Part shown: in pieces, positions 1 to 64,000 of the stretch | Position numbering within the stretch: position 1 is the stretch's first letter | Layout: each line of letters opens with the position of its first letter | Assembly: GCA_039924845.1 (NCBI GenBank) | Contig: JBDTAC010000088.1 | Span: 1 to 64,000 of the forward strand | DNA from: Bacteroidia bacterium | GTDB lineage: Bacteria > Bacteroidota > Bacteroidia > DATLTG01 | Length of the DNA stretch: 64,000 bases | Reading direction: 5' to 3' | Made by a program: the position numbers and the translations under genes | The notes under the pieces: generated by a model | Seen by the model: the letters and a program-made list of their open reading frames with translations, nothing else | Databases searched by the model: none | Told to the model about the DNA's origin: nothing

Positions 1-28
1 GGCTTCAAAAAATTAATTTTTTGAAGCC
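1..28 (+). terminator. Perfect 28-nt palindrome, possible terminator of an upstream gene
   Basis: Each 14-nt arm is the exact reverse complement of the other (GGCTTC, six A, TT and its mirror). It has the TTAA-centred core seen in the other terminator-like hairpins of this window. No U-tract follows on the plus strand and the left side is cut by the window edge, so its function is uncertain. Confidence 0.4.
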
Positions 29-64
29 GAAAAAATCCACCAAAATATTAAGAGGAATCTCTTT

Positions 65-92
65 TTTGCTCCCAATTATTTATGTAATTTTG
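65..92 (+). promoter_or_regulatory. Probable promoter of the superoxide dismutase gene
   Basis: TAATTTTG at 85-92 matches the Bacteroidota -7 consensus TAnnTTTG, 45 nt before the ATG at 138. A TTTG at 65-68 could serve as the -33 element, though the 16-nt gap is shorter than usual. Confidence 0.4.
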
Positions 93-137
93 AGGCATCA
101 ATTTATTTCTCGGAACATTAACTAAAAAAATAAAATT

Positions 138-743
138 ATGGCTTTCGAATTACCAAAATTACCATATGATTACAAAGCGCTGGAGCCCTATATAGATGCT
201 CGCACCATGGAAGTTCATTACACCAAACACCACAATGGTTATGTGACAAATTTAAACAATGCCATTGCGGGAACAGATGCTGAAAAGCTTAGCTTGGAGG
301 AAATTTGCAAAAATATTTCCAAGTATCCAGTTGCTGTGAGAAACAATGCCGGTGGGCATTTTAACCATTCTTTGTTTTGGACGATCCTTTCGCCGAAAAA
401 AAATGGAGAACCTACGGGAGCATTGGCTGTGGCTATTAATGCAGCTTTTGGCTCGTTCAACGATTTTAAAACACAATTTGCTGCTGCAGCCGCAACCCGT
501 TTCGGCTCTGGCTGGGCGTGGCTTTGCGTATGCGATGGAAAATTATGTATTTGCTCTACTCCCAATCAAGATAATCCTTTGATGGATGTTGTTGAGAAAA
601 AAGGCACGCCTATTTTAGGTTTGGATGTTTGGGAACACGCGTATTATTTGAATTATCAAAATCGTCGTCCAGATTACATTACTGCTTTTTGGAACATTGT
701 AAATTGGGAAGAAGTTTCTGTACGATTTAATCACGCGAAATAA
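138..743 (+). CDS. sod: Superoxide dismutase, Fe/Mn family
   Basis: Converts superoxide to oxygen and hydrogen peroxide. It has 201 residues, the normal family length, and no signal peptide, so it should be cytoplasmic. The four metal ligands are visible: His27 (HYTKHH), His77 (GGHFNH), Asp163 and His167 (DVWEHAYY). The GGHxNH segment is typical of Mn or cambialistic enzymes, while the N-terminus resembles Fe-type SodB, so the metal cannot be assigned. The gene is transcribed alone, with a promoter upstream and a strong hairpin terminator at 766-797. Identity is secure. Confidence 0.97.
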
Positions 744-765
744 TTTCTTAGTATACTTGAAAAAA

Positions 766-797
766 GAGGCTTCGAAAAATTAATTTTTCGAAGCCTC
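766..797. terminator. Bidirectional terminator after sod
   Basis: A perfect 32-nt palindrome (16-nt arms, GAGGCTTCG stem base, AAAAATTAATTTTT centre) has AAAAA before it and TTTTT after it, so it can stop transcription both ways. It lies between the convergent sod gene and the DUF3127 gene. Confidence 0.85.
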
Positions 798-836
798 TTT
801 TTATGCCTTATTTTTCGGCATCAAAAAAATAATTTT

Positions 837-1196
837 TTAAAAAGGCAAATCATCTTCTTGTTGTGCTGCACTCACTACCGAGCTTGCAGATTCATTGTTT
901 GGAGCATTTCCAGAAGCTTTAGAGCCTTCCAATTTCCATGCTTCTAAAGAATTAAAATATTTTAATTCTCCGTCTTTTGCCGTCCATTCTCTTCCGCGCA
1001 AATTGAAAAAAACTTTCACATCATCGCCCACATTGTACCCATCCATCAAACTGCATTTATCTTGCGTTAGTTGAAAAGAAATATGTTGCGGATATTGACT
1101 CGAATTATCAGTAATGACAAATTCTCTTTTTTTAAATTTTTCGGAAATTTGTTGTTCTTTTCCTTTTACTTTTAAGGTTCCTGTGATGTTAAACAT
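837..1196 (-). CDS. DUF3127 domain protein with an SSB-like acidic tail
   Basis: A 119-residue cytoplasmic protein of the DUF3127 family, found almost only in Bacteroidota. The first 90 residues read as a small beta-rich domain with the family's conserved hydrophobic pattern. After a low-complexity Ser/Asn/Ala linker the protein ends in EDDLPF, which looks like the acidic C-terminal tip of single-stranded DNA-binding proteins that recruits repair enzymes. It lies 18 bp downstream of the flavin reductase-like gene and is probably co-transcribed with it. A nucleic-acid role is inference; no function is established for the family. Confidence 0.85.
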   Translation of the reverse strand: MFNITGTLKVKGKEQQISEKFKKREFVITDNSSQYPQHISFQLTQDKCSLMDGYNVGDDVKVFFNLRGREWTAKDGELKYFNSLEAWKLEGSKASGNAPNNESASSVVSAAQQEDDLPF

Positions 1197-1214
1197 GATT
1201 TATTTTTTTAAGAT

Positions 1215-2105
1215 TTATGATTCATTTTCTATTGATAGCAACACATTCCAAGCTTCCGCCACTTTCCCTTCGTCCAATAATTTTTTGGCAGCGGAATGTA
1301 AATTTAATTTATTTTTTTCGGTTGTGAGAATTAATTTTTTAAACAATTCCGATTTTTTAAATAGAAAAATTTCTTCTGCAGAAGGAATTTTTTCCACATT
1401 CCCCAACTGCCCAAGGTTATTACCAGTAAGCACTTCGCTGTTGCGGATAAATTCAGGGATGGCATCCACGCCAATTCCGATTTTCGACAATGGTTTTTCC
1501 ACTTCAAACAAGGCATTTCCGGAAGCTCTGCAATACCAGTCGCCACCCATTCTTCCCACTAAATCAATTTTATTCGGATCAATTTTTTGGTTCGCATCCA
1601 AAATAGATTCGTTGATGTGTATTAATACAATTTCGCAAATAATTAAATTGGGAGCACCGCCTAAATGCCCCATTTCTTTTACTTCTAACACTTTACACTC
1701 CATTTGTACTGGCGATTCTTTTACTCGAAAAGGTCTGACCAATTCCGATGCAATTGGTGTAAAACCAGCTTTTGCAAACTCGTTTACGCCTGTTGCATAT
1801 TCGGTACTCGACAAAGAAGTTTGATGCACCATATCGTAATTTACCACGTTAATCACCACTTCCGGAACTTTTTTTATGTTTTCGTAGGTGTGTTTTAAGG
1901 TGTTTCCACGACCTTTTCGCGCTGGCGAAAAAATAGCAATTGGTGGATTGGCGCCGAATACGTTGAAGAAACTAAAAGGACTTAAATTTGGGTTTCCGTT
2001 TTCATCTATCGTACTCGCAAAAGCAATTGGACGGGGCGCAACGGAGCCCACTAAATAGTGTTGAAGTATAGGAATTGGAATTTCAGATGGTGAAATGCGT
2101 AACAT
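1215..2105 (-). CDS. Flavin reductase-like, FMN-binding split-barrel protein
   Basis: A 296-residue cytoplasmic protein. Residues 1-200 match the flavin reductase-like domain: an N-terminal VAPRPIAFAST segment, SPFSFFNVFGANPP (the usual flavin phosphate-contact loop) and a conserved ETAxNV-like strand (here VVINVV). Such proteins bind FMN and reduce it with NAD(P)H or use it in redox chemistry; the substrate is unknown. The last 70 residues are a charged helical extension beyond the core. It is the first gene of a two-gene unit with the DUF3127 protein. A CAAAGATA -7 box (reverse of TATCTTTG) lies at 2130-2137, 25 nt before the start. Confidence 0.85.
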   Translation of the reverse strand: MLRISPSEIPIPILQHYLVGSVAPRPIAFASTIDENGNPNLSPFSFFNVFGANPPIAIFSPARKGRGNTLKHTYENIKKVPEVVINVVNYDMVHQTSLSSTEYATGVNEFAKAGFTPIASELVRPFRVKESPVQMECKVLEVKEMGHLGGAPNLIICEIVLIHINESILDANQKIDPNKIDLVGRMGGDWYCRASGNALFEVEKPLSKIGIGVDAIPEFIRNSEVLTGNNLGQLGNVEKIPSAEEIFLFKKSELFKKLILTTEKNKLNLHSAAKKLLDEGKVAEAWNVLLSIENES

Positions 2106-2218
2106 TTTCTTGAATATTTATATTTCTCGCAAAGATAACCGAAAAATTATTTTTTCGGAAGATATAAAAGCGTGCAAAAAACTGTCTTGAAAAATTATTT
2201 TTTCGAGCGGTAAAACTA

Positions 2219-2674
2219 TTAAGGTTTTCCTTGTGCTTTAAAACCAACGAGTATGGAAACGCAACCACTTTGCATTAATCCATCGGCTGCATCTGAGGGA
2301 GGAACTGTTACCTCAATGGTAAATTCCTGTGTTGTATTTACATTAAAATCCCAAAAATCGGGATCGTTATTTTGTGTACTATCGAAAATAACATGTTGTG
2401 CTTTATCTAATAATTTGAATTGAATAGTTCCTAAAACTTCCTGTGCGCATACCACGATGCGGTATGATTGCCCGGCATAAAAAGTCATTGGCATATCCGC
2501 TATTTGCCCCGAAGTCATCGTGGTGGTGTTCATTTGTCCGTTGCTAATAAAAGGCGCAATTTTATATTCGCAATGTTTTTTCACAAAACTTTTGCATTGC
2601 GCGAAAGACAAACAAGGCAAGGTGCAAATAAAGGCACTGAAAAAAATAATTTTTCGAACTATTTTTATTTTCAT
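2219..2674 (-). CDS. Exported protein of unknown function
   Basis: A 151-residue protein. I chose the ATG at 2674, which gives a signal peptide (MKIKIVRKIIFF then a hydrophobic stretch ending SFAQ); a longer frame from 2734 would overlap the upstream gene and hide the signal. The mature part has four or five cysteines and a beta-rich pattern (YRIVVCAQEVLG, FTIEVTVPPSD) that suggests a small periplasmic or surface beta-sandwich. I do not recognise the family. It starts 10 nt after the stop of the lipoprotein gene 2685-3596, so the two are very likely one operon. Confidence 0.6.
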   Translation of the reverse strand: MKIKIVRKIIFFSAFICTLPCLSFAQCKSFVKKHCEYKIAPFISNGQMNTTTMTSGQIADMPMTFYAGQSYRIVVCAQEVLGTIQFKLLDKAQHVIFDSTQNNDPDFWDFNVNTTQEFTIEVTVPPSDAADGLMQSGCVSILVGFKAQGKP

Positions 2675-2684
2675 GGACAAGCTT

Positions 2685-3596
2685 TTAATATTGTTTGATG
2701 ACATTATTTCGTATCGTTTCCACCTTATCTGCAATGGTTTTCAGCTGTTCATTTGTGATTGTTGTTTTGCTGTTATTTCCGATGGTGGTGATGTTGTGTG
2801 CTTTGTCGGTGCTAACAGTTGTTTTGGATTGTGTTGTTTGCAATACGGCAAAATCAGCATTCAATTCTTTTAATTGCACCAATAAATTACGAATGTCTTG
2901 ATCCTGATTGCTGCTGTTTTGAAGTAAAGAAATTAAGTTTTGCAATGATGATTTTTGTTCCGCAATGCGTACCGCGATATTTTGATTATTGGACGAAACC
3001 GCAATTTTAGTGGCAATGTACAAGCCTTCTATCCAACCTCCGGCAATAATCATGGAAGAAGTATTGGGGCGCTGATTATCTTTTAAATAACTGTCTGCCG
3101 CCCAATATGCATCGGAAATAATGTGAAGCAAGGAGTCTTTGTTGTCCATATTTGCTTGCACGCGCGAAGTGGTAGATTCTCCAAAAGCCCCGTTAATACC
3201 TAATCCCGTGGCGAGTGTATTGGTGCATTTTAAATAAAACATGGATTCCTGTGATTTATCAAAAATGCTGGTGAAACTTAAATCCGTTCCATACACGCCT
3301 AAATTCAAGGCTTTCCCGTTAGAGGTAACATATTTGGAAACATTTTCAACCGGATTCAAATAATCTTTGTTATAGGTTGCACCGGCAGATTTTAATAACT
3401 GTCCAATTTCAATTGGTGAAGGAATAGAATAAAAAATATTTTTTGGCGCTATTTTTTTAGCAGCAGTATCTTGCGAAGCAGTGGCTGATAAATCATTCGC
3501 TTCCGATGATTTATTGGAATGACAAGCAAGCATTCCGAATGATAACAAAACAACAATAACAATGTTTGCTGAAGCAAAACGAGGAGTGAATTTCAT
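2685..3596 (-). CDS. Predicted lipoprotein of unknown function
   Basis: A 303-residue protein with a lipoprotein signal: basic start, hydrophobic core and lipobox GMLAC with the acylated Cys at residue 25. A Ser/Ala/Thr-rich linker to about residue 50 follows. The body is largely helical, with conserved-looking segments around VENVSKYVTSNGKALNLGVYGTD and IIAGGWIEGLYIA, which I recall from uncharacterised Bacteroidota lipoproteins; no function is known to me. It is the first gene of a two-gene unit with 2219-2674. An iterated palindrome copy lies at 3604-3617, just upstream. Confidence 0.7.
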   Translation of the reverse strand: MKFTPRFASANIVIVVLLSFGMLACHSNKSSEANDLSATASQDTAAKKIAPKNIFYSIPSPIEIGQLLKSAGATYNKDYLNPVENVSKYVTSNGKALNLGVYGTDLSFTSIFDKSQESMFYLKCTNTLATGLGINGAFGESTTSRVQANMDNKDSLLHIISDAYWAADSYLKDNQRPNTSSMIIAGGWIEGLYIATKIAVSSNNQNIAVRIAEQKSSLQNLISLLQNSSNQDQDIRNLLVQLKELNADFAVLQTTQSKTTVSTDKAHNITTIGNNSKTTITNEQLKTIADKVETIRNNVIKQY

Positions 3597-3707
3597 AGGT
3601 TGAAAAAATTATTTTTTGAAAACGATTTTTCTCCCGAAGGAGGATGAAGCAAATGTATAAAAATATCTGTCAAGATGAATTTAGAATTCTATAAAAAAAT
3701 AAAAAAA

Positions 3708-3737
3708 GGAAAGTACGTCCTTTCGGATATACTTTCC
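3708..3737 (-). terminator. Terminator of the DUF3494 lipoprotein gene
   Basis: Stem GGAAAGTA/TACTTTCC with a 14-nt loop. On the minus strand it is followed by a long T-rich tract (the A-tract at 3692-3707 on the plus strand). Confidence 0.75.
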
Positions 3738-3811
3738 TTTGGAGTGGTCTCCAATTTAAGCTTAAAAAGGCATTTTAGAATATGCAATGTCTTTTATGGT
3801 TTTGCAATTAT

Positions 3812-4624
3812 TTATTGTTGAACAATAGTGTTACCAGCTAAAGTAACAGCTGCAATTCTTGCTAATAATCGACCATCAACTGTGGCACCTGTTTGCAATG
3901 AAATGGATTGATTTGCCATAATGGTTCCTTTAAAAACAGACGTTGTTCCCAAAGTGGCAGAAGTACCTACTTGCCAAAAAATATTAGATGCAACTGCTCC
4001 ACCACTTAAAATTACTTTCCGACCAGATGATGTTGTCAATGTAGATGCTATTTGTATAATAAATACAGCATTAGCATTACCATTTGCATTAAAAGTTAAA
4101 TCGCCTGATGATATTTGAAGTGAACCACTTGACTTATAAAGACCTGGTGTAAGAGTCAAGCCACCAATATTACCAGCTAAGAGCACCATATCTGTGCAGG
4201 TTCTTCCTGCTGCATTATTATAGGCTGTTGTTAAATCACCTTTTGCTGTTGTCAAATTTGCTGGTGTAGGAACTCCATAATCTGCTGCGTACAACGACCC
4301 AGTTACTTGAGATGATGTTGCAGCTGCTGCTCCTGTGGGGTGAACCAAGGAAAATCCAGTAAGGAATGATCCTGCTGCAGGGCTTAAGCCAATATTTCCT
4401 GTAATGGCAGAAGTTGGAACATTGGAGACTTTCGATCCGGCCAAGATGACATAATTCCCAGCAGAAGCCAGATTTACAGGAAGCTGTACTGTAGTTTGAG
4501 TAGTGATTACGTTTGTATTAATTGTTCCTCCTGTTGGAGCCGGCGAATTGGTATCTTTCTTACATCCAGCAATTAAAACAACCGATATTATTGCAAGGCT
4601 TGTAAATAGGTTTTTAGTTTTCAT
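3812..4624 (-). CDS. DUF3494 ice-binding-like lipoprotein
   Basis: A 270-residue lipoprotein with a single DUF3494 domain. The signal peptide ends in the lipobox LIAGC (Cys21), so it should be anchored in a membrane, probably the outer one. A short Pro/Thr/Asn linker leads to the domain at about residues 48-268. Family hallmarks are an ASAGNYVILAGS start, TGNIGLSP (the GDVG-like turn), a DL..AYN helix, LTPGLYKSSGSL, and A.VFIIQI, then a terminal GRLLARIAAVTLAGN strand. DUF3494 proteins form a beta-solenoid; several bind ice, others act as adhesins. It is transcribed alone from a TGTAA-type promoter and shares a nearly identical leader with the gene at 18182-19789. Confidence 0.88.
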   Translation of the reverse strand: MKTKNLFTSLAIISVVLIAGCKKDTNSPAPTGGTINTNVITTQTTVQLPVNLASAGNYVILAGSKVSNVPTSAITGNIGLSPAAGSFLTGFSLVHPTGAAAATSSQVTGSLYAADYGVPTPANLTTAKGDLTTAYNNAAGRTCTDMVLLAGNIGGLTLTPGLYKSSGSLQISSGDLTFNANGNANAVFIIQIASTLTTSSGRKVILSGGAVASNIFWQVGTSATLGTTSVFKGTIMANQSISLQTGATVDGRLLARIAAVTLAGNTIVQQ

Positions 4625-4637
4625 TTTTTTCCTTTTT

Positions 4638-4747
4638 AGTTATACGCTATTGGCGCTCAGGTGTGAATTGTTTTCACATGGCAAAGATGAGCGGATAAGT
4701 ATTGATAAGTGTTACAGAGTAAAATGAATTAGTTACATTATTCACAC
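4638..4747 (-). repeat. 110-bp leader shared with the DUF3494 gene at 18182-19789 (copy A)
   Basis: This stretch matches 19803-19912 with three mismatches, all in the first 13 bases; the remaining 97 bases are identical. It covers the operator, the -7 box and the 5' leader. The leader holds an inverted repeat TGTGAA/TTCACA at 4662-4678 near the likely transcription start. Confidence 0.9.
4682..4747 (-). promoter_or_regulatory. TGTAA-N16-TGTAA promoter of 3812-4624
   Basis: Plus-strand view: -7 box CAAAGATG at 4682-4689, TTACA at 4712-4716, TTACATTATTCACAC at 4733-4747. Box to first repeat is 30 bp and repeat to repeat is 21 bp. No TTTG -33 element is present, as expected for an activator-dependent promoter. 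Confidence 0.75.
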
Positions 4748-4842
4748 TTTTTCAAATGTGCTTAACTCTCCTTCCGAATATTATATTCTTGACTTTTCTA
4801 GTTCTTTATTTTTCAAAATGTTGCTGAGTATTAATAAAAAAG

Positions 4843-4864
4843 GGTAGAGTTTTAAAACTCTACC
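4843..4864 (-). terminator. Terminator of the CsbD-like gene
   Basis: Perfect palindrome of 11-nt arms (GGTAGAGTTTT and its mirror) with A-runs on the left and T-runs on the right. It follows the CsbD-like gene on the minus strand. Confidence 0.85.
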
Positions 4865-4902
4865 TTTTTTTATTGTTTACTTAAATCGGGAAACAAGTGC
4901 AT

Positions 4903-5256
4903 TTAAGCCGTCTGTCCCTTTTTGATGATATCAATCACCTCTTCACGCTTTTTGCTCAGTCTATTTCCCATTCTGGTGAGCAATTCATTTTCTTTACCTG
5001 GTTCAAACTTTAAGTCTGTATCAGTAAGTTGTGAAAACTTTTTTTTCAGTTGATTAGATTGGTCTGACCAATTTCCGTTAATCTTAAAAGCATCATTACT
5101 TTTGTCTTGATTAAAAGTACCATTGCTTTTTTCTTGTTTTGAAGCATCGTTGCTTTTTTCTTGTTTAAAAGCATTGTTGTTTCTGTCTTGTTTAAAAGCA
5201 TCATTGCTTTTGTCTTGTTTCGAAGCATCATCGCTTCTGTTTTCTTTTGTGCTCAT
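4903..5256 (-). CDS. CsbD-like stress protein with an N-terminal 9-residue repeat array
   Basis: A 117-residue soluble, highly charged protein. Residues 58-117 match the CsbD family (NGNWSDQ, KKKFSQLTDTDL, GKENELLTRMGNRLSKKREEV), small general-stress proteins of unknown mechanism. The first 57 residues are unlike normal CsbD: six tandem 9-residue units of the type KQDKSNDAF, probably disordered. The gene is alone, with its own terminator and a TGTAA-type promoter, which fits stress induction. Confidence 0.8.
   Translation of the reverse strand: MSTKENRSDDASKQDKSNDAFKQDRNNNAFKQEKSNDASKQEKSNGTFNQDKSNDAFKINGNWSDQSNQLKKKFSQLTDTDLKFEPGKENELLTRMGNRLSKKREEVIDIIKKGQTA
5086..5247 (-). repeat. Six 27-bp in-frame tandem repeats in the CsbD-like gene
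   Basis: Six consecutive 27-nt units encode 9 residues each, following the pattern K-Q/E-D/E/N-K/R-S/N-N/D-D/N/G-A/T-F/S. The units differ by a few substitutions and there is no spacer, so this is an expandable coding minisatellite. Confidence 0.88.
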
Positions 5257-5294
5257 GATTTTATAGTTTAATTTGTAACTGAATTATTACGATA

Positions 5295-5361
5295 CAAAGG
5301 TGGCGCTCTATATAGTAAATATCATTACACTTTAACTGAAATGAAATACAGATATCACAGG
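5295..5361 (-). promoter_or_regulatory. TGTAA-type promoter of the CsbD-like gene
   Basis: Plus-strand view: CAAAGGTG at 5295-5302, TTACA at 5325-5329, ATACAGATATCACAG at 5346-5360. The spacings are 30 and 21 bp. The second half is a variant (ATACA) that keeps the CACA part in place. Confidence 0.65.
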
Positions 5362-5422
5362 TTTTCCAAATTTGTTCTACATTTTTGCGTCCTATTTTTT
5401 ATAAAAGGAATTGGCAGTTTGA

Positions 5423-5737
5423 TCAATGATTCTTTAACTTACTATCTATTTTTTCAATTGAAGCCTTTAATTTATCAAGAGCTTCGTTTAAAGCTTGCTC
5501 AATACTATTGGCATAACTGGTAACAGCAATAGGTTGCCTGTTTTCCATTCGGGCTTCCAGCATGCAACGTTTGTCGTTCTGTCCCGTTTTGCTTCCGTTT
5601 TCATCTGAAAGATGCACTTCGATGCGGGTGATGTGATCACTGAACCGCTCTAATTCAGCCCTTATTGTAGTATTGATAAATGCAGATATCTTTTGGGTTC
5701 CTGCTATGTTTTTGTCTGTATTAAATTGAATAGTCAT
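5423..5737 (-). CDS. HPF/RaiA-family ribosome-associated protein
   Basis: A 104-residue cytoplasmic protein resembling the short hibernation factor/RaiA fold: beta-alpha-beta-beta-beta-alpha with an N-terminal MTIQFNTDKNI strand, a central RIEVHLSDENG strand, a CMLEAR strand and a C-terminal helix (SIEQALNEALDKLKASIEKI). Family members bind the 30S decoding region and silence ribosomes in stationary phase. The gene lies 67 bp downstream of the baeRF-like gene and is probably in its operon, under a TGTAA-type promoter. It lacks the dimerising tail of long HPF. Confidence 0.8.
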   Translation of the reverse strand: MTIQFNTDKNIAGTQKISAFINTTIRAELERFSDHITRIEVHLSDENGSKTGQNDKRCMLEARMENRQPIAVTSYANSIEQALNEALDKLKASIEKIDSKLKNH

Positions 5738-5804
5738 CTTTTTAATTTTCTTAAGTTTGATTGAATTGTAGTGTTTTGCTTCAAGTTTTTATCGTTTGAT
5801 AAAA

Positions 5805-6188
5805 CTACTGCTTCGAGAAATGCGCTCTCACAAAAGCCTGCTTTTTATTCTCGGACATTTTATCGGTTGCCTGAACTTCAATTTTAATTTTTTCGAAACG
5901 ATGATCAGTGCGCAATACATTTAACAACTCCGTTTTCGCATCAGTAGGTCCAAATAGAATCACTTCGTTATAAAGGATAATCACATCTCCCAGTTTTTTA
6001 TAATAGGCCGCTTGATGTTGCTGCCTTTTATTATGCATCAAAAACTCTCCTTTGCTTAAAGCGAATTCCATATCATCATGGTTAAAGGTGTTGTTGATTA
6101 TTGCTGTTGGCGAAGATTCGTTATTTAATTCTATCAGATGTGCCTCTGAATGATCCATCCAAATTCCCAGTTTATTTGTTGTTGGCAT
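5805..6188 (-). CDS. baeRF-like (eRF1-domain-like) protein
   Basis: A 127-residue soluble protein. The start KLGIWMDHSEAHLIEL and the later segments KKLGDVIILYNEVILFGPTDAKTELLNVL and ATDKMSENKKQAFVRAHF follow the pattern of bacterial proteins related to the central domain of release factor eRF1 (often named host attachment or translational machinery protein). The full baeRF proteins are longer, so this is a minimal form. It may act on ribosomes, in keeping with the HPF gene just downstream, but that is inference. Confidence 0.55.
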   Translation of the reverse strand: MPTTNKLGIWMDHSEAHLIELNNESSPTAIINNTFNHDDMEFALSKGEFLMHNKRQQHQAAYYKKLGDVIILYNEVILFGPTDAKTELLNVLRTDHRFEKIKIEVQATDKMSENKKQAFVRAHFSKQ

Positions 6189-6239
6189 TACGTTTGTCGA
6201 TTTATTATTTTGAGTTGGACATCTATTTCCTTAACGGCA

Positions 6240-6305
6240 CAAAAGTGTGTCGTTTATCTGCCCGAACTGTTACACAATTAAAGATAAGAATTACATCATT
6301 CACAT
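6240..6305 (-). promoter_or_regulatory. TGTAA-type promoter of the baeRF-like/HPF pair
   Basis: Plus-strand view: CAAAAGTG at 6240-6247, TTACA at 6270-6274, TTACATCATTCACAT at 6291-6305. Spacings are 30 and 21 bp. Confidence 0.75.
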
Positions 6306-6404
6306 ATTGAAACACGACAGATTTTCCAAATCATCCTTCTGCTTTTGTTTCAATTAATGATCATTTCTCGATTTTAAGTTTAAAGAGTATGATAGGCGGG
6401 ATAT

Positions 6405-6806
6405 TCACTTGGCAGTATTAGGTGGTGTTTCGTTTTTCGTTTCGGTTTTTACCAGTTTGGAAAAGCTTGTGATAATTTCTGAGAGTATTCCGCGATTGAT
6501 CAGCGAAGTTGAAATTTTTTCAACGATGACAGAACTTAAATATCCTTTCACACTTTTTCTTCCCAAAACTTTTTCAATAATAAAATTAGTTCCCAAATTC
6601 AACCCTACCTTAAGGAGATCGTCTTTCACCTCTTTATCAACAACCATTTCATGTACTGATTTTTTCAGTATTAAAACAGGGTTGAGTGTTTCGGCAAATT
6701 CGCTGAATTTAATTTTGAGTTCAGCTTCCTGCTTTAACTTATCTATCCGCAGTTGCGCAATGCGCAAGGATAAATCATCACTACAGTTAATTTTTGAGGA
6801 TGTCAT
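6405..6806 (-). CDS. Small helical protein of unknown function in the YtxH operon
   Basis: A 133-residue protein with no recognisable family. It is helical throughout, with charged N-terminal helices (LRIAQLRIDKLKQEAELKIKF) and a more hydrophobic middle (VGLNLGTNFIIEKVLG, LSSVIVEKISTSLI). I chose the ATG at 6806, one base beyond the stop of the holin-like gene, over an in-frame TTG at 6821. It is the last gene of the four-gene unit 7675-6405 and may be peripheral to the membrane with its partners. Confidence 0.6.
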   Translation of the reverse strand: MTSSKINCSDDLSLRIAQLRIDKLKQEAELKIKFSEFAETLNPVLILKKSVHEMVVDKEVKDDLLKVGLNLGTNFIIEKVLGRKSVKGYLSSVIVEKISTSLINRGILSEIITSFSKLVKTETKNETPPNTAK

Positions 6807-6807
6807 T

Positions 6808-7152
6808 TTATTTTTTTCCAAATAATTTTTTAATTAAAAACACACGTATGGGAGTCTCTATCAGCTTTTTTCTGCCAATGACCATTATAAACATGAGTAG
6901 AAAATAAAAGCCGGCAACAATTGCGAACCCCTTGCAATTACTGTTGAGTAATACGGAAAGATAAAAACCTGCCCACATACTTATAAAGAAAACAAATAAT
7001 GTAGCAAATAAGCCAATAATAAGCCCGCTGATAATTACGGAACCAATAATCGATGATTGCTGAGTGGCTTCCAACTTGAGTAACTCCGAATTGGTATTCA
7101 GGTAATTCTTCAAGCCTTCAGTAAGCTCTTCGGTTTTATTTTTTTCGGACAT
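6808..7152 (-). CDS. Phage holin 3_6/DUF1469-like membrane protein
   Basis: A 114-residue inner-membrane protein. A charged N-terminal helix (residues 1-30) is followed by two long hydrophobic segments, about 34-66 and 74-98, and a basic C-terminus (LIKKLFGKK). This is the layout of the DUF1469/putative holin-X family, often encoded beside YtxH or DUF883 stress proteins. Despite the family name there is no phage context, so a lytic role is unlikely. It lies between the YtxH-like and helical-protein genes. Confidence 0.75.
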   Translation of the reverse strand: MSEKNKTEELTEGLKNYLNTNSELLKLEATQQSSIIGSVIISGLIIGLFATLFVFFISMWAGFYLSVLLNSNCKGFAIVAGFYFLLMFIMVIGRKKLIETPIRVFLIKKLFGKK

Positions 7153-7167
7153 TCTAATTATATCTGT

Positions 7168-7437
7168 TTATACTTCGGACTTAATTGCTTCGGTAATTTC
7201 CTCCAGTTTTGATTCGGCAAGCTCTTCAAGTTCTGCTGCTTTGGCACGCAGAATTTCTGCTTCCTCTTTCAATTTTTTTCTTACGTCTTCTGTCAGGTCT
7301 TTTGCTCCTGTTAGGATTCTGTTTCGTGTAGTACTGCCTTTATCGGGCGCAAACAAAATTCCAAGCGCACCACCCACTAAGGCTCCCGCAACAAATGCTG
7401 CAATCATTTCGATGTTATTTGATTTTTTTGCTTCCAT
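7168..7437 (-). CDS. YtxH domain-containing protein
   Basis: An 89-residue protein. Residues 9-31 form one membrane helix with the Gly-rich YtxH signature (AAFVAGALVGGALGILFAPDKG). The rest is a long charged amphipathic helix (LTEDVRKKLKEEAEILRAKAAELEELAESK is the type of pattern), probably a coiled coil facing the cytoplasm. YtxH proteins are general-stress membrane proteins of unknown mechanism. It is the second gene of the operon starting at 7675. Confidence 0.85.
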   Translation of the reverse strand: MEAKKSNNIEMIAAFVAGALVGGALGILFAPDKGSTTRNRILTGAKDLTEDVRKKLKEEAEILRAKAAELEELAESKLEEITEAIKSEV

Positions 7438-7465
7438 TTTTTGATTTATTAGTTATAAATATAAG

Positions 7466-7675
7466 TTATTTCTTTGCACTTTTCCAAAAAACAATGCAGC
7501 CAGCAGCTATTACTACTATCCCAAGCACGGGCGACCAACTGAAATTATGTGGTTTGTCTCGCGTAATTTCTACATTTCCAATATCAGCCACTTTTTTCTG
7601 AGTGAAAATTTGAGTAGAAGTAGTAACGGTTAATCCGATACCAATAATAATAAGGATGATTCCTGTTGCTTTCAT
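7466..7675 (-). CDS. Small two-helix membrane protein
   Basis: A 69-residue protein with membrane helices at both ends (KATGIILIIIGIGLTV and SPVLGIVVIAAGCIVFW) and a polar loop between them. I chose the ATG at 7675; a TTG nine codons upstream also fits. It somewhat resembles DUF3185-type small membrane proteins but I cannot assign it. It is the first gene of a four-gene envelope-stress unit controlled by the TGTAA-type promoter at 7754. Confidence 0.6.
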   Translation of the reverse strand: MKATGIILIIIGIGLTVTTSTQIFTQKKVADIGNVEITRDKPHNFSWSPVLGIVVIAAGCIVFWKSAKK

Positions 7676-7753
7676 AAGTGGATTCAATTTTTTTAATATC
7701 AAGCCAATATTGATATTATTTGAGCTTTAGCCGAACACATCAATATTACGGGA

Positions 7754-7819
7754 CAAAGATAGCATTCATGTAATAAATATCATTACACTTTAGCTGTAAA
7801 GACTTACATATATCACAGG
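7754..7819 (-). promoter_or_regulatory. TGTAA-type promoter of the YtxH operon
   Basis: Plus-strand view: CAAAGATA at 7754-7761 (a perfect TATCTTTG on the coding strand), TTACA at 7783-7787, TTACATATATCACAG at 7804-7818. Spacings are 29 and 21 bp; this is the one site with 29. Confidence 0.7.
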
Positions 7820-7845
7820 TTTTTCAATTTTCCTGAGATTAGGTT

Positions 7846-8238
7846 TTATCTGTGCCTATCGCTACCTGATTTCATCCATTTATCAGCCATTCTCAATAGA
7901 TTTTCTAATTGGAATGGTTTAACGATATAATCATCGGCGCCAAGTTTTAATGCTGCCTTCCGATCAACCTTTTCGGAATTTGATGTACTAAAAATAAAAG
8001 GAATATCGTATGTTCTGGCTGTTTCTAAAAGCAAACGCAAAACCTCATGTCCATCCATTTCACGCATTAAGACATCACATATTATTAAATTGGGAATATG
8101 TTCTCTGGCAAGTTCAACTCCCATTTTTCCGTTGCCGGCTATAAGAACCTTGTACCCTTTTAGTTCAAAATATTCGGATAAATTCTCAAGAATATCATTA
8201 TTGTCTTCAATAAGTAAGATTGTTTTCAATTGCATCAT
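7846..8238 (-). CDS. Single-domain CheY-like response regulator
   Basis: A 130-residue receiver domain with no output domain. The acidic pocket (Glu11, Asp12), the phosphoacceptor Asp55 (LIICDVLM), Ser84/Thr85 and Lys107 (IVKPF) are all in place, so it should be phosphorylated by a histidine kinase. No kinase gene is in the window. Members of this type pass phosphate in relays or bind partner proteins. It sits in the stress block but its own upstream region lacks the TGTAA repeats. Confidence 0.92.
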   Translation of the reverse strand: MMQLKTILLIEDNNDILENLSEYFELKGYKVLIAGNGKMGVELAREHIPNLIICDVLMREMDGHEVLRLLLETARTYDIPFIFSTSNSEKVDRKAALKLGADDYIVKPFQLENLLRMADKWMKSGSDRHR

Positions 8239-8440
8239 ACTCCGTTTGGTTTTACTTTCAACTTGTGTTAAGTGTGTTGATAACGCTTTTTAAGAAAGCA
8301 CACAAACATTAGAAAAGATATTTCGCCCCTCTCAAAATTTTATTTTATTCTCAAAATTTCTACGAAGTACTGCCATCACTACAACAAACCGCTATTGGAA
8401 ACTCAAACTTTCATTTAAACAATTTTTTAATTTTTAAAAA

Positions 8441-8471
8441 GGGTGCATTGAATGTAAAACTCAATGCACCC
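8441..8471 (-). terminator. Terminator of the lipoprotein/beta-barrel/lmo0937-like operon
   Basis: Stem GGGTGCATTGA/TCAATGCACCC with a 9-nt loop, A-run to the left and T-run to the right. It stands 9 bp after the lmo0937-like gene on the minus strand. Confidence 0.85.
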
Positions 8472-8479
8472 TTTTTTAT

Positions 8480-8635
8480 TTACAAAGATCTCCGCCCCTG
8501 AATAATTCTTAATAAAATCGCTATAATTGCAAGAACTAATAAGATATGAATAATTCCTCCTGCATTATATCCAAGAAATCCAACTGCCCAGCCAATAATT
8601 AATATTAAGGCTATAACATAAAGTGCGTTTCCCAT
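8480..8635 (-). CDS. lmo0937-family small membrane protein
   Basis: A 51-residue ORF that reads MGNALYVIALILIIGW, then VGFLGYNAGGIIHILLVLAI and a terminal AILLRIIQGRRSL. This is the pattern of the lmo0937/DUF5670 family: two short membrane helices around a GYxAGG(x)IH loop. The function is unknown; members are often induced by stress. It lies 45 bp downstream of the beta-barrel gene and just before a terminator, so it is the last gene of the operon starting at 9813. Confidence 0.88.
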   Translation of the reverse strand: MGNALYVIALILIIGWAVGFLGYNAGGIIHILLVLAIIAILLRIIQGRRSL

Positions 8636-8680
8636 AATTTCTTTGTTTTAATATTAAATTGTGATAATAAGTTCTATTTT

Positions 8681-9319
8681 CTAAAGTCTAAATCCGATGT
8701 CTATTTGACCGCTAACGTTTTTATACCTTGGCGAAGAAGATGTTCCATCGCCATTATTGTCCTGAACATCCCAACCTACTCTTCCGCTTAAAACAACAAT
8801 TCCAATATTTATGTCCAAACCAGCCGCAATGCCAAATATATTTTTCCGTACGTTATTTAGTTCGAATTGCTGTTGTTGTTGGTAGCTCACAGCTGAACTT
8901 GTGAATACATCTTTTTGTTTCATGAGATAAGAATATTGAGGACCCACAAGCAAAGTAAGAAACGGACTTGGTTTAAGTGCAAGGAATATAGGGATATCTA
9001 AAAATGTACTTGTTCTGGTGAAAGTGTAAGGAAACCCTAATAAATCTCCAGTTGCTTTGAATCCCTTTTGCGTAACCAAAACCTCTGGTTGAACTCCCAA
9101 ATATGTTCCGATGGGAATTGCTAAAAAAGCTCCACCTGTGAAACCCAATTTAGCATCAGCATTAAAATCCTGTCCTTGGGTGTCATATACATTCGAGTAG
9201 CTTCCGCCAACTTTTACACCTATCTGTAATGCATTACGATTATCAGTAGTGTTGTCCTGTGCGTTAACTATAGTTCCCAGCAACAGAAATAATGCGGTAA
9301 TTTTAATTGTTTTTTTCAT
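8681..9319 (-). CDS. Outer membrane beta-barrel (PorT-like) protein
   Basis: A 212-residue protein with a cleavable signal peptide (about residues 1-20, ending VNAQ). The rest alternates hydrophobic and polar residues with Gly/aromatic turns, as in the PF13568 outer membrane beta-barrel family: GVKVGGSYSNV at the first strand, LGFTGGAFLAIPIG, LGVQPEVLVTQKG, and a C-terminal GQIDIGFRL strand. An eight-stranded barrel is likely. The role is unknown; it is between a coiled-coil lipoprotein and an lmo0937-like gene in one operon. Confidence 0.85.
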   Translation of the reverse strand: MKKTIKITALFLLLGTIVNAQDNTTDNRNALQIGVKVGGSYSNVYDTQGQDFNADAKLGFTGGAFLAIPIGTYLGVQPEVLVTQKGFKATGDLLGFPYTFTRTSTFLDIPIFLALKPSPFLTLLVGPQYSYLMKQKDVFTSSAVSYQQQQQFELNNVRKNIFGIAAGLDINIGIVVLSGRVGWDVQDNNGDGTSSSPRYKNVSGQIDIGFRL

Positions 9320-9342
9320 TTTTCTTGTTTTTTTAAGGTTAA

Positions 9343-9813
9343 TTATTTTGTATTATTTGTATTACTTTTAGTTAGGTCTTTTAATGCTTGTTGTAGATTA
9401 TCCATTTCGTGATTAAATCCAAGCTTAAAAGTTTCCCATTTATCATTGTCTTCTTCTTTGTAATTTGCTAATTCATTTTTCATTGCTTGATTTTTGGCTT
9501 CCAAATCATCTATCGTTTGTTCGTATCTGGCTTTCTCAGCCTTTTTCATTTTTTTGGAATCTTCCTTTAGTTCTGAAATGATTGAATCATTGGTTGCAAT
9601 TTTTCGATCTGATTCCAATTTGAACGCGTTATATTCTGTTGTATAATTTGCTTCTGCCTGCTTCAAATTTTTAGAAGCCTGGTTTACATTTGCTTGAGCG
9701 GTGTCTACTTTTGCCTCAGCGGTATTTGCCTTTTCAGAAGAGGAGGAACAGCCTGTCATAATCGTTCCTGCAATAAAAGCGGTGAGCGCAAGCGTAAAAA
9801 TTGTTTTTTTCAT
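9343..9813 (-). CDS. Coiled-coil lipoprotein
   Basis: A 156-residue protein with a lipoprotein signal (lipobox IMTGC, Cys22). The mature chain is nearly all charged helix with heptad patterns (AEAKVDTAQANVNQASKNLK; later KKAEKARYEQTIDDLEAKNQ), predicting a long coiled coil. It is reminiscent of Lpp- or YtxH-type periplasmic spacers, but no function is known. It is the first gene of the operon 9813-8480 and carries a TGTAA-type promoter. Confidence 0.75.
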   Translation of the reverse strand: MKKTIFTLALTAFIAGTIMTGCSSSSEKANTAEAKVDTAQANVNQASKNLKQAEANYTTEYNAFKLESDRKIATNDSIISELKEDSKKMKKAEKARYEQTIDDLEAKNQAMKNELANYKEEDNDKWETFKLGFNHEMDNLQQALKDLTKSNTNNTK

Positions 9814-9875
9814 ATTTGTTTTTTTAAGGATTTAATTGATTTCTTTATTATCATATATGATAAATTTTCATGCAA

Positions 9876-9941
9876 CAAAGATGAGGAAGTAAATAGGGGT
9901 GAGTGTTACAGAAGGCTTATTATAAGTTACATCATTCACAC
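9876..9941 (-). promoter_or_regulatory. TGTAA-type promoter of the lipoprotein/beta-barrel operon
   Basis: Plus-strand view: CAAAGATG at 9876-9883, TTACA at 9906-9910, TTACATCATTCACAC at 9927-9941. Spacings are 30 and 21 bp. It lies immediately beyond the 3' end of the mddA-like gene. Confidence 0.78.
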
Positions 9942-9945
9942 ATTG

Positions 9946-10683
9946 TTATTTGCTAATTTTAGTTAGCGGGAAAAACATTGGTACTTCCCTCTGATAATCT
10001 TCATAAGCCTTTCCAATAAGCTTACGAAGATCTTTTTCTTCTAAATATTTTACTGCAATGAAAATATAGATGCTTGTTATTATGGCAAACATAAGATGTC
10101 CGGAAGTCATGACGGGTGTTACCCAAAATGCGATAAGAAACCCTAACATCATTGGATGTCTAATAATTTTATATAAATAGTTAACTTTAAACGTAGGATT
10201 TTGAGTTTGTTTGTTTTTGAGATTATCAAAAACCTGCTTTAACCCAAACATCTCAAAATGACTGATCATAAATGAAGATAAAAAAGCAAGAAGCCATCCC
10301 AGAAGAAATACACCTGTTAAAGCGAAAGAGATATTTTCGTTTCCAACCTTCCAAATTACAGTCTTCATTGGTTGCCATTTCCAGTAAATAAATATTAATA
10401 CCAAACTTGACGACAAAACATAAGTGCTACGTTCTATTGCAGGATTTACAAAAGCGGTAAGCCACTTTTTAAATGCTGGTCTGGCCATTACACTATGTTG
10501 TACTGCAAAAAGACTTAATAAGAAAACATTAACTATTATTGATTGTAATAATGTAGTTTCCGCTCCAGAATCGATTGATTTTGGCACAAAAAAGTTCCCG
10601 ATAAATCCAATTGCATATAAAGTAGCTATAATAAAAAATGAATAGGCAATTATTCCATATAAAAAGAAGATTGATTTTTTCAT
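9946..10683 (-). CDS. mddA: Methanethiol S-methyltransferase-like (MddA) membrane protein
   Basis: A 245-residue integral membrane protein with six or so hydrophobic segments. Hallmarks of MddA are present in order: QHSVMARPAFKKW, PAIERSTYVLSSSL, the ISHFEMFGLKQV segment, LYKIIRHPMMLGF (the SAM-binding RHP motif of isoprenylcysteine methyltransferase-like enzymes), TPVMTSGHLMFA and the C-terminal LEEKDL...Y..YQ..VPMFFP. The family methylates methanethiol to dimethyl sulfide. It is the last gene of the operon 16485-9946, 46 bp after the OmpA gene. The chemistry is inferred from family resemblance. Confidence 0.85.
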   Translation of the reverse strand: MKKSIFFLYGIIAYSFFIIATLYAIGFIGNFFVPKSIDSGAETTLLQSIIVNVFLLSLFAVQHSVMARPAFKKWLTAFVNPAIERSTYVLSSSLVLIFIYWKWQPMKTVIWKVGNENISFALTGVFLLGWLLAFLSSFMISHFEMFGLKQVFDNLKNKQTQNPTFKVNYLYKIIRHPMMLGFLIAFWVTPVMTSGHLMFAIITSIYIFIAVKYLEEKDLRKLIGKAYEDYQREVPMFFPLTKISK

Positions 10684-10729
10684 TCTATTAATACCTCTCA
10701 GTTATTTTTTTCTATGAAAAAGTAGTGCA

Positions 10730-12700
10730 TTACTTTTTTAAAACCACGGGACTACTTACAATGGTAAATTCTGTGCACCTGCTTTTTTGACGCTCATCAT
10801 CAGAACAACTTGGCACAACATTTACATCACAAGAACATGCATTTACTAATTTTGCTTCGCCATATCCTTTACCCGAAATTCGTTTGGGATTTGTAATCCT
10901 TTCTTTAATATAATTCTCTGACGCATTTGCTCTTTCATCAGACAATTCTTTGTTATATGCTTCGGTTCCTCGACAATCCGTATATGATTTTAATTCAACT
11001 GTCATATTGGGATATTGGTTCAATACTTTAACTATTTTATTTAATTCCGTTTCAGCATCCGGACGGATATTGTATTTATCGAAATCAAAGTAAATGGTAC
11101 TAAATTTCACTCCTTTTATCTTCCCTAAATCAGTCCTTTCTTGAGGACCTTCTTTTATTGTCTTGTCAATAACTTCTTCTTTTGCAAGGAGTATCACATC
11201 AGCTTTTACAAGACTATCCGTACCAAAGGTATTGGCAATGGTATCGCCATCCATATAGGCTGCTTTTTTACCAATTAATTTATAGTTTTGATCAGCATCT
11301 GCTAAAAAGCGATATGTTGCATCATTCTCAGTTGTTACGGTATCTATTGTATTTCCTTTATCATCCAGTAATGTCATAAATGTTTTAGCAACAGGATTTC
11401 CAGTTTCGTCTTTTGCAGTGCCTACTATCATTTTTCTAAGATCTACTCCTTTTAAAAATTGAACGGAATAAATATCGTCATCTCCTTTTCCTCCAACTCT
11501 GTTAGAAGAAAAATATCCTTTCATTTTATCGTCAACAATCATAGCAAAATCATCATACTGCGTATTTAACGGGGCCCCTGCATTATATACAGAATCAATT
11601 CCCAAACTATTTTTTTTAGAAATAAATATATCTAAGCCGCCAAGTCCAAAATGCCCATCAGAAGCGAAGAATAAGGTTTTGCTGCTTTCTTCATAAAATG
11701 GGAATAACTCATCGCCTTCTGTATTTATCTTATTACCAAGGTTAACAGGAGTTGTCCATATCCCTTTTGCATCTTTTGTTGTTTTATAAATATCTACTCC
11801 TCCAAAACCTCCCGGCATATCGCTTGCAAAATACATCGTGTTTCCATCTGCTGATAAACAAGGGTCTCCAACCGAGTATGCATCATTATTATAAGTAAAT
11901 GGTTCTGGTTTCGACCATTTCCCATCTTTAAAATTACTAAAGCAGATTTGGAGATCTATCACTTTATCTTTTCTTTTATCATGTTTGATGTTTCTAGTAA
12001 ATGCCATAAAAGTGCCGTCTTTACTAAAACTTGCAGGCCCATCGTGCATTTTACTGTCTAAACTTTTATCGAAAATATGCGGCTTTTCTAATTGACCATT
12101 CTTAACATCTGAAACATACATTTTCAAGAATGGTTTCCCATTCAAATTGTATGTTCTTTTAATCCACTTAGGAGTAGCTCTTGTAGATGAAAAAACAATT
12201 TTATCTTTATAAAAGCAAGTACCAAAATCTTGGTCATCAGTATTAAAATCAAGATCAAGTAATTTGTATTTACCGTCATCTTTTACTAAATCATTCAACT
12301 TGCCTTTGTTTGCTTCATAATCCTTTGCTCGCAAATCAGTTGGTTTTAGTTCATAGAACTTATCCATTTCTTTGTTGGATTCTTCATATTTACCATTGCT
12401 TCTCAAAATCATTGCATAATTATAATAATCTTCTGGTAAGACGCCCTGGGAATTGGTTATTAATTTTGAATACACGACTTCTGACTCTACGTTTTTACCA
12501 ACAGCCCGATAACTTTGAGCCAACTTTCGCTGTCCATCAACAGTTAGGTTTTTTGTGTGTGTATACGCATCAATGGCATCGTTATACGAATAACTAAAAG
12601 CATATTTATCTCCTCTTTTTTCTTTGCGCGACTTTTCTTGAGCCTTTGTGTTTATACTAATACTAATTAGCACGATTATTGGAATAATTATTTTTTTCAT
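10730..12700 (-). CDS. PorE-like OmpA-family protein (TPR, beta-propeller, OmpA)
   Basis: A 656-residue exported protein. Order: signal peptide (residues 1-20), TPR-like helices (25-130), a WD40/PD40-like beta-propeller (150-410; repeats such as GDPCLSADGNTMYFASDMPGGFGGVDIY), a carboxypeptidase-regulatory-like domain (425-500) and a C-terminal OmpA domain (540-650; FSTIYFDFDKYNIRPDA, and TDCRGTEAYN with SDERAN for peptidoglycan binding). This is the architecture of the T9SS protein PorE, except that no lipobox Cys is seen. It lies directly after a PorP/SprF gene and probably anchors that system to the cell wall. Confidence 0.88.
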   Translation of the reverse strand: MKKIIIPIIVLISISINTKAQEKSRKEKRGDKYAFSYSYNDAIDAYTHTKNLTVDGQRKLAQSYRAVGKNVESEVVYSKLITNSQGVLPEDYYNYAMILRSNGKYEESNKEMDKFYELKPTDLRAKDYEANKGKLNDLVKDDGKYKLLDLDFNTDDQDFGTCFYKDKIVFSSTRATPKWIKRTYNLNGKPFLKMYVSDVKNGQLEKPHIFDKSLDSKMHDGPASFSKDGTFMAFTRNIKHDKRKDKVIDLQICFSNFKDGKWSKPEPFTYNNDAYSVGDPCLSADGNTMYFASDMPGGFGGVDIYKTTKDAKGIWTTPVNLGNKINTEGDELFPFYEESSKTLFFASDGHFGLGGLDIFISKKNSLGIDSVYNAGAPLNTQYDDFAMIVDDKMKGYFSSNRVGGKGDDDIYSVQFLKGVDLRKMIVGTAKDETGNPVAKTFMTLLDDKGNTIDTVTTENDATYRFLADADQNYKLIGKKAAYMDGDTIANTFGTDSLVKADVILLAKEEVIDKTIKEGPQERTDLGKIKGVKFSTIYFDFDKYNIRPDAETELNKIVKVLNQYPNMTVELKSYTDCRGTEAYNKELSDERANASENYIKERITNPKRISGKGYGEAKLVNACSCDVNVVPSCSDDERQKSRCTEFTIVSSPVVLKK

Positions 12701-12720
12701 TTGAGTATGTTTTTATTTTT

Positions 12721-13662
12721 TTAAAAATATCTAGGAGAATGTATTTGTTTGTCGCTTGGAAATATAAAATCGTATCTCAATACAATTTCATTACTTCCCT
12801 GGTTATACCGGGATGTTGCTAATCCAAATGACCAATCGTATGAATAGCCAATATGAAACTGTTCTGTAATATTTACACCAACTAAAGCGCCAAAAGAATC
12901 GCCAGTGCGAAACATGGCACCAAGCAATAATTTTTTCATGATAACGAAAGAAGCTGTAAGATCAGCCTGAGCAGGAGCGCCAGCCGTTACTTTCAGAAAA
13001 GCTGTTGGTTTAAACCCAAGGTTATCGCTAACTTTAAGCATTGCTCCTGTAATCAGAAAATAAGTTCTTTGCTCGTTTCCTACCAATGTACTTCCATCTG
13101 GCTGATTTATTACAGAATAATTATTCTGTAATAAATCAGGTACTGAAATACCTGCATAAAAGCTTTCTCTGTAATAATATGCGCCAAAACCAAAATTAGG
13201 TGTAACGTGGCTATTGATATTATTTTGAAATACGACATCATTTTGTTGATCCAGATTCAGGGTATTCAGGTTCGCCTGAAACATATCTGCACCAGCACTT
13301 ATACCAAGTGCTAATTTGGACACTGCATTCATTTTCATGATGTATGCAAAATCAACTGCAAACGATGTATTATTTATAGGACCTATTTTATCATTCAATA
13401 CAGACAAGCCTATGCCAAGATGCTCGTTTTGCAAAGGTGCATGTATGGTTAATGTTTGGGTCGTTGGCGCACCACTAAAACCAACCCATTGGTCACGGGC
13501 GAGTGCCGTTACGGTCAAAGCCTCTCTGCTTCCAGCATAGGCCGGGTTAATAGCTAAGGTATTATACATATAATGGGTAAACAAAGGAGCTTGTTGTGCA
13601 CGAACTGTTATATTTCCTAAGGCTAACACCAATACAGGAATTATTTTTTTTAGTGTTTTCAT
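12721..13662 (-). CDS. PorP/SprF-family type IX secretion membrane protein
   Basis: A 313-residue outer-membrane beta-barrel protein. The signal peptide ends VRAQ (about 22). The family hallmark PLFTHYMYNTLAINPAYAGS follows directly. Later come LGIGLSVLNDKIGP, GFGAYYY and the C-terminal IGYSYDWS...NEIVLRYDF. PorP/SprF proteins help deliver and hold T9SS substrates with type B sorting domains at the cell surface. The gene lies 36 bp after the large substrate gene (13699-16485) and 20 bp before the PorE-like gene, which is the classical arrangement. Confidence 0.93.
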   Translation of the reverse strand: MKTLKKIIPVLVLALGNITVRAQQAPLFTHYMYNTLAINPAYAGSREALTVTALARDQWVGFSGAPTTQTLTIHAPLQNEHLGIGLSVLNDKIGPINNTSFAVDFAYIMKMNAVSKLALGISAGADMFQANLNTLNLDQQNDVVFQNNINSHVTPNFGFGAYYYRESFYAGISVPDLLQNNYSVINQPDGSTLVGNEQRTYFLITGAMLKVSDNLGFKPTAFLKVTAGAPAQADLTASFVIMKKLLLGAMFRTGDSFGALVGVNITEQFHIGYSYDWSFGLATSRYNQGSNEIVLRYDFIFPSDKQIHSPRYF

Positions 13663-13698
13663 GTGTTTTTATTTTGATGGTTATTTTTTTATTTTATT

Positions 13699-16485
13699 TT
13701 ATTTATTGAGATAAATAGTTCCTTTAAAAATGGTTGATCCATCGCCCAAATCAAGTATATAGAAGTATGTTCCAACTGGTAATACATCTCCTCCAACTCT
13801 CAATCCTATGGCACATCTGCCATCCCAGTTGTTTTGATAAGGACTCGCTTCAAATACTTTATCTCCCCAACGATTATAAATCTCAAATTTATTTTTAGGA
13901 TAATATTCAATTCCTCTGATTACAAACAAATCATTTATTCCGTCACCATTAGGAGAGAAGCCCTCAGGAATATTAAAATCGGTTGGAAAAGTTTCGACAG
14001 TAGAAGTATTGTTTGAGAGATTTCCGTCTGCTTGATTACCAGAAACAAACACTGTATTAACATAATTTCCCCCTGCAATCACCTTAGCAGTAATTGTTAA
14101 GGTATCAGATGTTCCACCTGGTATCGTTCCGATTGTCCATAAGCCAGTTGAAGAACTATAACTTCCAGATGTTGTTGTTGATGAAACATAGGCATATCCA
14201 CTTTGCAATGCTTCATTAACTACTACTCCTGTTGCATTTCCTAAACTATTATTTGTAACAACAATAGTAAATACGACCGTATGTCCGATAAAAGGGGTTG
14301 TAGTACTTACTGTTTTGACAACACTCAAATCAACATTACAGTTGTTTACTACAACTATAGTAGTAGAAGGCGTAGATGTACAACCACCATCTGTTACTGT
14401 TAAAGAATAGGTGCCTGCATCTGATAATGCTACTGGATTAATTACTGGATTTTGTAAAGATGATAAATAACCGTTTGAGCCTGTCCATGAATATGTTGCT
14501 CCGACTACAGTTGAAGCTGTTAACATAATTGAGTCGCCCGAACAAACAGGAGAGTTACTTCCGGCTATAGCAATTGGTAGCGGATTAACTGTAAGCGATA
14601 CATTTATTGAAGTATCATTTCCGCAAGCTCCACTAACAATAACATTATAGTTCAATGCAGCATCCAAAACAGTAGCAGGATTAATTGTAAGAGTTGCAGA
14701 AGTTGCACCTGAAATATTTCCACCATTTATTAAATTTACAGTTCCTTTTCTCCACTGATAAGTGAGTGCTCCTCCCGTTGCTGTTACAGAGAATGTAATT
14801 GAATCTCCTACGCAAGCAATTTTATTATTTGGCTGAGATGTAATAATGGTAGCAGGATTAACTGTAAGCGATACATTTATTGAAGTATCATTTGGCGGTG
14901 TTGATCCGCTAACAATAACATTATAGTTCAATGCAGCATCCAAAACAGTAGCAGGATTAATTGTAAGAGTTGCAGAAGTTGCACCTGAAATATTTCCTCC
15001 GTTTATTAAATTTACAGTTCCTTTTCTCCATTGATACGTTAAACCTGTTCCTGTTGCAGTAACTGAAAAGCTTATAGAATCACCGGCACATACAATTTGA
15101 TTAACCGGTTGTGTTGTAATAATAGGAGGAGCAGCAATTACACAAGTACCCACAGGAACCAACACGTGGGTTGAAAAAGTATTTATGGCACCCACAGATG
15201 TAAGCACTCTTCCTTCTATTTGAACTCCTGTTTTTAAGGTGATGGCTCCTGTTGAAACAATTGTTCCTTTAAAAACGGAAAAATCATTTATAGTAGCTGC
15301 ACCACTAATTTTCCAAAATACATTTTTTGCCTGTGCTCCATTTTGTAATACAACAGTTGAATATGTACTGGTAGAAAATGCTCCATTTACCTGGAGAACA
15401 AATACAGCAGCAGGATCTCCTTCTGCATTTAAAAAGAGAGTATCTGTAAATGTTACGGCAGAATTCATAACATAAGTATGTGGTGTAAGAACGAGACTAT
15501 ATCCAAAATTGGCAGGATATAACAATTCGATATCACTCGGTAATAAATTCAAATAATTATAAGCAGGCCCGATATCAGTTGCACATGCATTTGTAGAACC
15601 ATCAGGACTCGAATGAATAGTGCCTGTTACTTTCAAAGGGTCATAACCAAGTGTTGACCCTAAATTAGTTCCTACATCTCCAGTAACAAATGAAGCAAAA
15701 TCATCTGTAACAGGTCCGTCAGCAGAAAATATTGCATAACATGCTGCTGAAGCAAGATTCGGAGGTATGGGTCCAGTAAGCGTAGGGCTTCCACAACCAA
15801 TGGGTGTAAAAGCGACAAGGCCTGTATTAACACTGATAGCACCTGTTGTAGAAAGTGCTCTTCCTTCCAGCAAAACACCTGTAGCGATATTAATAGCAGC
15901 ATTATGAACTATAATATTTCCTCTCATTTTAGTTCCGGTAGCAATATTTACTACGCCTTCTACCAGCCAAAATACATTGCACGCCTTTGCTCCGTTAATT
16001 AATTTAACTTCAGAAGCAGGTCCTGTAGAAAAGTCAGATCCTAATTGGAATAAGAAATAAGCATTCGGGTTTCCTCCACCATCTAAAGTAAGTACACCTA
16101 CAAGTGAAGGAGTAGCAGGTAATGTAATGGAATATATTCCAGGAGATAAAGTTTCTCCTCCCAATAATGGAACATGTGGTGTAGCTGGTCCCTGCGCACT
16201 TAGGTTAAGATAAACCGTATTCAAATCAGCAACTGCTGTTGCCGTAACACCATCTCCAGCGCGCATTACGCCATCTACATTTCCAAAACCGGAATTGCCA
16301 CCTATTTGTGAACCTACATCTCCTGTAATGTGAGAGTTTATTCCCGCACCAGTGTGAGTAATTGCTCCATTTGAGGAAAAAATAACAAACTGACTGACAG
16401 TTCCTAAGCTGGGTGCTTGTCCAAAATTTACTTTTGGAAAACACAAAGTCACAGCTGTTATTATTAGTAATAATTTATTTTTCAT
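13699..16485 (-). CDS. T9SS surface protein with two DUF3494 domains, Ig repeats and type B sorting domain
   Basis: A 928-residue secreted protein. Order: signal peptide (1-22), DUF3494 domain 1 (about 24-228), DUF3494 domain 2 (240-445), two nearly identical Ig-like domains (455-632), a third Ig/PKD-like domain (634-715), a DUF11-type domain (717-835) and a type B sorting domain (840-928, PEGFSPNGDGINDLFVIRG; NRWGDKVFE). Both DUF3494 units show the GDVG turn and the VFWxVxG..NI strand. It is probably an ice-binding-like or adhesive surface protein exported by T9SS with the PorP/SprF protein encoded next to it. It is the first gene of the operon. Confidence 0.92.
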   Translation of the reverse strand: MKNKLLLIITAVTLCFPKVNFGQAPSLGTVSQFVIFSSNGAITHTGAGINSHITGDVGSQIGGNSGFGNVDGVMRAGDGVTATAVADLNTVYLNLSAQGPATPHVPLLGGETLSPGIYSITLPATPSLVGVLTLDGGGNPNAYFLFQLGSDFSTGPASEVKLINGAKACNVFWLVEGVVNIATGTKMRGNIIVHNAAINIATGVLLEGRALSTTGAISVNTGLVAFTPIGCGSPTLTGPIPPNLASAACYAIFSADGPVTDDFASFVTGDVGTNLGSTLGYDPLKVTGTIHSSPDGSTNACATDIGPAYNYLNLLPSDIELLYPANFGYSLVLTPHTYVMNSAVTFTDTLFLNAEGDPAAVFVLQVNGAFSTSTYSTVVLQNGAQAKNVFWKISGAATINDFSVFKGTIVSTGAITLKTGVQIEGRVLTSVGAINTFSTHVLVPVGTCVIAAPPIITTQPVNQIVCAGDSISFSVTATGTGLTYQWRKGTVNLINGGNISGATSATLTINPATVLDAALNYNVIVSGSTPPNDTSINVSLTVNPATIITSQPNNKIACVGDSITFSVTATGGALTYQWRKGTVNLINGGNISGATSATLTINPATVLDAALNYNVIVSGACGNDTSINVSLTVNPLPIAIAGSNSPVCSGDSIMLTASTVVGATYSWTGSNGYLSSLQNPVINPVALSDAGTYSLTVTDGGCTSTPSTTIVVVNNCNVDLSVVKTVSTTTPFIGHTVVFTIVVTNNSLGNATGVVVNEALQSGYAYVSSTTTSGSYSSSTGLWTIGTIPGGTSDTLTITAKVIAGGNYVNTVFVSGNQADGNLSNNTSTVETFPTDFNIPEGFSPNGDGINDLFVIRGIEYYPKNKFEIYNRWGDKVFEASPYQNNWDGRCAIGLRVGGDVLPVGTYFYILDLGDGSTIFKGTIYLNK
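14582..15128 (-). repeat. Two nearly identical Ig-domain repeats inside 13699-16485
   Basis: The blocks at 14582-14853 and 14859-15128 encode the same Ig-like domain, with matching positions 276 bp (92 codons) apart. The core (matching from 14635 and from 14911) is nearly identical in DNA, pointing to recent duplication. Confidence 0.85.
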
Positions 16486-16522
16486 AATTTAAAATTTTAT
16501 TTGTGAATTAATTATCACGGAG

Positions 16523-16588
16523 CAAAAATGCGGCAGAAAGAGGCGCTATGTTTTACATATTAAAAAGATGTTGTTACATCATTCACAC
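16523..16588 (-). promoter_or_regulatory. TGTAA-type promoter of the DUF3494/SprF/PorE/mddA operon
   Basis: Plus-strand view: CAAAAATG at 16523-16530, TTACA at 16553-16557, TTACATCATTCACAC at 16574-16588. Spacings are 30 and 21 bp. The operator overlaps the 3' end of the catalase gene. Confidence 0.76.
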
Positions 16589-18074
16589 ATTTCAATTCTT
16601 TCATTATCTTATTTATATCAATACCTAAGCCTTTGGAAATTGCCATTCCAAGCTTTGTATCCAAGCGAAAAAAATAACACAATTGCCGGTTGATTATTAA
16701 TTCCTTTTTTTCTCCGTCAATTCGACTCATGGAATCAACAATGTTTGAAACTAAATTATGTCTGTCGTAATCATTCATAGCATTATTGAATAAGCATCCA
16801 GCTTGTGTGTAATGATCATCTTCACCTTTCCCGTTTCTGTCATACCAATCAGCAATAGTATTATCTAAAGTCATTGCGAATTCTTTGTATTTTTTATCAG
16901 CATAGATAGTATCAAAACGATTTGGCGAATAATTTGGGGCATCTTCTCCATTGTTGCCCATTGTCATTGCACCATCGCGTTCGTAATTAGCAATCATATA
17001 AGGACATTTATTTACTGGAATCTGTTCGTAATTTACTCCCAAACGATAACGATGTGCATCGGGATAAGTAAGTAAGCGCCCTTGTAATAATTTATCGGGA
17101 GAGTAACTAATGCCATCTACAATATGTGCAGGTGCAAATGCCGATTGCTCTACTTCGGCAAAATAATTTTTTGGAATTTGATTTAATTCCATTGATCCTA
17201 CCTCAATCAATGGATATGTTGCATGAGGCCAAACTTTTGTAATGTCAAATGGATTGAAAGAAAGGTTATTCGCTTGCTCGTTTGTCATCACTTGTATTTG
17301 TAATTTCCATTTTGGAAAATTCTTTCTGTCAATGGCTTCCACCATATCGCGTTGTGCAAAATCAAGATCTTTACTTTTCATTTCAGCCGCTTCATCATTG
17401 GTGAAGTTTTTTATTCCTTGCACTGTTTTAAAATGAAACTTCACCCATATTTTTTCATTGTTTTCATTTATCATTGAGAATGTATGTGAGCCATATCCAT
17501 TCATGTGTCTATGTCCATAAGGCGTTCCTCTATCACTCATCAAAATCAAAACCTGATGTAAACTTTCTGGATTTAAGCTAAAATAATCCCACATCATAGT
17601 TGGATTTTTGCAATTCGTTCGCGGATCTCTCTTTTGAGTATGAATAAAATCGCTAAATTTTTTGGGATCTTTTATAAAAAAAACAGGAGTATTGTTTCCC
17701 ACTAAATCCCAATTACCATCTTCTGTATAAAACTTTACAGCAAAACCTCTTGGATCTCTTTCGCTATCAGCGCTGCCTTTTTCACCACCCACCATCGAAA
17801 AACGAGCGAACACTTTTGTTTGTTTTCCTATTGTATTAAATAGTTTCGCTTTTGTATATTTTGAAATATCATTTGTAACCGTAAATGTGCCAAATACCCC
17901 CGTTCCCTTAGCGTGAACAACCCTTTCGGGAATTCGCTCACGGTTGAAGTGAGCCATTTTTTCATGAAGAATATAATCTTGTAAAAGCAATGGACCTCGA
18001 ACTCCTACACTCATTGTGTTTTCATCTTCGGTATAAGGTCTGCCCGATGCAGTAGTTAATTTTTTGTTTTTCAT
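16560..18074 (-). CDS. katA: Catalase (monofunctional heme)
   Basis: Breaks down hydrogen peroxide. At 504 residues it is a small-subunit clade catalase. The distal His54 (RVVHAKGTG) and Asn127 (DLVGNNTP) are present. The proximal heme-ligand Tyr lies in GRLLTYPDAHRYRLG. The conserved FARFSMVGGEKGSADSERDPRG and ANYERDGAM segments are intact. The protein has no signal peptide. The gene stands between a DUF3494 gene and the surface operon. Its upstream gap (18075-18181) is filled by a bidirectional hairpin, so its own promoter must be close to the start or overlap that hairpin. Confidence 0.97.
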   Translation of the reverse strand: MKNKKLTTASGRPYTEDENTMSVGVRGPLLLQDYILHEKMAHFNRERIPERVVHAKGTGVFGTFTVTNDISKYTKAKLFNTIGKQTKVFARFSMVGGEKGSADSERDPRGFAVKFYTEDGNWDLVGNNTPVFFIKDPKKFSDFIHTQKRDPRTNCKNPTMMWDYFSLNPESLHQVLILMSDRGTPYGHRHMNGYGSHTFSMINENNEKIWVKFHFKTVQGIKNFTNDEAAEMKSKDLDFAQRDMVEAIDRKNFPKWKLQIQVMTNEQANNLSFNPFDITKVWPHATYPLIEVGSMELNQIPKNYFAEVEQSAFAPAHIVDGISYSPDKLLQGRLLTYPDAHRYRLGVNYEQIPVNKCPYMIANYERDGAMTMGNNGEDAPNYSPNRFDTIYADKKYKEFAMTLDNTIADWYDRNGKGEDDHYTQAGCLFNNAMNDYDRHNLVSNIVDSMSRIDGEKKELIINRQLCYFFRLDTKLGMAISKGLGIDINKIMKELKCVNDVTTSF

Positions 18075-18091
18075 TTTTAAGTATATAACAG

Positions 18092-18156
18092 AAAAAAAGC
18101 CGCTATTTAAAAATACCGAATGTTATTTTCGAGATTTTTAAATAGCGGCTTTTTTT
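18092..18156. terminator. Bidirectional terminator between catalase and DUF3494 genes
   Basis: Arms of about 23 nt (A7, GCCGCTATTT, AAAAT and its mirror) flank a 19-nt loop. The A7 and T7 ends give a U-tract in both directions. It follows the DUF3494 gene 18182-19789 on the minus strand. Confidence 0.8.
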
Positions 18157-18181
18157 CCAATGTTTTAGAATAGATATCTAT

Positions 18182-19789
18182 TTACTGTAATGAAATCAGC
18201 TTGCCTGATTGTATTACAGTATTGTCTTGAATCACTTTATAAAAGTAAATACCAGAAGGAAGTGAATTAGTTCCAATTATGGTGTTTGAATTATTAATAA
18301 GTGTATTCATTACTTCAACACCAAGAACATTATACATTATAAATTCACATTTATTGATTTGTGTGGAATTGTTTTTAATGTTAATTTGGTTGCTAAAAGG
18401 ATTAGGAAAAACACTAATCAATTCTTTTTTATCAACTACAGGAACGCCAGTTGCTGTACAAATAGGAGCCATTGTAGTGCTAATTGAATCAGTAGTAAAA
18501 GACCCGCTCGTTGTATAAACTCTTCCGTTAATTGTAGCTTCTTTGTCTAAACTAACGGCACCGTTATTACAAACTATTGTTCCATTGAAATCCGAATAAT
18601 TATTTATTTTTACTGCACCATTCACTACCCAAAATACATTTTTTGATTGTGTTCCGTTAATCAAAATAACTTTTGAATAAGTGCTTGTTGCAAGTGCTCC
18701 ATTTATCTTGATAACAAATACCGCATTCGCATTACTTTCCGCATTCAAATAAAGAGAATCTGTAAATGTTGTTGCGGCATTCATAATATAAGTATGTGGT
18801 GTTAAAACTAAATTCCTTCCAAACTGTACAGGATACAACAACTCAATATCAGCAGGTAATGTGTTCAAATAAGTATAAACATTCCCCAAATCTGTTGCAC
18901 ATATTGCTGTAGATGCGTCAGGAGTTGAATGAATTGTCCCTGTTACAAATAAGGGAGTAAAGCCAGTAGTTAAACCTACATTTGTTCCAACATCCCCCAT
19001 AACATGTGTAACGCCAGTATTTGTAAGTGATCCGTTACCAGAAAACAACGCATAACAAGCAGTTGAAGCTAAGTTAGGATAGGCAGGACCCGTTAGTAAA
19101 GGACTTCCGCAACCAATCGGCGTATAAGCAAGTACTCCGTCAACAGTAACAGAGCCTGCAGTAGAAAGAGCTCTACCTTCAAGAGTATCGCCCGTATTCA
19201 TATTAATTGCCGCATTATTCGCAACTATAGTTCCTTTCATAAAAGTTCCTGCCGCCATACTTACCAAGCCTTCCACTTTCCAATATACATTACATGCCTT
19301 AGCACCGTTAATCAATTTTACTTTTGAATCAGCAGAGGTTGAAAAAGAGCCTTGAATTTGAAAAATAAATACAGCATTCGGATTTCCTTGTGCATTCAAA
19401 TAAAGATTTAAGTTAAGTGTTGTTGCCGCGGAAATAGAATACACACCAGCAGTAAGCGTGTCTCCGTTACCTAAAAGAGGTGCAGGAAAAAAAGTTGGAG
19501 TGGTAGCATTTAACTGATTATACGCATTCAGCAAATCAGTTGAACATTGCGCACTTGCTGCATCTCCATCATGCATAACACCATTCACATTTCCAAACCC
19601 AGTACTCGATCCGTTGTTCGTACCTACATTTCCTGTAATCTGTGAAATACCCGAATTAGTTACAGCGCCATTTGTTGTGAAGAGTTCAAAATCTGCTGCG
19701 GTACCGAGATTAATAGCTTGTCCGAAATTAATTATTGGAATTAAAAGCAGAGCAACTACAATTAATTTAGTTAGTATTTTAGTTTTCAT
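18182..19789 (-). CDS. Two-domain DUF3494 protein with T9SS type A sorting domain
   Basis: A 535-residue secreted protein: signal peptide (1-25, ending NFGQA), DUF3494 domain 1 (about 26-232), DUF3494 domain 2 (240-445) and a type A sorting domain (454-535, VFPNPFSNQINIKNN and GIYFYKVIQDN) that directs it through the type IX system to the surface or medium. The two domains resemble those of 13699-16485, but there are no Ig or DUF11 spacers. Ice binding or adhesion is inferred from the family. It has its own promoter, with the leader duplicated at 4638-4747. Confidence 0.92.
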   Translation of the reverse strand: MKTKILTKLIVVALLLIPIINFGQAINLGTAADFELFTTNGAVTNSGISQITGNVGTNNGSSTGFGNVNGVMHDGDAASAQCSTDLLNAYNQLNATTPTFFPAPLLGNGDTLTAGVYSISAATTLNLNLYLNAQGNPNAVFIFQIQGSFSTSADSKVKLINGAKACNVYWKVEGLVSMAAGTFMKGTIVANNAAINMNTGDTLEGRALSTAGSVTVDGVLAYTPIGCGSPLLTGPAYPNLASTACYALFSGNGSLTNTGVTHVMGDVGTNVGLTTGFTPLFVTGTIHSTPDASTAICATDLGNVYTYLNTLPADIELLYPVQFGRNLVLTPHTYIMNAATTFTDSLYLNAESNANAVFVIKINGALATSTYSKVILINGTQSKNVFWVVNGAVKINNYSDFNGTIVCNNGAVSLDKEATINGRVYTTSGSFTTDSISTTMAPICTATGVPVVDKKELISVFPNPFSNQINIKNNSTQINKCEFIMYNVLGVEVMNTLINNSNTIIGTNSLPSGIYFYKVIQDNTVIQSGKLISLQ

Positions 19790-19802
19790 TTTTTTGTTTT
19801 TT

Positions 19803-19912
19803 AGTTATGCGTTACTGGCGCTCAGGTGTGAATTGTTTTCACATGGCAAAGATGAGCGGATAAGTATTGATAAGTGTTACAGAGTAAAATGAATTAGTTA
19901 CATTATTCACAC
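19803..19912 (-). repeat. 110-bp leader shared with the DUF3494 lipoprotein gene (copy B)
   Basis: Partner of 4638-4747, with three mismatches over 110 bp. It includes the operator, the -7 box and the TGTGAA/TTCACA leader hairpin. Confidence 0.9.
19847..19912 (-). promoter_or_regulatory. TGTAA-type promoter of 18182-19789
   Basis: Plus-strand view: CAAAGATG at 19847-19854, TTACA at 19877-19881, TTACATTATTCACAC at 19898-19912. Spacings are 30 and 21 bp. Confidence 0.76.
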
Positions 19913-19931
19913 ATTTTAAACAGCCCCCAAT

Positions 19932-19963
19932 AAAAAAAGCCGAACTTAAAAGCTCGGCTTTTT
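19932..19963 (-). terminator. Terminator of the alcohol dehydrogenase gene
   Basis: Stem AAGCCGA/TCGGCTT with a 10-nt loop, an A7 run on the left and T-run on the right. It stands 67 bp beyond the stop of 20030-21136. Confidence 0.7.
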
Positions 19964-20029
19964 CAGTACTTACTTGTCATAGCAAACAAAACCCGCATCG
20001 CGCATCGTGAAAATTATTAACTCCTGATT

Positions 20030-21136
20030 TTATGAATTTGTCAAGATGACCTTCATTGCTTTTTCTTTTGATGCATTTCCAAATACTTCATAAGCATGAA
20101 GCATTTCATCTAATTTGAAATGATGTGTTATTAATTTCTTCGGCTCTATTTTTCCTGAAGAAACGGTTTTTAATAACATAGGAGTTGTGTTTGCATTTAC
20201 CAATCCCATGGTTAAGGTGATGTTACGAATCCACAAGTTTTGAATTTGCAAATCCACACTCTTACCATGCACACCTATGTTAGCGATGTGTCCACCTGGA
20301 CGAACAATAGATTGACAGATGTCGAAAGTGGCAGGCGCGCCTACAGCTTCAATAGCTACATCAACACCGTCTTTCGTTTCTGCTAATATCTTTTTAACAG
20401 CATCTTCTTTTCCTGAATTGATACTATCTGTTGCACCGAATTTTTTAGCCAATTCCAAACGATTTTCATCTATATCAATAACATAAATTTTAGCCGGAGA
20501 ATAAAATTGTGAAGTAAGTAAAACTGACATACCAATTGGTCCTGCTCCCACAATTGCAATTGTATCGCCTGGTTTTACACATCCATTCAATACGCCAATC
20601 TCATGACCAGTAGGCAAAATATCACTTAGCATAACCATTGCTTCTTCATCAGCTTCTTTTGGAATCGGATAAAGACTATTATCAGCATGAGGAATACGTA
20701 CATATTCTGCTTGTGTACCATTTATAAGATGACCCAATATCCAGCCGCCATCTTCACAATGACCATACATCTGTTTCTTGCAATATTCACAAGTACCATC
20801 AGATGTTATACAGGATATAATTACATGATCTCCTTTTTTAAAGCTGTTTACCGATGAGCCCACTTCTTCAATTACACCAACGCCTTCATGTCCTAATGTG
20901 GTACCAGGTTTACAGGTTGGAGTTTTACCATGCAGAATACCTAAGTCAGTTCCGCAAATAGTTGTCTTTAAAATTTTCACCAAGGCATCTGTTGGTTTTT
21001 CAATAACAGGTTTTGGTATTTCTTTCCATTCTATTTTCTCGAGTCCGCCATAAACAAGACCTTTCATCGTTTTCTTGTTCTCATTAGAAGAGTGGTTTGA
21101 TTCTTCTTTTTTAAATGGCGCTGCTGTAGTTTCCAT
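20030..21136 (-). CDS. Zinc-dependent alcohol dehydrogenase
   Basis: A 368-residue cytoplasmic MDR-family enzyme oxidising an alcohol with NAD(P). The catalytic zinc site is shown by TICGTDLGILHG and GHEGVGVIEEVG. The structural zinc site is a Cys cluster (CITSDGTCEYCKKQMYGHC). The Rossmann motif is VGAGPIGMSV. The first 23 residues are a charged extension; Met24 (21067) is an alternative start nearer to family length. Expression is separate from the upstream Cys-rich gene, because a 12-bp hairpin terminator lies between them. The substrate is unknown. Confidence 0.92.
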   Translation of the reverse strand: METTAAPFKKEESNHSSNENKKTMKGLVYGGLEKIEWKEIPKPVIEKPTDALVKILKTTICGTDLGILHGKTPTCKPGTTLGHEGVGVIEEVGSSVNSFKKGDHVIISCITSDGTCEYCKKQMYGHCEDGGWILGHLINGTQAEYVRIPHADNSLYPIPKEADEEAMVMLSDILPTGHEIGVLNGCVKPGDTIAIVGAGPIGMSVLLTSQFYSPAKIYVIDIDENRLELAKKFGATDSINSGKEDAVKKILAETKDGVDVAIEAVGAPATFDICQSIVRPGGHIANIGVHGKSVDLQIQNLWIRNITLTMGLVNANTTPMLLKTVSSGKIEPKKLITHHFKLDEMLHAYEVFGNASKEKAMKVILTNS

Positions 21137-21190
21137 TTCTTAGGAGTTTAGTTTGCAACAAAATGATAGAGAAAGGAAGCAAAATAAAAT

Positions 21191-21228
21191 TTATCGCACT
21201 TGAACTATTTTTCGAGCAAGTGCGATAA
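21191..21228. terminator. Terminator between the Cys-rich and alcohol dehydrogenase genes
   Basis: Perfect 12-bp stem TTATCGCACTTG/CAAGTGCGATAA with a 14-nt loop, T-rich on both sides. It ends the 21236-21568 transcript. Confidence 0.85.
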
Positions 21229-21235
21229 TTTTTAT

Positions 21236-21568
21236 TTATAAAGCTACTGCAAGCATACTTTTGCATTCTGTCGCACATTTGCGACAAGCTGCTGCACAAT
21301 CTTTGCAATGCTGCATGTCAGAATGCTTTTCACATTCAGTTGAACAAGCAATACAAGCGTCTTCACATTTTTTGCAAAGGGCTTCTAAATTTGCAGAACC
21401 GTTTTTACTCGCAGTGATTAAATTACTACAAGCATCTTTGCAGGCAATACAAAGTCTTATGGAATTTTCCATTCCAGTTTTACCTTTGTTTTCTGTTGAA
21501 CAAGTACCACAAGTGTCAACGCACTTTTGACAAGCGGCAATGCAGCTTTCAATTTTTTTAGTTTCCAT
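21236..21568 (-). CDS. Four-helix-bundle copper-binding protein (Csp/DUF326-like)
   Basis: A 110-residue protein with 18 cysteines, nearly all in CxxxC or CxxC spacing along the predicted helices (CIAACQKCVDTCGTC, CIACKDAC, CKKCEDACIACSTEC, CKDCAAACRKCATEC). This is the pattern of the copper-storage protein family, in which Cys line the core of a four-helix bundle and hold many Cu(I) ions. There is no signal peptide, so this would be a cytosolic form. It is monocistronic under a TGTAA-type promoter, which links copper handling to the stress block. Confidence 0.9.
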   Translation of the reverse strand: METKKIESCIAACQKCVDTCGTCSTENKGKTGMENSIRLCIACKDACSNLITASKNGSANLEALCKKCEDACIACSTECEKHSDMQHCKDCAAACRKCATECKSMLAVAL

Positions 21569-21605
21569 TTTTTTATGTTTTATTTGTAACTGAATTATTA
21601 CTCGA

Positions 21606-21672
21606 CAAAGTTGATTCCATTATAATTGATAAACCTTACATAAGTCTATACTATTAGTTATATCATTCACAC
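21606..21672 (-). promoter_or_regulatory. TGTAA-type promoter of the Cys-rich copper-binding gene
   Basis: Plus-strand view: CAAAGTTG at 21606-21613, TTACA at 21636-21640, TTATATCATTCACAC at 21658-21672. Spacings are 30 and 22 bp; the repeat has one T for C. Confidence 0.68.
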
Positions 21673-21801
21673 ATTAGGGATGTGCTTTCAAAAGGAGCGT
21701 TTTTAGCACTCCGAAAAGAAGAAGATAAAGAGAGAAATGCAAATTTTCTGATAATACAGGATAGCTAATTAAATAGGATTAATTTTTTGGAAACTGACCA
21801 T

Positions 21802-21872
21802 TCAAAATGTATTTATATTTGTCAGCTAAAGAAGTCCACTTTTATTTGAAAGAATAGAACTCTGATACGAAT
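21802..21872 (+). repeat. 70-bp dispersed repeat, copy 1
   Basis: About 90% identical to 24882-24950. Both copies contain TATATTTG followed by TCAGCTAAAG and a shared block ending GAACTCTGATACG. Copy 1 lies 55 bp before the gene at 21927. Confidence 0.75.
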
Positions 21873-21926
21873 AACAATTTCTATTCTTTACACAATTTTA
21901 ATAGGATATTTTTAGTGTAATCTCTT

Positions 21927-22658
21927 ATGAAGAAGATACTTAATTTGGTTTTATTCTCCTTGTTTCTTTTTCCGACATCATTATTGGCTGGACCTCCTTA
22001 TGATACGGATGATCCAGTACCAGTTGATTTCCATCATTGGGAATTCTATTGTTCATCTGTCGGTTTTGTCAATGAAAATACGGTAGTAAGTACTGCTCCA
22101 CATATTGAAGTAAATTATGGACCATTTCACAATGTGCAATTACACATCATCACTCCCATGTCGTATGTTACTGATAAAGAGAAATCTGCTTATGGATATG
22201 GCGATACCGAATTAGGGATGAAGTTTAGATTTGTTAATAGAGATTCAGGACGTTTTCAAATAGGGGTTTTCCCATTAATAGAACTACCGACAGGCAATGC
22301 AAATAAAGACCTCGGAAGTGGCAACACCTCCATTTATATTCCGATATGGATTCAAAAAGCAATTGGTAAGTGGACTTCTTATGGCGGTGGTGGATATTGG
22401 ATAAACCCAGGTAAAGGAAACCAAAATTATGAATTTGTTGGTTGCCAAACTCAGTACCAAATTATAAAATCCACAAGTATTGGATGCGAAGCATATTACG
22501 TTACAGCAAGCCAAATAGGAGGAAAGGGAGACTTTAGATTTAGGCTTGGTTCCGTAATTGATTTTAATGATTATCACCATTTATTGTTTTCAATAGGTCG
22601 AAGTATTATCGGTGATACAAATCTGCAATGGTATTTAGGCTACCAATTAACTATTTGA
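21927..22658 (+). CDS. Phenol_MetA_deg-like outer-membrane transporter-type protein
   Basis: A 243-residue protein with a signal peptide (1-21, ending LLAG) and a beta-barrel-like body. GPPYDTDDPVPVDFHHWEFY, HNVQLHIITPMSYV, YGYGDTELGMKFRF, GVFPLIELPTGNANKDLGSG and FSIGRSIIGDTNLQWYLGYQL match the family of outer-membrane proteins named for phenol degradation (PF13557). Substrate and role are unknown. It is the only plus-strand gene in the accessory block and looks monocistronic. Confidence 0.75.
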   Translation: MKKILNLVLFSLFLFPTSLLAGPPYDTDDPVPVDFHHWEFYCSSVGFVNENTVVSTAPHIEVNYGPFHNVQLHIITPMSYVTDKEKSAYGYGDTELGMKFRFVNRDSGRFQIGVFPLIELPTGNANKDLGSGNTSIYIPIWIQKAIGKWTSYGGGGYWINPGKGNQNYEFVGCQTQYQIIKSTSIGCEAYYVTASQIGGKGDFRFRLGSVIDFNDYHHLLFSIGRSIIGDTNLQWYLGYQLTI

Positions 22659-22988
22659 GGCTTGTGAACAAACAACGCACAAAAAGCTTTTGAACTTATT
22701 ATGCCTCGTAGGCACATGTGTGTGAGGGCTTGTTTTTTTGTGCTTCGAAAAAATAATTGCACTTTTGGTTGATAAAGAAAAGATCTTTTTTGGATAGAAA
22801 GCATACAAGTTTAATGTATCACGAAGCACAACGCACAAAGCTAATCCTTCAGCTTTGCGTTTACAGGGTAGGAACAGAATAGAATTTTCAAGTGCATTTA
22901 TAATTCCTTTAGAATGTCTTTTGGCTAAAAGGAATCCTAAAATTCAATTCAAATAGATGTAGTTTAAAAAGAGTTCTGAAACTAAAAA
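22659..22988. other. 330-bp intergenic region with inverted and direct repeats
   Basis: CAACGCACAAA occurs at 22673-22683 and again at 22829-22839. TTGTGCTTCG (22738-22747) is inverted at 22822-22831. AACGC-ac-AAAGCT pairs with AGCTTTGCGTT at 22831-22861 with a 2-nt bulge. No coding region was found. The genes on either side converge here. Confidence 0.5.
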
Positions 22989-23474
22989 TTATTTAATACT
23001 ATCTTGCTGTGTAGTAGTAGGCGTAATTATAGTATTTGAATCAATTTCTTTGTGCATGATTTTCCCACCAAGATAACCGACATAAGCCATTCCAATAAAT
23101 GAAATAATTGAAACGAGGAGTGTTGCCCGAATGAGGAAAGTGGTGTATTTCATTTTCTTATAGTCAACATAAATATACGCGAGAGCAAGAATCCCTGTTA
23201 GTTCTACCAGCCAAAATAAGCTGTCAGCCGCCTCATCGTGATTATGTATATCTGTTTTGTTTATACCCGGAAGCATTTTAACAATGTGCGCTGTCCCATC
23301 ACCCGTTAGATAAACAACAATAGTGATTAAGGCAATAATGACTAAAAAATACATAGATATAGTAATAACTTCCTGTTTTTTCCTGAACGTGCCATAAGCC
23401 AAAATGCTGGAGACAATTAATAACCCAACAATGGGAAAATGATTTAGCAGTAAGTGTATATGAGCTGGATCCAT
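22989..23474 (-). CDS. DUF2231-like integral membrane protein
   Basis: A 161-residue protein with four to five membrane helices. The start HIHLLLNHFPIVGLLIVSS matches the HxxxNHFPI signature of DUF2231-type proteins. A polar segment with His and Asp (DIHNHDEAADSLFW) between helices 3 and 4 could bind a metal or heme; that is inference. It ends in a short Thr/Gln-rich tail. It is monocistronic and lacks the TGTAA promoter seen in its neighbours. Confidence 0.65.
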   Translation of the reverse strand: MDPAHIHLLLNHFPIVGLLIVSSILAYGTFRKKQEVITISMYFLVIIALITIVVYLTGDGTAHIVKMLPGINKTDIHNHDEAADSLFWLVELTGILALAYIYVDYKKMKYTTFLIRATLLVSIISFIGMAYVGYLGGKIMHKEIDSNTIITPTTTQQDSIK

Positions 23475-23580
23475 AAGAATATTATTTTAAATTAAGAACA
23501 AATTAAAGCTATTTTTCAGTTGGTTGTGATATAAAAATTATAAATTTAAATGATACTAATTTCGGTGGAAGCTGATAAGT

Positions 23581-24579
23581 TTAGGCTTCAACAATCATTT
23601 TACCTGTATTTTCACCTTTAAATAAGCCTAATAAGGCTTCCGGTAATTTATCAAATCCTTTAATTATTGTTTCAGTAAATTTCAATTTATTTTCTTTTAC
23701 CCATTGTGTTAATTGTTTAATGCCTTCCGGAAAATCATTTTTATAATTACCAACAATAAAGCCCTGCATTAATACACTTCTGGTAAGTAGCATAGGTTGC
23801 AGTCGAGGACCCATTGGTATTTCGGTAGTGTTATATAGAGATATTTGTCCGCATAAAGGAATACGAGCATTAAAATTAATATTACTAATAACAGCATCGG
23901 ATATTTTGCCACCTACTCCATCAAAATAAATATCAACCCCTTTAGGAGCGGCTTCTGCAATAGCATCGGATAAGTTGGCGACAGTTTTGTAATTGATAGC
24001 TTCATCAAAACCATATTTTTCTTTTAGTAATTTTATTTTTTCATCAGATCCTGCAATGCCAATTACACGACAACCTTTTATTTTTGCAATTTGTCCCACT
24101 ACTAAACCTACTGCACCAGCCGCTGCCGATACAACAACTGTTTCGCCCGCTTTTGGTTTACCTATGTGTATTAAGCCAAAATAGGCGGTTAAGCCCGTCA
24201 TTCCTAAAATATCTAAATGATAACTTATAGGAGCTATTGAAGGATCAATTTTTTGTAAGCCTTTTTCTTGTGTAATGGTTTGCTCGCGCCAAGGTAACAT
24301 ACCTGCAACGATATCACCTTTTATAAATTTATTTGTTTTACTTTCAATAACTTTTGCAATAACCCCACCTTCTATAGCTTGATTGAGCAGAAACGGTGGA
24401 ACATACGATTTTGCATCGTTCATCCTGCCTCGCATGTATGGATCTACTGAATAATACAAACTCTTCAATAAAACTTCGTCCTCCTTTATTTCAGGCAAAT
24501 CTATTTCTTCGAGTTTGAAATTATCAAGCCTTGGTGTGCCTTTTGGTCTTGATGAAAGTATAAATTGTTTTGTGTTCAT
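23581..24579 (-). CDS. NADP-dependent oxidoreductase, CurA-like MDR family
   Basis: A 332-residue cytoplasmic enzyme of the zinc-independent MDR group. The start RPKGTPRLDNFKLEEIDLPEI, YYSVDPYMRGRMN, the Rossmann fold motif AAAGAVGLVVGQIAKIKGCRVIG and ARIPLCGQISLYNTTEIPMGPR are characteristic of leukotriene B4/curcumin reductase-type enzymes reducing activated double bonds with NADPH. It has its own TGTAA-type promoter with a short 29-nt leader. With the Old Yellow Enzyme encoded next to it, it suggests detoxification of reactive enones. Confidence 0.92.
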   Translation of the reverse strand: MNTKQFILSSRPKGTPRLDNFKLEEIDLPEIKEDEVLLKSLYYSVDPYMRGRMNDAKSYVPPFLLNQAIEGGVIAKVIESKTNKFIKGDIVAGMLPWREQTITQEKGLQKIDPSIAPISYHLDILGMTGLTAYFGLIHIGKPKAGETVVVSAAAGAVGLVVGQIAKIKGCRVIGIAGSDEKIKLLKEKYGFDEAINYKTVANLSDAIAEAAPKGVDIYFDGVGGKISDAVISNINFNARIPLCGQISLYNTTEIPMGPRLQPMLLTRSVLMQGFIVGNYKNDFPEGIKQLTQWVKENKLKFTETIIKGFDKLPEALLGLFKGENTGKMIVEA

Positions 24580-24607
24580 GAGATAGTTTTTTTTAGGATT
24601 AGTTTCA

Positions 24608-24673
24608 CAAAGGAAAAAACATCTAATTTATATAGCATTGTATATTAATAAAGAAAACTTGCATATATCACAG
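24608..24673 (-). promoter_or_regulatory. TGTAA-type promoter of the CurA-like gene (degenerate repeats)
   Basis: Plus-strand view: CAAAGGAA at 24608-24615, TTGTA at 24638-24642, TTGCATATATCACAG at 24659-24673. Spacings of 30 and 21 bp are kept, although the repeats are weaker. Confidence 0.55.
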
Positions 24674-24881
24674 CATCTTTAATTTGAAAGATTTGTTGAA
24701 CAATTCAAGAGCCTATTTGAATAAGTTATTTTTTATTGAATTCAGGGTAAAGGTAACGCATATCTTGCTATTGTATATGACGTTTATCATCTCAGGATTC
24801 AAAAAAACATCAAGATTATTATGGATTTTACTTGTCATTTTTTAACCAACGAAATGCACTTCCCTTAAACATTATATAGTG

Positions 24882-24950
24882 TTCAAAATGTAATTATATT
24901 TGTCAGCTAAAGCAGTGTACTTTTATTTGAAAGAATAGAACTCTGATACG
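24882..24950 (+). repeat. 70-bp dispersed repeat, copy 2
   Basis: Partner of 21802-21872. Here it has no gene downstream on the plus strand, so a TATATTTG-started transcript would run into the convergent neighbour. Confidence 0.75.
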
Positions 24951-25062
24951 TCAGCTTCGCGTCCACGGGGCTTTTGGTTTTGTGAATTGAAAAAATAATT
25001 TTTCAACCCACGTTTTTCAATTGCAAAATAATCCTTTTACTAGAATGTTCTAAGTTTTAGAT

Positions 25063-26172
25063 TCACTTGGCAATAGGAGCAAGTAATGGCTCGTAAATTG
25101 GATAATCAGTATATCCTTCTTTGTTAGGGGTATAAAATAAATCCATCCGTAAATCTTTTGATACAGGCCAGTCATGTTTATATCTTTCAACTAAATCAGG
25201 GTTACAAATAAACGGGCGACCAAAAGCGATAAGATCAGCTAATCCACTTTCAATATCGGCTTCTGCTCTTTCCTTATCATAATTACCGGATTGTATAATA
25301 GTGTTTTTAAATATCTCTCTAACAGCTTTTTTTATTTCCATCGGCACTGTAGGCGCACCCATTGCTGAATGATCAACAAGATGTATATAGGCTATTCCCA
25401 GTTTATTAAGCTGCTCGGCAAGGTATTTATAAGTTGCATCAATTTCAGGATAGGGTTTCATATCATTTGTCACTCCGAAGGGCGATAGGCGAATTCCAGT
25501 TCTTCCTTCTCCAATTGCTTCGGCAACAGCTGCTACAACTTCAATAACAAACCTGCAACGGTTTTCAATAGTTCCTCCATAAATATCCTTGCGCATATTA
25601 CTTTGTGGCGAAAGGAATTGTTCAAGTAGATAGCCATTGGCGCCGTGTAGTTCTACTCCATCAAAACTCGCCTTCATTGCATTTATAGCGGAATCTACAT
25701 ACTCTGCTTTTGTATGAGTAATATCCTTAATGGTCATTTCTGTTGGAACAGGAAAGTCTTGCAGTTGCTTTGTATCAGTAAACATTTGACCTGCCGCTTT
25801 TATTGCCGATGGTGCAAGTATAGTAGAACCTTTCGGCATATTAAGGACGTGACTTATTCTTCCGGTATGCATAAGTTGAACAAATATCTTTCCTTCCTTT
25901 TTATGCACTGCCAAAGTTGTTTTTTTCCATCCTGCAATTTGCTCTTTACTAAACATGCCTGGTATACGTGCATAGCCGAGCCCGTTAGGCGATGGTGAGG
26001 TGCCTTCAGTTATAATGAGCCCTGCATCTGAACGTTGCTCATAATATTCGGACATTAATTCATTTGGGATATTGCTAATAGCTCTGCTTCTGGTAAGCGG
26101 ACACATTACAATCCTGTTCTTAACCTTTATTTCGCCAACTGTAAATGGCGTAAATAATTTGTATTCTTTCAT
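25063..26172 (-). CDS. Old Yellow Enzyme-family alkene reductase (NemA-like)
   Basis: A 369-residue cytoplasmic FMN enzyme reducing activated alkenes or nitro compounds with NADPH. Typical segments are NRIVMCPLTRSRA, the substrate-binding HGANGYLLEQFLSPQSNMRKDIYGG (His-x-x-Asn pair), GIRLSPFG, and a C-terminal GLADLIAFGRPFICNPDL flavin-phosphate loop. Length is normal. It lies upstream of the CurA-like gene but is separated from it by 483 bp and lacks the TGTAA repeats, so it is regulated differently. Confidence 0.95.
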   Translation of the reverse strand: MKEYKLFTPFTVGEIKVKNRIVMCPLTRSRAISNIPNELMSEYYEQRSDAGLIITEGTSPSPNGLGYARIPGMFSKEQIAGWKKTTLAVHKKEGKIFVQLMHTGRISHVLNMPKGSTILAPSAIKAAGQMFTDTKQLQDFPVPTEMTIKDITHTKAEYVDSAINAMKASFDGVELHGANGYLLEQFLSPQSNMRKDIYGGTIENRCRFVIEVVAAVAEAIGEGRTGIRLSPFGVTNDMKPYPEIDATYKYLAEQLNKLGIAYIHLVDHSAMGAPTVPMEIKKAVREIFKNTIIQSGNYDKERAEADIESGLADLIAFGRPFICNPDLVERYKHDWPVSKDLRMDLFYTPNKEGYTDYPIYEPLLAPIAK

Positions 26173-26313
26173 ATTCCCTTTAATTTAATTAGTTATGACA
26201 ATCGTGTTGCCTCTTGTATTCGCAAGATCTTTGTTGCTAATTGTGATAGCATTCAATAAAACTGTTATACTGAACAATTTTACTTTAAAGCATTTCCTGT
26301 TTTGTATACTTTC

Positions 26314-27237
26314 TTAGACATTATCTGCCTTTGTTTTATCACTTTCTTTATTTATTTTTTCCTGCCCAATTCCCATGGTCAACGCTGTTAATCCTGCCAT
26401 GCTGCCCAGTTGCATCGTATCCACTGCTGAGCTTGGAACAATTACAATAGTTGAATTTTCTTTTAGTCCTTCATAGAGCATATTCATCGCCCGTAAATGG
26501 AGGGCTACCGGATTATTTGCATAGGTTAAAGCTGCCTCCGCAAACTTCTCCGCAACTTGTCTTTCTGAATCGCCTAAGATTACACGTGCTTGTCGTTCAC
26601 GCTCTGCCTGAGCTTGCATAGACATTGCATCTTCCAATGAAGGCGGAATTAAAACATCTTTTATTTCAACAGAATTAACTTTAATACCCCAAGGTTCCGT
26701 GCGATCATCAATAATTTTTTGCAGTACACTGCTAATTTTATCTCTACCTTCAAGCATTTCAGACAGCATCGTTTTTCCAATAACATCACGTAATGCAGTT
26801 TGAGATGCCCAGCTAATCGCGCTAATATAGTTTGCCACTTCAAGAGCCGCTTTTTTGGGATCTAATACTTTCCAAAACAATACAGCATCAACATCTACCG
26901 GCACGGTATCTTTTGTCAGGGTTTTTTCCGCAGTAAATGTAGTGGTGATAACACGTGTATCAATACAATAAGGAATAGTATCAAGGATAGGAATGATAAA
27001 AAATAATCCGGGACCTCTGAGTGATTGAAATTGACCGAGGCGCAACACTACCATTTTTTCCCATGGGTCAGCAATTCGGATGGAGGATGAAATTATCAGT
27101 GCAAGCACAAAAGCGCAAACTGCAATAATATCACATTCTATAGTATTTGAAGCGTTACTATAGGAATAAGACACTAACAAACCAGTGCCAAAAATCACTA
27201 TAAATATGAGTACGGAAAATAAACTTTTAGTTTTCAT
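26314..27237 (-). CDS. Slipin family (stomatin-like, SPFH domain) protein
   Basis: A 307-residue membrane protein with a short N-terminal membrane hairpin (residues 7-55) followed by an SPFH domain: WEKMVVLRLGQFQSLRGPGLFFIIPILDTI, then DAVLFWKVLDPKKAALEVANY and a coiled-coil region (AQAERERQARVILGDSERQVAEKF). Slipins organise membrane microdomains and often partner NfeD proteases, but no nfeD gene is nearby. The gene has a TGTAA-type promoter, with a long leader of about 108 nt. Confidence 0.93.
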   Translation of the reverse strand: MKTKSLFSVLIFIVIFGTGLLVSYSYSNASNTIECDIIAVCAFVLALIISSSIRIADPWEKMVVLRLGQFQSLRGPGLFFIIPILDTIPYCIDTRVITTTFTAEKTLTKDTVPVDVDAVLFWKVLDPKKAALEVANYISAISWASQTALRDVIGKTMLSEMLEGRDKISSVLQKIIDDRTEPWGIKVNSVEIKDVLIPPSLEDAMSMQAQAERERQARVILGDSERQVAEKFAEAALTYANNPVALHLRAMNMLYEGLKENSTIVIVPSSAVDTMQLGSMAGLTALTMGIGQEKINKESDKTKADNV

Positions 27238-27344
27238 TGTTAGCTTTATTTTTGATTAAGTTATTTGATATAAATTATATTTCGACTTTATTTATCCCAA
27301 TCATTTGGACTGTTCTTTATGCTACAGGGATTCTTTACACACTA

Positions 27345-27410
27345 CAAATTTGCCCGTATCTCTTTTAAAAAACATTACATTTTTCTTAAAATAAGTTACA
27401 TTGTTTACAG
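27345..27410 (-). promoter_or_regulatory. TGTAA-type promoter of the slipin gene
   Basis: Plus-strand view: CAAATTTG at 27345-27352, TTACA at 27375-27379, TTACATTGTTTACAG at 27396-27410. Spacings are 30 and 21 bp. Confidence 0.65.
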
Positions 27411-27475
27411 ATTTGTTTTTGAAGGAATAACTGATTTTTCTCCTCATTCGTCTAAAAGGCGAAAAATAAAAAAAC

Positions 27476-27512
27476 TAAACGCTTGTTTAAATTAAACGTT
27501 TGTTTAGTTTTG
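27476..27512 (+). promoter_or_regulatory. TetR promoter with two tandem operators
   Basis: TAAACGCTTGTTTA at 27476-27489 and TAAACGTTTGTTTA at 27493-27506 are direct repeats 17 bp apart. The -7 box TAGTTTTG (27505-27512) overlaps the second repeat. The start ATG at 27521 follows only 8 nt after the box, so the transcript should be leaderless or nearly so. Autorepression is likely. Confidence 0.7.
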
Positions 27513-27520
27513 CGCCCGCT

Positions 27521-28153
27521 ATGAAAGAAGTGCCCCTCAAAAAAGAAGCATTGTTAGAAGTTGCCGAAGTTCTTTTCGCCGAAAAAGGCTTCGAAGGAAC
27601 TTCCGTGCGCGACATTGCTCTAAAGGCAAACGTAAACGTAGCGATGATTTCTTATTATTTCGGCTCAAAGGAAAAAATGTTGGAAGCCTTGATTGAATAT
27701 AGAAGTGTGGAGGGATTCAAAAAATTAGAAGAATTAAATGCCAACCAACAATTGGATCCAAAAAGCAAGATAGAGCGTGTGGTGGATTTATATGTAGATA
27801 AAATTTTATCCAATCAGCCTATCCATAATATTATGTCGCGCCAACTTTCTTTATTAAAAGATGGAAATGTTCGAGATAAAATAATTGCTTTTAAAATGAA
27901 AAATGTGGAGGAAATCCGAAAAATTATTTTAGACGGACAAAAGAAAAAAGTATTTCGAAACATAGATGTGGAAATGACGATTAGCACACTTGTTGGAGCT
28001 ATTTCGCAAATTACAATGTCCAAGCCCTTTTATTGTAGCCTTGCTAACATTGATTTTTCGGATGATGCGAGCTACACTAAAAAAATAAAACCACGATTAA
28101 AAAAACATTTAAAATCTATTCTGTTAGCGCATTTAGATATAAAAAGCAAGTAA
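27521..28153 (+). CDS. TetR/AcrR-family repressor
   Basis: A 210-residue regulator. I chose the ATG at 27521 because the upstream in-frame codons lie inside the promoter. Residues 10-55 form the HTH (GFEGTSVRDIALKANVNVAMISYYFGSKEKMLEALI). The remaining helices form a ligand-binding domain. It is the first gene of an efflux operon (tetR-tolC-emrA-emrB), all within 2-40 bp of each other, and very probably represses it in the absence of a drug-like ligand. Confidence 0.93.
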   Translation: MKEVPLKKEALLEVAEVLFAEKGFEGTSVRDIALKANVNVAMISYYFGSKEKMLEALIEYRSVEGFKKLEELNANQQLDPKSKIERVVDLYVDKILSNQPIHNIMSRQLSLLKDGNVRDKIIAFKMKNVEEIRKIILDGQKKKVFRNIDVEMTISTLVGAISQITMSKPFYCSLANIDFSDDASYTKKIKPRLKKHLKSILLAHLDIKSK

Positions 28154-28154
28154 A

Positions 28155-29510
28155 ATGAACTCGATAAAATCAATTTTTAAAGTACGTATGAAAAATTATT
28201 TTTTGGCAGTACTCGGAATTTTGTTTAGCAGCGCCTTGTTCGCACAACAAACGCAACAAATTTCGTTAAACGATGCCATTCAATTAGGACTAAAAAATAG
28301 TCATCAACTAAAATTGGTGCAAGCAAAAATAGCTGCTGCCGTTGCCACAGCCGCAGAAGACAAAGATTATACCTTGCCTTCTGCAAAAGCGAATGCCGGA
28401 TATTCGCGTTATGATGTGGTTTCGCCTTTCGAATTAATTTTTGGCGGAAATCCTCATCCTTTGTTTACACTGGAACCGAGCATTTTTAACGCTTACATGG
28501 GATCTGTGTCTGTAAACGAAGGACTATTTGAAGGATTCAAATTAAAATATTTGCGTCAATCTGCGGATTACTTGCAACAGGCTGCAAAAATGGATGCAGA
28601 CAAAGATAAAAACGATTTTATTTTCAGCATCGTGGAAGCCTATTACAACATCTACAAAATGGAAGCCTCCAAAAAAGTAATTTCTCAAAGCCTTGATCAA
28701 ACTGCGCAACAGGTAAAAGAAGTACAAGATTTTTTGAATCAAGGATTGGCAACCAGCAACGACTTATTGAAAGTAGAATTGCAACAATCCAATATCCAAC
28801 TTTCGGAAATGGACGTTGACAATACGCTCAAAATTATTCGTTACAATTTTAATTTAATGATTGGATTGCCCGATAGCACTAATATTTCCATTGATACCAC
28901 TATTGCTGTATCTGCAAAAACAATTTCGCCCTTTGCCAATTATTTGCAAAATGCGATGGACGGAAGAAGCGAATTAAAGTCCTCTGATTTGCAACTGAAA
29001 GCGGCACAAGCCAATATCGGAATGATTAAAAGTGTGTATTATCCTTCGGTAGGACTTGGTTTGGGTTATAATTACATCAACCCAACCAGCGATTTTATTC
29101 CAGCAACCGATCAATTTATTTCGGCTTGGAACGTAGGAATTAATGTGTCTTACAACATTGCTTCGCTGTACACAACAAAAAATAAATTGGAGGTTGCAAA
29201 AGCACAATTGGCGGAAATACAAGAAGGACAAGATCAAATTTCGGACGGAATAAAAATGGAAGTAAACACTGGTTTTGTGGAGTATCAACAAACACAAGAA
29301 AAAATAACGGTGTTGCAAAAATCGGTGGAACAAGCTACCGAAAATGATCGCATTGTAAAATCGAAATTTGATAATCACGTGGCTTTATTGTCGGATTTAT
29401 TGGATGCCGATGTTGCATTGTATCAAACAAAAATAGCACTCGCAACGGCACAAGCCGATGCAGAAATCGCTTACAACAAACTTTTAAAATCAATAGGGAG
29501 TATTAAGTAA
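28155..29510 (+). CDS. tolC: TolC-family outer-membrane efflux channel
   Basis: A 451-residue outer-membrane protein. Signal peptide residues 12-30 (Met12 is an alternative start) ending LFAQ. Two internally similar OEP halves follow, each with a long helix pair (about 35-235 and 250-440), including LKLVQAKIAAAVATA and ISLNDAIQLGLKNS. It forms the exit duct for the EmrAB pump encoded next. The gene starts 1 nt after the TetR stop and contains a KNYF-encoding palindrome copy near its 5' end (28192). Confidence 0.93.
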   Translation: MNSIKSIFKVRMKNYFLAVLGILFSSALFAQQTQQISLNDAIQLGLKNSHQLKLVQAKIAAAVATAAEDKDYTLPSAKANAGYSRYDVVSPFELIFGGNPHPLFTLEPSIFNAYMGSVSVNEGLFEGFKLKYLRQSADYLQQAAKMDADKDKNDFIFSIVEAYYNIYKMEASKKVISQSLDQTAQQVKEVQDFLNQGLATSNDLLKVELQQSNIQLSEMDVDNTLKIIRYNFNLMIGLPDSTNISIDTTIAVSAKTISPFANYLQNAMDGRSELKSSDLQLKAAQANIGMIKSVYYPSVGLGLGYNYINPTSDFIPATDQFISAWNVGINVSYNIASLYTTKNKLEVAKAQLAEIQEGQDQISDGIKMEVNTGFVEYQQTQEKITVLQKSVEQATENDRIVKSKFDNHVALLSDLLDADVALYQTKIALATAQADAEIAYNKLLKSIGSIK

Positions 29511-29527
29511 TCAATAAAAAAACAAAA

Positions 29528-30574
29528 ATGGAAGCAACAGCAAAGAAGAAAGTTTCACCTAAAAAAATGATGCCAATAATATTGGGATTGGTATTGCTAA
29601 CAGCCCTTATTTTTGGGGTGAAAGAATATTTATATCTTCAAAAACACATTGATACAGACGATGCGCAAATTGATGGCGATTTGGTTCCTGTGATATCTCG
29701 CGCCGGCGGATACGTTGAAAAAATAAATTTTCAAGAGAATGAAAAAGTAACAAAAGGACAAGAACTTGTTACTTTAGATAATCGTGATTATTTGATGCGA
29801 GTGGAAGAAGCGAATGCTTCATTGACGGCTGCTAAAACAAATGTAAATGTTTCGAAAGCTTCGGTAGAATCGGCTCAAGCAAATATTCCTACCGTTTCGG
29901 ATAACATCGCTGCCGCGAAAGTTCGTGTGTGGAAAGCCACGCAAGATTTTAATCGTTATCAAAATTTATTAAACGATCATTCCATTACACAAGCGCAATT
30001 TGATGCCGTAAAAGCAGACAAGGAAGCAGCAGAAGCACAATTGGCAGCTACTGAAAGTCAATCGTCTGTCATCAACAAACAAGTACAAGCGGTGCAACAA
30101 CAAGTGGATGCTACTTCTACCAACATTGCGGTACAACAAGCAAATGTGGATTACGCAAATCTTCAATTATCGTATTGCGATATTACGGCTCCTGCAAGCG
30201 GAATTGCTTCGAAAAAAAATGTGCAAGTGGGACAATTGGTTCAACCCGGACAAATGCTTTTTGCCATTGTGAGCGACAGCGATATTTATGTTACCGCCAA
30301 TTTTAAGGAAACCCAAATGGACAAATTAAAGGTGGGTGAAAAAGTGGATATCAAGGTGGATGCGTATCCTGATATGCAATTAGAAGGCGAAGTATTTAAT
30401 TTTTCTCCAGCAACAGGCGCCAAATTTTCATTGCTTCCGCCGGACAATGCTACTGGAAATTTCGTGAAAGTAGTACAACGTATTCCTGTTAAAATAAAAA
30501 TTAATGCCGACAAAGCTAAAATGGCATTGTTGCGTCCTGGGATGAGCGTAAATATTTCGGTTAATGCCGAATAA
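29528..30574 (+). CDS. emrA: HlyD/EmrA-family membrane fusion protein
   Basis: A 348-residue periplasmic adaptor anchored by one N-terminal membrane helix (residues 13-33). A biotinyl-lipoyl segment (HIDTDDAQIDGDLVPVISRAGGYVEKINFQENEKVTKGQ), a long coiled-coil hairpin (about 95-205) and an EmrA-type beta-barrel (ASGIASKKNVQVGQLVQPGQ; KLKVGEKVDIKVDAYPD) follow. It couples EmrB to TolC. Spacing to its neighbours (17 and 34 bp) confirms the operon. Confidence 0.95.
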   Translation: MEATAKKKVSPKKMMPIILGLVLLTALIFGVKEYLYLQKHIDTDDAQIDGDLVPVISRAGGYVEKINFQENEKVTKGQELVTLDNRDYLMRVEEANASLTAAKTNVNVSKASVESAQANIPTVSDNIAAAKVRVWKATQDFNRYQNLLNDHSITQAQFDAVKADKEAAEAQLAATESQSSVINKQVQAVQQQVDATSTNIAVQQANVDYANLQLSYCDITAPASGIASKKNVQVGQLVQPGQMLFAIVSDSDIYVTANFKETQMDKLKVGEKVDIKVDAYPDMQLEGEVFNFSPATGAKFSLLPPDNATGNFVKVVQRIPVKIKINADKAKMALLRPGMSVNISVNAE

Positions 30575-30608
30575 CTGAATACGGAGGATTTAAAAAAAGC
30601 TTTTTAAA

Positions 30609-32156
30609 ATGCCAGAAGTTGGAATACGGAAATGGATTGTAACCGTTACGGTTATTACCGCTGCGCTGCTCGAGCTGATTGACACTACAATTGTCAATGT
30701 TTCGCTTCCGCAGATTATGGGGAATTTGGGCGCAACGTTAGAAGAAGTAAGTTGGGTAGTAACGGCTTATGTTGTTGCCAACGTAATTGTGTTGCCGATG
30801 TCCGGCTGGCTCGGAAATACGTTCGGTCGGAAAAATTATTTTTTGACTTCCATCATTGCTTTTGTTATCGCTTCCTTTTTTTCCGGACACGCGGAAACGT
30901 TAAATCAACTAATTTTTTTTAGAATTTGTCAAGGTTTAGCTGGTGGCGGACTTTTATCTACTGCACAAGCGATTTTGTTGGAAGCTTGGCCTCCCGAAGA
31001 AATTGGAATGGCAACCGCCTTATTTGGATTGGGAGCGGTTTTCGGTCCAACTGTTGGTCCTACTATTGGAGGATATATTACAGATCATTTTTCTTGGCCT
31101 TGGATTTTTTATGTAAACATTCCAGTTGGTGCCGTAGCTGCTTTTTGCGTGGTTACTTTTATTCGAGATACCGAATCGAGAGCGCCCAAAACGAAAATCG
31201 ATTGGTGGGGAATTTTATGTTTGGCTGTTGCCATTGGTAGCTTGCAAGTAGTGTTGGAGCGCGGGGAGCAAGACGATTGGTTTTCCGCAGCTTATATTGT
31301 TGTGCTTTCAGTTGCTGCAATTGTGTTTGGTTTGTTTTTTATCTGGCGCGAATTAAGCATCGAATATCCCGTCGTTAATTTTAAGATTCTGAAACATCGA
31401 AGTTTTAGTATTGGCATGGCAACTTCTTTTGTGTTGGGTTTCGCGATGTACGGATCTGTTTTTGTGTTCCCTATTTTCTGTCAAAATTTATTGGGATTTT
31501 CTGCACAACAAACGGGAGAATTACTATTTCCGGGAGGAGTTGCAACTATTTGTATGATGCCATTTGTAGGTATAATGCTAAAAAGAGGTGTCCCTGCGCA
31601 AATTCTTTCCACTTTCGGGATGGCATTGTTTTTTTGGTTTTCTTATTTGATGGGAAGTTCTACTGTCGAATCTGGACCTACTGATTTTTTCTGGCCTCTT
31701 ATTGTTCGCGGACTTGGAATGGCTGTTTTGTTTGTGCCACTCACCGTTTTAGCAGTTCAAGATTTACGCGGAAAAGAAATCGGACAAGGAACAGGCTTAA
31801 ACAATATGGCGCGGCAATTAGGCGGCTCCTTCGGAATTGCACTGATAACAACCTTTTTAACTAATCGTATGGCATTGCATCGCGACCGTTTAATAGAAAA
31901 TATCAATCCTTACAACAACGCATATATACAACGTTACAGTATGATTCAACATGGATTTATAGCGAAAGGTTATTCCACATTAACTGCGCAAAAAATGACA
32001 AGCGGAGCCATTGAAGGAACGGTAATGAAACAAACAATGCTACTTTCGTACAACGATGTGTATTTATTTGTAGGTGTTTTTATGTTGTGTTGCATTCCGT
32101 TACTCTATTTGCAAAAATTTAAACGACCAGCACCGCTTCCCTTAGATGTGCATTAA
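30609..32156 (+). CDS. emrB: DHA2-family multidrug efflux MFS transporter (EmrB-like)
   Basis: A 515-residue inner-membrane protein with about 14 hydrophobic helices. The DHA2 signature ELIDTTIVNVSLPQIMGNLG lies in helix 1, followed by SWVVTAYVVANVIVLPMSGWL and GRKNYF (motif A). A conserved GPTVGPTIGGYI lies in helix 5. It exports hydrophobic compounds by proton antiport. One palindrome copy (30833) encodes KNYF in the motif A loop. Last gene of the operon. Confidence 0.95.
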   Translation: MPEVGIRKWIVTVTVITAALLELIDTTIVNVSLPQIMGNLGATLEEVSWVVTAYVVANVIVLPMSGWLGNTFGRKNYFLTSIIAFVIASFFSGHAETLNQLIFFRICQGLAGGGLLSTAQAILLEAWPPEEIGMATALFGLGAVFGPTVGPTIGGYITDHFSWPWIFYVNIPVGAVAAFCVVTFIRDTESRAPKTKIDWWGILCLAVAIGSLQVVLERGEQDDWFSAAYIVVLSVAAIVFGLFFIWRELSIEYPVVNFKILKHRSFSIGMATSFVLGFAMYGSVFVFPIFCQNLLGFSAQQTGELLFPGGVATICMMPFVGIMLKRGVPAQILSTFGMALFFWFSYLMGSSTVESGPTDFFWPLIVRGLGMAVLFVPLTVLAVQDLRGKEIGQGTGLNNMARQLGGSFGIALITTFLTNRMALHRDRLIENINPYNNAYIQRYSMIQHGFIAKGYSTLTAQKMTSGAIEGTVMKQTMLLSYNDVYLFVGVFMLCCIPLLYLQKFKRPAPLPLDVH

Positions 32157-32218
32157 AAAAATCTTTTTTCGAGCACTAAATTTTTCATCTTCAAAAAAAT
32201 AATTTTTCAAACGATAAA

Positions 32219-32728
32219 ATGTCCGCAGCAATTTCAGTAACAACAGCAAGGCTTTTAATAGAGCCCTTATCGCTCAACGACACAAAATTTATGTTGGAAT
32301 TAGTGAATACCGATGGATGGATTCGGTTTATCGGAAACCGAAATATATTTTCGGAAGAGGCTGCAAATGCGTATATCCAACGAATAATAGACAATGAAAC
32401 AATTACGTATTGGACGGTGAAATTGAAAACTAAAAAAACAAAAATCGGAATCATTACTTTTATCAAACGGAATTATTTAGAACATCCTGATATTGGTTTT
32501 GCCTTTTTACCAAATTTTTGCAACAATGGCTATGCTTACGAAGCTACTGATGCAATTCTAAACAATCTGATTTCCACACATAATTTATCGCATATTTTGG
32601 CAACAACAATTCCCGAAAATAGTTCTTCCATTAAATTGCTGAAAAAATTAAATTTTCGGTTCGAAAAAGAAATGCAAGCAAACGAAACATTATTGCATGT
32701 GTATGGAATTTCGGGGGACAAAAATTGA
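32219..32728 (+). CDS. GNAT-family N-acetyltransferase
   Basis: A 169-residue RimJ/RimL-type acetyltransferase. It starts with TTARLLIEPLSLNDTKFMLEL (a family pattern) and the acetyl-CoA site is represented by IGFAFLPNFCNNGYAYEAT, with a C-terminal LKKLNFRFEKEM. The substrate is unknown. It stands alone, 62 bp after emrB, behind a palindrome copy (32194), and ends in a strong terminator. Co-transcription with the pump is possible. Confidence 0.9.
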   Translation: MSAAISVTTARLLIEPLSLNDTKFMLELVNTDGWIRFIGNRNIFSEEAANAYIQRIIDNETITYWTVKLKTKKTKIGIITFIKRNYLEHPDIGFAFLPNFCNNGYAYEATDAILNNLISTHNLSHILATTIPENSSSIKLLKKLNFRFEKEMQANETLLHVYGISGDKN

Positions 32729-32759
32729 TATTCAAAAAATTATTTTTTTGAATATCAAT
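32724..32759 (+). terminator. Terminator after the acetyltransferase gene
   Basis: Arms ATTGATATTCAAAAAA and mirror form a 16-bp stem closing a TTAT-like centre; TTTTTAT follows. It contains an iterated palindrome core. Confidence 0.8.
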
Positions 32760-32764
32760 TTTTA

Positions 32765-32940
32765 TGACATCTGGTTTCGAATAAAATTTTAGTGAAATGA
32801 AGTCGTGATGAGATGGGAAGTTCCGAGCGTGCGGGGAAATCACCCAACGAATAGAATCAGGAAGATAAAATGAAAAAACAAAGCCTTAAATTTTTCTTTG
32901 CTTCTTTCATTTGTTTTCAAGACAAAAGAAAGAAGAACAT
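32765..32940 (+). repeat. 180-bp dispersed intergenic repeat, copy 1
   Basis: It matches 42078-42260 in order: CGAATAAAATTTTAGT, TGATGAGAT, GGGAAGTTCCGA, CCCAACGAATAG, then a Bacteroidota-type block ending in a CTTCTTTC/GAAAGAAG hairpin. The middle is more diverged. It is not coding. Confidence 0.75.
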
Positions 32941-33028
32941 AGATAAAGAGGTTCGAAAAAATTATTTTTTCAACCTTGGTTTTCTGTACACAAAAGAACA
33001 AAGAAATTATTTGGTACAAATTGGGGTG

Positions 33029-33490
33029 TTACTGACACCACCCACTTTTAAATAAAAAGAATATCCCAGCAAAATATAATATAGCAACCGCAATTGCAAT
33101 TCCTTTTATATTTGATTTGATAAACATTTGTTCTAATTCTTTTTGTTCATTTGTATATTCTGTATTATCGGGTTTTAATAAAAGCACAAGTCCAATTGTG
33201 AAAGCAAAAGGAATTAATAAACAAATAGTAAAAATAAAATAAAGCGAAAAAAAATCAGTTGAAAATAAAGATTTAGCCACAGCTATAGATAGGCAAAAGA
33301 ATCCTAAAAAAGCCCCTACAACTGAACGATTAATAGTATCACTTATAAGTATGTTATTGAATGAATTGGTCGGATAATAATATTGCATAAATGTATTTTT
33401 CCAATAACTCTTCATCGTCCAACGAACATTAAATATAGAGACTATAGTCATTATAAATCCAGCAGTCCAAAAATTTAGGAAGTTGTGCAT
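33029..33490 (-). CDS. Small membrane protein of unknown function
   Basis: A 153-residue protein with four predicted membrane segments (near residues 5-25, 55-78, 85-105 and 128-148) and a polar stretch between the last two. I chose the ATG at 33490 over an in-frame TTG at 33508. I do not recognise the family. It stands alone between the 180-bp repeat and the acpP promoter region; the nearby 33545-33610 holds two iterated palindromes. Confidence 0.5.
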   Translation of the reverse strand: MHNFLNFWTAGFIMTIVSIFNVRWTMKSYWKNTFMQYYYPTNSFNNILISDTINRSVVGAFLGFFCLSIAVAKSLFSTDFFSLYFIFTICLLIPFAFTIGLVLLLKPDNTEYTNEQKELEQMFIKSNIKGIAIAVAILYFAGIFFLFKSGWCQ

Positions 33491-33687
33491 ATTAAATCTT
33501 TTTCTCAAAAATAATAAAAATAGAATCCTTTCTAAAAAACCTGTTTGAAAAATTATTTTTTTGAGACCATTTTTTTCGAAAAAAAGTGCTTCGAAAAATT
33601 ATTTTTTGAACGATCTTTTTTATTGATTCAATAGATCCTATTAAAATATCGCCGAAAAGGCTGAAAAAACGTCCGAAAAAATTTTTT

Positions 33688-33717
33688 TTTGAAATTCGAG
33701 CTATAAATTTATCTTTG
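33688..33717 (+). promoter_or_regulatory. Promoter of acpP-fabF-rnc
   Basis: TTTG at 33688-33691 and TATCTTTG at 33710-33717 match the Bacteroidota -33/-7 pattern with an 18-nt spacer, 33 nt before the acpP ATG. An AAAGGA lies 8 nt before the start. Confidence 0.65.
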
Positions 33718-33749
33718 CACCGAAATTTTAACCATTAAAAGGAAAAAAA

Positions 33750-33989
33750 ATGTCAGATATCACAACAAAAGTAAAAGCGATCATCGTTGATAAATTAGGA
33801 GTTGACGAAAAAGAAGTTACGCCACAAGCCAGCTTTACCAATGATTTGGGCGCAGATTCACTTGACACAGTTGAGTTGATTATGGAATTTGAAAAAGAAT
33901 TTAACATCGCTATTCCGGATGATCAAGCGGAGAAAATAGGCACCGTTGGTGAAGCTATTTCTTACATCGAAGCAAACGTAAAGTCGTAA
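33750..33989 (+). CDS. acpP: Acyl carrier protein
   Basis: A 79-residue acidic protein with the phosphopantetheine attachment Ser in [10 protein letters not shown] (DSL motif, Ser37). It carries growing acyl chains in fatty acid synthesis. The length and helical pattern are normal. It is the first gene of acpP-fabF-rnc, the order common in Bacteroidota; fabF follows after 25 bp. Confidence 0.98.
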
Positions 33990-34014
33990 AAAATAAGTTA
34001 ATCTTACTGAACAC

Positions 34015-35268
34015 ATGGAGTTAAGACGCGTAGTTATTACCGGTCTTGGCGCAATTACTCCTTTAGGCAATTCTGTTCCTGAATATTGGGACAATTTGCT
34101 TAAAGGTGTGAGTGGCGCCGCGCGTATCACGCGTTTTGACCCTTCTAAATTTAAAACGCAATTTGCGTGCGAAATAAAAGGGTTTAATCTTGAAAATTAT
34201 TTCGACCGTAAAGAAGGCCGTAAGTTAGATCCGTATGCACAATATGGTTTGGCGGCTTCAGCAGAAGCTATGCGCGATTCTGGCATTGATGTTACGAAAG
34301 TGGATTTAGACCGTTCAGGCGTTATTTGGGGTTCGGGAATTGGTGGATTAGAAACTTTTTTAAACGAGAGTATTAATTTCGCAAAAGGCGATGGAACACC
34401 ACGTTTCAACCCGTTTTTTATTCCTAAAATGATTGCCGATATTGCTTCGGGACATATTTCTATTAAATACGGTTTTAGAGGACCCAATTTTACGGCTGTT
34501 TCAGCTTGTGCTTCTTCTACCAACGCCATGACGGATGCTTTTAATTACATCCGTTTAAGCAAAGCAGATATAATGATTACAGGCGGCTCCGAAGCTGCCG
34601 TAAACGAAGCTGGTGTTGGCGGGTTTAACGCCATGCACGCACTTTCCGAGCGTAATGATTCTCCTCAAACAGCTTCTCGTCCTTTTGATAAAGACAGAGA
34701 TGGTTTTGTATTAGGAGAAGGCGGCGGCGCAATTATTTTAGAAGAATTGGAACACGCTTTAAATAGAGGTGCTAAAATTTATGCTGAAATGGTTGGCGGA
34801 GGTATGTCTGCAGATGCACATCACATCACTGCGCCACATCCAGAAGGATTGGGAGCCATTAATGTAATGAAAAATGCCTTGTCGGATGCTGGTTTAACAC
34901 CTGCCGATATTGATTACGTAAACGTTCACGGAACTTCTACTCCGCTGGGAGATATTGCTGAATCGAAAGCGATTTTGAAAGTTTTTGGAGAACACGCGTA
35001 TAAATTAAACATCAGTTCCACCAAATCCATGACAGGTCATTTATTGGGCGCTGCAGGAGCAATCGAAGCCATTGCTTGCATTATGGCAGTTAAAAACGAT
35101 ATTGTTCCTCCGACCATTAATCACTTCACAGACGACCCGGAATTTGATCCGAAATTGAATTTCACATTTCATACGCCTCAAAAACGCATAGTACGTGCAG
35201 CATTAAGCAACACTTTTGGTTTTGGAGGACACAATGCTTCTGTGATTGTAAAGAAATTCAGCCGCTAA
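34015..35268 (+). CDS. fabF: 3-oxoacyl-ACP synthase II
   Basis: A 417-residue condensing enzyme elongating acyl-ACP with malonyl-ACP. The catalytic Cys is in VSACASSTNAM, the two His in VNVHGTSTPLGD and KSMTGHLLGAAG, and the terminal GFGGHNA loop is present. Normal length, cytoplasmic. Confidence 0.98.
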   Translation: MELRRVVITGLGAITPLGNSVPEYWDNLLKGVSGAARITRFDPSKFKTQFACEIKGFNLENYFDRKEGRKLDPYAQYGLAASAEAMRDSGIDVTKVDLDRSGVIWGSGIGGLETFLNESINFAKGDGTPRFNPFFIPKMIADIASGHISIKYGFRGPNFTAVSACASSTNAMTDAFNYIRLSKADIMITGGSEAAVNEAGVGGFNAMHALSERNDSPQTASRPFDKDRDGFVLGEGGGAIILEELEHALNRGAKIYAEMVGGGMSADAHHITAPHPEGLGAINVMKNALSDAGLTPADIDYVNVHGTSTPLGDIAESKAILKVFGEHAYKLNISSTKSMTGHLLGAAGAIEAIACIMAVKNDIVPPTINHFTDDPEFDPKLNFTFHTPQKRIVRAALSNTFGFGGHNASVIVKKFSR

Positions 35269-35272
35269 AAAA

Positions 35273-35998
35273 TTGTTTCCATTACTGAAATTCGTTTTTT
35301 CTTTTTCTCCATCCGAAAAAAAAATTTTTCGATCGCTTAAAAACGTGCTTGGGTTTTATCCTGATAATTTAGCGCTTTACGAACAAGCTTTGCGCCACAG
35401 TTCTGTCGCTAAAGAAATAAAAGAAGGTGTAAAAGACAGCAACGAACGCTTGGAATACCTCGGTGATGCTGTACTTAGCGCGATTGTAGCACATTATCTT
35501 TTTCAATTATTTCCATTTAAAGACGAAGGTTTTTTAACCAAAATGCGCTCTCGCATGGTGAGTCGCGTACATCTCAATAAATTGGCAGTAAAAATGGGAT
35601 TAAACAATCTTGTTACCAGTAATTTAGACAATCATCCAAAAAATTATTCCATTTATGGTGATGCCTTCGAAGCCTTGATTGGCGCCATTTACGTAGACAA
35701 AGGATATATTTTCACCAAAAAATTTATTTTGGAACGGATCCTTCAACCGCATGTGGACATGGATGACATGGAACACACCGAAACCGATTTTAAAAGTCGG
35801 TTAATTGAATGGGCGCAAAAAGAAAAAAAGGAAGCTAAATTTACAGTTGTTGAAGAAAAAAATTCGGCACGCGAAAAAGAATTTTTGGTGCACTTAATTA
35901 TTGAAAACGAAATTAAAGGCAGCGGAACACATTTTTCAAAAAAGCGCGCCGAACAAATGGCTGCTGAGCAAGCCTGTAAAGAAATGGAGCTAATTTAA
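35273..35998 (+). CDS. rnc: Ribonuclease III
   Basis: A 241-residue endonuclease that cuts double-stranded RNA. The catalytic signature NERLEYLGDAVL and a second acidic site (GDAFEALIGAIY) lie in the RNase III domain; a dsRNA-binding domain (about 170-240, KKRAEQMAAEQACKEM) ends the protein. It starts at TTG 5 bp after the fabF stop, with no ATG nearby, so translational coupling is likely. It processes rRNA. Confidence 0.95.
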   Translation: MFPLLKFVFSFSPSEKKIFRSLKNVLGFYPDNLALYEQALRHSSVAKEIKEGVKDSNERLEYLGDAVLSAIVAHYLFQLFPFKDEGFLTKMRSRMVSRVHLNKLAVKMGLNNLVTSNLDNHPKNYSIYGDAFEALIGAIYVDKGYIFTKKFILERILQPHVDMDDMEHTETDFKSRLIEWAQKEKKEAKFTVVEEKNSAREKEFLVHLIIENEIKGSGTHFSKKRAEQMAAEQACKEMELI

Positions 35999-36142
35999 GC
36001 TTTATTCAGATTCGAGGTAAAACACTCAGTTGCTTAGTCAATTCATTTTCTCAAAAAATAACTGGCAAAAGAGGTATATAAATATATTTATTGTATAATT
36101 GTATTTTGAATATAAAACAATTATTAACTTAAAACGAAAAAC

Positions 36143-36778
36143 ATGAAAAAAACATCCTCTTTATTTATTGGAGTTGCGATTGCTTGCTTTTCCTTATTTG
36201 GAAGCCAAAAGGCAAACGCACAAAAAGAAGCTGGACAATCCGTTGTTACTGTTGGTGCAGGTCAAAGTTTAGTCGGCTCTTTGTTTACCATTGCTTCGTC
36301 AAATGGGAATAGTAATTTATCCAGCACTCCTGCTATTTTAGCAATGTATGATTATGGCATTAGTGATAAATTTAGTTTAGGTGGCGCCTTTTCCTATCAA
36401 TCGTTTTCGTCCAGCTATACAAATTCGAGCTATACATATACGAATTCCAACGGACAGACTGTTTATGAAAGCTCGTGGTCAGACAAAATTACACGTATGA
36501 ATTATGCGGTAAGGGCATTGTTCCATTTTGGAGAAAATAAAGATTTTGATCCTTATTTCGGCGTGCGTTTGGGCTTTACAAATTGGTCTGCTTCTACTAC
36601 AAACACAGACCCTAACTACAACAATTATGGTGTTGGAATTAAAACCTTATTTGCTCCTCAAGTGCTTTTCGGCGTGCGTTATTTTTTCACCCCGCTTATT
36701 GGTGTGAATGCAGAGGCGGCTATTGGTTCTCCTTATTTTATAGCTGGTGGTGTTAATTTCAGGTTCGGTGGAAAATAA
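36143..36778 (+). CDS. Outer membrane beta-barrel protein
   Basis: A 211-residue exported protein with a signal peptide (1-26, ending ANAQK). The mature part alternates polar and hydrophobic residues with aromatic turns (YDYGISDKFSLGGAFSYQSF, FGVRLGFTN, FGVRYFFTPLIGVNAEAAIG) and ends in a typical GGVNFRFGGK strand, predicting an 8-strand barrel. The role is unknown. It is transcribed alone, ending in a strong hairpin. Confidence 0.82.
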   Translation: MKKTSSLFIGVAIACFSLFGSQKANAQKEAGQSVVTVGAGQSLVGSLFTIASSNGNSNLSSTPAILAMYDYGISDKFSLGGAFSYQSFSSSYTNSSYTYTNSNGQTVYESSWSDKITRMNYAVRALFHFGENKDFDPYFGVRLGFTNWSASTTNTDPNYNNYGVGIKTLFAPQVLFGVRYFFTPLIGVNAEAAIGSPYFIAGGVNFRFGGK

Positions 36779-36807
36779 AAAGTGCTAATTATTTTATTTC
36801 TTAAAAA

Positions 36808-36835
36808 GGGTTTGAAAAATTAATTTTTCAAACCC
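36808..36835 (+). terminator. Terminator after the beta-barrel gene
   Basis: Perfect 28-nt palindrome with GGGTTTG arms and TTAA-centred AT core, A5 before and T5 after. Confidence 0.88.
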
Positions 36836-36943
36836 TTTTTTATTCCCACACAGACTTCCGCGCCCTAAAATTTATTATTCCATACATTTTAAACAGTTTC
36901 TTACTTTTGATGAATCAAAAAAATAATTTTTAATCTCGACAAA

Positions 36944-38989
36944 ATGAAACTGCAAAATTATATAGAAGGAAAATGGATTTCTGGAGAAGGCGAAGGACAA
37001 GCACTTTACAATGCCATTAACGGAGAACTTGTTGCCACAGCAGGAAGCAAAGGGATTGATTTTGGCGCAATGCTTAATTATGCGCGCAAAACTGGCGGAC
37101 CAAAATTGCGCAAAATGACTTTCCACGAACGCGGCAGAATGTTGAAAGCATTGGCGATGCACTTGCAAAACAAAAAAGAGATTTTCTATAAAATAAGTTG
37201 GGCAACAGGCGCAACACGCGTAGATAGTTGGGTGGATATTGAAGGCGGAATCGGAAATTTATTTTCGTACGCCAGCTTGCGCAGACAGTTTCCAGACGAA
37301 ACTTTTTGTGCCGATGGCGATGTAGCGAAACTTTCTAAAAACGGAACTTTTATCGGTCATCATATTTGTGTGCCGAAAGAAGGTGTTGCCATTCATATCA
37401 ATGCTTTTAATTTTCCTGTTTGGGGAATGTTGGAAAAAATTGCGGTTAATTTATTAGCCGGAGTTCCTGCGGTGGTAAAGCCAGCTACGATTACTTCGTT
37501 TTTAACGGAAGCGGTGGTGAAAGAAATTATCGCTTCTAATATTCTGCCAGAAGGCGCATTACAACTCATCTGCGGAAGCGCGAATGGAATTTTAGATCAC
37601 GTGATGAATCAAGATATTGTAACATTCACTGGTTCGGCAAGTACCGGAAAAATGTTGAAAGCACATCCGCGATTGTTAGAAGAATCGGTGCCGTTTAATA
37701 TGGAAGCCGATTCGCTGAATTGCAGTATTCTCGGCACTGACGTGAAAGTGGGTTCGCCCGAATTTGATATTTTTATTAAGGAAATTCAACGCGAAATTAC
37801 CACCAAAGCCGGACAAAAATGTACCGCCATTCGCAGAATAATGGTTCCTGAAAAATTAGTAGAGGACGTACAAATAGCACTGGGCAAGCGTTTGGCGCAA
37901 ACTCTTATTGGCGATCCAAATGTAGAAGGTGTGCGAATGGGCGCTTTGGCAGGAAAAGCGCAAGTAAAAGAAGTAACGGAAAAAATTTTACAACTGAAAA
38001 AATCACAAGAAATAATTTTCGGTGATTTGGAAAATTTCACAGTAACAGGTGCCGATAAAAACAAAGGTGCGTTTATGTCGCCAATTATTTTTCTGAATAA
38101 AAATCCATTTAAAAATACCGATTGTCACAGCATCGAAGCGTTTGGTCCGGTGAGTACAATTATGCCTTATAAAAATACGGAAGAAGCAATTGAATTGGCA
38201 AAAATGGGCAAAGGTTCTTTGGTAAGTTCCATCATTACTGGCGATGATACGATTGCAAAAGAATACGTGCTGGGCGCAGCATCCATGCACGGTAGAATTC
38301 TAATTTTAAATAGTGATTGTGCCAAAGAAAGCACTGGGCATGGTTCTCCGATGCCTTTGTTGGTTCATGGCGGACCGGGCAGAGCAGGCGGCGGAGAAGA
38401 GATGGGCGGAAAAAGAGGCGTGTTTCATTATTTGCAACGCACCGCCATTCAAGGTTCTCCGACTACAATTAGCAATGTGTTGAACAATTATCAATACGGT
38501 GGAAAATACATCGAGAAAGACATTCATCCGTTCAAAAAATATTTTGAAGATTTGGAAATTGGCGAAACGTTGATTACTGCGAAACGCACTATTTCCGAAG
38601 CAGATATTGTAAATTTTTCCAACGTAAGTTGGGATCATTTTTATGCTCATACAGATGCAACTTCTCTGGAAGGCACTATATTTACTGGACGCGTTGCTCA
38701 CGGTTATTTTATTTTATCGGCTGCTGCCGGATTATTTGTAGATGGGAAAAAAGGTCCGGTTTTATTAAATTACGGTTTGGACGAATGCCGCTTTACAAAA
38801 CCTGTATATCCCGGAATGACAATAGGAGTGAGGCTTACCGTAAAAGAAAAAACCGATCAAGAGAAAAAAAATCCGGAAGATATTGCCAAAGGAATTGTAA
38901 AATTTTTGGTGGATGTGTACGACGAAACGAATGAAACCGTTGCCATTGCTACTATTTTAACAATGGTGAAAAAGAAAAATCAAGAATAA
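36944..38989 (+). CDS. paaZ: PaaZ-like bifunctional aldehyde dehydrogenase/hydratase
   Basis: A 681-residue cytoplasmic two-domain enzyme. Residues 1-510 form the aldehyde dehydrogenase (active-site Cys in KAGQKCTAIRR; NAFNFPVWG and VTFTGSASTG cofactor sites). Residues 530-681 form a MaoC-like hydratase (SEADIVNFSNVSWDHFYAHTD). In phenylacetate catabolism, PaaZ opens the oxepin ring and oxidises the aldehyde. No other paa genes are in the window, so a stand-alone role is possible. An iterated palindrome lies in the leader (36918). Confidence 0.92.
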   Translation: MKLQNYIEGKWISGEGEGQALYNAINGELVATAGSKGIDFGAMLNYARKTGGPKLRKMTFHERGRMLKALAMHLQNKKEIFYKISWATGATRVDSWVDIEGGIGNLFSYASLRRQFPDETFCADGDVAKLSKNGTFIGHHICVPKEGVAIHINAFNFPVWGMLEKIAVNLLAGVPAVVKPATITSFLTEAVVKEIIASNILPEGALQLICGSANGILDHVMNQDIVTFTGSASTGKMLKAHPRLLEESVPFNMEADSLNCSILGTDVKVGSPEFDIFIKEIQREITTKAGQKCTAIRRIMVPEKLVEDVQIALGKRLAQTLIGDPNVEGVRMGALAGKAQVKEVTEKILQLKKSQEIIFGDLENFTVTGADKNKGAFMSPIIFLNKNPFKNTDCHSIEAFGPVSTIMPYKNTEEAIELAKMGKGSLVSSIITGDDTIAKEYVLGAASMHGRILILNSDCAKESTGHGSPMPLLVHGGPGRAGGGEEMGGKRGVFHYLQRTAIQGSPTTISNVLNNYQYGGKYIEKDIHPFKKYFEDLEIGETLITAKRTISEADIVNFSNVSWDHFYAHTDATSLEGTIFTGRVAHGYFILSAAAGLFVDGKKGPVLLNYGLDECRFTKPVYPGMTIGVRLTVKEKTDQEKKNPEDIAKGIVKFLVDVYDETNETVAIATILTMVKKKNQE

Positions 38990-39037
38990 AAATTTCGTTA
39001 AAAATCCTTAATTTATTCATTCATCTGCCGAATGTAA

Positions 39038-39045
39038 TATCTTTG
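39038..39045 (+). promoter_or_regulatory. -7 box before 39087-39542
   Basis: TATCTTTG, 41 nt upstream of the ATG, matches the Bacteroidota -7 consensus. No clear -33 element is seen. Confidence 0.45.
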
Positions 39046-39086
39046 TGTTTGAAATTAGAATTCGACTTTAGAAAAAATATATTATT

Positions 39087-39542
39087 ATGATAGCAAAATT
39101 TGAAAAATTAACGGCAAGCGAGCAAGAACTACTTCTCAATGCAACTGTATTCGTTTCGTTATTGGCAGCCAGTTCCGACCACGAAGTTTTTGAGGAAGAA
39201 AAAGCAGATGCCATTAAATTAGCTCATTTACGCACTTTTACTTCCGACCCTGTGTTGCATGAATATTATGTAGAAGTGGACAAACACTTTACCCGCAATT
39301 TCGAAGCGTTCGATAAAAAATTACCAAAAGGAAATGATGAACGCGAAAAAATACTACGCGAAAAATTAACTCAGGTTAACGGTCTCCTACTTAAATTAGG
39401 TCCCGATTATGCAGAAGTTTTTCACCGTAGTTTGGACAGTTACGCGCGTCATGTTGCCAAATCACATCGCAATGCTTTAGAGTTTTTTTTCATCCCGCTT
39501 AACATAAACGGAATTACCGATCAGCGGACAATGAACAACTAA
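39087..39542 (+). CDS. Helical protein of unknown function
   Basis: A 151-residue soluble helical protein, with a pattern weakly like TerB-fold proteins (LLAASSDHEVFEEEKADAIKLAHL then an acidic helix). No conserved motif can be assigned. It overlaps no gene and is directly followed (next base) by the glycosyltransferase at 39543, so the two may be co-transcribed. The TerB idea is weak. Confidence 0.6.
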   Translation: MIAKFEKLTASEQELLLNATVFVSLLAASSDHEVFEEEKADAIKLAHLRTFTSDPVLHEYYVEVDKHFTRNFEAFDKKLPKGNDEREKILREKLTQVNGLLLKLGPDYAEVFHRSLDSYARHVAKSHRNALEFFFIPLNINGITDQRTMNN

Positions 39543-40772
39543 ATGATGTATTTGAAAAATATTTTTTTGAAAAATTATTTTTCTTACGGCATTTTTTTAG
39601 CAATCATTTTGCGATTGTGTTTTTGCTTTTTCGAACCTTCTCTTTTTAGCAATTTTACGCGTTTTGTGTGGGACGGAAAATTATTTTCGCACGGCATTAA
39701 TCCATTTATTTATTTGCCGAGCTTTCTCATAAACACTGGAAATTCTGTTACTGCCGGCGTAGATTATGATTTTTTTTCTTTGCTTAATTCGCCCAATAAT
39801 TACACGTCTTACGGACCTTTTTTACAATATTTTTTTACTTTCGCAGAAAAAATATTTGGCACGAACACGTTTGAAAAAATAATTTTTTGGCGCTTGTTAA
39901 TTGCCACCGCAGAAATCGGCAGCGTGTTTTTTATGTTGAAAATATTGCACTTTTTCCAACTCTCCGAGAAAAATATTTTCTGGTATTTACTCAACCCTCT
40001 CGTTATTTTTGAGTTGTACTCAAATGTACAGTTAGAAATAATTCCTATTTTTTTTTTAATAGTTTCGATGTGGCTTTTCCTTTGTCAAAAAAATATTTTC
40101 TCAGCATTGTCTTTGGCTTTAGCTGCGGCTTGTAATCTACTTTTCTTACTGCCATTACTCTTTTTATTGCCGCGTCTAAATATTCAAAAAATAATTATTT
40201 ATTTGACACTCTTTTTTGCACTCTTAGCAATTTTATTTTTTCCTTTTTTAGCAGATGGAAAATTAATTCATTTACTCCGGTTCAATGCAACAGGGTTTTT
40301 CGCTATTGGAGAATTTAACAGCGCGAGTTACAAAATAGTTTATTGGTTACAGGGCTTGCTAACAAACAGTATTACATCTTTTCAAACAGGATTAATTTTA
40401 TTCGAAATGGGCGCTTTGTCTTTGCTTTTTTTCACCTTCAATCAACAAGAAAAAAAGGATGTTTCGGTTTTGAAAAATATTTTTTTCGGCTTTCTTATTT
40501 GCCTTATTTTTTCCGCAGCTATTCGTCCTGCCGATTTTATTTTACTGTTGGCATTGAGCGTTTTTATTCCGTATCGTTTTGTTTTTGTATGGTCACTTTT
40601 TGCGTTATTATCCTATCTTTCGTACAACTATTTTCCGGTGCACGACAATCTTATTTTGCTGATTACCGAATACCTCAGCGTAAGTGGAATCCTTTTTTAT
40701 GAGTGGAAAAAAGAGCGTCAAAAAAATATTTTTTCAAGCCAAGTACCCAGCACTTTTTCAAACAAAAAATAA
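39543..40772 (+). CDS. GT87/GT-C-type integral membrane glycosyltransferase
   Basis: A 409-residue protein with about ten membrane helices, including an N-terminal loop WDGKLFSHGINPFIYLP that resembles the first periplasmic loop of polyprenol-phosphate-mannose-dependent transferases. YTSYGPFLQYFF, LLNPLVIFELYSNVQLE and PADFILLLAL follow. It probably transfers a sugar outside the membrane. The reading frame is full of iterated palindromes (KNIFF, KNYF, EKIIF), and its last 55 bp overlap the opposite-strand gene. Confidence 0.75.
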   Translation: MMYLKNIFLKNYFSYGIFLAIILRLCFCFFEPSLFSNFTRFVWDGKLFSHGINPFIYLPSFLINTGNSVTAGVDYDFFSLLNSPNNYTSYGPFLQYFFTFAEKIFGTNTFEKIIFWRLLIATAEIGSVFFMLKILHFFQLSEKNIFWYLLNPLVIFELYSNVQLEIIPIFFLIVSMWLFLCQKNIFSALSLALAAACNLLFLLPLLFLLPRLNIQKIIIYLTLFFALLAILFFPFLADGKLIHLLRFNATGFFAIGEFNSASYKIVYWLQGLLTNSITSFQTGLILFEMGALSLLFFTFNQQEKKDVSVLKNIFFGFLICLIFSAAIRPADFILLLALSVFIPYRFVFVWSLFALLSYLSYNYFPVHDNLILLITEYLSVSGILFYEWKKERQKNIFSSQVPSTFSNKK

Positions 40773-41803
40773 TTTTCAGAGGACGTAAAACCTTTTGTTT
40801 TATAAGCTTCGAGAATCGCATTTTGTAAATTAAATTTATTTTGTTCGACCGAAAAAATAATTTTTTGAGCGGATAAATAATTCGCCAAATATTCTTGCTC
40901 CGTTTGTCCAGGCGTTGGAATTAAAACAGCTTTTTTCTCAAGTCGTGCTAAATCCATAATTGTAGAATATCCCGAACGACTGATAATTATTTCGGAAGCC
41001 GAAATATAGCTTTGCATTTCTTCAGAATTCAAATGTGAAAAGATTTTTACATTTTCTGAAAGATTTATTTTCTCAGTGCTTTCAGGGATTCCGCGAACAA
41101 CAATTGCTTTTAGAGAAGTATTTTTTAATTGTTCAAAAATTAGTTGCTCGAAAGTTGTTCTTTGCGGTTCCGGACCAGAAATAATTACCATTACATCGTA
41201 CTGAAAAATTATTTTTTCAGAAGGCTTTTTTTCAAATCGTGAAAGCGGTCCGATAAAATAAATATTCGGAAGTAAATCAATTCCGTGCGACAAATTTCCT
41301 GATAAATTATTTTTTTCTGCCACATCCGGAATCCAACATTCATCGTATTTTTGGAGGTATGAAAAAATAATTTTTCGAAGTGCTTTTTTTCCGAAAGGAG
41401 TTTGAATAGTTAATTGATGTGTGATAAAAACGCTTGGAATTTTTTTCGTCCACAAACCGTAACGATTATCTGAAATAACAGCGTCAATGCGGTTTTTAAA
41501 AATTATTTTTTCGAGTTGTGCGTGTTCTGATTTTATTTTTCTGATTATTTTAGGAATCTGCGAAAGCATTTTCAAAACCATAAAATCTTTGTCAGGATAC
41601 GTAATTTCATAACCTGAAAAACGAATAAATTCTAAATCGGGAAATTCTTTTTTCAATAATTCCAGCGGAGCTTTATCGGCAGCAATAATTACTCCCATGT
41701 TTTTTTGTTGCAAAAAACGAATAATCGGAATGCAACGCGTTGCGTGTCCAAGTCCCCAATCGAGCGGACAAACAAGAATTCGTTTTTTAGAAATTGGCTG
41801 CAA
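40718..41803 (-). CDS. Glycosyltransferase (GT28-like), iterated-palindrome rich
   Basis: About 361 residues with start TTG at 41803, giving MQPISKKRILVCPLDWGLGHATR, which matches the N-terminus expected for this family (a nucleotide-binding GGLGHAT-type loop). A TTG at 41887 would add 28 residues from the dispersed repeat. The C-terminal half has the donor-binding segment ISRSGYSTIMDLARLEKKAVLIPTPGQTEQEYLA. Palindrome copies encode KIIF or similar seven or eight times. It may work with the convergent membrane transferase. Confidence 0.75.
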   Translation of the reverse strand: MQPISKKRILVCPLDWGLGHATRCIPIIRFLQQKNMGVIIAADKAPLELLKKEFPDLEFIRFSGYEITYPDKDFMVLKMLSQIPKIIRKIKSEHAQLEKIIFKNRIDAVISDNRYGLWTKKIPSVFITHQLTIQTPFGKKALRKIIFSYLQKYDECWIPDVAEKNNLSGNLSHGIDLLPNIYFIGPLSRFEKKPSEKIIFQYDVMVIISGPEPQRTTFEQLIFEQLKNTSLKAIVVRGIPESTEKINLSENVKIFSHLNSEEMQSYISASEIIISRSGYSTIMDLARLEKKAVLIPTPGQTEQEYLANYLSAQKIIFSVEQNKFNLQNAILEAYKTKGFTSSENYFLFEKVLGTWLEKIFF

Positions 41804-41829
41804 GAAAAATAATTTTTCAAACGAAAGTA

Positions 41830-41890
41830 GCGGTAAATTTTTATTTCTTCGTTCTTTTTTCTTGAAAAAAAAGAACCAAAAATTCAAGGC
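41830..41890 (-). repeat. Partial inverted copy of the 180-bp repeat's hairpin
   Basis: On the minus strand this reads GCCTTGAATTTTT, then a GGTTCTTTTTT/AAAAAAGAAC hairpin. It matches the end block of the other two copies, but its stem differs by paired changes. Confidence 0.55.
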
Positions 41891-42339
41891 TGTTTATTCT
41901 TTTCCAAGATTTCCACATAAATGTTTTTCCACGCAGCCAAACTCATCCGCAAAAAGCGGATTCAAACAAGGCTGCTTACAAAAGCCCTGGCTAAAAACAT
42001 TTACTTGAAAGCTAAATGAAAACAATAAAATGCCCCTTTTCAATTCTAAATTCTTAATTTCTAATTCTCCATTTTTTTACGGCATCGGATTGCGAATAAA
42101 ATTTTAGTAAAATGAAAGTGTGATGAGATTGGGAAGTTCCGAACATGTGAGGAAATCGCCCAACGAATAGCTTTCAGGAAGCTAAAATGAAATGAGGAAT
42201 CCAAGCCTTGAATTTTTCTTTGCTTCTTTCATTTGTTTTATGACAAAAGAAAGAAGAAGTAAAAAAATCATTTTTGTTTTTCTAACTTTGTTTATTGATT
42301 TTTTTTGCCATCAAAACAAGATTATCTAAAAAATAAAAT
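41888..42339. other. 452-bp intergenic region
   Basis: It contains a small hairpin ATCCGC/GCGGAT near 41946-41962, the second copy of the 180-bp repeat (42078-42260) and AT-rich spacer. No gene is visible. Confidence 0.55.
42078..42260 (+). repeat. 180-bp dispersed intergenic repeat, copy 2
   Basis: Partner of 32765-32940, with the same block order. It ends in CTTCTTTC-loop-GAAAGAAG at about 42222-42256. Confidence 0.75.
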
Positions 42340-43227
42340 TTGAAAAAAATATTTTTCTGCTCTATTCCATTTATTTTTTACTTGTGTTTTGGCATAAGTT
42401 TAATGAATTGTACTACCTCAAAAATAAACACCTATGATAACCTGCGAACTCAAAAAATAGAATACCGAGACAGTTTGTGTATCATGTACACTATAAAGCT
42501 GTGGGTTGATAGTAATAGTCCAGGATTTGGTAGCTATTCAGAAATGTACGAAATTTCAAATTCGCAAGTTAAGTACTATTTTGGCGGCACATTTTACAGC
42601 CCTGACAAGAAAAAAATAATTGTTTGGATAATTGATAAAGAACCCAACATAGCTACAAAAGTTATTTATGATAAGAAAAATCCTGCTGCCGATGTAAATA
42701 AACTTTGTGGTGCTTCTGGCGACACTGTTTATGGAGGGACGGCAATAATAGGATTCAGGAATGATAGTAATGAGATATGGAATTTGTATCCTCTTTGTAA
42801 TTATACGGTATCTTGTTATTCTTCAAAAGCGGAAGTGATTAACCTTATGGGGCAATATTATTTTGGAAGTATGAAATATAGTTGTCCAGCTGACGTTTAT
42901 TCAAAAAATTTAGATACAACAAAATATGGAGGAGAAGTTAGATGGGATTTGGAGAGACGATCAAAAAAATATGGATTAGACTACGTTTCTGGTGCTCGAG
43001 AAGGTGGTTATGTGCTGGAAAATTTAGGATATAATTTGCAGGAGAAAGATTTTTGGGACCAGAGTTTGCTTTGGGAAAAAGGCGCAACAGTTAAAGGATA
43101 TTATCTTTTTCAATTAGCAGGAAATGGAGAACCCGATGAAACAAATCCTGCTATAAAAATGCCTAAAATAAATTATCCAAATAGTATTTTAAAATTATTT
43201 TCAGATTTAACAGATTCAAAAAACTAA
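42340..43227 (+). CDS. Predicted lipoprotein of unknown function
   Basis: A 295-residue protein. The TTG start at 42340 gives MKKIFFCSIPFIF, a hydrophobic stretch and a weak lipobox (LMNC, Cys24), so it is probably exported. The mature protein has polar beta-like sequence (YEISNSQVKYYFGGTF, GGTAIIGFRNDSN) and a conserved-looking GGYVLENLGYNLQEKDFWDQ. I do not recognise the family. It is followed 11 bp later by the SDR gene. Confidence 0.6.
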   Translation: MKKIFFCSIPFIFYLCFGISLMNCTTSKINTYDNLRTQKIEYRDSLCIMYTIKLWVDSNSPGFGSYSEMYEISNSQVKYYFGGTFYSPDKKKIIVWIIDKEPNIATKVIYDKKNPAADVNKLCGASGDTVYGGTAIIGFRNDSNEIWNLYPLCNYTVSCYSSKAEVINLMGQYYFGSMKYSCPADVYSKNLDTTKYGGEVRWDLERRSKKYGLDYVSGAREGGYVLENLGYNLQEKDFWDQSLLWEKGATVKGYYLFQLAGNGEPDETNPAIKMPKINYPNSILKLFSDLTDSKN

Positions 43228-43238
43228 AAAATAAAATT

Positions 43239-43997
43239 ATGAAAATAGCACTTATCACAGGCGCAACAGCAGGAATAGGAAAAGCAACTGCCGAATTATT
43301 CGCGAAAAACGGATACAATATAATTATTACTGGTCGCAGAAAAGACTATTTGCACGGAATAGAAAACGAATTAAAATCGCTTTACAAAGTGCAAGCAATT
43401 TCACTTTGTTTTGATGTGCGAAAATTAAGTGAAGTGGAAAATGCGATTCAAAATCTTCCGCCTGAATGGAAAAATATTTCTGTGCTTGTTAATAATGCTG
43501 GTTTAGCAGCCGGTCTCAGTTCCATTCAGGAAGGTTCTATTGATGATTGGGAGCGAATGATTGACACCAATGTGAAAGGATTGCTTTATGTAACGCGGCA
43601 AGTAGCGCCTTTGATGATAAAAAATGGAGCGGGACATATTATCAATATTGCTTCTATCGCGGGCAAAGAAGTGTATGCGAATGGAAATGTGTATTGTGCC
43701 AGCAAACACGCGGTGGACGCGCTTTCGAAAGCGATGCGAATTGATATGTTGAACCAAGGAATTAAAGTAACGAACATCGCGCCTGGTTTAGTAGAAACAG
43801 AATTTTCTATGGTCCGATTTGACGGAGATAAAGAGCGCGCAAAAAATGTGTACAAAGGTTTTCATCCGCTAACTGCGGAAGATATTGCCGAAACAATTTT
43901 CTGGACAGCTACTCGTCCGGCACACGTAAATATTAACGATATTGTTATTACGCCTACTGCACAAGCCAATTCAACAAACGTGTTGCGGAAAAATTAG
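43239..43997 (+). CDS. Short-chain dehydrogenase (YdfG-like)
   Basis: A 252-residue cytoplasmic NADP-dependent enzyme. The nucleotide motif TGATAGIGKA, NNAG (residue 87), the catalytic Ser in NIASIAG and the YxxxK in VYCASKH are present, followed by the APGLVETEF loop. It resembles 3-hydroxy acid or serine dehydrogenases of the YdfG group; the substrate is not proven. It is co-transcribed with, or just after, the lipoprotein gene and ends at a bidirectional terminator. Confidence 0.93.
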   Translation: MKIALITGATAGIGKATAELFAKNGYNIIITGRRKDYLHGIENELKSLYKVQAISLCFDVRKLSEVENAIQNLPPEWKNISVLVNNAGLAAGLSSIQEGSIDDWERMIDTNVKGLLYVTRQVAPLMIKNGAGHIINIASIAGKEVYANGNVYCASKHAVDALSKAMRIDMLNQGIKVTNIAPGLVETEFSMVRFDGDKERAKNVYKGFHPLTAEDIAETIFWTATRPAHVNINDIVITPTAQANSTNVLRKN

Positions 43998-44004
43998 CAA
44001 AAAG

Positions 44005-44036
44005 AAAGGCTTTCAGAATATATTCTGAAAGCCTTT
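44005..44036. terminator. Bidirectional terminator between SDR and TonB receptor genes
   Basis: Perfect palindrome with AAAGGCTTTCAGAATA arms, located between two convergent genes. Confidence 0.85.
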
Positions 44037-44057
44037 CCCCAAAAATAAAATTTTAAC

Positions 44058-46550
44058 TTAAAAATTAAACGGAACAATCACTTTTATGCTGACGTTTGTT
44101 CCCATATTAAAAACACCCACTCTGTTGGTGGTATTGTTTACTGGATAATATTTGAAACGACTCATGTAATCCATGTAAACGGTGTTAAAAATATTATTAA
44201 CACTCAGATATAAGCGACAAATCGAATGTCCTTGGTGCTGAATATTGCCTCCGAATCCTGCATTAAATAATACATATCCCGCTGTAGCGGCTTTGCTGGC
44301 GGCATATACCAATGGGCTATTGGCAGTGTTTAGTCCGTTGTAAATGGCGTATTGCTGATAAATACTATTTTGTTGGAAGCAATCTTGCATTCCAATTTTC
44401 AGATACGCATCTTTTATTTTAGAACTAATTTTTTTGATGTGGAATCGAAGTTCCGAAGTGATGCGTGTAGGAGGCACAAATGGCAATACTTTGATGGAAT
44501 CCGGAGCGTTTGTTAAACCTCCGCTTACCATACTCAAAGTAGTGTTTAAATCCAACCACGACATAGCGGATGGATGGATGTCTAAACTAACTTCTCCACC
44601 ATACAAATTGGCACTCCCTTGTGTGTATTTATACACTGGAGCAGCGCCCAATCCGGCTGCATTTAGCGAATTATTAATAGAATCGCCTGTCCCAGCAATT
44701 TTGCTTTGCAATCCTTGTGCATAGATAAAACTGCTAATGCTATTATTGAATACGTCCGCTTCGAAACCGATGTCTTTTGAGTTGATTCCAAAAGTAAAAT
44801 CTTCTTCCAAACTTGTTTCTGGTTTCAAATTTGGGTCTCCCAATTCATACACTACCGTGCCATCGTGTACTCCATTCGCACCACATTCTGCCACATTTGG
44901 TGCTCTGTACCCTTGTGCAATATTGCCTTTCAAAAAAATATTTTTTGAAACGTTGTAAACTGCACCAAAACTTCCGGATATTCCGCTAAAGTTGGAAGTA
45001 AATCCTTGAAATTCGTGAATTCCACCTGGAGTGTTTTCAGGAACAGGGTTTTGTGTTGAATCTACCCAATGATCTATTCCATTAAATGTCCTCGTATCGT
45101 AACGTAATCCACCACTAAGAACGAATTTTCCGATTTGTTCATTCGCAATAGCGAAAGCACCTATTTGAAATAAATTATAATTTGGAATCAACATCAAAGT
45201 ACCTAAACTTTGGGATTGTTGATACGCGCCGTTCACACCTCCCGAAATATTAAAGTCTCCCATTTGTGGAGAAATATAACGCAGATCATACGTTGCTGCG
45301 TTGGAATTATAATAAATATCTGGAGTATTCGGCATGGTTGGGTCATTTGTTTCTTGGCGTTGGTTGTGTTGCCACGAAAAAATTCCGGCAATACGTCCGC
45401 TGCCTACGGCAACACTATTGTCCCAAACTACTTTGCTGTGGCGAATTCGTTGGTTAATGACAAAAGGAGTATAAGAAGTTTGTTCCTGATGAGTAGGAAG
45501 TTCGTACGAAGGCGCTCCTCCGTTCAAATCAGGATACGCCAATGCTCTTTCCATTTGACCGCTTGCAGAATCCCTTGTTCCATCTACAATTCCAGTAGCC
45601 ATATCAAAATAGCTGGCGTGAATTTGGGAATATCCCCATTTACGATGAAGTCCGATAGTTCCATCTGCATTAAAATTACTGAATTGAGAATTTAATACAT
45701 AACCATCTGCAGCATTTTGGTAAGCATGCGCCATAATATTATCTACGCGCCCGCTCCAGGAAATCCCGTTGCTTGTGCCTGCCAAATGCACCATATTGTT
45801 AATGAGTCCGTTGTTGGTTTGGTAATTAAACAACACATCGCCTTCTTTCTGTCCTTCCGGCAGAGCTTGTTCTGGAATCAAATTTACAACTCCAGAAATG
45901 GCATCGGAGCCGTACGCCAAGGAAGCGGGACCTTTTAAAATTTCTACACGGTTTACTGCATCCGGATCTGCTTCAATCCCAAACTCATCAAACCATGCCT
46001 GATCCATTTGTTCCACACCGTCATTAACCGTCAATACTCTGTTATACCCTAAACCTCTGATAACAGGCTTTGAAATACTTTGTCCGTCCGTCATGGCAGA
46101 TACTCCAGGTACTTTCGAAATAGCATCTATCACATTCGTAGAGGCATTTTCATTGAGGTATTCGTTGGTTACTTCCGTAGTTGGTTGTGGTGTTTTCGAA
46201 GAAGTGCTTGCTGCCGAATTGCCTGTAACAACTACTTCTGTTTCTTCCACATACGATTGCAGAAGTGAAATATTCCGCGTAGTAGTTCCTTCAATTTTGA
46301 TGGAAAACGCTTCGGTTCCGTATCCAATTAAATGTGTTTCCACGATGTAGGTTCCTTTCGGGATGTCTTTTAAGAAGTATTCTCCTGTTGCTCCTGAAGA
46401 AGCGCCAATATGTAAATCAGGAATGTAAATAGTTGCACCTGGCAAAGTTATCCCGCTGATGCTATCTTTCACCGTTCCGGTAAGTGTATTTTGTGCCGTT
46501 GTTGCATTGATAAATGAAACAGACAGCAAAAACATGAATATTTTTTTCAT
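44058..46550 (-). CDS. TonB-dependent outer-membrane receptor
   Basis: An 830-residue outer-membrane transporter. Order: signal peptide (1-19), a carboxypeptidase-regulatory-like domain (24-105), a plug (115-225, with GQSISKPVIRGLGYNRVLTVNDGV and KGPASLAYGSDAISG) and a 22-strand barrel ending NVSIKVIVPFNF. It imports a bulky or scarce ligand using TonB energy. The substrate is not visible from sequence: no siderophore or vitamin gene is nearby. The small exported protein encoded upstream (46663-47205) may be its partner. Confidence 0.95.
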   Translation of the reverse strand: MKKIFMFLLSVSFINATTAQNTLTGTVKDSISGITLPGATIYIPDLHIGASSGATGEYFLKDIPKGTYIVETHLIGYGTEAFSIKIEGTTTRNISLLQSYVEETEVVVTGNSAASTSSKTPQPTTEVTNEYLNENASTNVIDAISKVPGVSAMTDGQSISKPVIRGLGYNRVLTVNDGVEQMDQAWFDEFGIEADPDAVNRVEILKGPASLAYGSDAISGVVNLIPEQALPEGQKEGDVLFNYQTNNGLINNMVHLAGTSNGISWSGRVDNIMAHAYQNAADGYVLNSQFSNFNADGTIGLHRKWGYSQIHASYFDMATGIVDGTRDSASGQMERALAYPDLNGGAPSYELPTHQEQTSYTPFVINQRIRHSKVVWDNSVAVGSGRIAGIFSWQHNQRQETNDPTMPNTPDIYYNSNAATYDLRYISPQMGDFNISGGVNGAYQQSQSLGTLMLIPNYNLFQIGAFAIANEQIGKFVLSGGLRYDTRTFNGIDHWVDSTQNPVPENTPGGIHEFQGFTSNFSGISGSFGAVYNVSKNIFLKGNIAQGYRAPNVAECGANGVHDGTVVYELGDPNLKPETSLEEDFTFGINSKDIGFEADVFNNSISSFIYAQGLQSKIAGTGDSINNSLNAAGLGAAPVYKYTQGSANLYGGEVSLDIHPSAMSWLDLNTTLSMVSGGLTNAPDSIKVLPFVPPTRITSELRFHIKKISSKIKDAYLKIGMQDCFQQNSIYQQYAIYNGLNTANSPLVYAASKAATAGYVLFNAGFGGNIQHQGHSICRLYLSVNNIFNTVYMDYMSRFKYYPVNNTTNRVGVFNMGTNVSIKVIVPFNF

Positions 46551-46662
46551 ATAAATTTATTTTTTTAAATAACATACTCGTTTGCTGATTTTTCCAATCG
46601 TGCAAACAAAAATTTAGTAAAAAGGTATTTGCCAAATGGGCGAATTTCTTTTTTAAATAAAA

Positions 46663-47205
46663 CTAAACCAATATGTATTTAGGCGGAGGAACGGGGACTT
46701 TCCCGTGAGGAGAATTATATTCTGCTTGAAAAAATATTTTTTCGAAGCCTATTTTTCCAGGAAAAAAAGTGTTCAAAATCCGCGAATGCGTACAATATAA
46801 TTTATTGAAAAAGCTATTCAGAAAATTATTTTTTTGAGTGTTATTCGTGTCGTTCGAATGAACGAAATTATTAATTTGGTTTGTCAATGCAGTCGATAAG
46901 GAACTGTCGTTTTCATCCTCATAACAATAAAAAACAGTTTCATTTTTTGTTTTATGTTGGCGCACGATGTCGTACATTTTTCCTTTGTAGCGAAATTCAT
47001 CGGAATTTTTTTTCTGAAAAACGGAAGTGTTTTCCATTTCTTCGTTTGAAATACGAAGCGTTTTGAATTTCGAAAAATTATTTTTTTGAACGAGCGAAAA
47101 AAATGTTTTTTGATTTTGTTTATGCAGCACCACGTAGGCTACATAAAATCCGCCAACGTTAAACAAAAACAAGACAAGTAAAAAAAAACTCAGTGTTTTT
47201 TTCAA
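46663..47205 (-). CDS. Single-membrane-pass protein of unknown function upstream of the TonB receptor
   Basis: A 180-residue protein with a hydrophobic N-terminal helix (residues 3-26) and a hydrophilic rest. It starts at TTG (47205). Three iterated palindromes fall in frame and encode QKNNFSK, QKNNFLN and EKIFFQ. The C-terminus is Pro-rich (VPVPPPKYILV). The central KMYDIVRQHKTKNETVFYCYEDENDS resembles proteins found beside TonB receptors in Bacteroidota. It lies 112 bp before the receptor gene. The role is unknown. Confidence 0.55.
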   Translation of the reverse strand: MKKTLSFFLLVLFLFNVGGFYVAYVVLHKQNQKTFFSLVQKNNFSKFKTLRISNEEMENTSVFQKKNSDEFRYKGKMYDIVRQHKTKNETVFYCYEDENDSSLSTALTNQINNFVHSNDTNNTQKNNFLNSFFNKLYCTHSRILNTFFPGKIGFEKIFFQAEYNSPHGKVPVPPPKYILV

Positions 47206-47384
47206 AGATTTCGAATTAAATATATTACAAATATATTATTTTTTTAAATCTGGGATTTGAAGAAAGAAAAAACAGAAATAGAAGAGCGAAGAACGAAGGA
47301 TTGCGTGAGAGGAGGGATTAGGCGTAGCTCCTATTTTGCCAATTCGCTAAATTCAGCTACTTTTGGAGAAATTAAATTAAAAAA

Positions 47385-48098
47385 ATGGATTACAATACCT
47401 CTCTCCCAAAAATGATTATTCCTGAATACGGCAGAAACATTCAGCGAATGATTGATCAAACCGTTGCCATTGAAGACCGCGAACAGCGCAATAAAAATGC
47501 GAAAGCGATTATTGCTGTAATGGGACAAATAAATCCACATTTGCGTGATGTAGCTGATTTTAAACACAAATTGTGGGATCATTTATTTATTATTTCTGAT
47601 TTTAAATTGGATGTGGATTCTCCTTTTCCGAAACCAACGCGCGAAACTTTTATTTCTAAACCCGAAAAAGTGGCGTATCCTGCTGGAAATATGCGCTATA
47701 AACATTACGGAAAAAATATTGAACGCATAATAGCGAAAGGAAAAGAATTTGAAGAAGGTCCTGAAAAGGAATATTTCACGCAGTTGATAGCCAACATTCT
47801 CAAAAAATCATATTTGACTTGGAACATTGACAGCGTAAGCGATTCCGCAATTGTCAATCATTTAAAAGAACTTTCTGGCGGAAAATTAGATTTGAAGGAC
47901 ACTTCTAAAATGATTAAAACAGAAGAGGTACTTGCGAAAAATGCCGCTGCTGCCGCTGCTTCCGGAATAAAAAAGAAAACACGCATGAAGAGCAATAATG
48001 GAAAACAATATTCCAATTTTCAAAATAATAATAATCAGAATAACAACAATAATCAGAACAATCGGAACAACAATAATAATAACAGACGTAAATTTTAA
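47385..48098 (+). CDS. DUF4290 protein with an Asn-rich tail
   Basis: A 237-residue cytoplasmic protein. Residues 1-190 match the Bacteroidota DUF4290 family (DYNTSLPKMIIPEYGRNIQRMIDQ, DFKHKLWDHLFIISDF, YPAGNMRYKHYGKNIE). A C-terminal tail of about 30 residues is almost pure Asn with a few Gln and Arg, probably disordered. The function is unknown; the family often sits next to murA as here (27 bp upstream). Confidence 0.88.
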   Translation: MDYNTSLPKMIIPEYGRNIQRMIDQTVAIEDREQRNKNAKAIIAVMGQINPHLRDVADFKHKLWDHLFIISDFKLDVDSPFPKPTRETFISKPEKVAYPAGNMRYKHYGKNIERIIAKGKEFEEGPEKEYFTQLIANILKKSYLTWNIDSVSDSAIVNHLKELSGGKLDLKDTSKMIKTEEVLAKNAAAAAASGIKKKTRMKSNNGKQYSNFQNNNNQNNNNNQNNRNNNNNNRRKF

Positions 48099-48125
48099 AA
48101 ATAATTTTGCGAAAAAATTTTTTCG

Positions 48126-49433
48126 ATGGGCAGTTTTGAAATACATGGAGGAAAAAAATTAAAAGGAGAATTAGTTCCACAAGGCGCTAAAAATGAGGCA
48201 TTGCAAGTTATTTGCGCTGTTTTACTGACGCCCGAAAAAGTAACCATCAGCAATATTCCAAATATTGTAGATGTCAATAAACTGATTGATTTATTGCGCG
48301 ATTTGGGCGTAAAAGTGGAAAATACCGCGCACGAAACATTTACGTTTCAGGCAGATAATGTAAACATCGAATACCTCAATTCAGCCGAATTTAAGAAGAA
48401 AGGCGCGGCACTCAGAGGTTCTATTATGATTGTTGGTCCATTGCTTTCTCGTTTTGGAAGAGGCTATATCCCGCGCCCAGGTGGAGATAAAATCGGTCGT
48501 AGAAGATTGGATACTCATTTTATTGGTTTCGAAAAATTAGGTGCAAAATTTATTTACGATGCAAAAGATGAATTTTATAAAGTAGAAGCTTCCAACTTAA
48601 AAGGCTGTTATATGTTGCTGGACGAGGCTTCTGTAACAGGAACTGCAAATATTATTATGGCAGCCGTAATGGCGAAAGGCATCACCACCATTTACAATGC
48701 AGCTTGCGAACCGTACATTCAGCAATTGTGTAAAATGCTCAACAGCATGGGCGCAAAAATTTCAGGCGTTGGCTCTAATTTATTAACGATTGAAGGCGTA
48801 GAATATCTGAAAGGTTGCACACATCGCTTATTGCCAGATATGATTGAAATAGGCAGCTTTATTGGGCTTGCCGCGATGACGAAATCGGAAATTACAATTA
48901 AAAATGTGGCGTACGAAGCACTCGGTGTAATTCCAGATGTTTTTCAACGACTCGGCATAAAAATGGAACGCAGAGGCGATGATATTTTTATTCCTTCGCA
49001 AGAAAATTACGAGATTGATACGTTTATTGACGGCTCTATTTTAACCATTGCAGACGCCATTTGGCCTGGATTAACACCCGATTTATTAAGCATCGTTTTA
49101 GTAGTTGCCACACAAGCAAAAGGCACCGTTCTCATTCATCAAAAAATGTTTGAAAGCCGTTTGTTTTTTGTAGATAAATTAATTGATATGGGCGCACAAA
49201 TTATTCTTTGCGACCCACACAGAGCAACGGTTATCGGATTAAATCGCCAGAATTCATTAAAAGGAATTTCCATGACATCACCGGATATCAGAGCCGGCGT
49301 GGCTTTGCTGATTGCCGCTTTATCTGCCGAAGGCAAAAGTACCATTCACAACATCGAACAAATTGATCGTGGGTATCAAAATATTGATGTGCGCTTAAAC
49401 GCATTGGGCGCAGATATCAAAAGAAATCCTTAA
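48126..49433 (+). CDS. murA: UDP-N-acetylglucosamine 1-carboxyvinyltransferase
   Basis: A 435-residue enzyme for the first step of peptidoglycan synthesis (transfer of enolpyruvate to UDP-GlcNAc). The QGAKNEAL loop carries the catalytic Lys22 and Asn23. The position of the usual catalytic Cys115 (PGGC) is Asp here, Asp121 in PRPGGDKIGRRRLDTH. Such Asp forms are active but resist fosfomycin. It is directly after the DUF4290 gene. Confidence 0.96.
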   Translation: MGSFEIHGGKKLKGELVPQGAKNEALQVICAVLLTPEKVTISNIPNIVDVNKLIDLLRDLGVKVENTAHETFTFQADNVNIEYLNSAEFKKKGAALRGSIMIVGPLLSRFGRGYIPRPGGDKIGRRRLDTHFIGFEKLGAKFIYDAKDEFYKVEASNLKGCYMLLDEASVTGTANIIMAAVMAKGITTIYNAACEPYIQQLCKMLNSMGAKISGVGSNLLTIEGVEYLKGCTHRLLPDMIEIGSFIGLAAMTKSEITIKNVAYEALGVIPDVFQRLGIKMERRGDDIFIPSQENYEIDTFIDGSILTIADAIWPGLTPDLLSIVLVVATQAKGTVLIHQKMFESRLFFVDKLIDMGAQIILCDPHRATVIGLNRQNSLKGISMTSPDIRAGVALLIAALSAEGKSTIHNIEQIDRGYQNIDVRLNALGADIKRNP

Positions 49434-49554
49434 TTTTCTTACTCGTTTTTTAAGCCTTCGAAAAAATAATTTTTCAAACTCCTTTTTTTTGATAAAATTT
49501 GACCTCTTCTTTACCAAAAAAAGCGTAATTTTACAGACACAAAAAATAAAAATC

Positions 49555-50103
49555 ATGAAAAAAGTAAATCTTATATTGATATTGGCTGCGTCAGCAATGC
49601 TGACTTTCGGCTTTATATACAGCAAAACATCCGAAGGGCAAACGGGTACAACAGTGGGCACAAACATTGGGAACAAAGCACCTGAATTAAAATTTAAAGA
49701 TCCTTCCGGAAAAGAAATTGCTTTGTCATCTTATCATGGAAACATTGTATTGGTTGATTTTTGGGCATCTTGGTGTCGTCCTTGCCGCATGGAAAATCCG
49801 AATGTGGTGGCAGCTTTCAACAAATACAAAACTGCAAAATTTAAAAATGCAAAAGGTTTTGTGATTTACAGTGTTTCTTTAGATCAACAACACGATGCTT
49901 GGGTAAATGCAATTAAACAAGACAATCTTTCTTGGCCCACGCAAGTGAGCGACTTAGGCGGATGGCAATCTAAACCTGCTGCGCTTTATGGCGTTCAGTC
50001 TATTCCGACTAATTTTTTATTGGATGACAAAGGCGTTATTATTGATGAAAATTTAAGAGGCGAAGCCTTGGATATGGCGCTGGATAAGCTTTTGAAAAAA
50101 TAA
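49555..50103 (+). CDS. TlpA-like thioredoxin-fold protein
   Basis: A 182-residue exported thioredoxin-family protein. I chose the ATG at 49555, which gives a signal peptide or membrane anchor (residues 1-22); a longer frame begins at 49489. The active site is WASWCRPCRMENP. SVSLDQQHDAWVNAIKQDN and SIPTNFLLDDKG are TlpA/ResA-like. It probably reduces periplasmic disulfides, for example in cytochrome maturation. It ends at a terminator (50136-50159). Confidence 0.9.
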   Translation: MKKVNLILILAASAMLTFGFIYSKTSEGQTGTTVGTNIGNKAPELKFKDPSGKEIALSSYHGNIVLVDFWASWCRPCRMENPNVVAAFNKYKTAKFKNAKGFVIYSVSLDQQHDAWVNAIKQDNLSWPTQVSDLGGWQSKPAALYGVQSIPTNFLLDDKGVIIDENLRGEALDMALDKLLKK

Positions 50104-50135
50104 TTTTTCAACCGTCAAAAAAATAATTTTTTGAA

Positions 50136-50159
50136 GCAGAGATTTTTCTCTGCTTTTTT
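50136..50159 (+). terminator. Terminator after the TlpA-like gene
   Basis: GCAGAGA/TCTCTGC hairpin with a 4-nt loop and six T. Two iterated palindromes precede it (50094, 50116). Confidence 0.85.
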
Positions 50160-50256
50160 AATTGGGATAAAACCTGACAATTTGACGCATTCGCCTTGAT
50201 GGCAAAGAATTTGAGAATAATAATCGCAAATGAAAATCAAAAATTTCTATAAAAAA

Positions 50257-50805
50257 ATGACCGAAAAAAACAAAGAAATCATAAACGAGGAAGTGCAGGA
50301 AAATAATTCCGAAGAAACACAAAACGAAAAAGACAATTCGGAACAGCCTGCTATCAGCGAAACTGAAGCTTTACAAGCAAAATACGACGAATTAAATGAT
50401 AAGTATTTGCGCTTGTTTGCGGAATATGAAAATTACCGAAAACGCACTGCCAAAGAGCGCATCGAGCTGATAAAAATTGCCGGAGAAGATGTTTTTAAAA
50501 GTTTCTTGTCTGTAATGGACGACTTGGAACGCGCCATGAAACTCAGCAAAGACGCCAAAGACATCAAAGCCGTAAACGAAGGAATTGAATTAATTTATTC
50601 AAAATTAAAAAGTAATTTGAAGCAAAAGGGCTTGGAAACTATTGATTCTTTAGGAAAAGAATTTAATACCGATTTGCACGAAGCCATCACCAATATTCCC
50701 GCGGAAACAGAAGATATGAAAGGGAAAGTAGTGGATGAATTAGAAAAAGGGTATTTACTTCACGGAAAAGTTATTCGTTTTGCAAAAGTGGTTATCGGCG
50801 CATAA
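50257..50805 (+). CDS. grpE: GrpE nucleotide exchange factor
   Basis: A 182-residue cochaperone releasing ADP from DnaK. An acidic disordered N-terminus (residues 1-45) is followed by the long helix (LQAKYDELNDKYLRLFAEYENYRKRTAKER) and the beta-domain ending KVIRFAKVVIGA. I prefer ATG 50257 over 50230 because it gives the usual acidic start. dnaJ follows 25 bp later. Confidence 0.95.
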   Translation: MTEKNKEIINEEVQENNSEETQNEKDNSEQPAISETEALQAKYDELNDKYLRLFAEYENYRKRTAKERIELIKIAGEDVFKSFLSVMDDLERAMKLSKDAKDIKAVNEGIELIYSKLKSNLKQKGLETIDSLGKEFNTDLHEAITNIPAETEDMKGKVVDELEKGYLLHGKVIRFAKVVIGA

Positions 50806-50830
50806 ATCATAAATTTCATATCCAATTAAA

Positions 50831-51982
50831 ATGTCAAAAAGAGATTATTACGAAATATTAGGAATTCAGAAAAATGCGAGTGCGGAGGAAATAAAAAAAG
50901 CCTATCGGAAAATGGCAATTAAATACCATCCCGATAAAAACCCTGACGACAAAGAATCCGAAGAAAAATTTAAAGAAGCAGCGGAAGCTTATGAAATATT
51001 GAGCGACGCTAACAAGCGTAGCCGATACGACCAATTCGGACATGCTGGAATGGGTAGTAATGGCGGCGGTGGACAAGGTTTCGGCGGAATGAATATGGAC
51101 GATATTTTCAGTCAGTTTGGAGATATTTTCGGCGGACATTTTTCAGGTTTTGGTGGCGGTGGTGGCGGCGGAAGACGTGAAAGACGCGTAAACAGAGGTT
51201 CTAACCTGCGCGTAAAAGTGAAAGTAACCTTGGAAGAAGTCGCAAAAGGCGTTGAGAAAAAAATAAAAGTAACGAAATATGTTCCTTGCGAACCTTGTCA
51301 TGGTTCTGGCGCTCAGAACGGTTCTTCGTTCAACAAATGTGCTACTTGTCATGGTTCCGGACAAGTTACACGTATCGCAAATACGATTCTCGGACAAATG
51401 CAAACTACTGGCACTTGTCCTGCTTGCGGCGGCGAAGGACAAACGATTACAGACAAATGTAAAAGCTGTCATGGCGATGGAATTGTACGTGGAGAAGAAG
51501 TCATCACGATTAAATTACCAGCAGGTGTAGAAAATGAAATGCAACTTTCCATGGGCGGAAAAGGCAATGCAGGCGCAAGAAGTGGAGTTCCGGGTGATTT
51601 AATTATTGCCATTGCGGAAATAGAACACGAAAATTTGACAAGAGATGGACATAATTTATATTACGATCATTTTGCAAGTATTACTGATGTTGCTTTGGGC
51701 GCATCTGCAGAAGTGCCAACGGTAGAAGGAAAAGCAAAAATAAAAATTCCGGCAGGCACACAAAGCGGAAAAGTATTACGCCTAAAATCACAAGGTTTGC
51801 CCGATATCAACGGTTATGGAAAAGGAGATTTATTTGTTACCATCAATGTTTGGACACCTCAAGCACTTAGTCACGAAGAGAAAAAAATAGTGGAAAATCT
51901 GCAAAATTCTCCTAATTTTAAGCCCAATCCAACTTCGAAGGATAAAAATTTTTTCCACCGAATGAAGGAATATTTTGAATAA
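50831..51982 (+). CDS. dnaJ: Molecular chaperone DnaJ
   Basis: A 383-residue class I J-protein stimulating DnaK. The J domain has the HPD triad (YHPDKNP). A Gly/Phe-rich linker (residues 75-115) leads to four zinc-binding CxxCxGxG repeats ([36 protein letters not shown]). The C-terminal beta-domain ends [11 protein letters not shown]. Cytoplasmic. Forms a pair with grpE. Confidence 0.98.
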
Positions 51983-52005
51983 AAATAATTTATAAGCCGC
52001 AAAAA

Positions 52006-52953
52006 ATGGATTTGTTTCAAGCCTCCGAAATCGTAAAGAAATACAACAATTATACAGCACTCGATAAAGTAAGTATCAACGTTCCTCAACAAAGTATTTT
52101 CGGTTTATTAGGACCAAACGGCGCCGGAAAAACTTCTCTCATTCGTATCATCAATCAAATTACAGGACCCGATAGCGGAGAACTTTTTTTTGAAGGGGAG
52201 AAACTTTCACAGAAACACATCGGAAACATTGGTTATTTACCAGAAGAAAGAGGATTGTATAAAAAAATGAAAGTTGGAGAGCAAGCCATTTATCTCGCCC
52301 AATTAAAAGGAATGAGTAAAAATGATGCACTCAAAAAATTAAAAGAGTGGTTCGTTAAATTTGAAATTCAAGCATGGTGGGATAAAAAAATAGAAGACCT
52401 TTCAAAAGGAATGCAGCAAAAAGTACAATTCATTGTTACTGTTTTGCACGAACCAAAATTACTGATACTCGATGAGCCTTTCAGCGGTTTTGATCCTATT
52501 AATGCGAACTTGGTAAAAAATGAAATTCTGCGTTTGCGCGAAAATGGATCTACAATTATTCTTTCCACACACAACATGAGTTCGGTGGAAGAATTGTGTG
52601 ATCACATTGCACTCATCAATAAATCAAAAAAAATATTGGATGGAAAAGTGAATGAAATCCGCCAAAATTACAAGCAAAATATTTTTGAAATTGAATTTAC
52701 TGGCAATATGATTGGCTTTACCAACGCGTTGTGGGGAGGTTTTGAACTTGTCGACAAACAAGAAAAAGAAGGTATTTCGAAAGCAAAAGTAAAATTGATT
52801 GGAAAAAGCACATCGAATGATTTATTGCAAGCCGTGTTGCCAAGTGCTAAGATACTGGGCTTCCGCGAAATTATCCCCAGCATGAGCGATGTTTTTATTG
52901 CCAATGTAAGTGCTAAAGCAGACGTTTCACAAGCAACAGGACTAACCGAATAA
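52006..52953 (+). CDS. ABC transporter ATP-binding protein (NatA-like)
   Basis: A 315-residue ATPase. Walker A GPNGAGKTS (residues 38-46), signature LSKGMQQKV, Walker B LLILDEPFSGFDP and switch His in LSTHNMSSVEE are intact. A C-terminal accessory domain (about 220-315) follows, as in NatA-type exporters. It starts 24 bp after dnaJ and is followed 10 bp later by its permease. Confidence 0.95.
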   Translation: MDLFQASEIVKKYNNYTALDKVSINVPQQSIFGLLGPNGAGKTSLIRIINQITGPDSGELFFEGEKLSQKHIGNIGYLPEERGLYKKMKVGEQAIYLAQLKGMSKNDALKKLKEWFVKFEIQAWWDKKIEDLSKGMQQKVQFIVTVLHEPKLLILDEPFSGFDPINANLVKNEILRLRENGSTIILSTHNMSSVEELCDHIALINKSKKILDGKVNEIRQNYKQNIFEIEFTGNMIGFTNALWGGFELVDKQEKEGISKAKVKLIGKSTSNDLLQAVLPSAKILGFREIIPSMSDVFIANVSAKADVSQATGLTE

Positions 52954-52963
52954 TTTTTCTGAG

Positions 52964-54304
52964 ATGAATAAAATACTTCTTATCATACAACGCGAATACC
53001 TCACACGAGTTAAGAAAAAGTCGTTTATTATTATGACTTTGTTAGGACCCATTTTAACGGCGGGTGTTTTTATTGTGCCGGTTTTATTGGCTTCTCAAAA
53101 GCAAGAAAAACAAAAGATAGAAGTGATTGATGACAGTTTTTTGTTTGTCGATAACATTCAAGGAAATGACAATATCAATTTTGACTATCCGCCTGTTTCT
53201 ATCGAACAAGCACGCCAAGGTTTTTACAATACCAATTACGCAGCCATTTTATACATCCCGAAAGATGTGATAGACGGGCACGTTCCGGTGAGTTTATTTT
53301 ATAAAAAAGAACCTGGTACAGGAACGGAAGATTATATTAAAAGCAGTATCGACAAAACTATTTTCAGTTTAAAATTGAGAAAAAATAATATCAATCAAGA
53401 CGAAATTGAAAATGCAAAAACATCTGTTGATTTGCTCACTATACAACAATCCGAATCAGGCAAAGCGGTTAAAACAAATACCGGTTTGTTTATGGGAATT
53501 GGTTATGCGGCGGGAATGCTTATTTATTTTTTTATTTTTCTTTACGGAGTTCAAGTAATGTCGGGCGTTGTAGAAGAAAAAACAAGTCGCATTATCGAAG
53601 TAATTATTTCTTCTGTAAAACCTTTTCAACTGATGATGGGAAAAATTATCGGCGTGGCATTGGTAGGATTAACACAGTTTATTCTATGGGTAGTCTTGAG
53701 TTTTGGAATTTATTCTTACGCACAATCAACCGTTCTCAGTAAAATAAATCAAGATTATCAAACGGAAACCCAACAACAACAACAAGTATTTAAAAAAGGG
53801 TCTGATTTGAAAACCATTGCTGCCAACAAAACACATTTACCAAATCAATTGAATAGCATTTTGGACGGACTCGATTCCATCAATATTACGGATATTGTAT
53901 TGTGCTTTTTATTTTATTTCCTTGGCGGATATTTATTGTACAGTGCCTTGTTTGCTGCTGTTGGTGCAGCTATTGATAGCGAAGCAGACAAACAGCAATT
54001 CATGATGCCGATTACATTGCCACTTATTTTTTCCATTGTGATGGCGTCTACCGTCGTGCAAAATCCAAATAGTTCCATCTCTTTTTGGCTCTCCATGATT
54101 CCGTTTACCTCGCCGATAATTATGATGGTTCGTTTGCCTTTTGGAGTCCCAATGTGGCAAGTAGGGCTTTCCATGACATGTTTAGTTGCCGGATTTATTT
54201 TTACAACTTGGCTTGCTGGAAGAATTTACCGCATCGGAATTTTGATGTATGGAAAAAAAATTACCTACGGAGAACTCTGGAAATGGCTTTTCTACAAAGG
54301 TTAA
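52964..54304 (+). CDS. ABC-2 type permease (NatB-like)
   Basis: A 446-residue inner-membrane protein. One N-terminal helix (residues 22-42), a large extracytoplasmic domain (60-175) and five or six C-terminal helices are visible, with the family motif MSGVVEEKTSRIIEVIISSVKPFQLMMGKIIG. It works with the preceding ATPase to export sodium or an organic compound; substrate unknown. Confidence 0.93.
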   Translation: MNKILLIIQREYLTRVKKKSFIIMTLLGPILTAGVFIVPVLLASQKQEKQKIEVIDDSFLFVDNIQGNDNINFDYPPVSIEQARQGFYNTNYAAILYIPKDVIDGHVPVSLFYKKEPGTGTEDYIKSSIDKTIFSLKLRKNNINQDEIENAKTSVDLLTIQQSESGKAVKTNTGLFMGIGYAAGMLIYFFIFLYGVQVMSGVVEEKTSRIIEVIISSVKPFQLMMGKIIGVALVGLTQFILWVVLSFGIYSYAQSTVLSKINQDYQTETQQQQQVFKKGSDLKTIAANKTHLPNQLNSILDGLDSINITDIVLCFLFYFLGGYLLYSALFAAVGAAIDSEADKQQFMMPITLPLIFSIVMASTVVQNPNSSISFWLSMIPFTSPIIMMVRLPFGVPMWQVGLSMTCLVAGFIFTTWLAGRIYRIGILMYGKKITYGELWKWLFYKG

Positions 54305-54349
54305 TTTTTTGAGTAATCTTTTTTTCATCTGTCAAAAAAATAATTTTTC

Positions 54350-55282
54350 ATGCGCATTGCCATCATCGATTTAGGCACCAATACGTTTAATTTGCTCATC
54401 GCGGAAATTTTTCCCGATGGACACAAAAGAATATTCAATACTAAAGTTTCTGTCAAATTAGGCGAAGGTGCCATTAATAAAGGCTTTATCGCAGCCGTTC
54501 CTTTTCAGCGCGGCATTATTGCTTTAATCGAATACAAAAAAATAATTTTAGAACATCGCGTTGAAAAAATAATTTCCATCGCTACTTCTGCCATCCGAAG
54601 CGCTTCTAACGGAAAAGAATTTATTCAAGAAGCAAAAAAAAATGCAGGCATTGATATTGAAATGATTTCTGGCGATCGCGAAGCAGAATTAATTTATTAC
54701 GGCACACGCAAAGCCTTGAACATTGGCAATAGCAACGCTTTGATTATGGACATTGGCGGAGGTAGTACCGAATTTATCATCGCCAACAACGAAAAAATAG
54801 TTTGGAAAAAAAGTTTTTTGCTCGGTGCTGCACGCTTGCTCGAAAAATTTTCTCCATCAGAACCTATTTCTAAAAAAGAAATTTTAGAACTCGAAAATTA
54901 TTTAAGAGCGGAACTTTTTGATTTGGAAATGGCTCTGAAAAAATTCCCTGTGGCTGAATTAATAGGTTCTTCGGGCGTGTTCGATACCTTTGCTGAAATG
55001 TGTGTTCTTCAATTTCATCCAAAAATTTTATTGCACGAACATACCGAATATATTTTTGATTTGAATGAGTTTGAGAAAATCCATCAACAAATTATTCGTT
55101 CTACAAAAGAAGAGCGTCATTGCACTCCGGGGCTCATTGAAATGCGTGTGGATATGGTCGTCATCTCCAGCATTTTTGTAAATTTAATTTTGAAAAATTT
55201 CTTTTTGAAAAAAATGCGACTCTCCGCCTACGCTTTAAAAGAAGGCGTTTTATGGGAAATTCTTCATACAAAAACACTTTAA
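54350..55282 (+). CDS. Ppx/GppA phosphatase family protein
   Basis: A 310-residue exopolyphosphatase/pppGpp phosphatase-like protein of the ASKHA fold. The phosphate-1 motif IDLGTNTFNLLIAE, the phosphate-2 DIGGGSTEFI and the ATSAIRSA segment are present. At 310 residues it lacks the longer C-terminal HD domain of full exopolyphosphatases. It lies 15 bp upstream of the NtrC-like regulator; the pair may be co-transcribed. A palindrome copy lies just before its start. Confidence 0.9.
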   Translation: MRIAIIDLGTNTFNLLIAEIFPDGHKRIFNTKVSVKLGEGAINKGFIAAVPFQRGIIALIEYKKIILEHRVEKIISIATSAIRSASNGKEFIQEAKKNAGIDIEMISGDREAELIYYGTRKALNIGNSNALIMDIGGGSTEFIIANNEKIVWKKSFLLGAARLLEKFSPSEPISKKEILELENYLRAELFDLEMALKKFPVAELIGSSGVFDTFAEMCVLQFHPKILLHEHTEYIFDLNEFEKIHQQIIRSTKEERHCTPGLIEMRVDMVVISSIFVNLILKNFFLKKMRLSAYALKEGVLWEILHTKTL

Positions 55283-55297
55283 AAAAATATTTTTTCG

Positions 55298-56467
55298 ATG
55301 GCAAAAATTTTAATTATTGACGATGAAAAAAGTATTCGCAAAGCATTGCGAGATATTTTAGAATACGAGAAATACAAAGTAGACGATGCCGCTGATGGCG
55401 CGGAAGGACTTGTCTTTTTTGAGAAAGAAAAATACGATGTTATCTTGTGCGACATTAAAATGCCGAAAATGGATGGCATGGAAGTACTTCAAAAAATAAC
55501 AGCTCTTAATAACGATGTTCCAGTGGTGATGATTTCTGGACACGGAAATATTGAAACTGCAGTGGAAGCCGTAAAAAAAGGAGCATTTGATTTTATCGAA
55601 AAACCGCTTGATCTCAATCGTTTGTTAGTAACTATCCGCAATGCGCTGGACAAATCTACACTCGTAACGGAAACAAAAGTATTGAAGAAAAAAATTTCTA
55701 AAACTTTTGATATGATTGGCGAATCGAAAGGTATTTCGCAAATAAAGGAAATGATTGAACGTGTAGCTCCGACCGATGCGCGCGTATTAATAACAGGAGG
55801 AAACGGGACGGGAAAAGAATTGGTGGCGCGTTGGTTGCACGAAAAAAGCACTCGCGCTGCTGCACCTTTAATAGAAGTAAATTGTGCCGCTATTCCAAGC
55901 GAATTGATTGAAAGCGAATTATTCGGACACGAAAAAGGTGCCTTTACTTCTGCCATTAATCAACGAAAAGGAAAATTTGAACAAGCGGAAGGCGGAACAC
56001 TTTTCTTAGATGAAATTGGCGATATGAGTCTTTCTGCACAAGCAAAAGTATTGCGCGCATTGCAAGAAAATAAAATTGCGCGTGTAGGTGGCGACAAAGA
56101 AATAAAAGTGAATGTGCGCGTGATTGCCGCTACCAACAAGGATTTGAAAAAAGAAATTGCTAACGGAAATTTTCGTGAAGATTTATACCATCGCCTCAGC
56201 GTCATTTTAATTCATGTGCCTTCCTTGAACGATAGAAAGGATGATATTCCTTTGTTGGCAGAACATTTTTTAAAATTAATTTGCGAAGATTATCGGATGC
56301 CACAAAAAAATTTCTCGAAAGAAGCCATCAAAGAATTGCAAAAAATAAATTGGACAGGAAATATTCGAGAGTTCAGAAATGTGGTGGAACGCTTAATTAT
56401 ATTGTGCGATAAAACTATTACGGATAAAGACATTTCGTCTTACGCGCGACCTTTAAATGCGAATTAA
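55298..56467 (+). CDS. NtrC-family response regulator lacking a DNA-binding domain
   Basis: A 389-residue protein. Receiver domain 1-120 (Asp8, Asp9, phosphoacceptor Asp52, IEKP Lys). AAA+ domain about 145-385 with Walker A GGNGTGKE, the sigma-54 contact loop as GAFTSA (normally GAFTGA), Walker B TLFLDEIGD and an arginine finger region. The protein ends soon after the AAA+ domain, so the usual C-terminal Fis-type HTH is missing. It may act from solution on sigma-54 or have a different target. Confidence 0.9.
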   Translation: MAKILIIDDEKSIRKALRDILEYEKYKVDDAADGAEGLVFFEKEKYDVILCDIKMPKMDGMEVLQKITALNNDVPVVMISGHGNIETAVEAVKKGAFDFIEKPLDLNRLLVTIRNALDKSTLVTETKVLKKKISKTFDMIGESKGISQIKEMIERVAPTDARVLITGGNGTGKELVARWLHEKSTRAAAPLIEVNCAAIPSELIESELFGHEKGAFTSAINQRKGKFEQAEGGTLFLDEIGDMSLSAQAKVLRALQENKIARVGGDKEIKVNVRVIAATNKDLKKEIANGNFREDLYHRLSVILIHVPSLNDRKDDIPLLAEHFLKLICEDYRMPQKNFSKEAIKELQKINWTGNIREFRNVVERLIILCDKTITDKDISSYARPLNAN

Positions 56468-56471
56468 AAAA

Positions 56472-56501
56472 GGGCTTTGAAAAATTAATTTTTCAAAACC
56501 C
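56472..56501. terminator. Terminator after the NtrC-like gene
   Basis: GGGCTTTGAAAAATT pairs with AATTTTTCAAAACCC apart from one mismatch; A6 before and T6 after. TTAA-centred form of the iterated palindrome, between convergent genes. Confidence 0.8.
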
Positions 56502-56531
56502 TTTTTTATGAAAAAATTTCAAGAGCGTTTT

Positions 56532-57041
56532 TTACAAATACATTTCTTTTAAAAAATTCAAATGATGAATTTCGTGTGCCGGAATAAAATACATCATGGC
56601 AAGTGTCGTAACTTCATTTCCACTTGCAAGTCCCTTTCGTTGCAGCATTTCATCTGTAAAAGATGAAAATAAAGCGATGTTTGATTTTCGAACAAGTATA
56701 AATTCGCTCAATAAATTTTTGATATTTTGAGAACTGAAATTGGCATTGGCAACAAACGCATTGTCATCAAATCCTTCCATATTTTTCTTGTCGTTTCGTG
56801 CAATGCGAAGTGCTCGATAAGCCATTATTCTCTCGGTGTCAGTAATGTGTCCGATGACTTCTTTTACTGTCCATTTGTCAGGGGCATAACGGAAATCTTC
56901 TTTTTCAACAGGAATTTTTTTTACAAATTCTTCCATCAAAAAAATATTTTTCTCCATCACTTTTAACGGATCTTTTTCCGGAATAAGCTGAACGTATTTT
57001 TCAAAATACGGAGGATAATCTCCTGCTTGCAGTTGAATCAT
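56532..57041 (-). CDS. DinB-family metal-binding protein
   Basis: A 169-residue four-helix-bundle protein. His in IGHITDTERIM and the pair in AHEIHHLNFL are the three metal ligands typical of DinB/YfiT proteins, many of which are hydrolases or thiol transferases. It follows the DUF5606 gene by 10 bp. Substrate unknown. Confidence 0.88.
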   Translation of the reverse strand: MIQLQAGDYPPYFEKYVQLIPEKDPLKVMEKNIFLMEEFVKKIPVEKEDFRYAPDKWTVKEVIGHITDTERIMAYRALRIARNDKKNMEGFDDNAFVANANFSSQNIKNLLSEFILVRKSNIALFSSFTDEMLQRKGLASGNEVTTLAMMYFIPAHEIHHLNFLKEMYL

Positions 57042-57051
57042 TTTCTTATTT

Positions 57052-57597
57052 TTAAGCTCCGTTTTTACGAACAGTTTGTGGTTTTACTTTCGAAGAACTT
57101 GTTTTTACACGACTTGTTTCTTTCGATTTTACTTTCGGAATAACGATTTTTGATTTTTCTTCCAAAGCTGCTTTTACGTCCACGCCTTCTTTATCGCTTT
57201 CTTTTTTCTCTTCTTCTTTTTTCAGCCAACCGCTTTTTTGAAGAATATTATACCATTGAATCACTTTGCGAATGTCAGAAATATGCACACGTTCTTGATC
57301 ATAATTTGGAAGTGCTTCCAAAAAATATTTTTTCAGATCTGCTTCAGCAGCTTTGTGTTCAATGGCTGCACCGAGTTTTTCTTTGTCTGCAATTTTAGTA
57401 AATACTTCTTTCAAAGGGATATCATCACCAGTAGAAAAAACACTAATTTCCTCCAAGCCACTGATTTTATAATTTGAATATGCAGGAATCCTTTTTTTAT
57501 CCACCAACGATTCAACTATGATTCCATTTTTTGATTGAGCCACTACTTTGTAAAGTCCGCTCATTCCACCAATTGAGATTATTCCGCTTAAATCCAT
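57052..57597 (-). CDS. DUF5606 domain protein
   Basis: A 181-residue cytoplasmic protein. The first 130 residues match DUF5606 (LSGIISIGGMSGLYKVVAQSKNGIIVESL, VFTKIADKEKLGAAIEHKAAE and DIRKVIQWYNILQKSGWL), known in Bacteroidota. The rest is a basic, Lys/Ser/Thr-rich tail (KSKETSRVKTSSSKVKPQ), perhaps nucleic-acid binding. The function is unknown. It heads the unit with the DinB-like gene. Confidence 0.85.
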   Translation of the reverse strand: MDLSGIISIGGMSGLYKVVAQSKNGIIVESLVDKKRIPAYSNYKISGLEEISVFSTGDDIPLKEVFTKIADKEKLGAAIEHKAAEADLKKYFLEALPNYDQERVHISDIRKVIQWYNILQKSGWLKKEEEKKESDKEGVDVKAALEEKSKIVIPKVKSKETSRVKTSSSKVKPQTVRKNGA

Positions 57598-57691
57598 TTT
57601 TAATTTTTTAGTTTGTACAAATGTAAAAAAAAAGCATTTAGTATGTTGAAATTAGTCGTTTGAAAAATTATTTTTTCGAATGCCTTTTTAT

Positions 57692-58792
57692 TCAATTGAT
57701 TTCATACATTTTTCCCGGTAAGGATTTTACCATTCCAGAAAACTCCAAATGAAGCAACAGCGCGGAAACTTTGCTCATCGGCATTTGCGTGTTAAAGCAA
57801 ATATCGTCAATTCCCACACTTCCTTTTTCCTTCAGAATAGTGAAAATATGTTCTTCTTCTTTACTAAGATTTTTAAACATGGCAGTTTGTTTCGGAATTT
57901 TTTTTGCAGGATTTTCTTCCCAACCCATCAAATACAAAATATCTTGCGCCGATTGTACCAAAGCCGCTTTGTTATTACGAATCAAAAAATTACATCCTTC
58001 TGAAAATTCATCGCCCACTCTTCCCGGAACGGCGAAAACATCGCGATTATAGGTATTTGCAATGTCTGCAGTAATCAGCGAACCGCCGCCTTTCGCGGAT
58101 TCTACCACCAATACAGCATCCGCCATACCTGCAACAATGCGGTTACGACTCGGAAAATGCTCTCTATCGGGGTTGGTGCCGCTCGGGAATTCCGTGAGTA
58201 AAGCGCCGCTACTCAATATTTTTTTAGCGAGATTTTTATGCGCCGCTGGATACACTCTGTCCAAGCCATGCGCAAATACACCAACGGTGTCCAAATTATT
58301 TGCGAGTGCTGCTTTGTGTGCGCAGCCATCAATTCCGTGTGCCAAGCCGCTTACAATTAAAACGTCGTAAGGCGCTAATGTTTCTACCATTTGTTCGCAG
58401 ATTTTTTTGCCGTATTCGGTGGCTCTGCGCGTACCTACAATACTCAAAACTTTGGAGGTATTTAATTCCGCATTGCCTTTGTAATAAAGCAAAATCGGAC
58501 TATCCTGACAATGTTTTAAACGTTGCGGAAAATTATCTTCGAGAAAAAAAATAGGAGTAATTTCATTTTGCTGAATGAATACCATTTCTTCGTCTGCCTT
58601 TTTCAAGGCATCGTTCTGAATAATAGAATTGGCAACAGTCTCACCAATCCCTGGGATTTTCAATAAAAGCGATTTTTTCTCTTTAAAAATTGCTTCCGGA
58701 CTACCACAATAAGCAATCAAACTCTTCGCGCGCGTGCCGCCAATATTGGGTAAAAAGGTAACGGCAATTTGATATTTTGTTTCTTCGTCCAT
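57692..58792 (-). CDS. dprA: DNA-processing protein DprA
   Basis: A 366-residue protein required to protect and load incoming single-stranded DNA during natural transformation. An N-terminal HhH-like part (PNIGGTRAKSL; KIPGIGETVANSI) is followed by the Rossmann-like domain with SIVGTRRATEYG and SGLAHGIDGCAHKAAL. A winged-helix segment ends the protein. The presence of dprA fits a role for the iterated palindrome in DNA uptake, but other com genes are not in this window. Confidence 0.95.
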   Translation of the reverse strand: MDEETKYQIAVTFLPNIGGTRAKSLIAYCGSPEAIFKEKKSLLLKIPGIGETVANSIIQNDALKKADEEMVFIQQNEITPIFFLEDNFPQRLKHCQDSPILLYYKGNAELNTSKVLSIVGTRRATEYGKKICEQMVETLAPYDVLIVSGLAHGIDGCAHKAALANNLDTVGVFAHGLDRVYPAAHKNLAKKILSSGALLTEFPSGTNPDREHFPSRNRIVAGMADAVLVVESAKGGGSLITADIANTYNRDVFAVPGRVGDEFSEGCNFLIRNNKAALVQSAQDILYLMGWEENPAKKIPKQTAMFKNLSKEEEHIFTILKEKGSVGIDDICFNTQMPMSKVSALLLHLEFSGMVKSLPGKMYEIN

Positions 58793-59128
58793 ACATAAAA
58801 GACGATTTTTTTAAGTGTTGATATGCTTTTTCCTATTCTCTGATAAATCGTCCACCCAACTAACTTTATTTCTCATGGTTCTATTGTGGTAGCAAAAATA
58901 TTTTTTTGCAAAAGGATATTTTCTATGTCAATTACATCCTACCTTTTCAGGTTATCGTTGGCTCTGTTTATTTAAACGGAAGTTCGATTATAATGTAGAT
59001 GCCAAGTGTTTACTTATTTTTTCAACACTGAAAAATTATTTTTGGAAGAAATGATTTTGTGTGGACAAAAAAGATGTTCTACAAATAAAATCAGCGCAGT
59101 TTTTGAGAACGTAATATTAATGGGATTT
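58793..59128. other. 336-bp intergenic region
   Basis: AT-rich with one iterated palindrome near 59034; no gene, terminator or known motif could be recognised. Confidence 0.45.
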
Positions 59129-59419
59129 CTATTGAGATTTTTGTTTGTAGAATATTGAACAAATTAAAACTGTCAGTAAACATAAAAGTCCATATCCAGT
59201 GACATACAGAATATCACATGCGCAAAAATATGCAATAGTTTTGTCGCCTGAATATTCCTTAAAAAAATTCCAATTATAAAATATATTTATAAGGTAAATG
59301 ATAAAAACCGCTACGCTAGTTAGAATTTGGATTCGCGTTGCTTTGGGCGAACACAATTTAAGAAAATCCTTAAAGATGTAAAAAAACAAAAGGCTAATTA
59401 GTATTGATAAATACCACAT
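59129..59419 (-). CDS. Small three-helix membrane protein
   Basis: A 96-residue protein with hydrophobic helices at about 4-14, 29-47 and 68-87. No family recognised. It stands 55 bp upstream of hemB on the opposite side (its stop at 59129), so it is a separate unit or an orphan reading frame. Base composition is like its neighbours. Confidence 0.4.
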   Translation of the reverse strand: MWYLSILISLLFFYIFKDFLKLCSPKATRIQILTSVAVFIIYLINIFYNWNFFKEYSGDKTIAYFCACDILYVTGYGLLCLLTVLICSIFYKQKSQ

Positions 59420-59473
59420 GTTTTTTAATTTGTCTGTTTATTTTGCCGATACGAATAAAAATTCTGCATTAAA

Positions 59474-60445
59474 TTAAATCCAGCCTTTTTCAAAAATATC
59501 TTTCGTGTGATAGGAAATAATAATATCCGCACCAGCTCTGGCAAAGGCGTACATATTTTCCATCACCATTTTTTGTTCGTCAATCCAACCTTTTTGGGCA
59601 GCAGCTTTTAGCATCGAATATTCTCCCGAAACATTGTAACAAGCCAAAGGAAGCAACGTGTTTCTGCGAATGTCCGCAATCACATCTAAATAAGCCAAAG
59701 CCGGTTTCACCATTAAAATATCCGCACCTTCGTTTTCGTCTAATAAAGATTCTTTCAAGGCTTCACGCCCATTTCTGAAATCCATTTGATACGATTTTCG
59801 ATCGCCTTTTTGTGGAGAAGAATCCGCGGCTTCACGAAACGGACCATAATAAGCAGAAGCAAATTTGGTGGAATACGACATAATGGAAGTATTTTCAAAG
59901 CCCTTTTTATCCAATAATTCACGGATTGCCAACACGCGTCCGTCCATCATATCCGAAGGTGCCACCATATCGGCACCTGCTTCTGCGTGTGCCAAAGCCA
60001 TTTTTGCAAGCACGCTTACAGAAGCATCGTTTTGCACATAATCATTGTGAATAATTCCGCAATGTCCGTGCGTGGTGTAAGCGCAAACGCAGACATCAGT
60101 TATGATTAATAAATCATCCGAAAACTTTTTTTTCAATTCGCGGATTGCATTTACAACAATCGCATTTTTGCTGTAAGCAGAACTGGCATCTTTTGTTTTT
60201 TCTTCGCCAACGCCAAATACTAAAATTTTGTTGATCCCGAGTTTTAAACCGCGTTCCACATCTTTAATTAATTCATCTATTGAGAAATGAAAAACACCCG
60301 GCATGGCTTCAATAGCATGCTTTTTCTTTTTTCCGCCAATTACGAAATACGGATAAATAAACATGTTTTTAGAAAGTTTTGTTTCCGCAATTAAGTCGCG
60401 AATAATGGCTGTTTTTCTTAATCTGCGAGGGCGTTGAATTTGCAT
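59474..60445 (-). CDS. hemB: Delta-aminolevulinic acid dehydratase (porphobilinogen synthase)
   Basis: A 323-residue enzyme joining two 5-aminolevulinate molecules. Catalytic lysines are in SYSTKFASAYYGPF and MVKPALAYLD; the zinc site is VCVCAYTTHGHCG. Length is normal. It is the third gene of the hemA-hemCD-hemB operon (76 bp after hemCD). Confidence 0.97.
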   Translation of the reverse strand: MQIQRPRRLRKTAIIRDLIAETKLSKNMFIYPYFVIGGKKKKHAIEAMPGVFHFSIDELIKDVERGLKLGINKILVFGVGEEKTKDASSAYSKNAIVVNAIRELKKKFSDDLLIITDVCVCAYTTHGHCGIIHNDYVQNDASVSVLAKMALAHAEAGADMVAPSDMMDGRVLAIRELLDKKGFENTSIMSYSTKFASAYYGPFREAADSSPQKGDRKSYQMDFRNGREALKESLLDENEGADILMVKPALAYLDVIADIRRNTLLPLACYNVSGEYSMLKAAAQKGWIDEQKMVMENMYAFARAGADIIISYHTKDIFEKGWI

Positions 60446-60521
60446 GACGAAAAATTATTTTTTGAATCTTATTTTTTGCTTTTGAAAAATTATTTTTTTG
60501 AAGTGTCTTTTTCTCCAAATT

Positions 60522-62093
60522 TTAAACGCCCAAAACTGCTTGTACCAAGCCTAAATCGTCAAAAGTAATAGGTTGTTTATGCACTCTTATTTTGAATTTT
60601 TTTAACGTATTTGCGGTGGCATCGCCCATCGCCACAATTTTTTGTTCAGGCGAAATTTTATTTTTTTTGAAAAATGATTCTACGTTGGAAGGACTTGTAA
60701 AAACAAGTGTTTCAGCGAATGGAATGACCTCCGAAAATTCGATGGTTTCGTAAACTGACAAATCCGTAACTTGACTTTGCGGAATGTTTTGTTGGATACT
60801 TTTCATGCCTCCTTTTGCTTGCGGAAACAACACAGATTTTCGTCCGACAACTGCGGCAAATTGTTTTCCTGTTAAGCGCGTGTCGGTGGAATAGCCAATA
60901 AAATCAGCACGTTTACCGAATTTACGAATTTCGTCCGCTGTTGCTTTTCCGATTGTGCCAATTTTTGTGTTTTCAGAAAGCATTGGTTTTTGTTCGAAAA
61001 AATATTTCACCGCATGTTTGCTCGAAAAGAAAATCCAATCTTGAGAAATAGTGGTTCGAAAAATTATTTTTTTAAACTCAATTAATGATTTTGCATTTAC
61101 TGTAAATCCTTGTGCTGATAAAGCATTCCGAAAATAATCTGCTGTGCGGAAATTACGTGTAATAAAAACAGAATTCGATTTTATGGAATTTATTTTTGCG
61201 ACTATTTTTTCTGCTAAACCTTCCGTTTTCAAACTTTCAAAATACATTTGTTTCGGGAAATCATTCCACGCATTTGCCCTGCTAATCCACGTTTTGAAAA
61301 CAAATTCTCCATTTTCATCCTCCTCTTTTTCGCAATAAACACCCAAGGGAAGTTGACAACCACCATCAAAAAGATTCAACACTTTTCGTTCCACAGCAAG
61401 TGTTTCCGCGACATCCGGAAAATTTATTTTTTGAAGCAAGTCAAAAAGTGCTTTGTCTTTTTCACGAATTTGTAACGCCAAAACGCCTTGTGCAGGTGCC
61501 GGCACAAATTCTTTCGGAGAAATTTTTTCAGTGTGAAATTCGCTGATGTCTAATTGCAAACGCTCTACTCCAGCTGCTGCTAGCATAATGGCATCGTATT
61601 TTTTATCCCGTAATTTTTGAATACGCGTTGGAATATTTCCTCGTAAATCGGTAATTTTTACATCCGAACGAAAAGCCAATAATTGTGATTTTCTGCGTGC
61701 GGAAGAAGTGCCGACAATTGCATTTTTTTTGAAAGAAAATTTTTGTTTTTCATCCACACATTCTTTCCGAATCAAAATAAGTTCAGAAGGATCTTCACGC
61801 TCAGAAACTGCTGCAATTATTAATCCTTCAGGAGATTCTGTCGGTAAATCTTTATGCGAATGAACGGCTAAATCTATTTCTCCAGAAAGTAATGCATCTT
61901 CAATTTCTTTTGTGAAAAAACCTTTGCCTTCCAATTTATCAAAACTTAAATCTTGAATTTTATCGCCTTGTGTTTTGATGATTTTTATTTCAGCAGATTG
62001 TCCGATTTTTTTTAACTCTCCAAAAATAAAATTTGCTTGCCAAAGCGCCAAATCACTACCTCTGGAACCGATTGTAATTTTATTTTTTGACAT
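60522..62093 (-). CDS. hemCD: HemC-HemD fusion: hydroxymethylbilane synthase and uroporphyrinogen-III synthase
   Basis: A 523-residue fused enzyme. Residues 1-300 are hydroxymethylbilane synthase (GSRGSDLALWQ, HSHKDLPTE, LRGNIPTRIQKL) with the dipyrromethane cofactor Cys246 in FDGGCQLPLG. Residues about 305-523 are uroporphyrinogen-III synthase (SKHAVKYFF; VFTSPSNVESFF). The two usually form separate genes. I chose ATG at 62093; a GTG at 62096 is one codon upstream. Three palindrome copies fall in the gene. Confidence 0.94.
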   Translation of the reverse strand: MSKNKITIGSRGSDLALWQANFIFGELKKIGQSAEIKIIKTQGDKIQDLSFDKLEGKGFFTKEIEDALLSGEIDLAVHSHKDLPTESPEGLIIAAVSEREDPSELILIRKECVDEKQKFSFKKNAIVGTSSARRKSQLLAFRSDVKITDLRGNIPTRIQKLRDKKYDAIMLAAAGVERLQLDISEFHTEKISPKEFVPAPAQGVLALQIREKDKALFDLLQKINFPDVAETLAVERKVLNLFDGGCQLPLGVYCEKEEDENGEFVFKTWISRANAWNDFPKQMYFESLKTEGLAEKIVAKINSIKSNSVFITRNFRTADYFRNALSAQGFTVNAKSLIEFKKIIFRTTISQDWIFFSSKHAVKYFFEQKPMLSENTKIGTIGKATADEIRKFGKRADFIGYSTDTRLTGKQFAAVVGRKSVLFPQAKGGMKSIQQNIPQSQVTDLSVYETIEFSEVIPFAETLVFTSPSNVESFFKKNKISPEQKIVAMGDATANTLKKFKIRVHKQPITFDDLGLVQAVLGV

Positions 62094-62132
62094 CACTGAA
62101 TTATTTTTTTGATTTTTGAGGAGCTCAAAAAA

Positions 62133-63368
62133 TTATTTTTTCACTCCGTTTTCGATGATTATTTCTCGCGCCATTTTCATCGGAACGCTGATGTATTTTT
62201 TTTCCATGTAGAAAATTATTTTTTCGAGCAGCTCTTTTGAGTTATCATCCAACTGTTCCAAATCCTTCGCAAACACTTTATTAATAGCCATTTCGCGAAT
62301 TTGCTTTATTTTTTCAGGCACATCACTCATCGCCAATTCTACTTTTCGTGTTTGTAAAATTTGATAAAATTCCTGCGTACTTTCTGCTGTAATTTTTGTA
62401 CAAAAATTTAATTCGCTTTGACGTTCTTTTAAATTGTGTTCCGCAATGGATTGCAAATTATTAACGGCAATTAAATTGATATCGTAACTGTTTAAAATTT
62501 CTGGATCCAAATCGTTTGGAACGGCTAAATCAATTACCACTTTTTTTGTTTTGTCTTCGTGCAAAAGCGAAGTATAGATATCTTTTGTAATCACCGCTTC
62601 GGCAGCACCTGTGCAAGTTACAATAACATCAAATCCTGAAAAATAATTTTTCAATTCGTCTAAACCAAATGCTTTTGCATTTAATTCCGACGCTAAATTT
62701 TCTGCATTTTTAAGTGTGCGATTAAATAAAACGAAATTCGTAAACCCGTGTTTTTTCAGGTATTTCGCCATATTTGTATTGGTAATTCCAGTTCCGATAA
62801 TCAGGAAGCGCGCGTTTAAAGGCACATTCAGCTCTTTTAATTTGCGATACGCCAAGGAAACCACGGAAACAGGATGGCGCGCAATGTTTGTTTCTGTATA
62901 AATCCGTTTTGCTGTTTCAATTGTTTTTTGAATCGCCAAACGAATTAAATCTCCAGTTAAACCGAATTGTTTGGATTTCTCAAATGCGTTACGCACTTGC
63001 GTGATAATTTCGCGTTCGCCAACTACCAATGAATCAATCGAAGAAGCTACGTTGAACAAATGATTCAAGGCTTCTTCGCCTTCAAAAACAAGGGAAGATG
63101 TGCAAGCAAAATTAATTTCTTCTGTCGACCAAGAAGGATTGAAATGAGCGAAAAAGTGTTGTAAAAATTTTTGGGAAATAGTTTGAGAAGTAGACAATAA
63201 AAATTCGACGCGATTGCAAGTGGAAAGATACATTAACTCCTCTACCTTCGATTGCTTTTTGAGATATTGCAAGCGATTTTCCAACAACGATTCTTCCAAA
63301 TGGAATTTTCCCACTTCGGAAATTTGAAGCGTTTTGTAAGTAAAAGCAATGATTTTAAAAGAATTCAC
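62133..63368 (-). CDS. hemA: Glutamyl-tRNA reductase
   Basis: A 411-residue enzyme of the C5 heme route, reducing glutamyl-tRNA with NADPH. The catalytic Cys51 lies in YLSTCNRVEF. VVGEREIITQVRNAFE, a Rossmann domain with GTGITNTN and a C-terminal dimerisation helix are present. The start is GTG at 63368. It heads the heme operon; hemCD follows 39 bp later. Confidence 0.96.
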   Translation of the reverse strand: MNSFKIIAFTYKTLQISEVGKFHLEESLLENRLQYLKKQSKVEELMYLSTCNRVEFLLSTSQTISQKFLQHFFAHFNPSWSTEEINFACTSSLVFEGEEALNHLFNVASSIDSLVVGEREIITQVRNAFEKSKQFGLTGDLIRLAIQKTIETAKRIYTETNIARHPVSVVSLAYRKLKELNVPLNARFLIIGTGITNTNMAKYLKKHGFTNFVLFNRTLKNAENLASELNAKAFGLDELKNYFSGFDVIVTCTGAAEAVITKDIYTSLLHEDKTKKVVIDLAVPNDLDPEILNSYDINLIAVNNLQSIAEHNLKERQSELNFCTKITAESTQEFYQILQTRKVELAMSDVPEKIKQIREMAINKVFAKDLEQLDDNSKELLEKIIFYMEKKYISVPMKMAREIIIENGVKK

Positions 63369-63454
63369 GTATCGCTATTTTCAATGGATGGCAAAGGTGG
63401 CAAAGAGATCTGTTCTAATTGTCATGGAATTGTCAGCAAAACATACGTAAAAAA

Positions 63455-63484
63455 GAAGAGCAGGTTTTTAAAAACCCGCTCTTC
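63455..63484 (-). terminator. Terminator of 63507-63920
   Basis: GAAGAGC/GCTCTTC stem plus a GGTTTTT/AAAAACC inner stem; on the minus strand it is followed by T6. Confidence 0.82.
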
Positions 63485-63506
63485 ACAAATAAATCAATAG
63501 AAAAAT

Positions 63507-63920
63507 TTATTTTACATATACTTTTTTTCCGTTGCTCATGTAATATTTTCCACCTTTTGGACCTTGAAACAAAGCGCGACCTTTTGCATCTGTTCCAACT
63601 GATTTTCCGTTTGCGCTCATGGTTGAACCAGTAGAAGTAGCTGTACTACCAGTTGTTTTGCTTGATGTGCTTGGAGTTGATTTGGCAGACGGTTTTGTTG
63701 CTGTACCACTATTTTTAGAGCTGGATTGTGTTGTTGGAGTAGTGCTGATATGAGCTTTACTTGCCGTTTTTGCACGTTTCTGAGTGGTGGTAGCAGGAAT
63801 TACTTTCCCATCTTGTTGAATTTTTTCTTGACGGATTGTTTTTACGCTCATCGCGTTTGCGCTTACAATTGCCAGAGAAGCAATCAGAACGGTCATTACT
63901 GTTGATTTTATCGTTTTCAT
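63507..63920 (-). CDS. Secreted Ser/Thr-rich protein with a PBCV-type basic C-terminal motif
   Basis: A 137-residue exported protein with signal peptide (1-23, ending ANAM). Residues 50-110 are Ser/Thr/Lys-rich low complexity. The end, GRALFQGPKGGKYYMSNGKKVYVK, resembles the PBCV-specific basic adaptor domain (GxxGGKYY...GKKVYV), which also occurs in some bacterial proteins and may bind polyanions. It has its own terminator and is the last gene of the window. Confidence 0.7.
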   Translation of the reverse strand: MKTIKSTVMTVLIASLAIVSANAMSVKTIRQEKIQQDGKVIPATTTQKRAKTASKAHISTTPTTQSSSKNSGTATKPSAKSTPSTSSKTTGSTATSTGSTMSANGKSVGTDAKGRALFQGPKGGKYYMSNGKKVYVK

Positions 63921-64000
63921 GTTTTTTGGTTTTTAGACTTTTGTTTTATGTTTTACAAAAGTAGGTTAATTATTTTTTGAAAAGAATACTTCCAATTGTC

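Follow-up and report, generated by a model that had tools for sequence, protein, structure and literature searches.

Direct-repeat promoters of a stress-type and surface-protein gene set in Bacteroidota and their likely HMA-AraC activator

What unites ten similar promoters on one contig of a Bacteroidia bacterium, and which protein might act on them? The window, a stretch of 64,000 nucleotides (assembly GCA_039924845.1, contig JBDTAC010000088.1), had been proposed from its sequence to hold ten promoters of the architecture TGTAA-N16-TGTAA-N22-CAnnTTTG. All ten sites are present on the minus strand with the positions and spacings foreseen, including two deviants. The list below is based on direct reading in the sequence, a genome motif search, and a foreign-trained profile; motif starts are given where the text uses them.

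4671..4751, minus strand: regulon site 1 (motif start 4682), upstream of a DUF3494 gene (3812-4624); near-identical to site 7.
5284..5365, minus strand: regulon site 2, upstream of the gene for a CsbD-like small protein (4903-5256).
6231..6308, minus strand: regulon site 3, upstream of a 127-aa gene (5805-6188), then an HPF/S30EA-type gene (5423-5737).
7744..7823, minus strand: regulon site 4 (motif start 7754), spacing one base shorter; upstream of the gene for a 78-aa membrane protein (7466-7702), then YtxH (7168-7437) and a holin-X-like protein (6808-7152).
7846..8238, minus strand: receiver-only response regulator (PF00072 only) just upstream of site 4; a neighbourhood member, not DNA-binding.
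9865..9945, minus strand: regulon site 5, upstream of gene 9343-9813, then an OMP beta-barrel gene (8681-9319).
16512..16592, minus strand: regulon site 6, upstream of a DUF3494/CHU_C (T9SS) gene (13699-16485), then PorP/SprF (12721-13662) and OmpA/PD40 (10730-12700).
19836..19917, minus strand: regulon site 7 (motif start 19847), upstream of a DUF3494/Por-tail gene (18182-19789).
21595..21675, minus strand: regulon site 8 (motif start 21606), one extra base between the repeats; upstream of a DUF326 Cys-rich copper-protein-like gene (21236-21568).
24600..24676, minus strand: regulon site 9 (motif start 24608), degenerate; upstream of a zinc-type oxidoreductase gene (23581-24579).
27335..27414, minus strand: regulon site 10, upstream of a slipin/Band_7 gene (26314-27237).

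Site 9 (TGCAA/TACAA, TTnnTTTG) is the weakest of the ten, yet it is recovered by the profile. Sites 1 and 7 are near-identical copies, and the ten thus count as about nine independent sites. The DUF3494/Por-tail gene behind site 7 probably forms one operon with a catalase gene (16560-18074). Two gene labels in the original prediction, CsbD for 4903-5256 and HPF/baeRF for 5805-6188, are without Pfam support at E 0.01.

The shared architecture is not a product of chance. We scanned the window with a profile trained on 150 sites from named Bacteroidota contigs, exclusively those of other species. Its ten best matches are exactly the ten sites (42 to 13 bits), while the eleventh-ranked match reaches 5.8 bits and the best match in 12 dinucleotide shuffles 7.9 bits. 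The exact pattern occurs nine times in the 2.66-Mb genome, six of these in the window, and its reversed control 0 times. A spacing scan of 1.15 Mb of related loci found TGTAA-N16-TGTAA-N22-NAnnTTTG 45 times and the N16/N21 spacing to the box seven times; every other spacing tested gave 0, and no direct-repeat spacing other than N16 was found in these loci. The geometry, 30 bp from box to repeat and 21 bp from repeat to repeat, is therefore strict, and in the window only the ten sites rise above background. This confirms the ten-promoter observation.

The full motif reads TGTGAATnATGTAACTyATTTnAAAAGTTrTGTAACAC-N~21-CAyCTTTGy. Conservation extends beyond TGTAA, so each repeat must be longer than these five bases. 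The first base of the box, across 153 sites, is C in 116, G in 27, and T in only 8. An inverted repeat, GTrA...TyAC, comes after many boxes; a 5' hairpin was rejected as a common element, since this repeat, counted within the window's own genome, does not clearly exceed a re-dealt control.

The set extends beyond the window. Motif search finds about 31 sites in the genome, and relatives carry 26 to 33 (G014), 15 to 17 (G029), and 31 (G095). Among named species, there are 23 in Flavobacterium urumqiense, 16 in F. fluvii, 14 in Sunxiuqinia indica, and 12 in Niastella caeni. These genome-wide counts are numbers of search matches, extracted as the stretches around each match. The near-identity of sites 1 and 7 could hint that a single promoter was recently duplicated across the region. 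The remaining sites differ everywhere outside the motif, however, sites recur in many bacterial families, and a profile of foreign sites recovers the ten in the window. Chance or duplication is thus refuted for the set as a whole, and we regard its probability as negligible.

The genes behind the sites have a recurrent character. DUF3494 genes account for 26 of 175 first genes downstream of sites and CsbD genes for 13; SOD, BON, ferritin, PPK2, NorB, and Band_7 (slipin) genes are also site-linked. Viewed from the gene side, a site is present at all 16 DUF3494 genes in six genomes, and at six of seven CsbD genes in the same number of genomes. The proposed stress regulon thus stands as a regulon with stress-type gene content, while a response to stress itself is suggested by that content.

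No regulator had been named, and a strong candidate now emerges as the recurrent neighbour of the sites: a protein family (~185 aa per member) in which a copper-chaperone-like (HMA) domain precedes an AraC DNA-binding domain. The AraC domain is recognized by Pfam (PF12833, 5e-15; PF00165, 3e-12; HTH_18 / HTH_AraC) and has the two C-terminal HTH motifs. By profile comparison, residues 73-177 match AraC-type DNA-binding domains and residues 4-61 match copper HMA structures (CopA/ATP7B/CopZ). The predicted fold matches MarA/AdpA/AraC, as well as the AraC DNA-binding domain 2k9s and AraT 6swi; for the HMA part, Foldseek on the predicted fold returns TTHA1718 (prob 1.00) and Atx1. The Pfam HMA model gave no match to the candidate, although the beta-alpha-beta-beta-alpha-beta order of an HMA fold is recognizable (predicted E-H-E-E-H; the last strand, at 60-61, is short).

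Two paralogues are encoded in the window's own genome. One (G000:C73, L069:11501-12052) has lost the first Cys and precedes the gene for a PAS hybrid histidine kinase; the other (G000:C23, L071:3306-3842) has an intact MxCxxC and is followed by DUF4142 and cupredoxin-like genes. Either may be the owner of the sites. MxCxxC, also present in copper-operon relatives, is replaced by MVSxRC in the stress clade, which is nested inside the MxCxxC type in the tree (98/91). Many MxCxxC members precede copper ATPase, HMA, or multicopper genes.

Linkage between protein and sites points the same way. Of 15 test loci from 40 relatives, in which genes and sites were located by independent searches, 12 have an HMA-AraC gene next to a site; so do 50 of the 80 named loci, which were chosen for carrying the AraC gene. 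Across 149 genomes, both are found in 51, the AraC gene only in 22, sites only in 9, and neither in 67 (Fisher p 1.4e-13, with kinship ignored). All 27 genomes with a close HMA-AraC orthologue have sites. The match is imperfect in both directions: 10 of 55 genomes with the AraC gene at E <= 1e-45 have no site at E <= 1e-3, and even by profile search no HMA-AraC gene was found in G125, with 18 to 21 sites, or in G118, G062, and G005, with 2 to 4 sites each. Assembly gaps could explain some of these site-bearing genomes, and a second regulator may conceivably act there; the loci of all four were read for another recurrent DNA-binding neighbour and none was found. On this evidence, the HMA-AraC protein is likely to be the regulator of the sites.

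Other proteins could be imagined at such promoters. For LytTR regulators, too, the sites are direct repeats with a spacing of about 21 bp. The original prediction suggested a LytTR-like response regulator on this ground, and one LytTR regulator is encoded near sites in the C48 cluster of the genome (L068:10392-11084). LytTR genes are not recurrent beside sites in the loci read, however, whereas the HMA-AraC gene adjoins many, and AraC proteins also bind 21-bp direct repeats; binding by a LytTR-type regulator is thus improbable. We give very little credence to the idea that, instead of an activator, an alternative sigma factor (ECF or other) recognizes the element. A proximal TGTAAC near -33 and a -7 box that departs from TAnnTTTG would fit such a factor, but conservation is not confined to a -35/-10 pair with a -10 unlike the primary box. 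The conserved part includes two upstream repeats, reaching about -65, that equal the box in conservation. The box itself retains AnnTTTG, the core of the -7 element reported for the primary sigma factor of Flavobacterium psychrophilum (PMC9723704). In that study the ECF-type motif is described as a CGT box; the present sites have no conserved CGT at ECF spacing from TGTAAC. An alternative sigma factor was therefore rejected on architecture.

What the regulator responds to is a separate matter. The HMA-AraC protein might answer a specific cue, such as copper or thiol stress, surface attachment, or a signal from a co-encoded kinase. Consistent with this are its HMA ancestry, the presence in the regulon of DUF326 copper-protein and DUF3494/T9SS surface genes, and the occurrence of PAS hybrid kinases and receiver proteins within operons. 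Nevertheless, the breadth of the genes looks general (CsbD, SOD, ferritin/Dps, HPF-type, slipin, PPK2, phasin-like, NorB), and we consider a specific cue rather unlikely.

In the reading that we prefer, the ten promoters belong to a single regulon, which has about 31 sites in this genome and is driven through direct repeats by an HMA-AraC activator; we put the probability of this joint explanation at about 0.82. The common upstream element is made up of two half-sites in direct orientation, TGTGAATnATGTAACT and AAAGTTrTGTAACAC, at a 21-bp spacing. The proximal one overlaps the -33 position of a promoter of the housekeeping (sigma-A) type, in which the -7 box has presumably drifted from TAnnTTTG to CAnnTTTG. 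The small AraC-type protein probably occupies both half-sites, as a dimer or as two monomers, in the way that AraC occupies araI1-araI2; it would thereby replace the missing -33 contact and recruit RNA polymerase. The earlier suggestion of an activator-dependent architecture is supported. Historically, a copper-responsive activator of copA-type operons may have duplicated, lost its first metal-binding Cys, and acquired control of many genes for stress, the envelope, and T9SS surface proteins.

Bacteroidota are an abundant phylum in soil, water, and the gut, and, to our knowledge, a general stress regulator is not established for most of them. No published description came up in a literature search, covering few subscription papers, for this motif, for a copper regulator of HMA-AraC type, or for a general stress regulon in Bacteroidota, in keeping with the claim that the regulon is undescribed. 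We consider it an even call that Bacteroidota, along with members in Ignavibacteriota and Balneolota, have a counterpart of SigB/RpoS/EcfG in a once copper-sensing AraC activator that lost half its metal site, entered an operon with a PAS hybrid histidine kinase, and rose to be master activator of a general stress and surface-protein response. This suggests a route from metal sensor to global regulator. It would also tie the ice-binding-like DUF3494 surface proteins, the regulation of which has seemingly been little studied, to a defined switch. The motif is precise enough for regulon prediction in a genome, a candidate regulator is named, and cultured site-bearing genera (Flavobacterium, Sunxiuqinia, and Niastella) are available for testing both.

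Among known systems, sigma motifs SM1-SM6 have been described in F. psychrophilum, and the -7 box core AnnTTTG of SM1-3 is common to the present sites (PMC9723704). Those are sigma-factor motifs, however, and AraC and CsbD are absent from the main text of that study (PMC9723704). The copper-responsive copA activators CueR (MerR family) and CopR (two-component) find a parallel in the MxCxxC HMA-AraC members, whose genes are immediately followed by copper ATPase or chaperone genes, but the present family is AraC-type with a fused HMA domain, and its stress clade is without the first Cys. In gene types, the regulon overlaps with those of SigB (Bacillus), RpoS (enterics), and PhyR-EcfG (Alphaproteobacteria). 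These include CsbD, YtxH-like, BON, SOD/catalase, Dps/ferritin, and HPF-type genes. Here, in contrast, an activator would work on primary-sigma-like promoters with no alternative sigma factor, and DUF3494 and T9SS surface proteins are included. AraC-family proteins bind asymmetric half-sites, often direct repeats near -35, and the araI half-sites are spaced 21 bp apart. Class II activation by Escherichia coli AraC at araBAD (araI1-araI2) resembles the present architecture, with an AraC-type DNA-binding domain, direct half-sites 21 bp apart, and the proximal one at -35/-33, although the half-site sequence is another one, and the candidate has an HMA-like rather than an arabinose-binding N-terminal domain and would control tens of promoters.

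The ten promoters predicted in the window, each carrying two TGTAA direct repeats and a CAnnTTTG box on the minus strand, are present as described. Searching the 2.66-Mb own genome for the exact gapped pattern gives nine matches, six of them within the window, while the reversed pattern, used as a control, is absent from that genome. Allowing up to three mismatches gave only a modest excess in the window (seven matches against a shuffle mean of 2.3), and sequence profiles were therefore built. One of these, R1, was built from 13 sites; applied to the own genome at E about 0.01, it recovers 31 to 32. The cleanest test was a profile made from 150 foreign sites only: its ten best window matches are exactly the ten predicted sites (42 down to 13 bits), followed by an eleventh at 5.8 bits, with 7.9 bits the best over 12 shuffles. 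Two of the promoters (4671-4751 and 19836-19917) are near-identical over about 80 bases, leader included, and stem from a DUF3494 promoter that was duplicated recently.

The sites share a strict geometry. In 80 named loci (1.15 Mb), selected via an AraC-type gene and independently of this pattern, TGTAA-N16-TGTAA-N22-NAnnTTTG occurs 45 times and the variant with N21 before the box seven times; all other spacings tried there gave zero occurrences. The consensus of 69 sites is TGTGAATnATGTAACTyATTTnAAAAGTTrTGTAACAC, about 21 unconserved bases, then CAyCTTTGy. Of 153 sites, 116 have C as the first base of the box and eight have T; the flavobacterial primary-sigma box is TAnnTTTG (PMC9723704). The proximal repeat occupies the expected position of the -33 element, a layout that would suit an activator overlapping the -33/-35 region. 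Start codons lie a median of 34 bases past the end of the profile match. Many boxes are followed, at the expected transcript start, by a short inverted repeat, GTrA-N7/8-TyAC, within bases 4-22 after the box, for example:
16503-16518, minus strand, inverted repeat
21586-21601, minus strand, inverted repeat
Five-pair stems follow the box in 23 of 120 foreign sites (7.6 expected with halves re-dealt); within the own genome the excess over re-dealt halves is not significant.

The regulon is rich in DUF3494 and CsbD genes. Among the first genes in the window, three encode DUF3494 proteins and others small CsbD-like or unknown proteins. The remainder belong to a YtxH operon and an outer-membrane operon, or encode a DUF326 cysteine-rich protein, an oxidoreductase or slipin. 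Elsewhere in the own genome, sites precede genes for CsbD, superoxide dismutase, NorB, BON, cytochrome, phasin-like, DUF4142 and small His-rich proteins. Behind 175 sites from many species, DUF3494 is the commonest first gene (26) and CsbD the second (13). With the genes taken as the starting point, a site lies just upstream of 16/16 DUF3494 genes (two-domain matches merged; G029:C38, from one of the genomes, checked individually) and 6/7 CsbD genes across six genomes.

Sites are linked to a gene for an HMA-AraC protein. This small AraC-type gene recurred in loci retrieved by the site profile alone. An independent search of 40 relatives found 15 copies (at least 46% identity) in 13 other genomes, and in 12 of these a site lies no more than about 50 bases from the gene start or is found at the stop codon, where we estimate about 0.02 by chance (about 150 listed sites, some 140 Mb). 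Among 149 genomes of the class, 51 have both regulator and sites, 22 the regulator only, nine sites only and 67 neither (p 1.4e-13, kinship ignored); sites are present in every one of the 27 genomes whose regulator reaches E <= 1e-60, again ignoring kinship. In the 80 named loci, 21 regulator genes have a site upstream; most are of type MVSNRC, and a PAS histidine kinase usually comes next. In another 29, mostly MVSLRC and often followed by CsbD, the site lies at the stop codon and serves the following gene. Some sites overlap the regulator's stop codon, so that the last coding bases double as part of the next gene's operator, as in these and other loci:
L082:13848-13920, site overlapping the regulator's stop codon
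L086:6659-6739, site overlapping the regulator's stop codon
L095:2034-2108, site overlapping the regulator's stop codon

The regulon is real and widespread, and the HMA-AraC protein is a strong candidate for its regulator. The association has exceptions. No HMA-AraC gene was detected in four site-bearing genomes, G125 (loci L234-L236), G118 (L237), G062 (L238) and G005, which could reflect either assembly gaps or another regulator; the genomes surveyed are mostly metagenome assemblies. Conversely, ten of the 149 genomes have a regulator at E <= 1e-45 and no sites at E <= 1e-3.

The candidate regulator appears related to copper proteins. An AraC DNA-binding domain makes up its C-terminal half, by both sequence/profile and predicted-fold matches. 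For the N-terminal 60 residues, both profile (ATP7B 8.5e-5, CopA 1.5e-4, CopZ 0.01) and predicted fold (mean pLDDT 86.5; TTHA1718, Atx1) give matches to copper HMA domains. In the own genome, a regulator probably begins at a TTG codon (L088:1480-1500, MKLYIKNMVSLRC...), seven codons ahead of the first ATG. Many relatives retain MxCxxC, are followed by copper ATPases, HMA chaperones or multicopper oxidase, and have a site at or just past the stop codon, before the copper genes:
L095, L097, L098, L100, L109, L110, L111, L118: MxCxxC HMA-AraC gene directly before copper genes
These are apparently an undescribed type of copper regulator in Bacteroidota. The stress clade, with the motif MVSxRC, is nested inside the MxCxxC type (support 98/91), and the own genome's second paralogue branches just outside it with Chitinophagaceae and Mucilaginibacter members. 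Since the tree is midpoint-rooted, evolution in the direction from copper towards stress is likely rather than proven.

The HMA-AraC protein might be controlled through its HMA domain, by the kinase encoded with it, or by autoregulation of its own level. PAS hybrid histidine kinases adjoin the regulator at L069:12065-14707, L083:3911-5926 and L084:1009-2910, and many receiver-only proteins (FIVDDN type) are under the same promoters. Together they would form a phosphorelay with no evident DNA-binding output. The AraC protein has no receiver domain, and no obvious route leads to it from the kinase; the receiver-only proteins may have a role.

The literature searched, with incomplete coverage, yielded no description of this regulon. 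AraC binds araI1-araI2 as head-to-tail half-sites with a 21-bp period. The HMA-AraC protein would bind its two half-sites in the same arrangement and, once bound, could provide the missing -33 contact. Activation by an AraC protein is of an already-known kind; the fusion of HMA and AraC domains is new, as are its likely shift from copper to stress and the breadth of this stress regulon in Bacteroidota.

Follow-up and report, generated by a model that had tools for sequence, protein, structure and literature searches.

Why a single palindrome should be present in thousands of copies in some genomes, as HIP1 (GCGATCGC) is in cyanobacteria, is a long-standing question. Short sequences can also accumulate genome-wide through preferred DNA uptake and recombination, examples being the USS and DUS of Pasteurellaceae and Neisseriaceae. 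In Haemophilus influenzae, the USS has 1,465 core copies, and its rigid, bent A/T-tract shape is described as promoting uptake (PMC7811141). Other regularly repeated contacts with DNA are made by wrapping proteins. The contacts of the phage phi29 protein p6 with DNA are 12 bp apart, and the complex is a right-handed superhelix with a turn of about 63 bp (PMC10899789, PMC4974454). RemA protects 7-bp regions every 10 bp according to PMC8481266, and a title cited there describes right-handed wrapping by LrpC.

Here we describe an iterated AT-rich palindrome in a 64,000-nucleotide stretch of DNA (the window) from a Bacteroidia genome of 2.66 Mb in 101 contigs (99.1% complete), whose hallmark genes for the class, PorP/SprF and CHU_C, are of the Bacteroidota type. 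A search of the open-licence literature for an over-represented or iterated palindrome in Bacteroidetes or Flavobacteri found no prior report.

Palindrome copies in a convergent gene pair

The two convergent genes at 39543-41803 contain 13 cores in which A4-8 is followed by TAA, TTA, TA or TTAA and then by T4-8, each at least 11 bp long (Table 1), against a mean of 0.44 and a maximum of 3 in 500 order-2 Markov simulations. This bears out the dozen or so copies that an earlier note on this DNA had reported. When the amino acids were fixed, 500 synonymous shuffles gave 3.5 cores (maximum 7) against the 8 observed in the plus-strand gene, and 3.0 (maximum 6) against the 6 observed in the minus-strand gene, with the copy in the gene overlap tallied for both. 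At 6.5 and 6.0 copies per kb, the pair are the densest sampled genes of at least 700 bp (4.4 per kb in the next gene), although these two genes were the reason for choosing the window.

Both genes had been taken for glycosyltransferases. This holds for the minus-strand gene, which matched PF04101 and PF13528 (TIGR00661 scores below its cut-off), but for the protein of the plus-strand gene neither Pfam nor NCBIfam gave a match within the limits applied. The plus-strand gene was matched in 35 of 149 genomes of the class, its own genome counted. The reading frame of the minus-strand gene is open to 41887; homologues start near residue 33 of that reading, and TTG at 41803 is the likely start. The overlap of the reading frames spans 55 bp (40718-40772) and contains a copy as the earlier note had said, its core lying slightly off the reported 40722-40737. 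The stop codons and cores coincide such that each gene terminates at a copy. The reported peptides KIIF, EKIIF and KNIFF are indeed encoded, together with KNIF and KNYF, but KNNF is absent from both proteins, the nearest being KNNL from a degenerate copy.

Table 1. Host genes, palindrome copies and related stretches (window coordinates).
Feature	Position	Strand or host gene	Remarks
Host gene, 409-aa protein	39543..40772	+	8 copies, 6.5 per kb
Host gene, glycosyltransferase with PF04101 C-terminal domain	40718..41803	-	Assigned from Pfam
Copy, core AAAAATATTTTTTT	39555..39568	plus-strand gene	Encodes KNIFL
Copy	39570..39582	plus-strand gene	Encodes KNYFS; dyad-to-dyad 14.5 bp from preceding copy
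Short copy	39677..39687		GKLFS within WDGKLFSHGINPF; no gaps against any of the 19 homologues shown, such as WDGRLLSHGINPF
Copy	39874..39888	plus-strand gene	Encodes EKIIF; columns gap-free
Short copy	39969..39979	plus-strand gene	Encodes KNIF; columns gap-free
Copy	40087..40099	plus-strand gene	Encodes QKNIF; no inserted residue when compared with homologues
Copy	40473..40486	plus-strand gene	Encodes KNIFF
Copy in 55-bp overlap	40720..40734		Minus-strand gene stops at its edge (TGA, 40718-40720)
Copy	40764..40776		Plus-strand gene stops at its TAA (40770-40772)
Copy	40852..40866	minus-strand gene	Encodes QKIIFS; columns gap-free
Copy	41204..41217	minus-strand gene	Encodes EKIIF; loop of variable length among homologues
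Copy	41362..41375	minus-strand gene	Encodes RKIIFS; columns gap-free
Copy	41498..41511	minus-strand gene	Encodes EKIIF, homologues KKIIK or similar; columns gap-free
14th copy, just outside 39543-41803	41805..41817		Upstream of the likely TTG start of the minus-strand gene
Intergenic copy with long dyad	32734..32749		atattcAAAAAATTATTTTTTTgaatat
Intergenic pair	2142..2203		Dyads 48 bp apart (preferred spacing)
Stretch in which one short copy occurs (17160-17172)	3609..24996		Covers genes for three ice-binding proteins and a catalase

Genome-wide number and lineage restriction

The earlier note overlooked the wider fact that the motif is spread over the whole genome. Cores of at least 12 bp numbered 387 in 398.7 kb of other contigs (0.97 per kb) and 367 in 337.4 kb of held-out sequence from the same genome (1.09 per kb), while stretches of five relatives with similar GC had 0.013-0.052 per kb. 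Extrapolation from the sampled part, a non-random 30% or so of the genome with rough gene calls, gave a total of about 2,600-2,900 copies, and the genome probably holds more than two thousand. Like a highly iterated palindrome, the motif is thus strongly over-represented throughout the genome, genes included.

Stricter patterns showed the same restriction. The pattern GAAAAATWATTTTTC had 93 sites in the genome, with none for the reversed control, and 0-5 per genome in 59 relatives. There were 296 occurrences of the strict 22-mer TTYRAAAAATTATTTTTTYRAA (155 on one strand and 141 on the other), against a single one in 394 other genomes drawn from the class. The nearest relatives in these comparisons belong to other orders, and the motif is described from one species. 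A 24-base form of the motif had no match in a collection of genome contigs, from which the genome's own records were possibly excluded. A 22-base form matched at least 118 stretches there, from many phyla. At 80 of these loci we counted 102 cores against 19 mirrored ones, with a density of at most 0.63 per kb, at 22% GC, and we read the matches in other phyla as chance. Five viral contigs had one copy apiece and no further copies.

Anatomy and spacing of the dyad

Alignment of the copies revealed a 22-bp dyad at the centre of the consensus, TTYRAAAAA-N4-TTTTTYRAA, in which the gap is mostly TTAT or ATAA, and next TTAA and ATAT. The length of the gap is nearly invariant. Matches on both strands to the two arms numbered 152 at a gap of 4, 28 at 3, 2 at 2 and none at 1, 5 or 6; in the held-out sequence there were 67 at 4, 6 at 3 and none at 0-2 or 5-8. 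The YR steps were equal in the two arms (TG/TG, CA/CA or CG/CG), as a perfect palindrome needs, in 29 of 129 well-formed copies, compared with about 38 expected if independent, indicating that the arms are chosen independently. Each of the four orientations of intergenic region had 2.9-4.0 copies per kb, and genes had 0.52 per kb. The independence of the arms and the similar density in every intergenic orientation argue for a site in DNA and not an RNA hairpin. Such a pattern is what a site for a symmetric protein reading double-stranded DNA would show.

Neighbouring dyads favoured a distance of about 48-49 bp. There were 24 pairs at 47-51.5 bp, compared with 7 at 40-46.5 bp and 3 at 52-58.5 bp; the held-out counts in these ranges were 12, 4 and 6. 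In a phase test of the pair distances, the best value (3.57) was no higher than the maximum among 1000 null sets (3.57).

Phased A/T tracts around the copies

The main new result is a series of phased A/T tracts that flank the copies, in genes too. Between genes, the GC content changed with distance from the dyad as follows: 0.52 (11-14 bp), 0.10 (17-20 bp), 0.37 (22-25 bp), 0.21 (29-32 bp), 0.35 (35-38 bp) and 0.24 (43-46 bp); controls were near 0.33. The corresponding values in genes were 0.52, 0.19, 0.40, 0.27, 0.37 and 0.35. The dip at +/-17-20 bp was strong in both settings (control 0.325, z -15.5 between genes; 0.332, z -8.8 in genes), and that at +/-29-32 bp was weaker (z -8.3 and -4.0). 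The rise at +/-11-14 bp (z 13.5 intergenic and 12.1 in genes) marks a GC-rich zone about 5 bp beyond each dyad arm. A further tract at +/-44 bp stood out between genes (GC 0.241, z -6.1) but was not seen in genes (0.354). The dips consist of A or T homopolymer tracts, with AAA or TTT in 54% of cases at the 17-bp offset between genes, and the letter of the tract on the left side did not predict that on the right.

Among copies without a neighbour within 100 bp, the best period was 12.4-12.8 bp depending on the fit range (12.7-12.8 bp in two of three), with an amplitude of 14-17 against null maxima of 5-6. The period is drawn from two to four tracts in each arm. The A/T peaks of these isolated copies lay 5.5-6, 18.3, 31 and 44 bp from the dyad, placing the half-sites of the dyad on the same lattice as the tracts. 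Held-out contigs gave GC contents of 0.165 at +/-17-20 bp and 0.276 at +/-29-32 bp against 0.344 in the far flank, and a period of 12.7 bp (bootstrap 12.0-13.5), or 12.2 bp over a wider fit range. The +/-44 tract was not seen in the held-out isolated copies (0.331 vs 0.344).

Look-alike sequences are without this flank pattern. The ratio of GC at +/-17-20 bp to the local GC was 0.42 at the copies in this genome, compared with 0.99 at chance cores in relatives, 0.78 at those in other very AT-rich genomes, 0.92 at mirrored cores and 0.90 at other W tracts of this genome. A genome-wide A/T periodicity was rejected as the source; its period was 11.1 bp here and 9.8-11.7 bp in relatives, and it was unchanged when the sites were masked. 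Intergenic autocorrelation beyond +/-60 bp of the sites had no clear 12-13 bp signal. Together with the lack of any effect of masking, this indicates that the lattice belongs to the sites.

Origin of the copies and their effect on proteins

We compared the copies in genes with homologues lacking the motif, which had at best 59% identity for the minus-strand gene, and 27-36% among the twenty best matches of the plus-strand gene with the gene itself excluded. The copies of the host pair lay mostly in gap-free columns, as in WDGKLFSHGINPF vs WDGRLLSHGINPF and LEKIIFKNRIDA vs LKTIIKEKNIDA. The alignments are a weak test at ends and loops, which concerns the two N-terminal copies, the overlap copy and that at 41204-41217; by its alignment, the last may be an insertion. 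In the sampled genes, 41 of 45 alignable copies had no residue missing from the best homologue. The other four contained residues that the homologue lacked (8.9%, against 4.3% at random positions), and a query-side gap was found at 4 of 45 copies, against 1.3% at random positions. Of the motif residues, 27% were identical in the homologue, compared with 47% at positions drawn at random from the genes concerned. The positions are therefore present in palindrome-free relatives with other residues, which argues for substitution and not insertion. Judged from these alignments, the copies arose by point substitution and alter the protein.

The earlier note had offered two readings, an active spread into genes and a strong reason to keep the copies, and had proposed the alignment of orthologues as the check. 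Spread by insertion does not agree with the 41 copies that add no residue, nor with the low identity at motif residues; copies coincided mostly with substitutions. Palindrome-free orthologues with the same residues at the same positions, named in the note as the contrary outcome, were not found in these comparisons. The other reading is upheld, whether the reason is selection or a biased process, by the bent codon and amino acid choice and by the phased flanks.

This bending was evident across the called genes. In 133,770 residues, K[NI][NIY]F occurred 156 times and its reverse 12 times, compared with 5/4, 15/12, 4/8 and 6/2 in four relatives. The codons that produce the motif were used at 41 of 44 KNNF (17.8 expected from codon usage), 29 of 38 KIIF (15.0), 29 of 34 KNIF (11.9), 16 of 17 KNYF (6.1) and 3 of 11 KLFF (2.2). 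All genes together held 224 cores, whereas ten synonymous shuffles gave 101 (s.d. 6) and five shuffles of the codon order gave 16. The motif thus shapes the choice of codons as well as the protein sequence. We did not see copies avoiding conserved genes; the density was flat across four classes of gene conservation (0.57 per kb at a best identity of at least 55%, 0.47 at 40-55%, 0.58 below 40% and 0.56 without a hit). A demand at the DNA level thus visibly shapes the proteome, in which K[NI][NIY]F outnumbers its reverse 13-fold. Such shaping is relevant when lineage-specific residues in protein alignments are interpreted.

A proposed wrapping model and its alternatives

From the site, its numbers, the fixed spacing, the independent arms, the substitution origin and the phased flanks, we infer a protein, a wrapping of the DNA, its handedness and a role in chromosome organisation. 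We give about even weight to the reading that the sites nucleate a putative dimeric DNA-wrapping architectural protein along the chromosome. Each palindrome would be the centre of a DNA site of about 60-90 bp. The fixed gap and the independent half-sites point to a protein dimer, and a dedicated one may recognise the two half-sites of the 22-bp dyad. The regularly spaced A/T tracts on both sides suggest more minor-groove contacts over 60-90 bp, so additional subunits could dock on these phased, narrow-grooved tracts, with the DNA bent or wrapped around the protein core. The helical repeat of DNA is 10.5 bp. Since 12.7 bp exceeds this value, contact with one face of the protein would imply a right-handed coil of about 61 bp per turn (from 1/10.5 - 1/12.7; 47-84 bp over the bootstrap range), close to the value of the p6 complex. 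We therefore think that the site may nucleate a p6-like wrapped complex of an unrelated or unrecognised putative protein. The copies would then serve as chromosome-organising nucleation sites; near-motif sequences would gain copies by point substitution, genes would keep them against coding constraint, and the two convergent host genes are a dense spot of the genome-wide pattern. A bolder version, in which thousands of sites with the dyad and 12.7-bp lattice form a chromatin code that places a new right-handed wrapper and reshapes proteins, is tentative, and we consider it rather doubtful.

The flat copy density with gene conservation (0.47-0.58 per kb) counts against the wrapping model. Also, the host pair is denser in copies than even the intergenic regions, of which the model gives no account. 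As for the protein, HU/IHF was set aside as the binder, being present in an ordinary number (3 genes). The consensus sites of Lrp/AsnC resemble the motif, which was the reason for considering that family, but no PF01037 was found in this genome, while at least one was found in 14 of 29 relatives. The archaeal-type histone (PF00808) was found in none of 20 genomes including this one, and in three archaea used as a positive control. An AT-hook search had no match in this genome, nor in its controls, and so carries no weight either way.

Several other explanations were weighed against wrapping. In a DNA-uptake or self-recognition sequence, preferred uptake and recombination would let the motif accumulate genome-wide. 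About one copy per kb, the presence in genes, the substitution origin and the copy-free stretches all fit this explanation. The genome also encodes ComEC, although so do all 20 genomes searched, making it not distinctive. Likewise, the H. influenzae USS combines a core with A/T tracts (PMC7811141). The secretin PF00263, carried by 6 of 19 relatives, was not found in this 99.1% complete genome, so that there is no sign of the known uptake pore of type IV pili. Nor would dyad symmetry be expected of an uptake sequence, for to our knowledge none of those described is a dyad with tracts on both sides, and the preferred 48-bp pair spacing is not predicted. We regard uptake as improbable, although worth keeping in mind. 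A mutational or repair-driven accumulation would need no selected function, as a methylation- or nick-directed bias could convert near-matches. The HIP1 model of this kind predicts about one site per 1000 nucleotides (PMC4390886), and the density here is similar. Repair bias at a short target, however, would not be expected to produce A/T tracts of either letter in a lattice that reaches +/-31 bp, making this explanation clearly unlikely.

The two remaining candidates were rejected, for most copies or altogether. An RNA-level element, such as a terminator or processing hairpin, agrees with the 12 of 201 intergenic copies that pair at five or more of the next six positions (2 of 137 in genes). 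However, the arms vary without compensation, convergent, tandem and divergent intergenic regions have similar densities, and copies lie within genes as well, so that a hairpin is very improbable as the general explanation. A mobile short palindromic insertion element, like the Rickettsia palindromic elements or REP sequences, would account for dispersed copies in and between genes, and for the four of 45 in-gene copies that look insertion-like. The homologue alignments speak against it, as the other 41 have no extra residue and the per-site alignments of the two host genes are mostly gap-free; we attach almost no probability to it.

Comparison with known systems

RemA forms a DNA-wrapping ring with repeated AT-rich contacts, as proposed here, but the contacts of RemA are 10 bp apart instead of about 12.7 bp. 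The octameric Lrp/AsnC proteins, such as LrpC, have been proposed to wrap DNA; this genome differs in having no PF01037 match. The geometry resembles that of p6, which has a contact period of 12 bp in phi29 and 11 bp in GA-1, compared with a tract period of about 12.7 bp here. A/T minor-groove contacts like those of p6 are proposed for the present site, and its period would imply a right-handed coil near the 63 bp per turn of p6. However, p6 is a phage protein reported to recognise bendability and no fixed sequence, whereas the site here has a strict consensus. The comparison is one of geometry, and no membership is claimed.

USS and DUS resemble the site in copy density and in their presence in genes, and the USS core is adjoined by A/T tracts; the site differs in its dyad symmetry, in the tracts on both sides and in that no secretin was found in the genome. 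Like HIP1, the site is palindromic and lineage-specific, occurs about once per kb in genes and intergenic regions, and is made without insertion. It is neither GCGATCGC nor another GC-rich cyanobacterial palindrome, being an AT-rich dyad of 22 bp with a 4-bp gap, degenerate YR steps and phased tracts, from another phylum. It therefore adds a second phylum and a much longer, AT-rich site to the HIP1-type cases. The phased A/T tracts around the copies are a clue not met in the HIP1 account of PMC4390886, as far as the parts of that paper considered here extend, and they turn a statistical curiosity into a testable claim on DNA wrapping or uptake.

Motif copies and gene ends

In the pair of convergent genes, each stop codon (window 40718-40720 and 40770-40772) falls inside a motif copy or at its edge. 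The motif may therefore have determined the C-terminal ends of both proteins. Long perfect palindromes of unrelated sequence also occur in the window (see table), and these are probably ordinary terminators.

Around window position 27300, the prevailing gene direction changed from minus to plus, and the cumulative GC skew also turned at this point. In the uncalled sequence of the source genome, the A+T autocorrelation spiked at lags 21, 42 and 63, as it did in the uncalled sequence of the relatives G063+G132 and G086. These spikes perhaps reflect missed genes or short repeats.

Regions poor in copies

Features of the window and of other sampled contigs (L) of the genome
Feature	Location	Remark
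Ice-binding protein gene 1	3815-4624	in copy-poor stretch
Ice-binding protein gene 2	13702-16485	in copy-poor stretch
Ice-binding protein gene 3	18185-19789	in copy-poor stretch
Perfect palindrome	13102-13139	arms 19; unrelated sequence
Perfect palindrome	44004-44037	arms 17; unrelated sequence
Copy-free stretch	L010:3869-13951	
Copy-free stretch	L013:2768-10291	
Copy-free stretch	L017:3047-14004	
Copy-free stretch	L021:13042-19645	

The sampled contigs contained further stretches without copies, 6.6-11 kb in length. Within the window, a stretch of about 21 kb (3609-24996), which also carries a catalase gene and a PorP/SprF gene, held just one short copy, at 17160-17172. This DNA was perhaps acquired recently; if so, the motif would mark the residence time of DNA.
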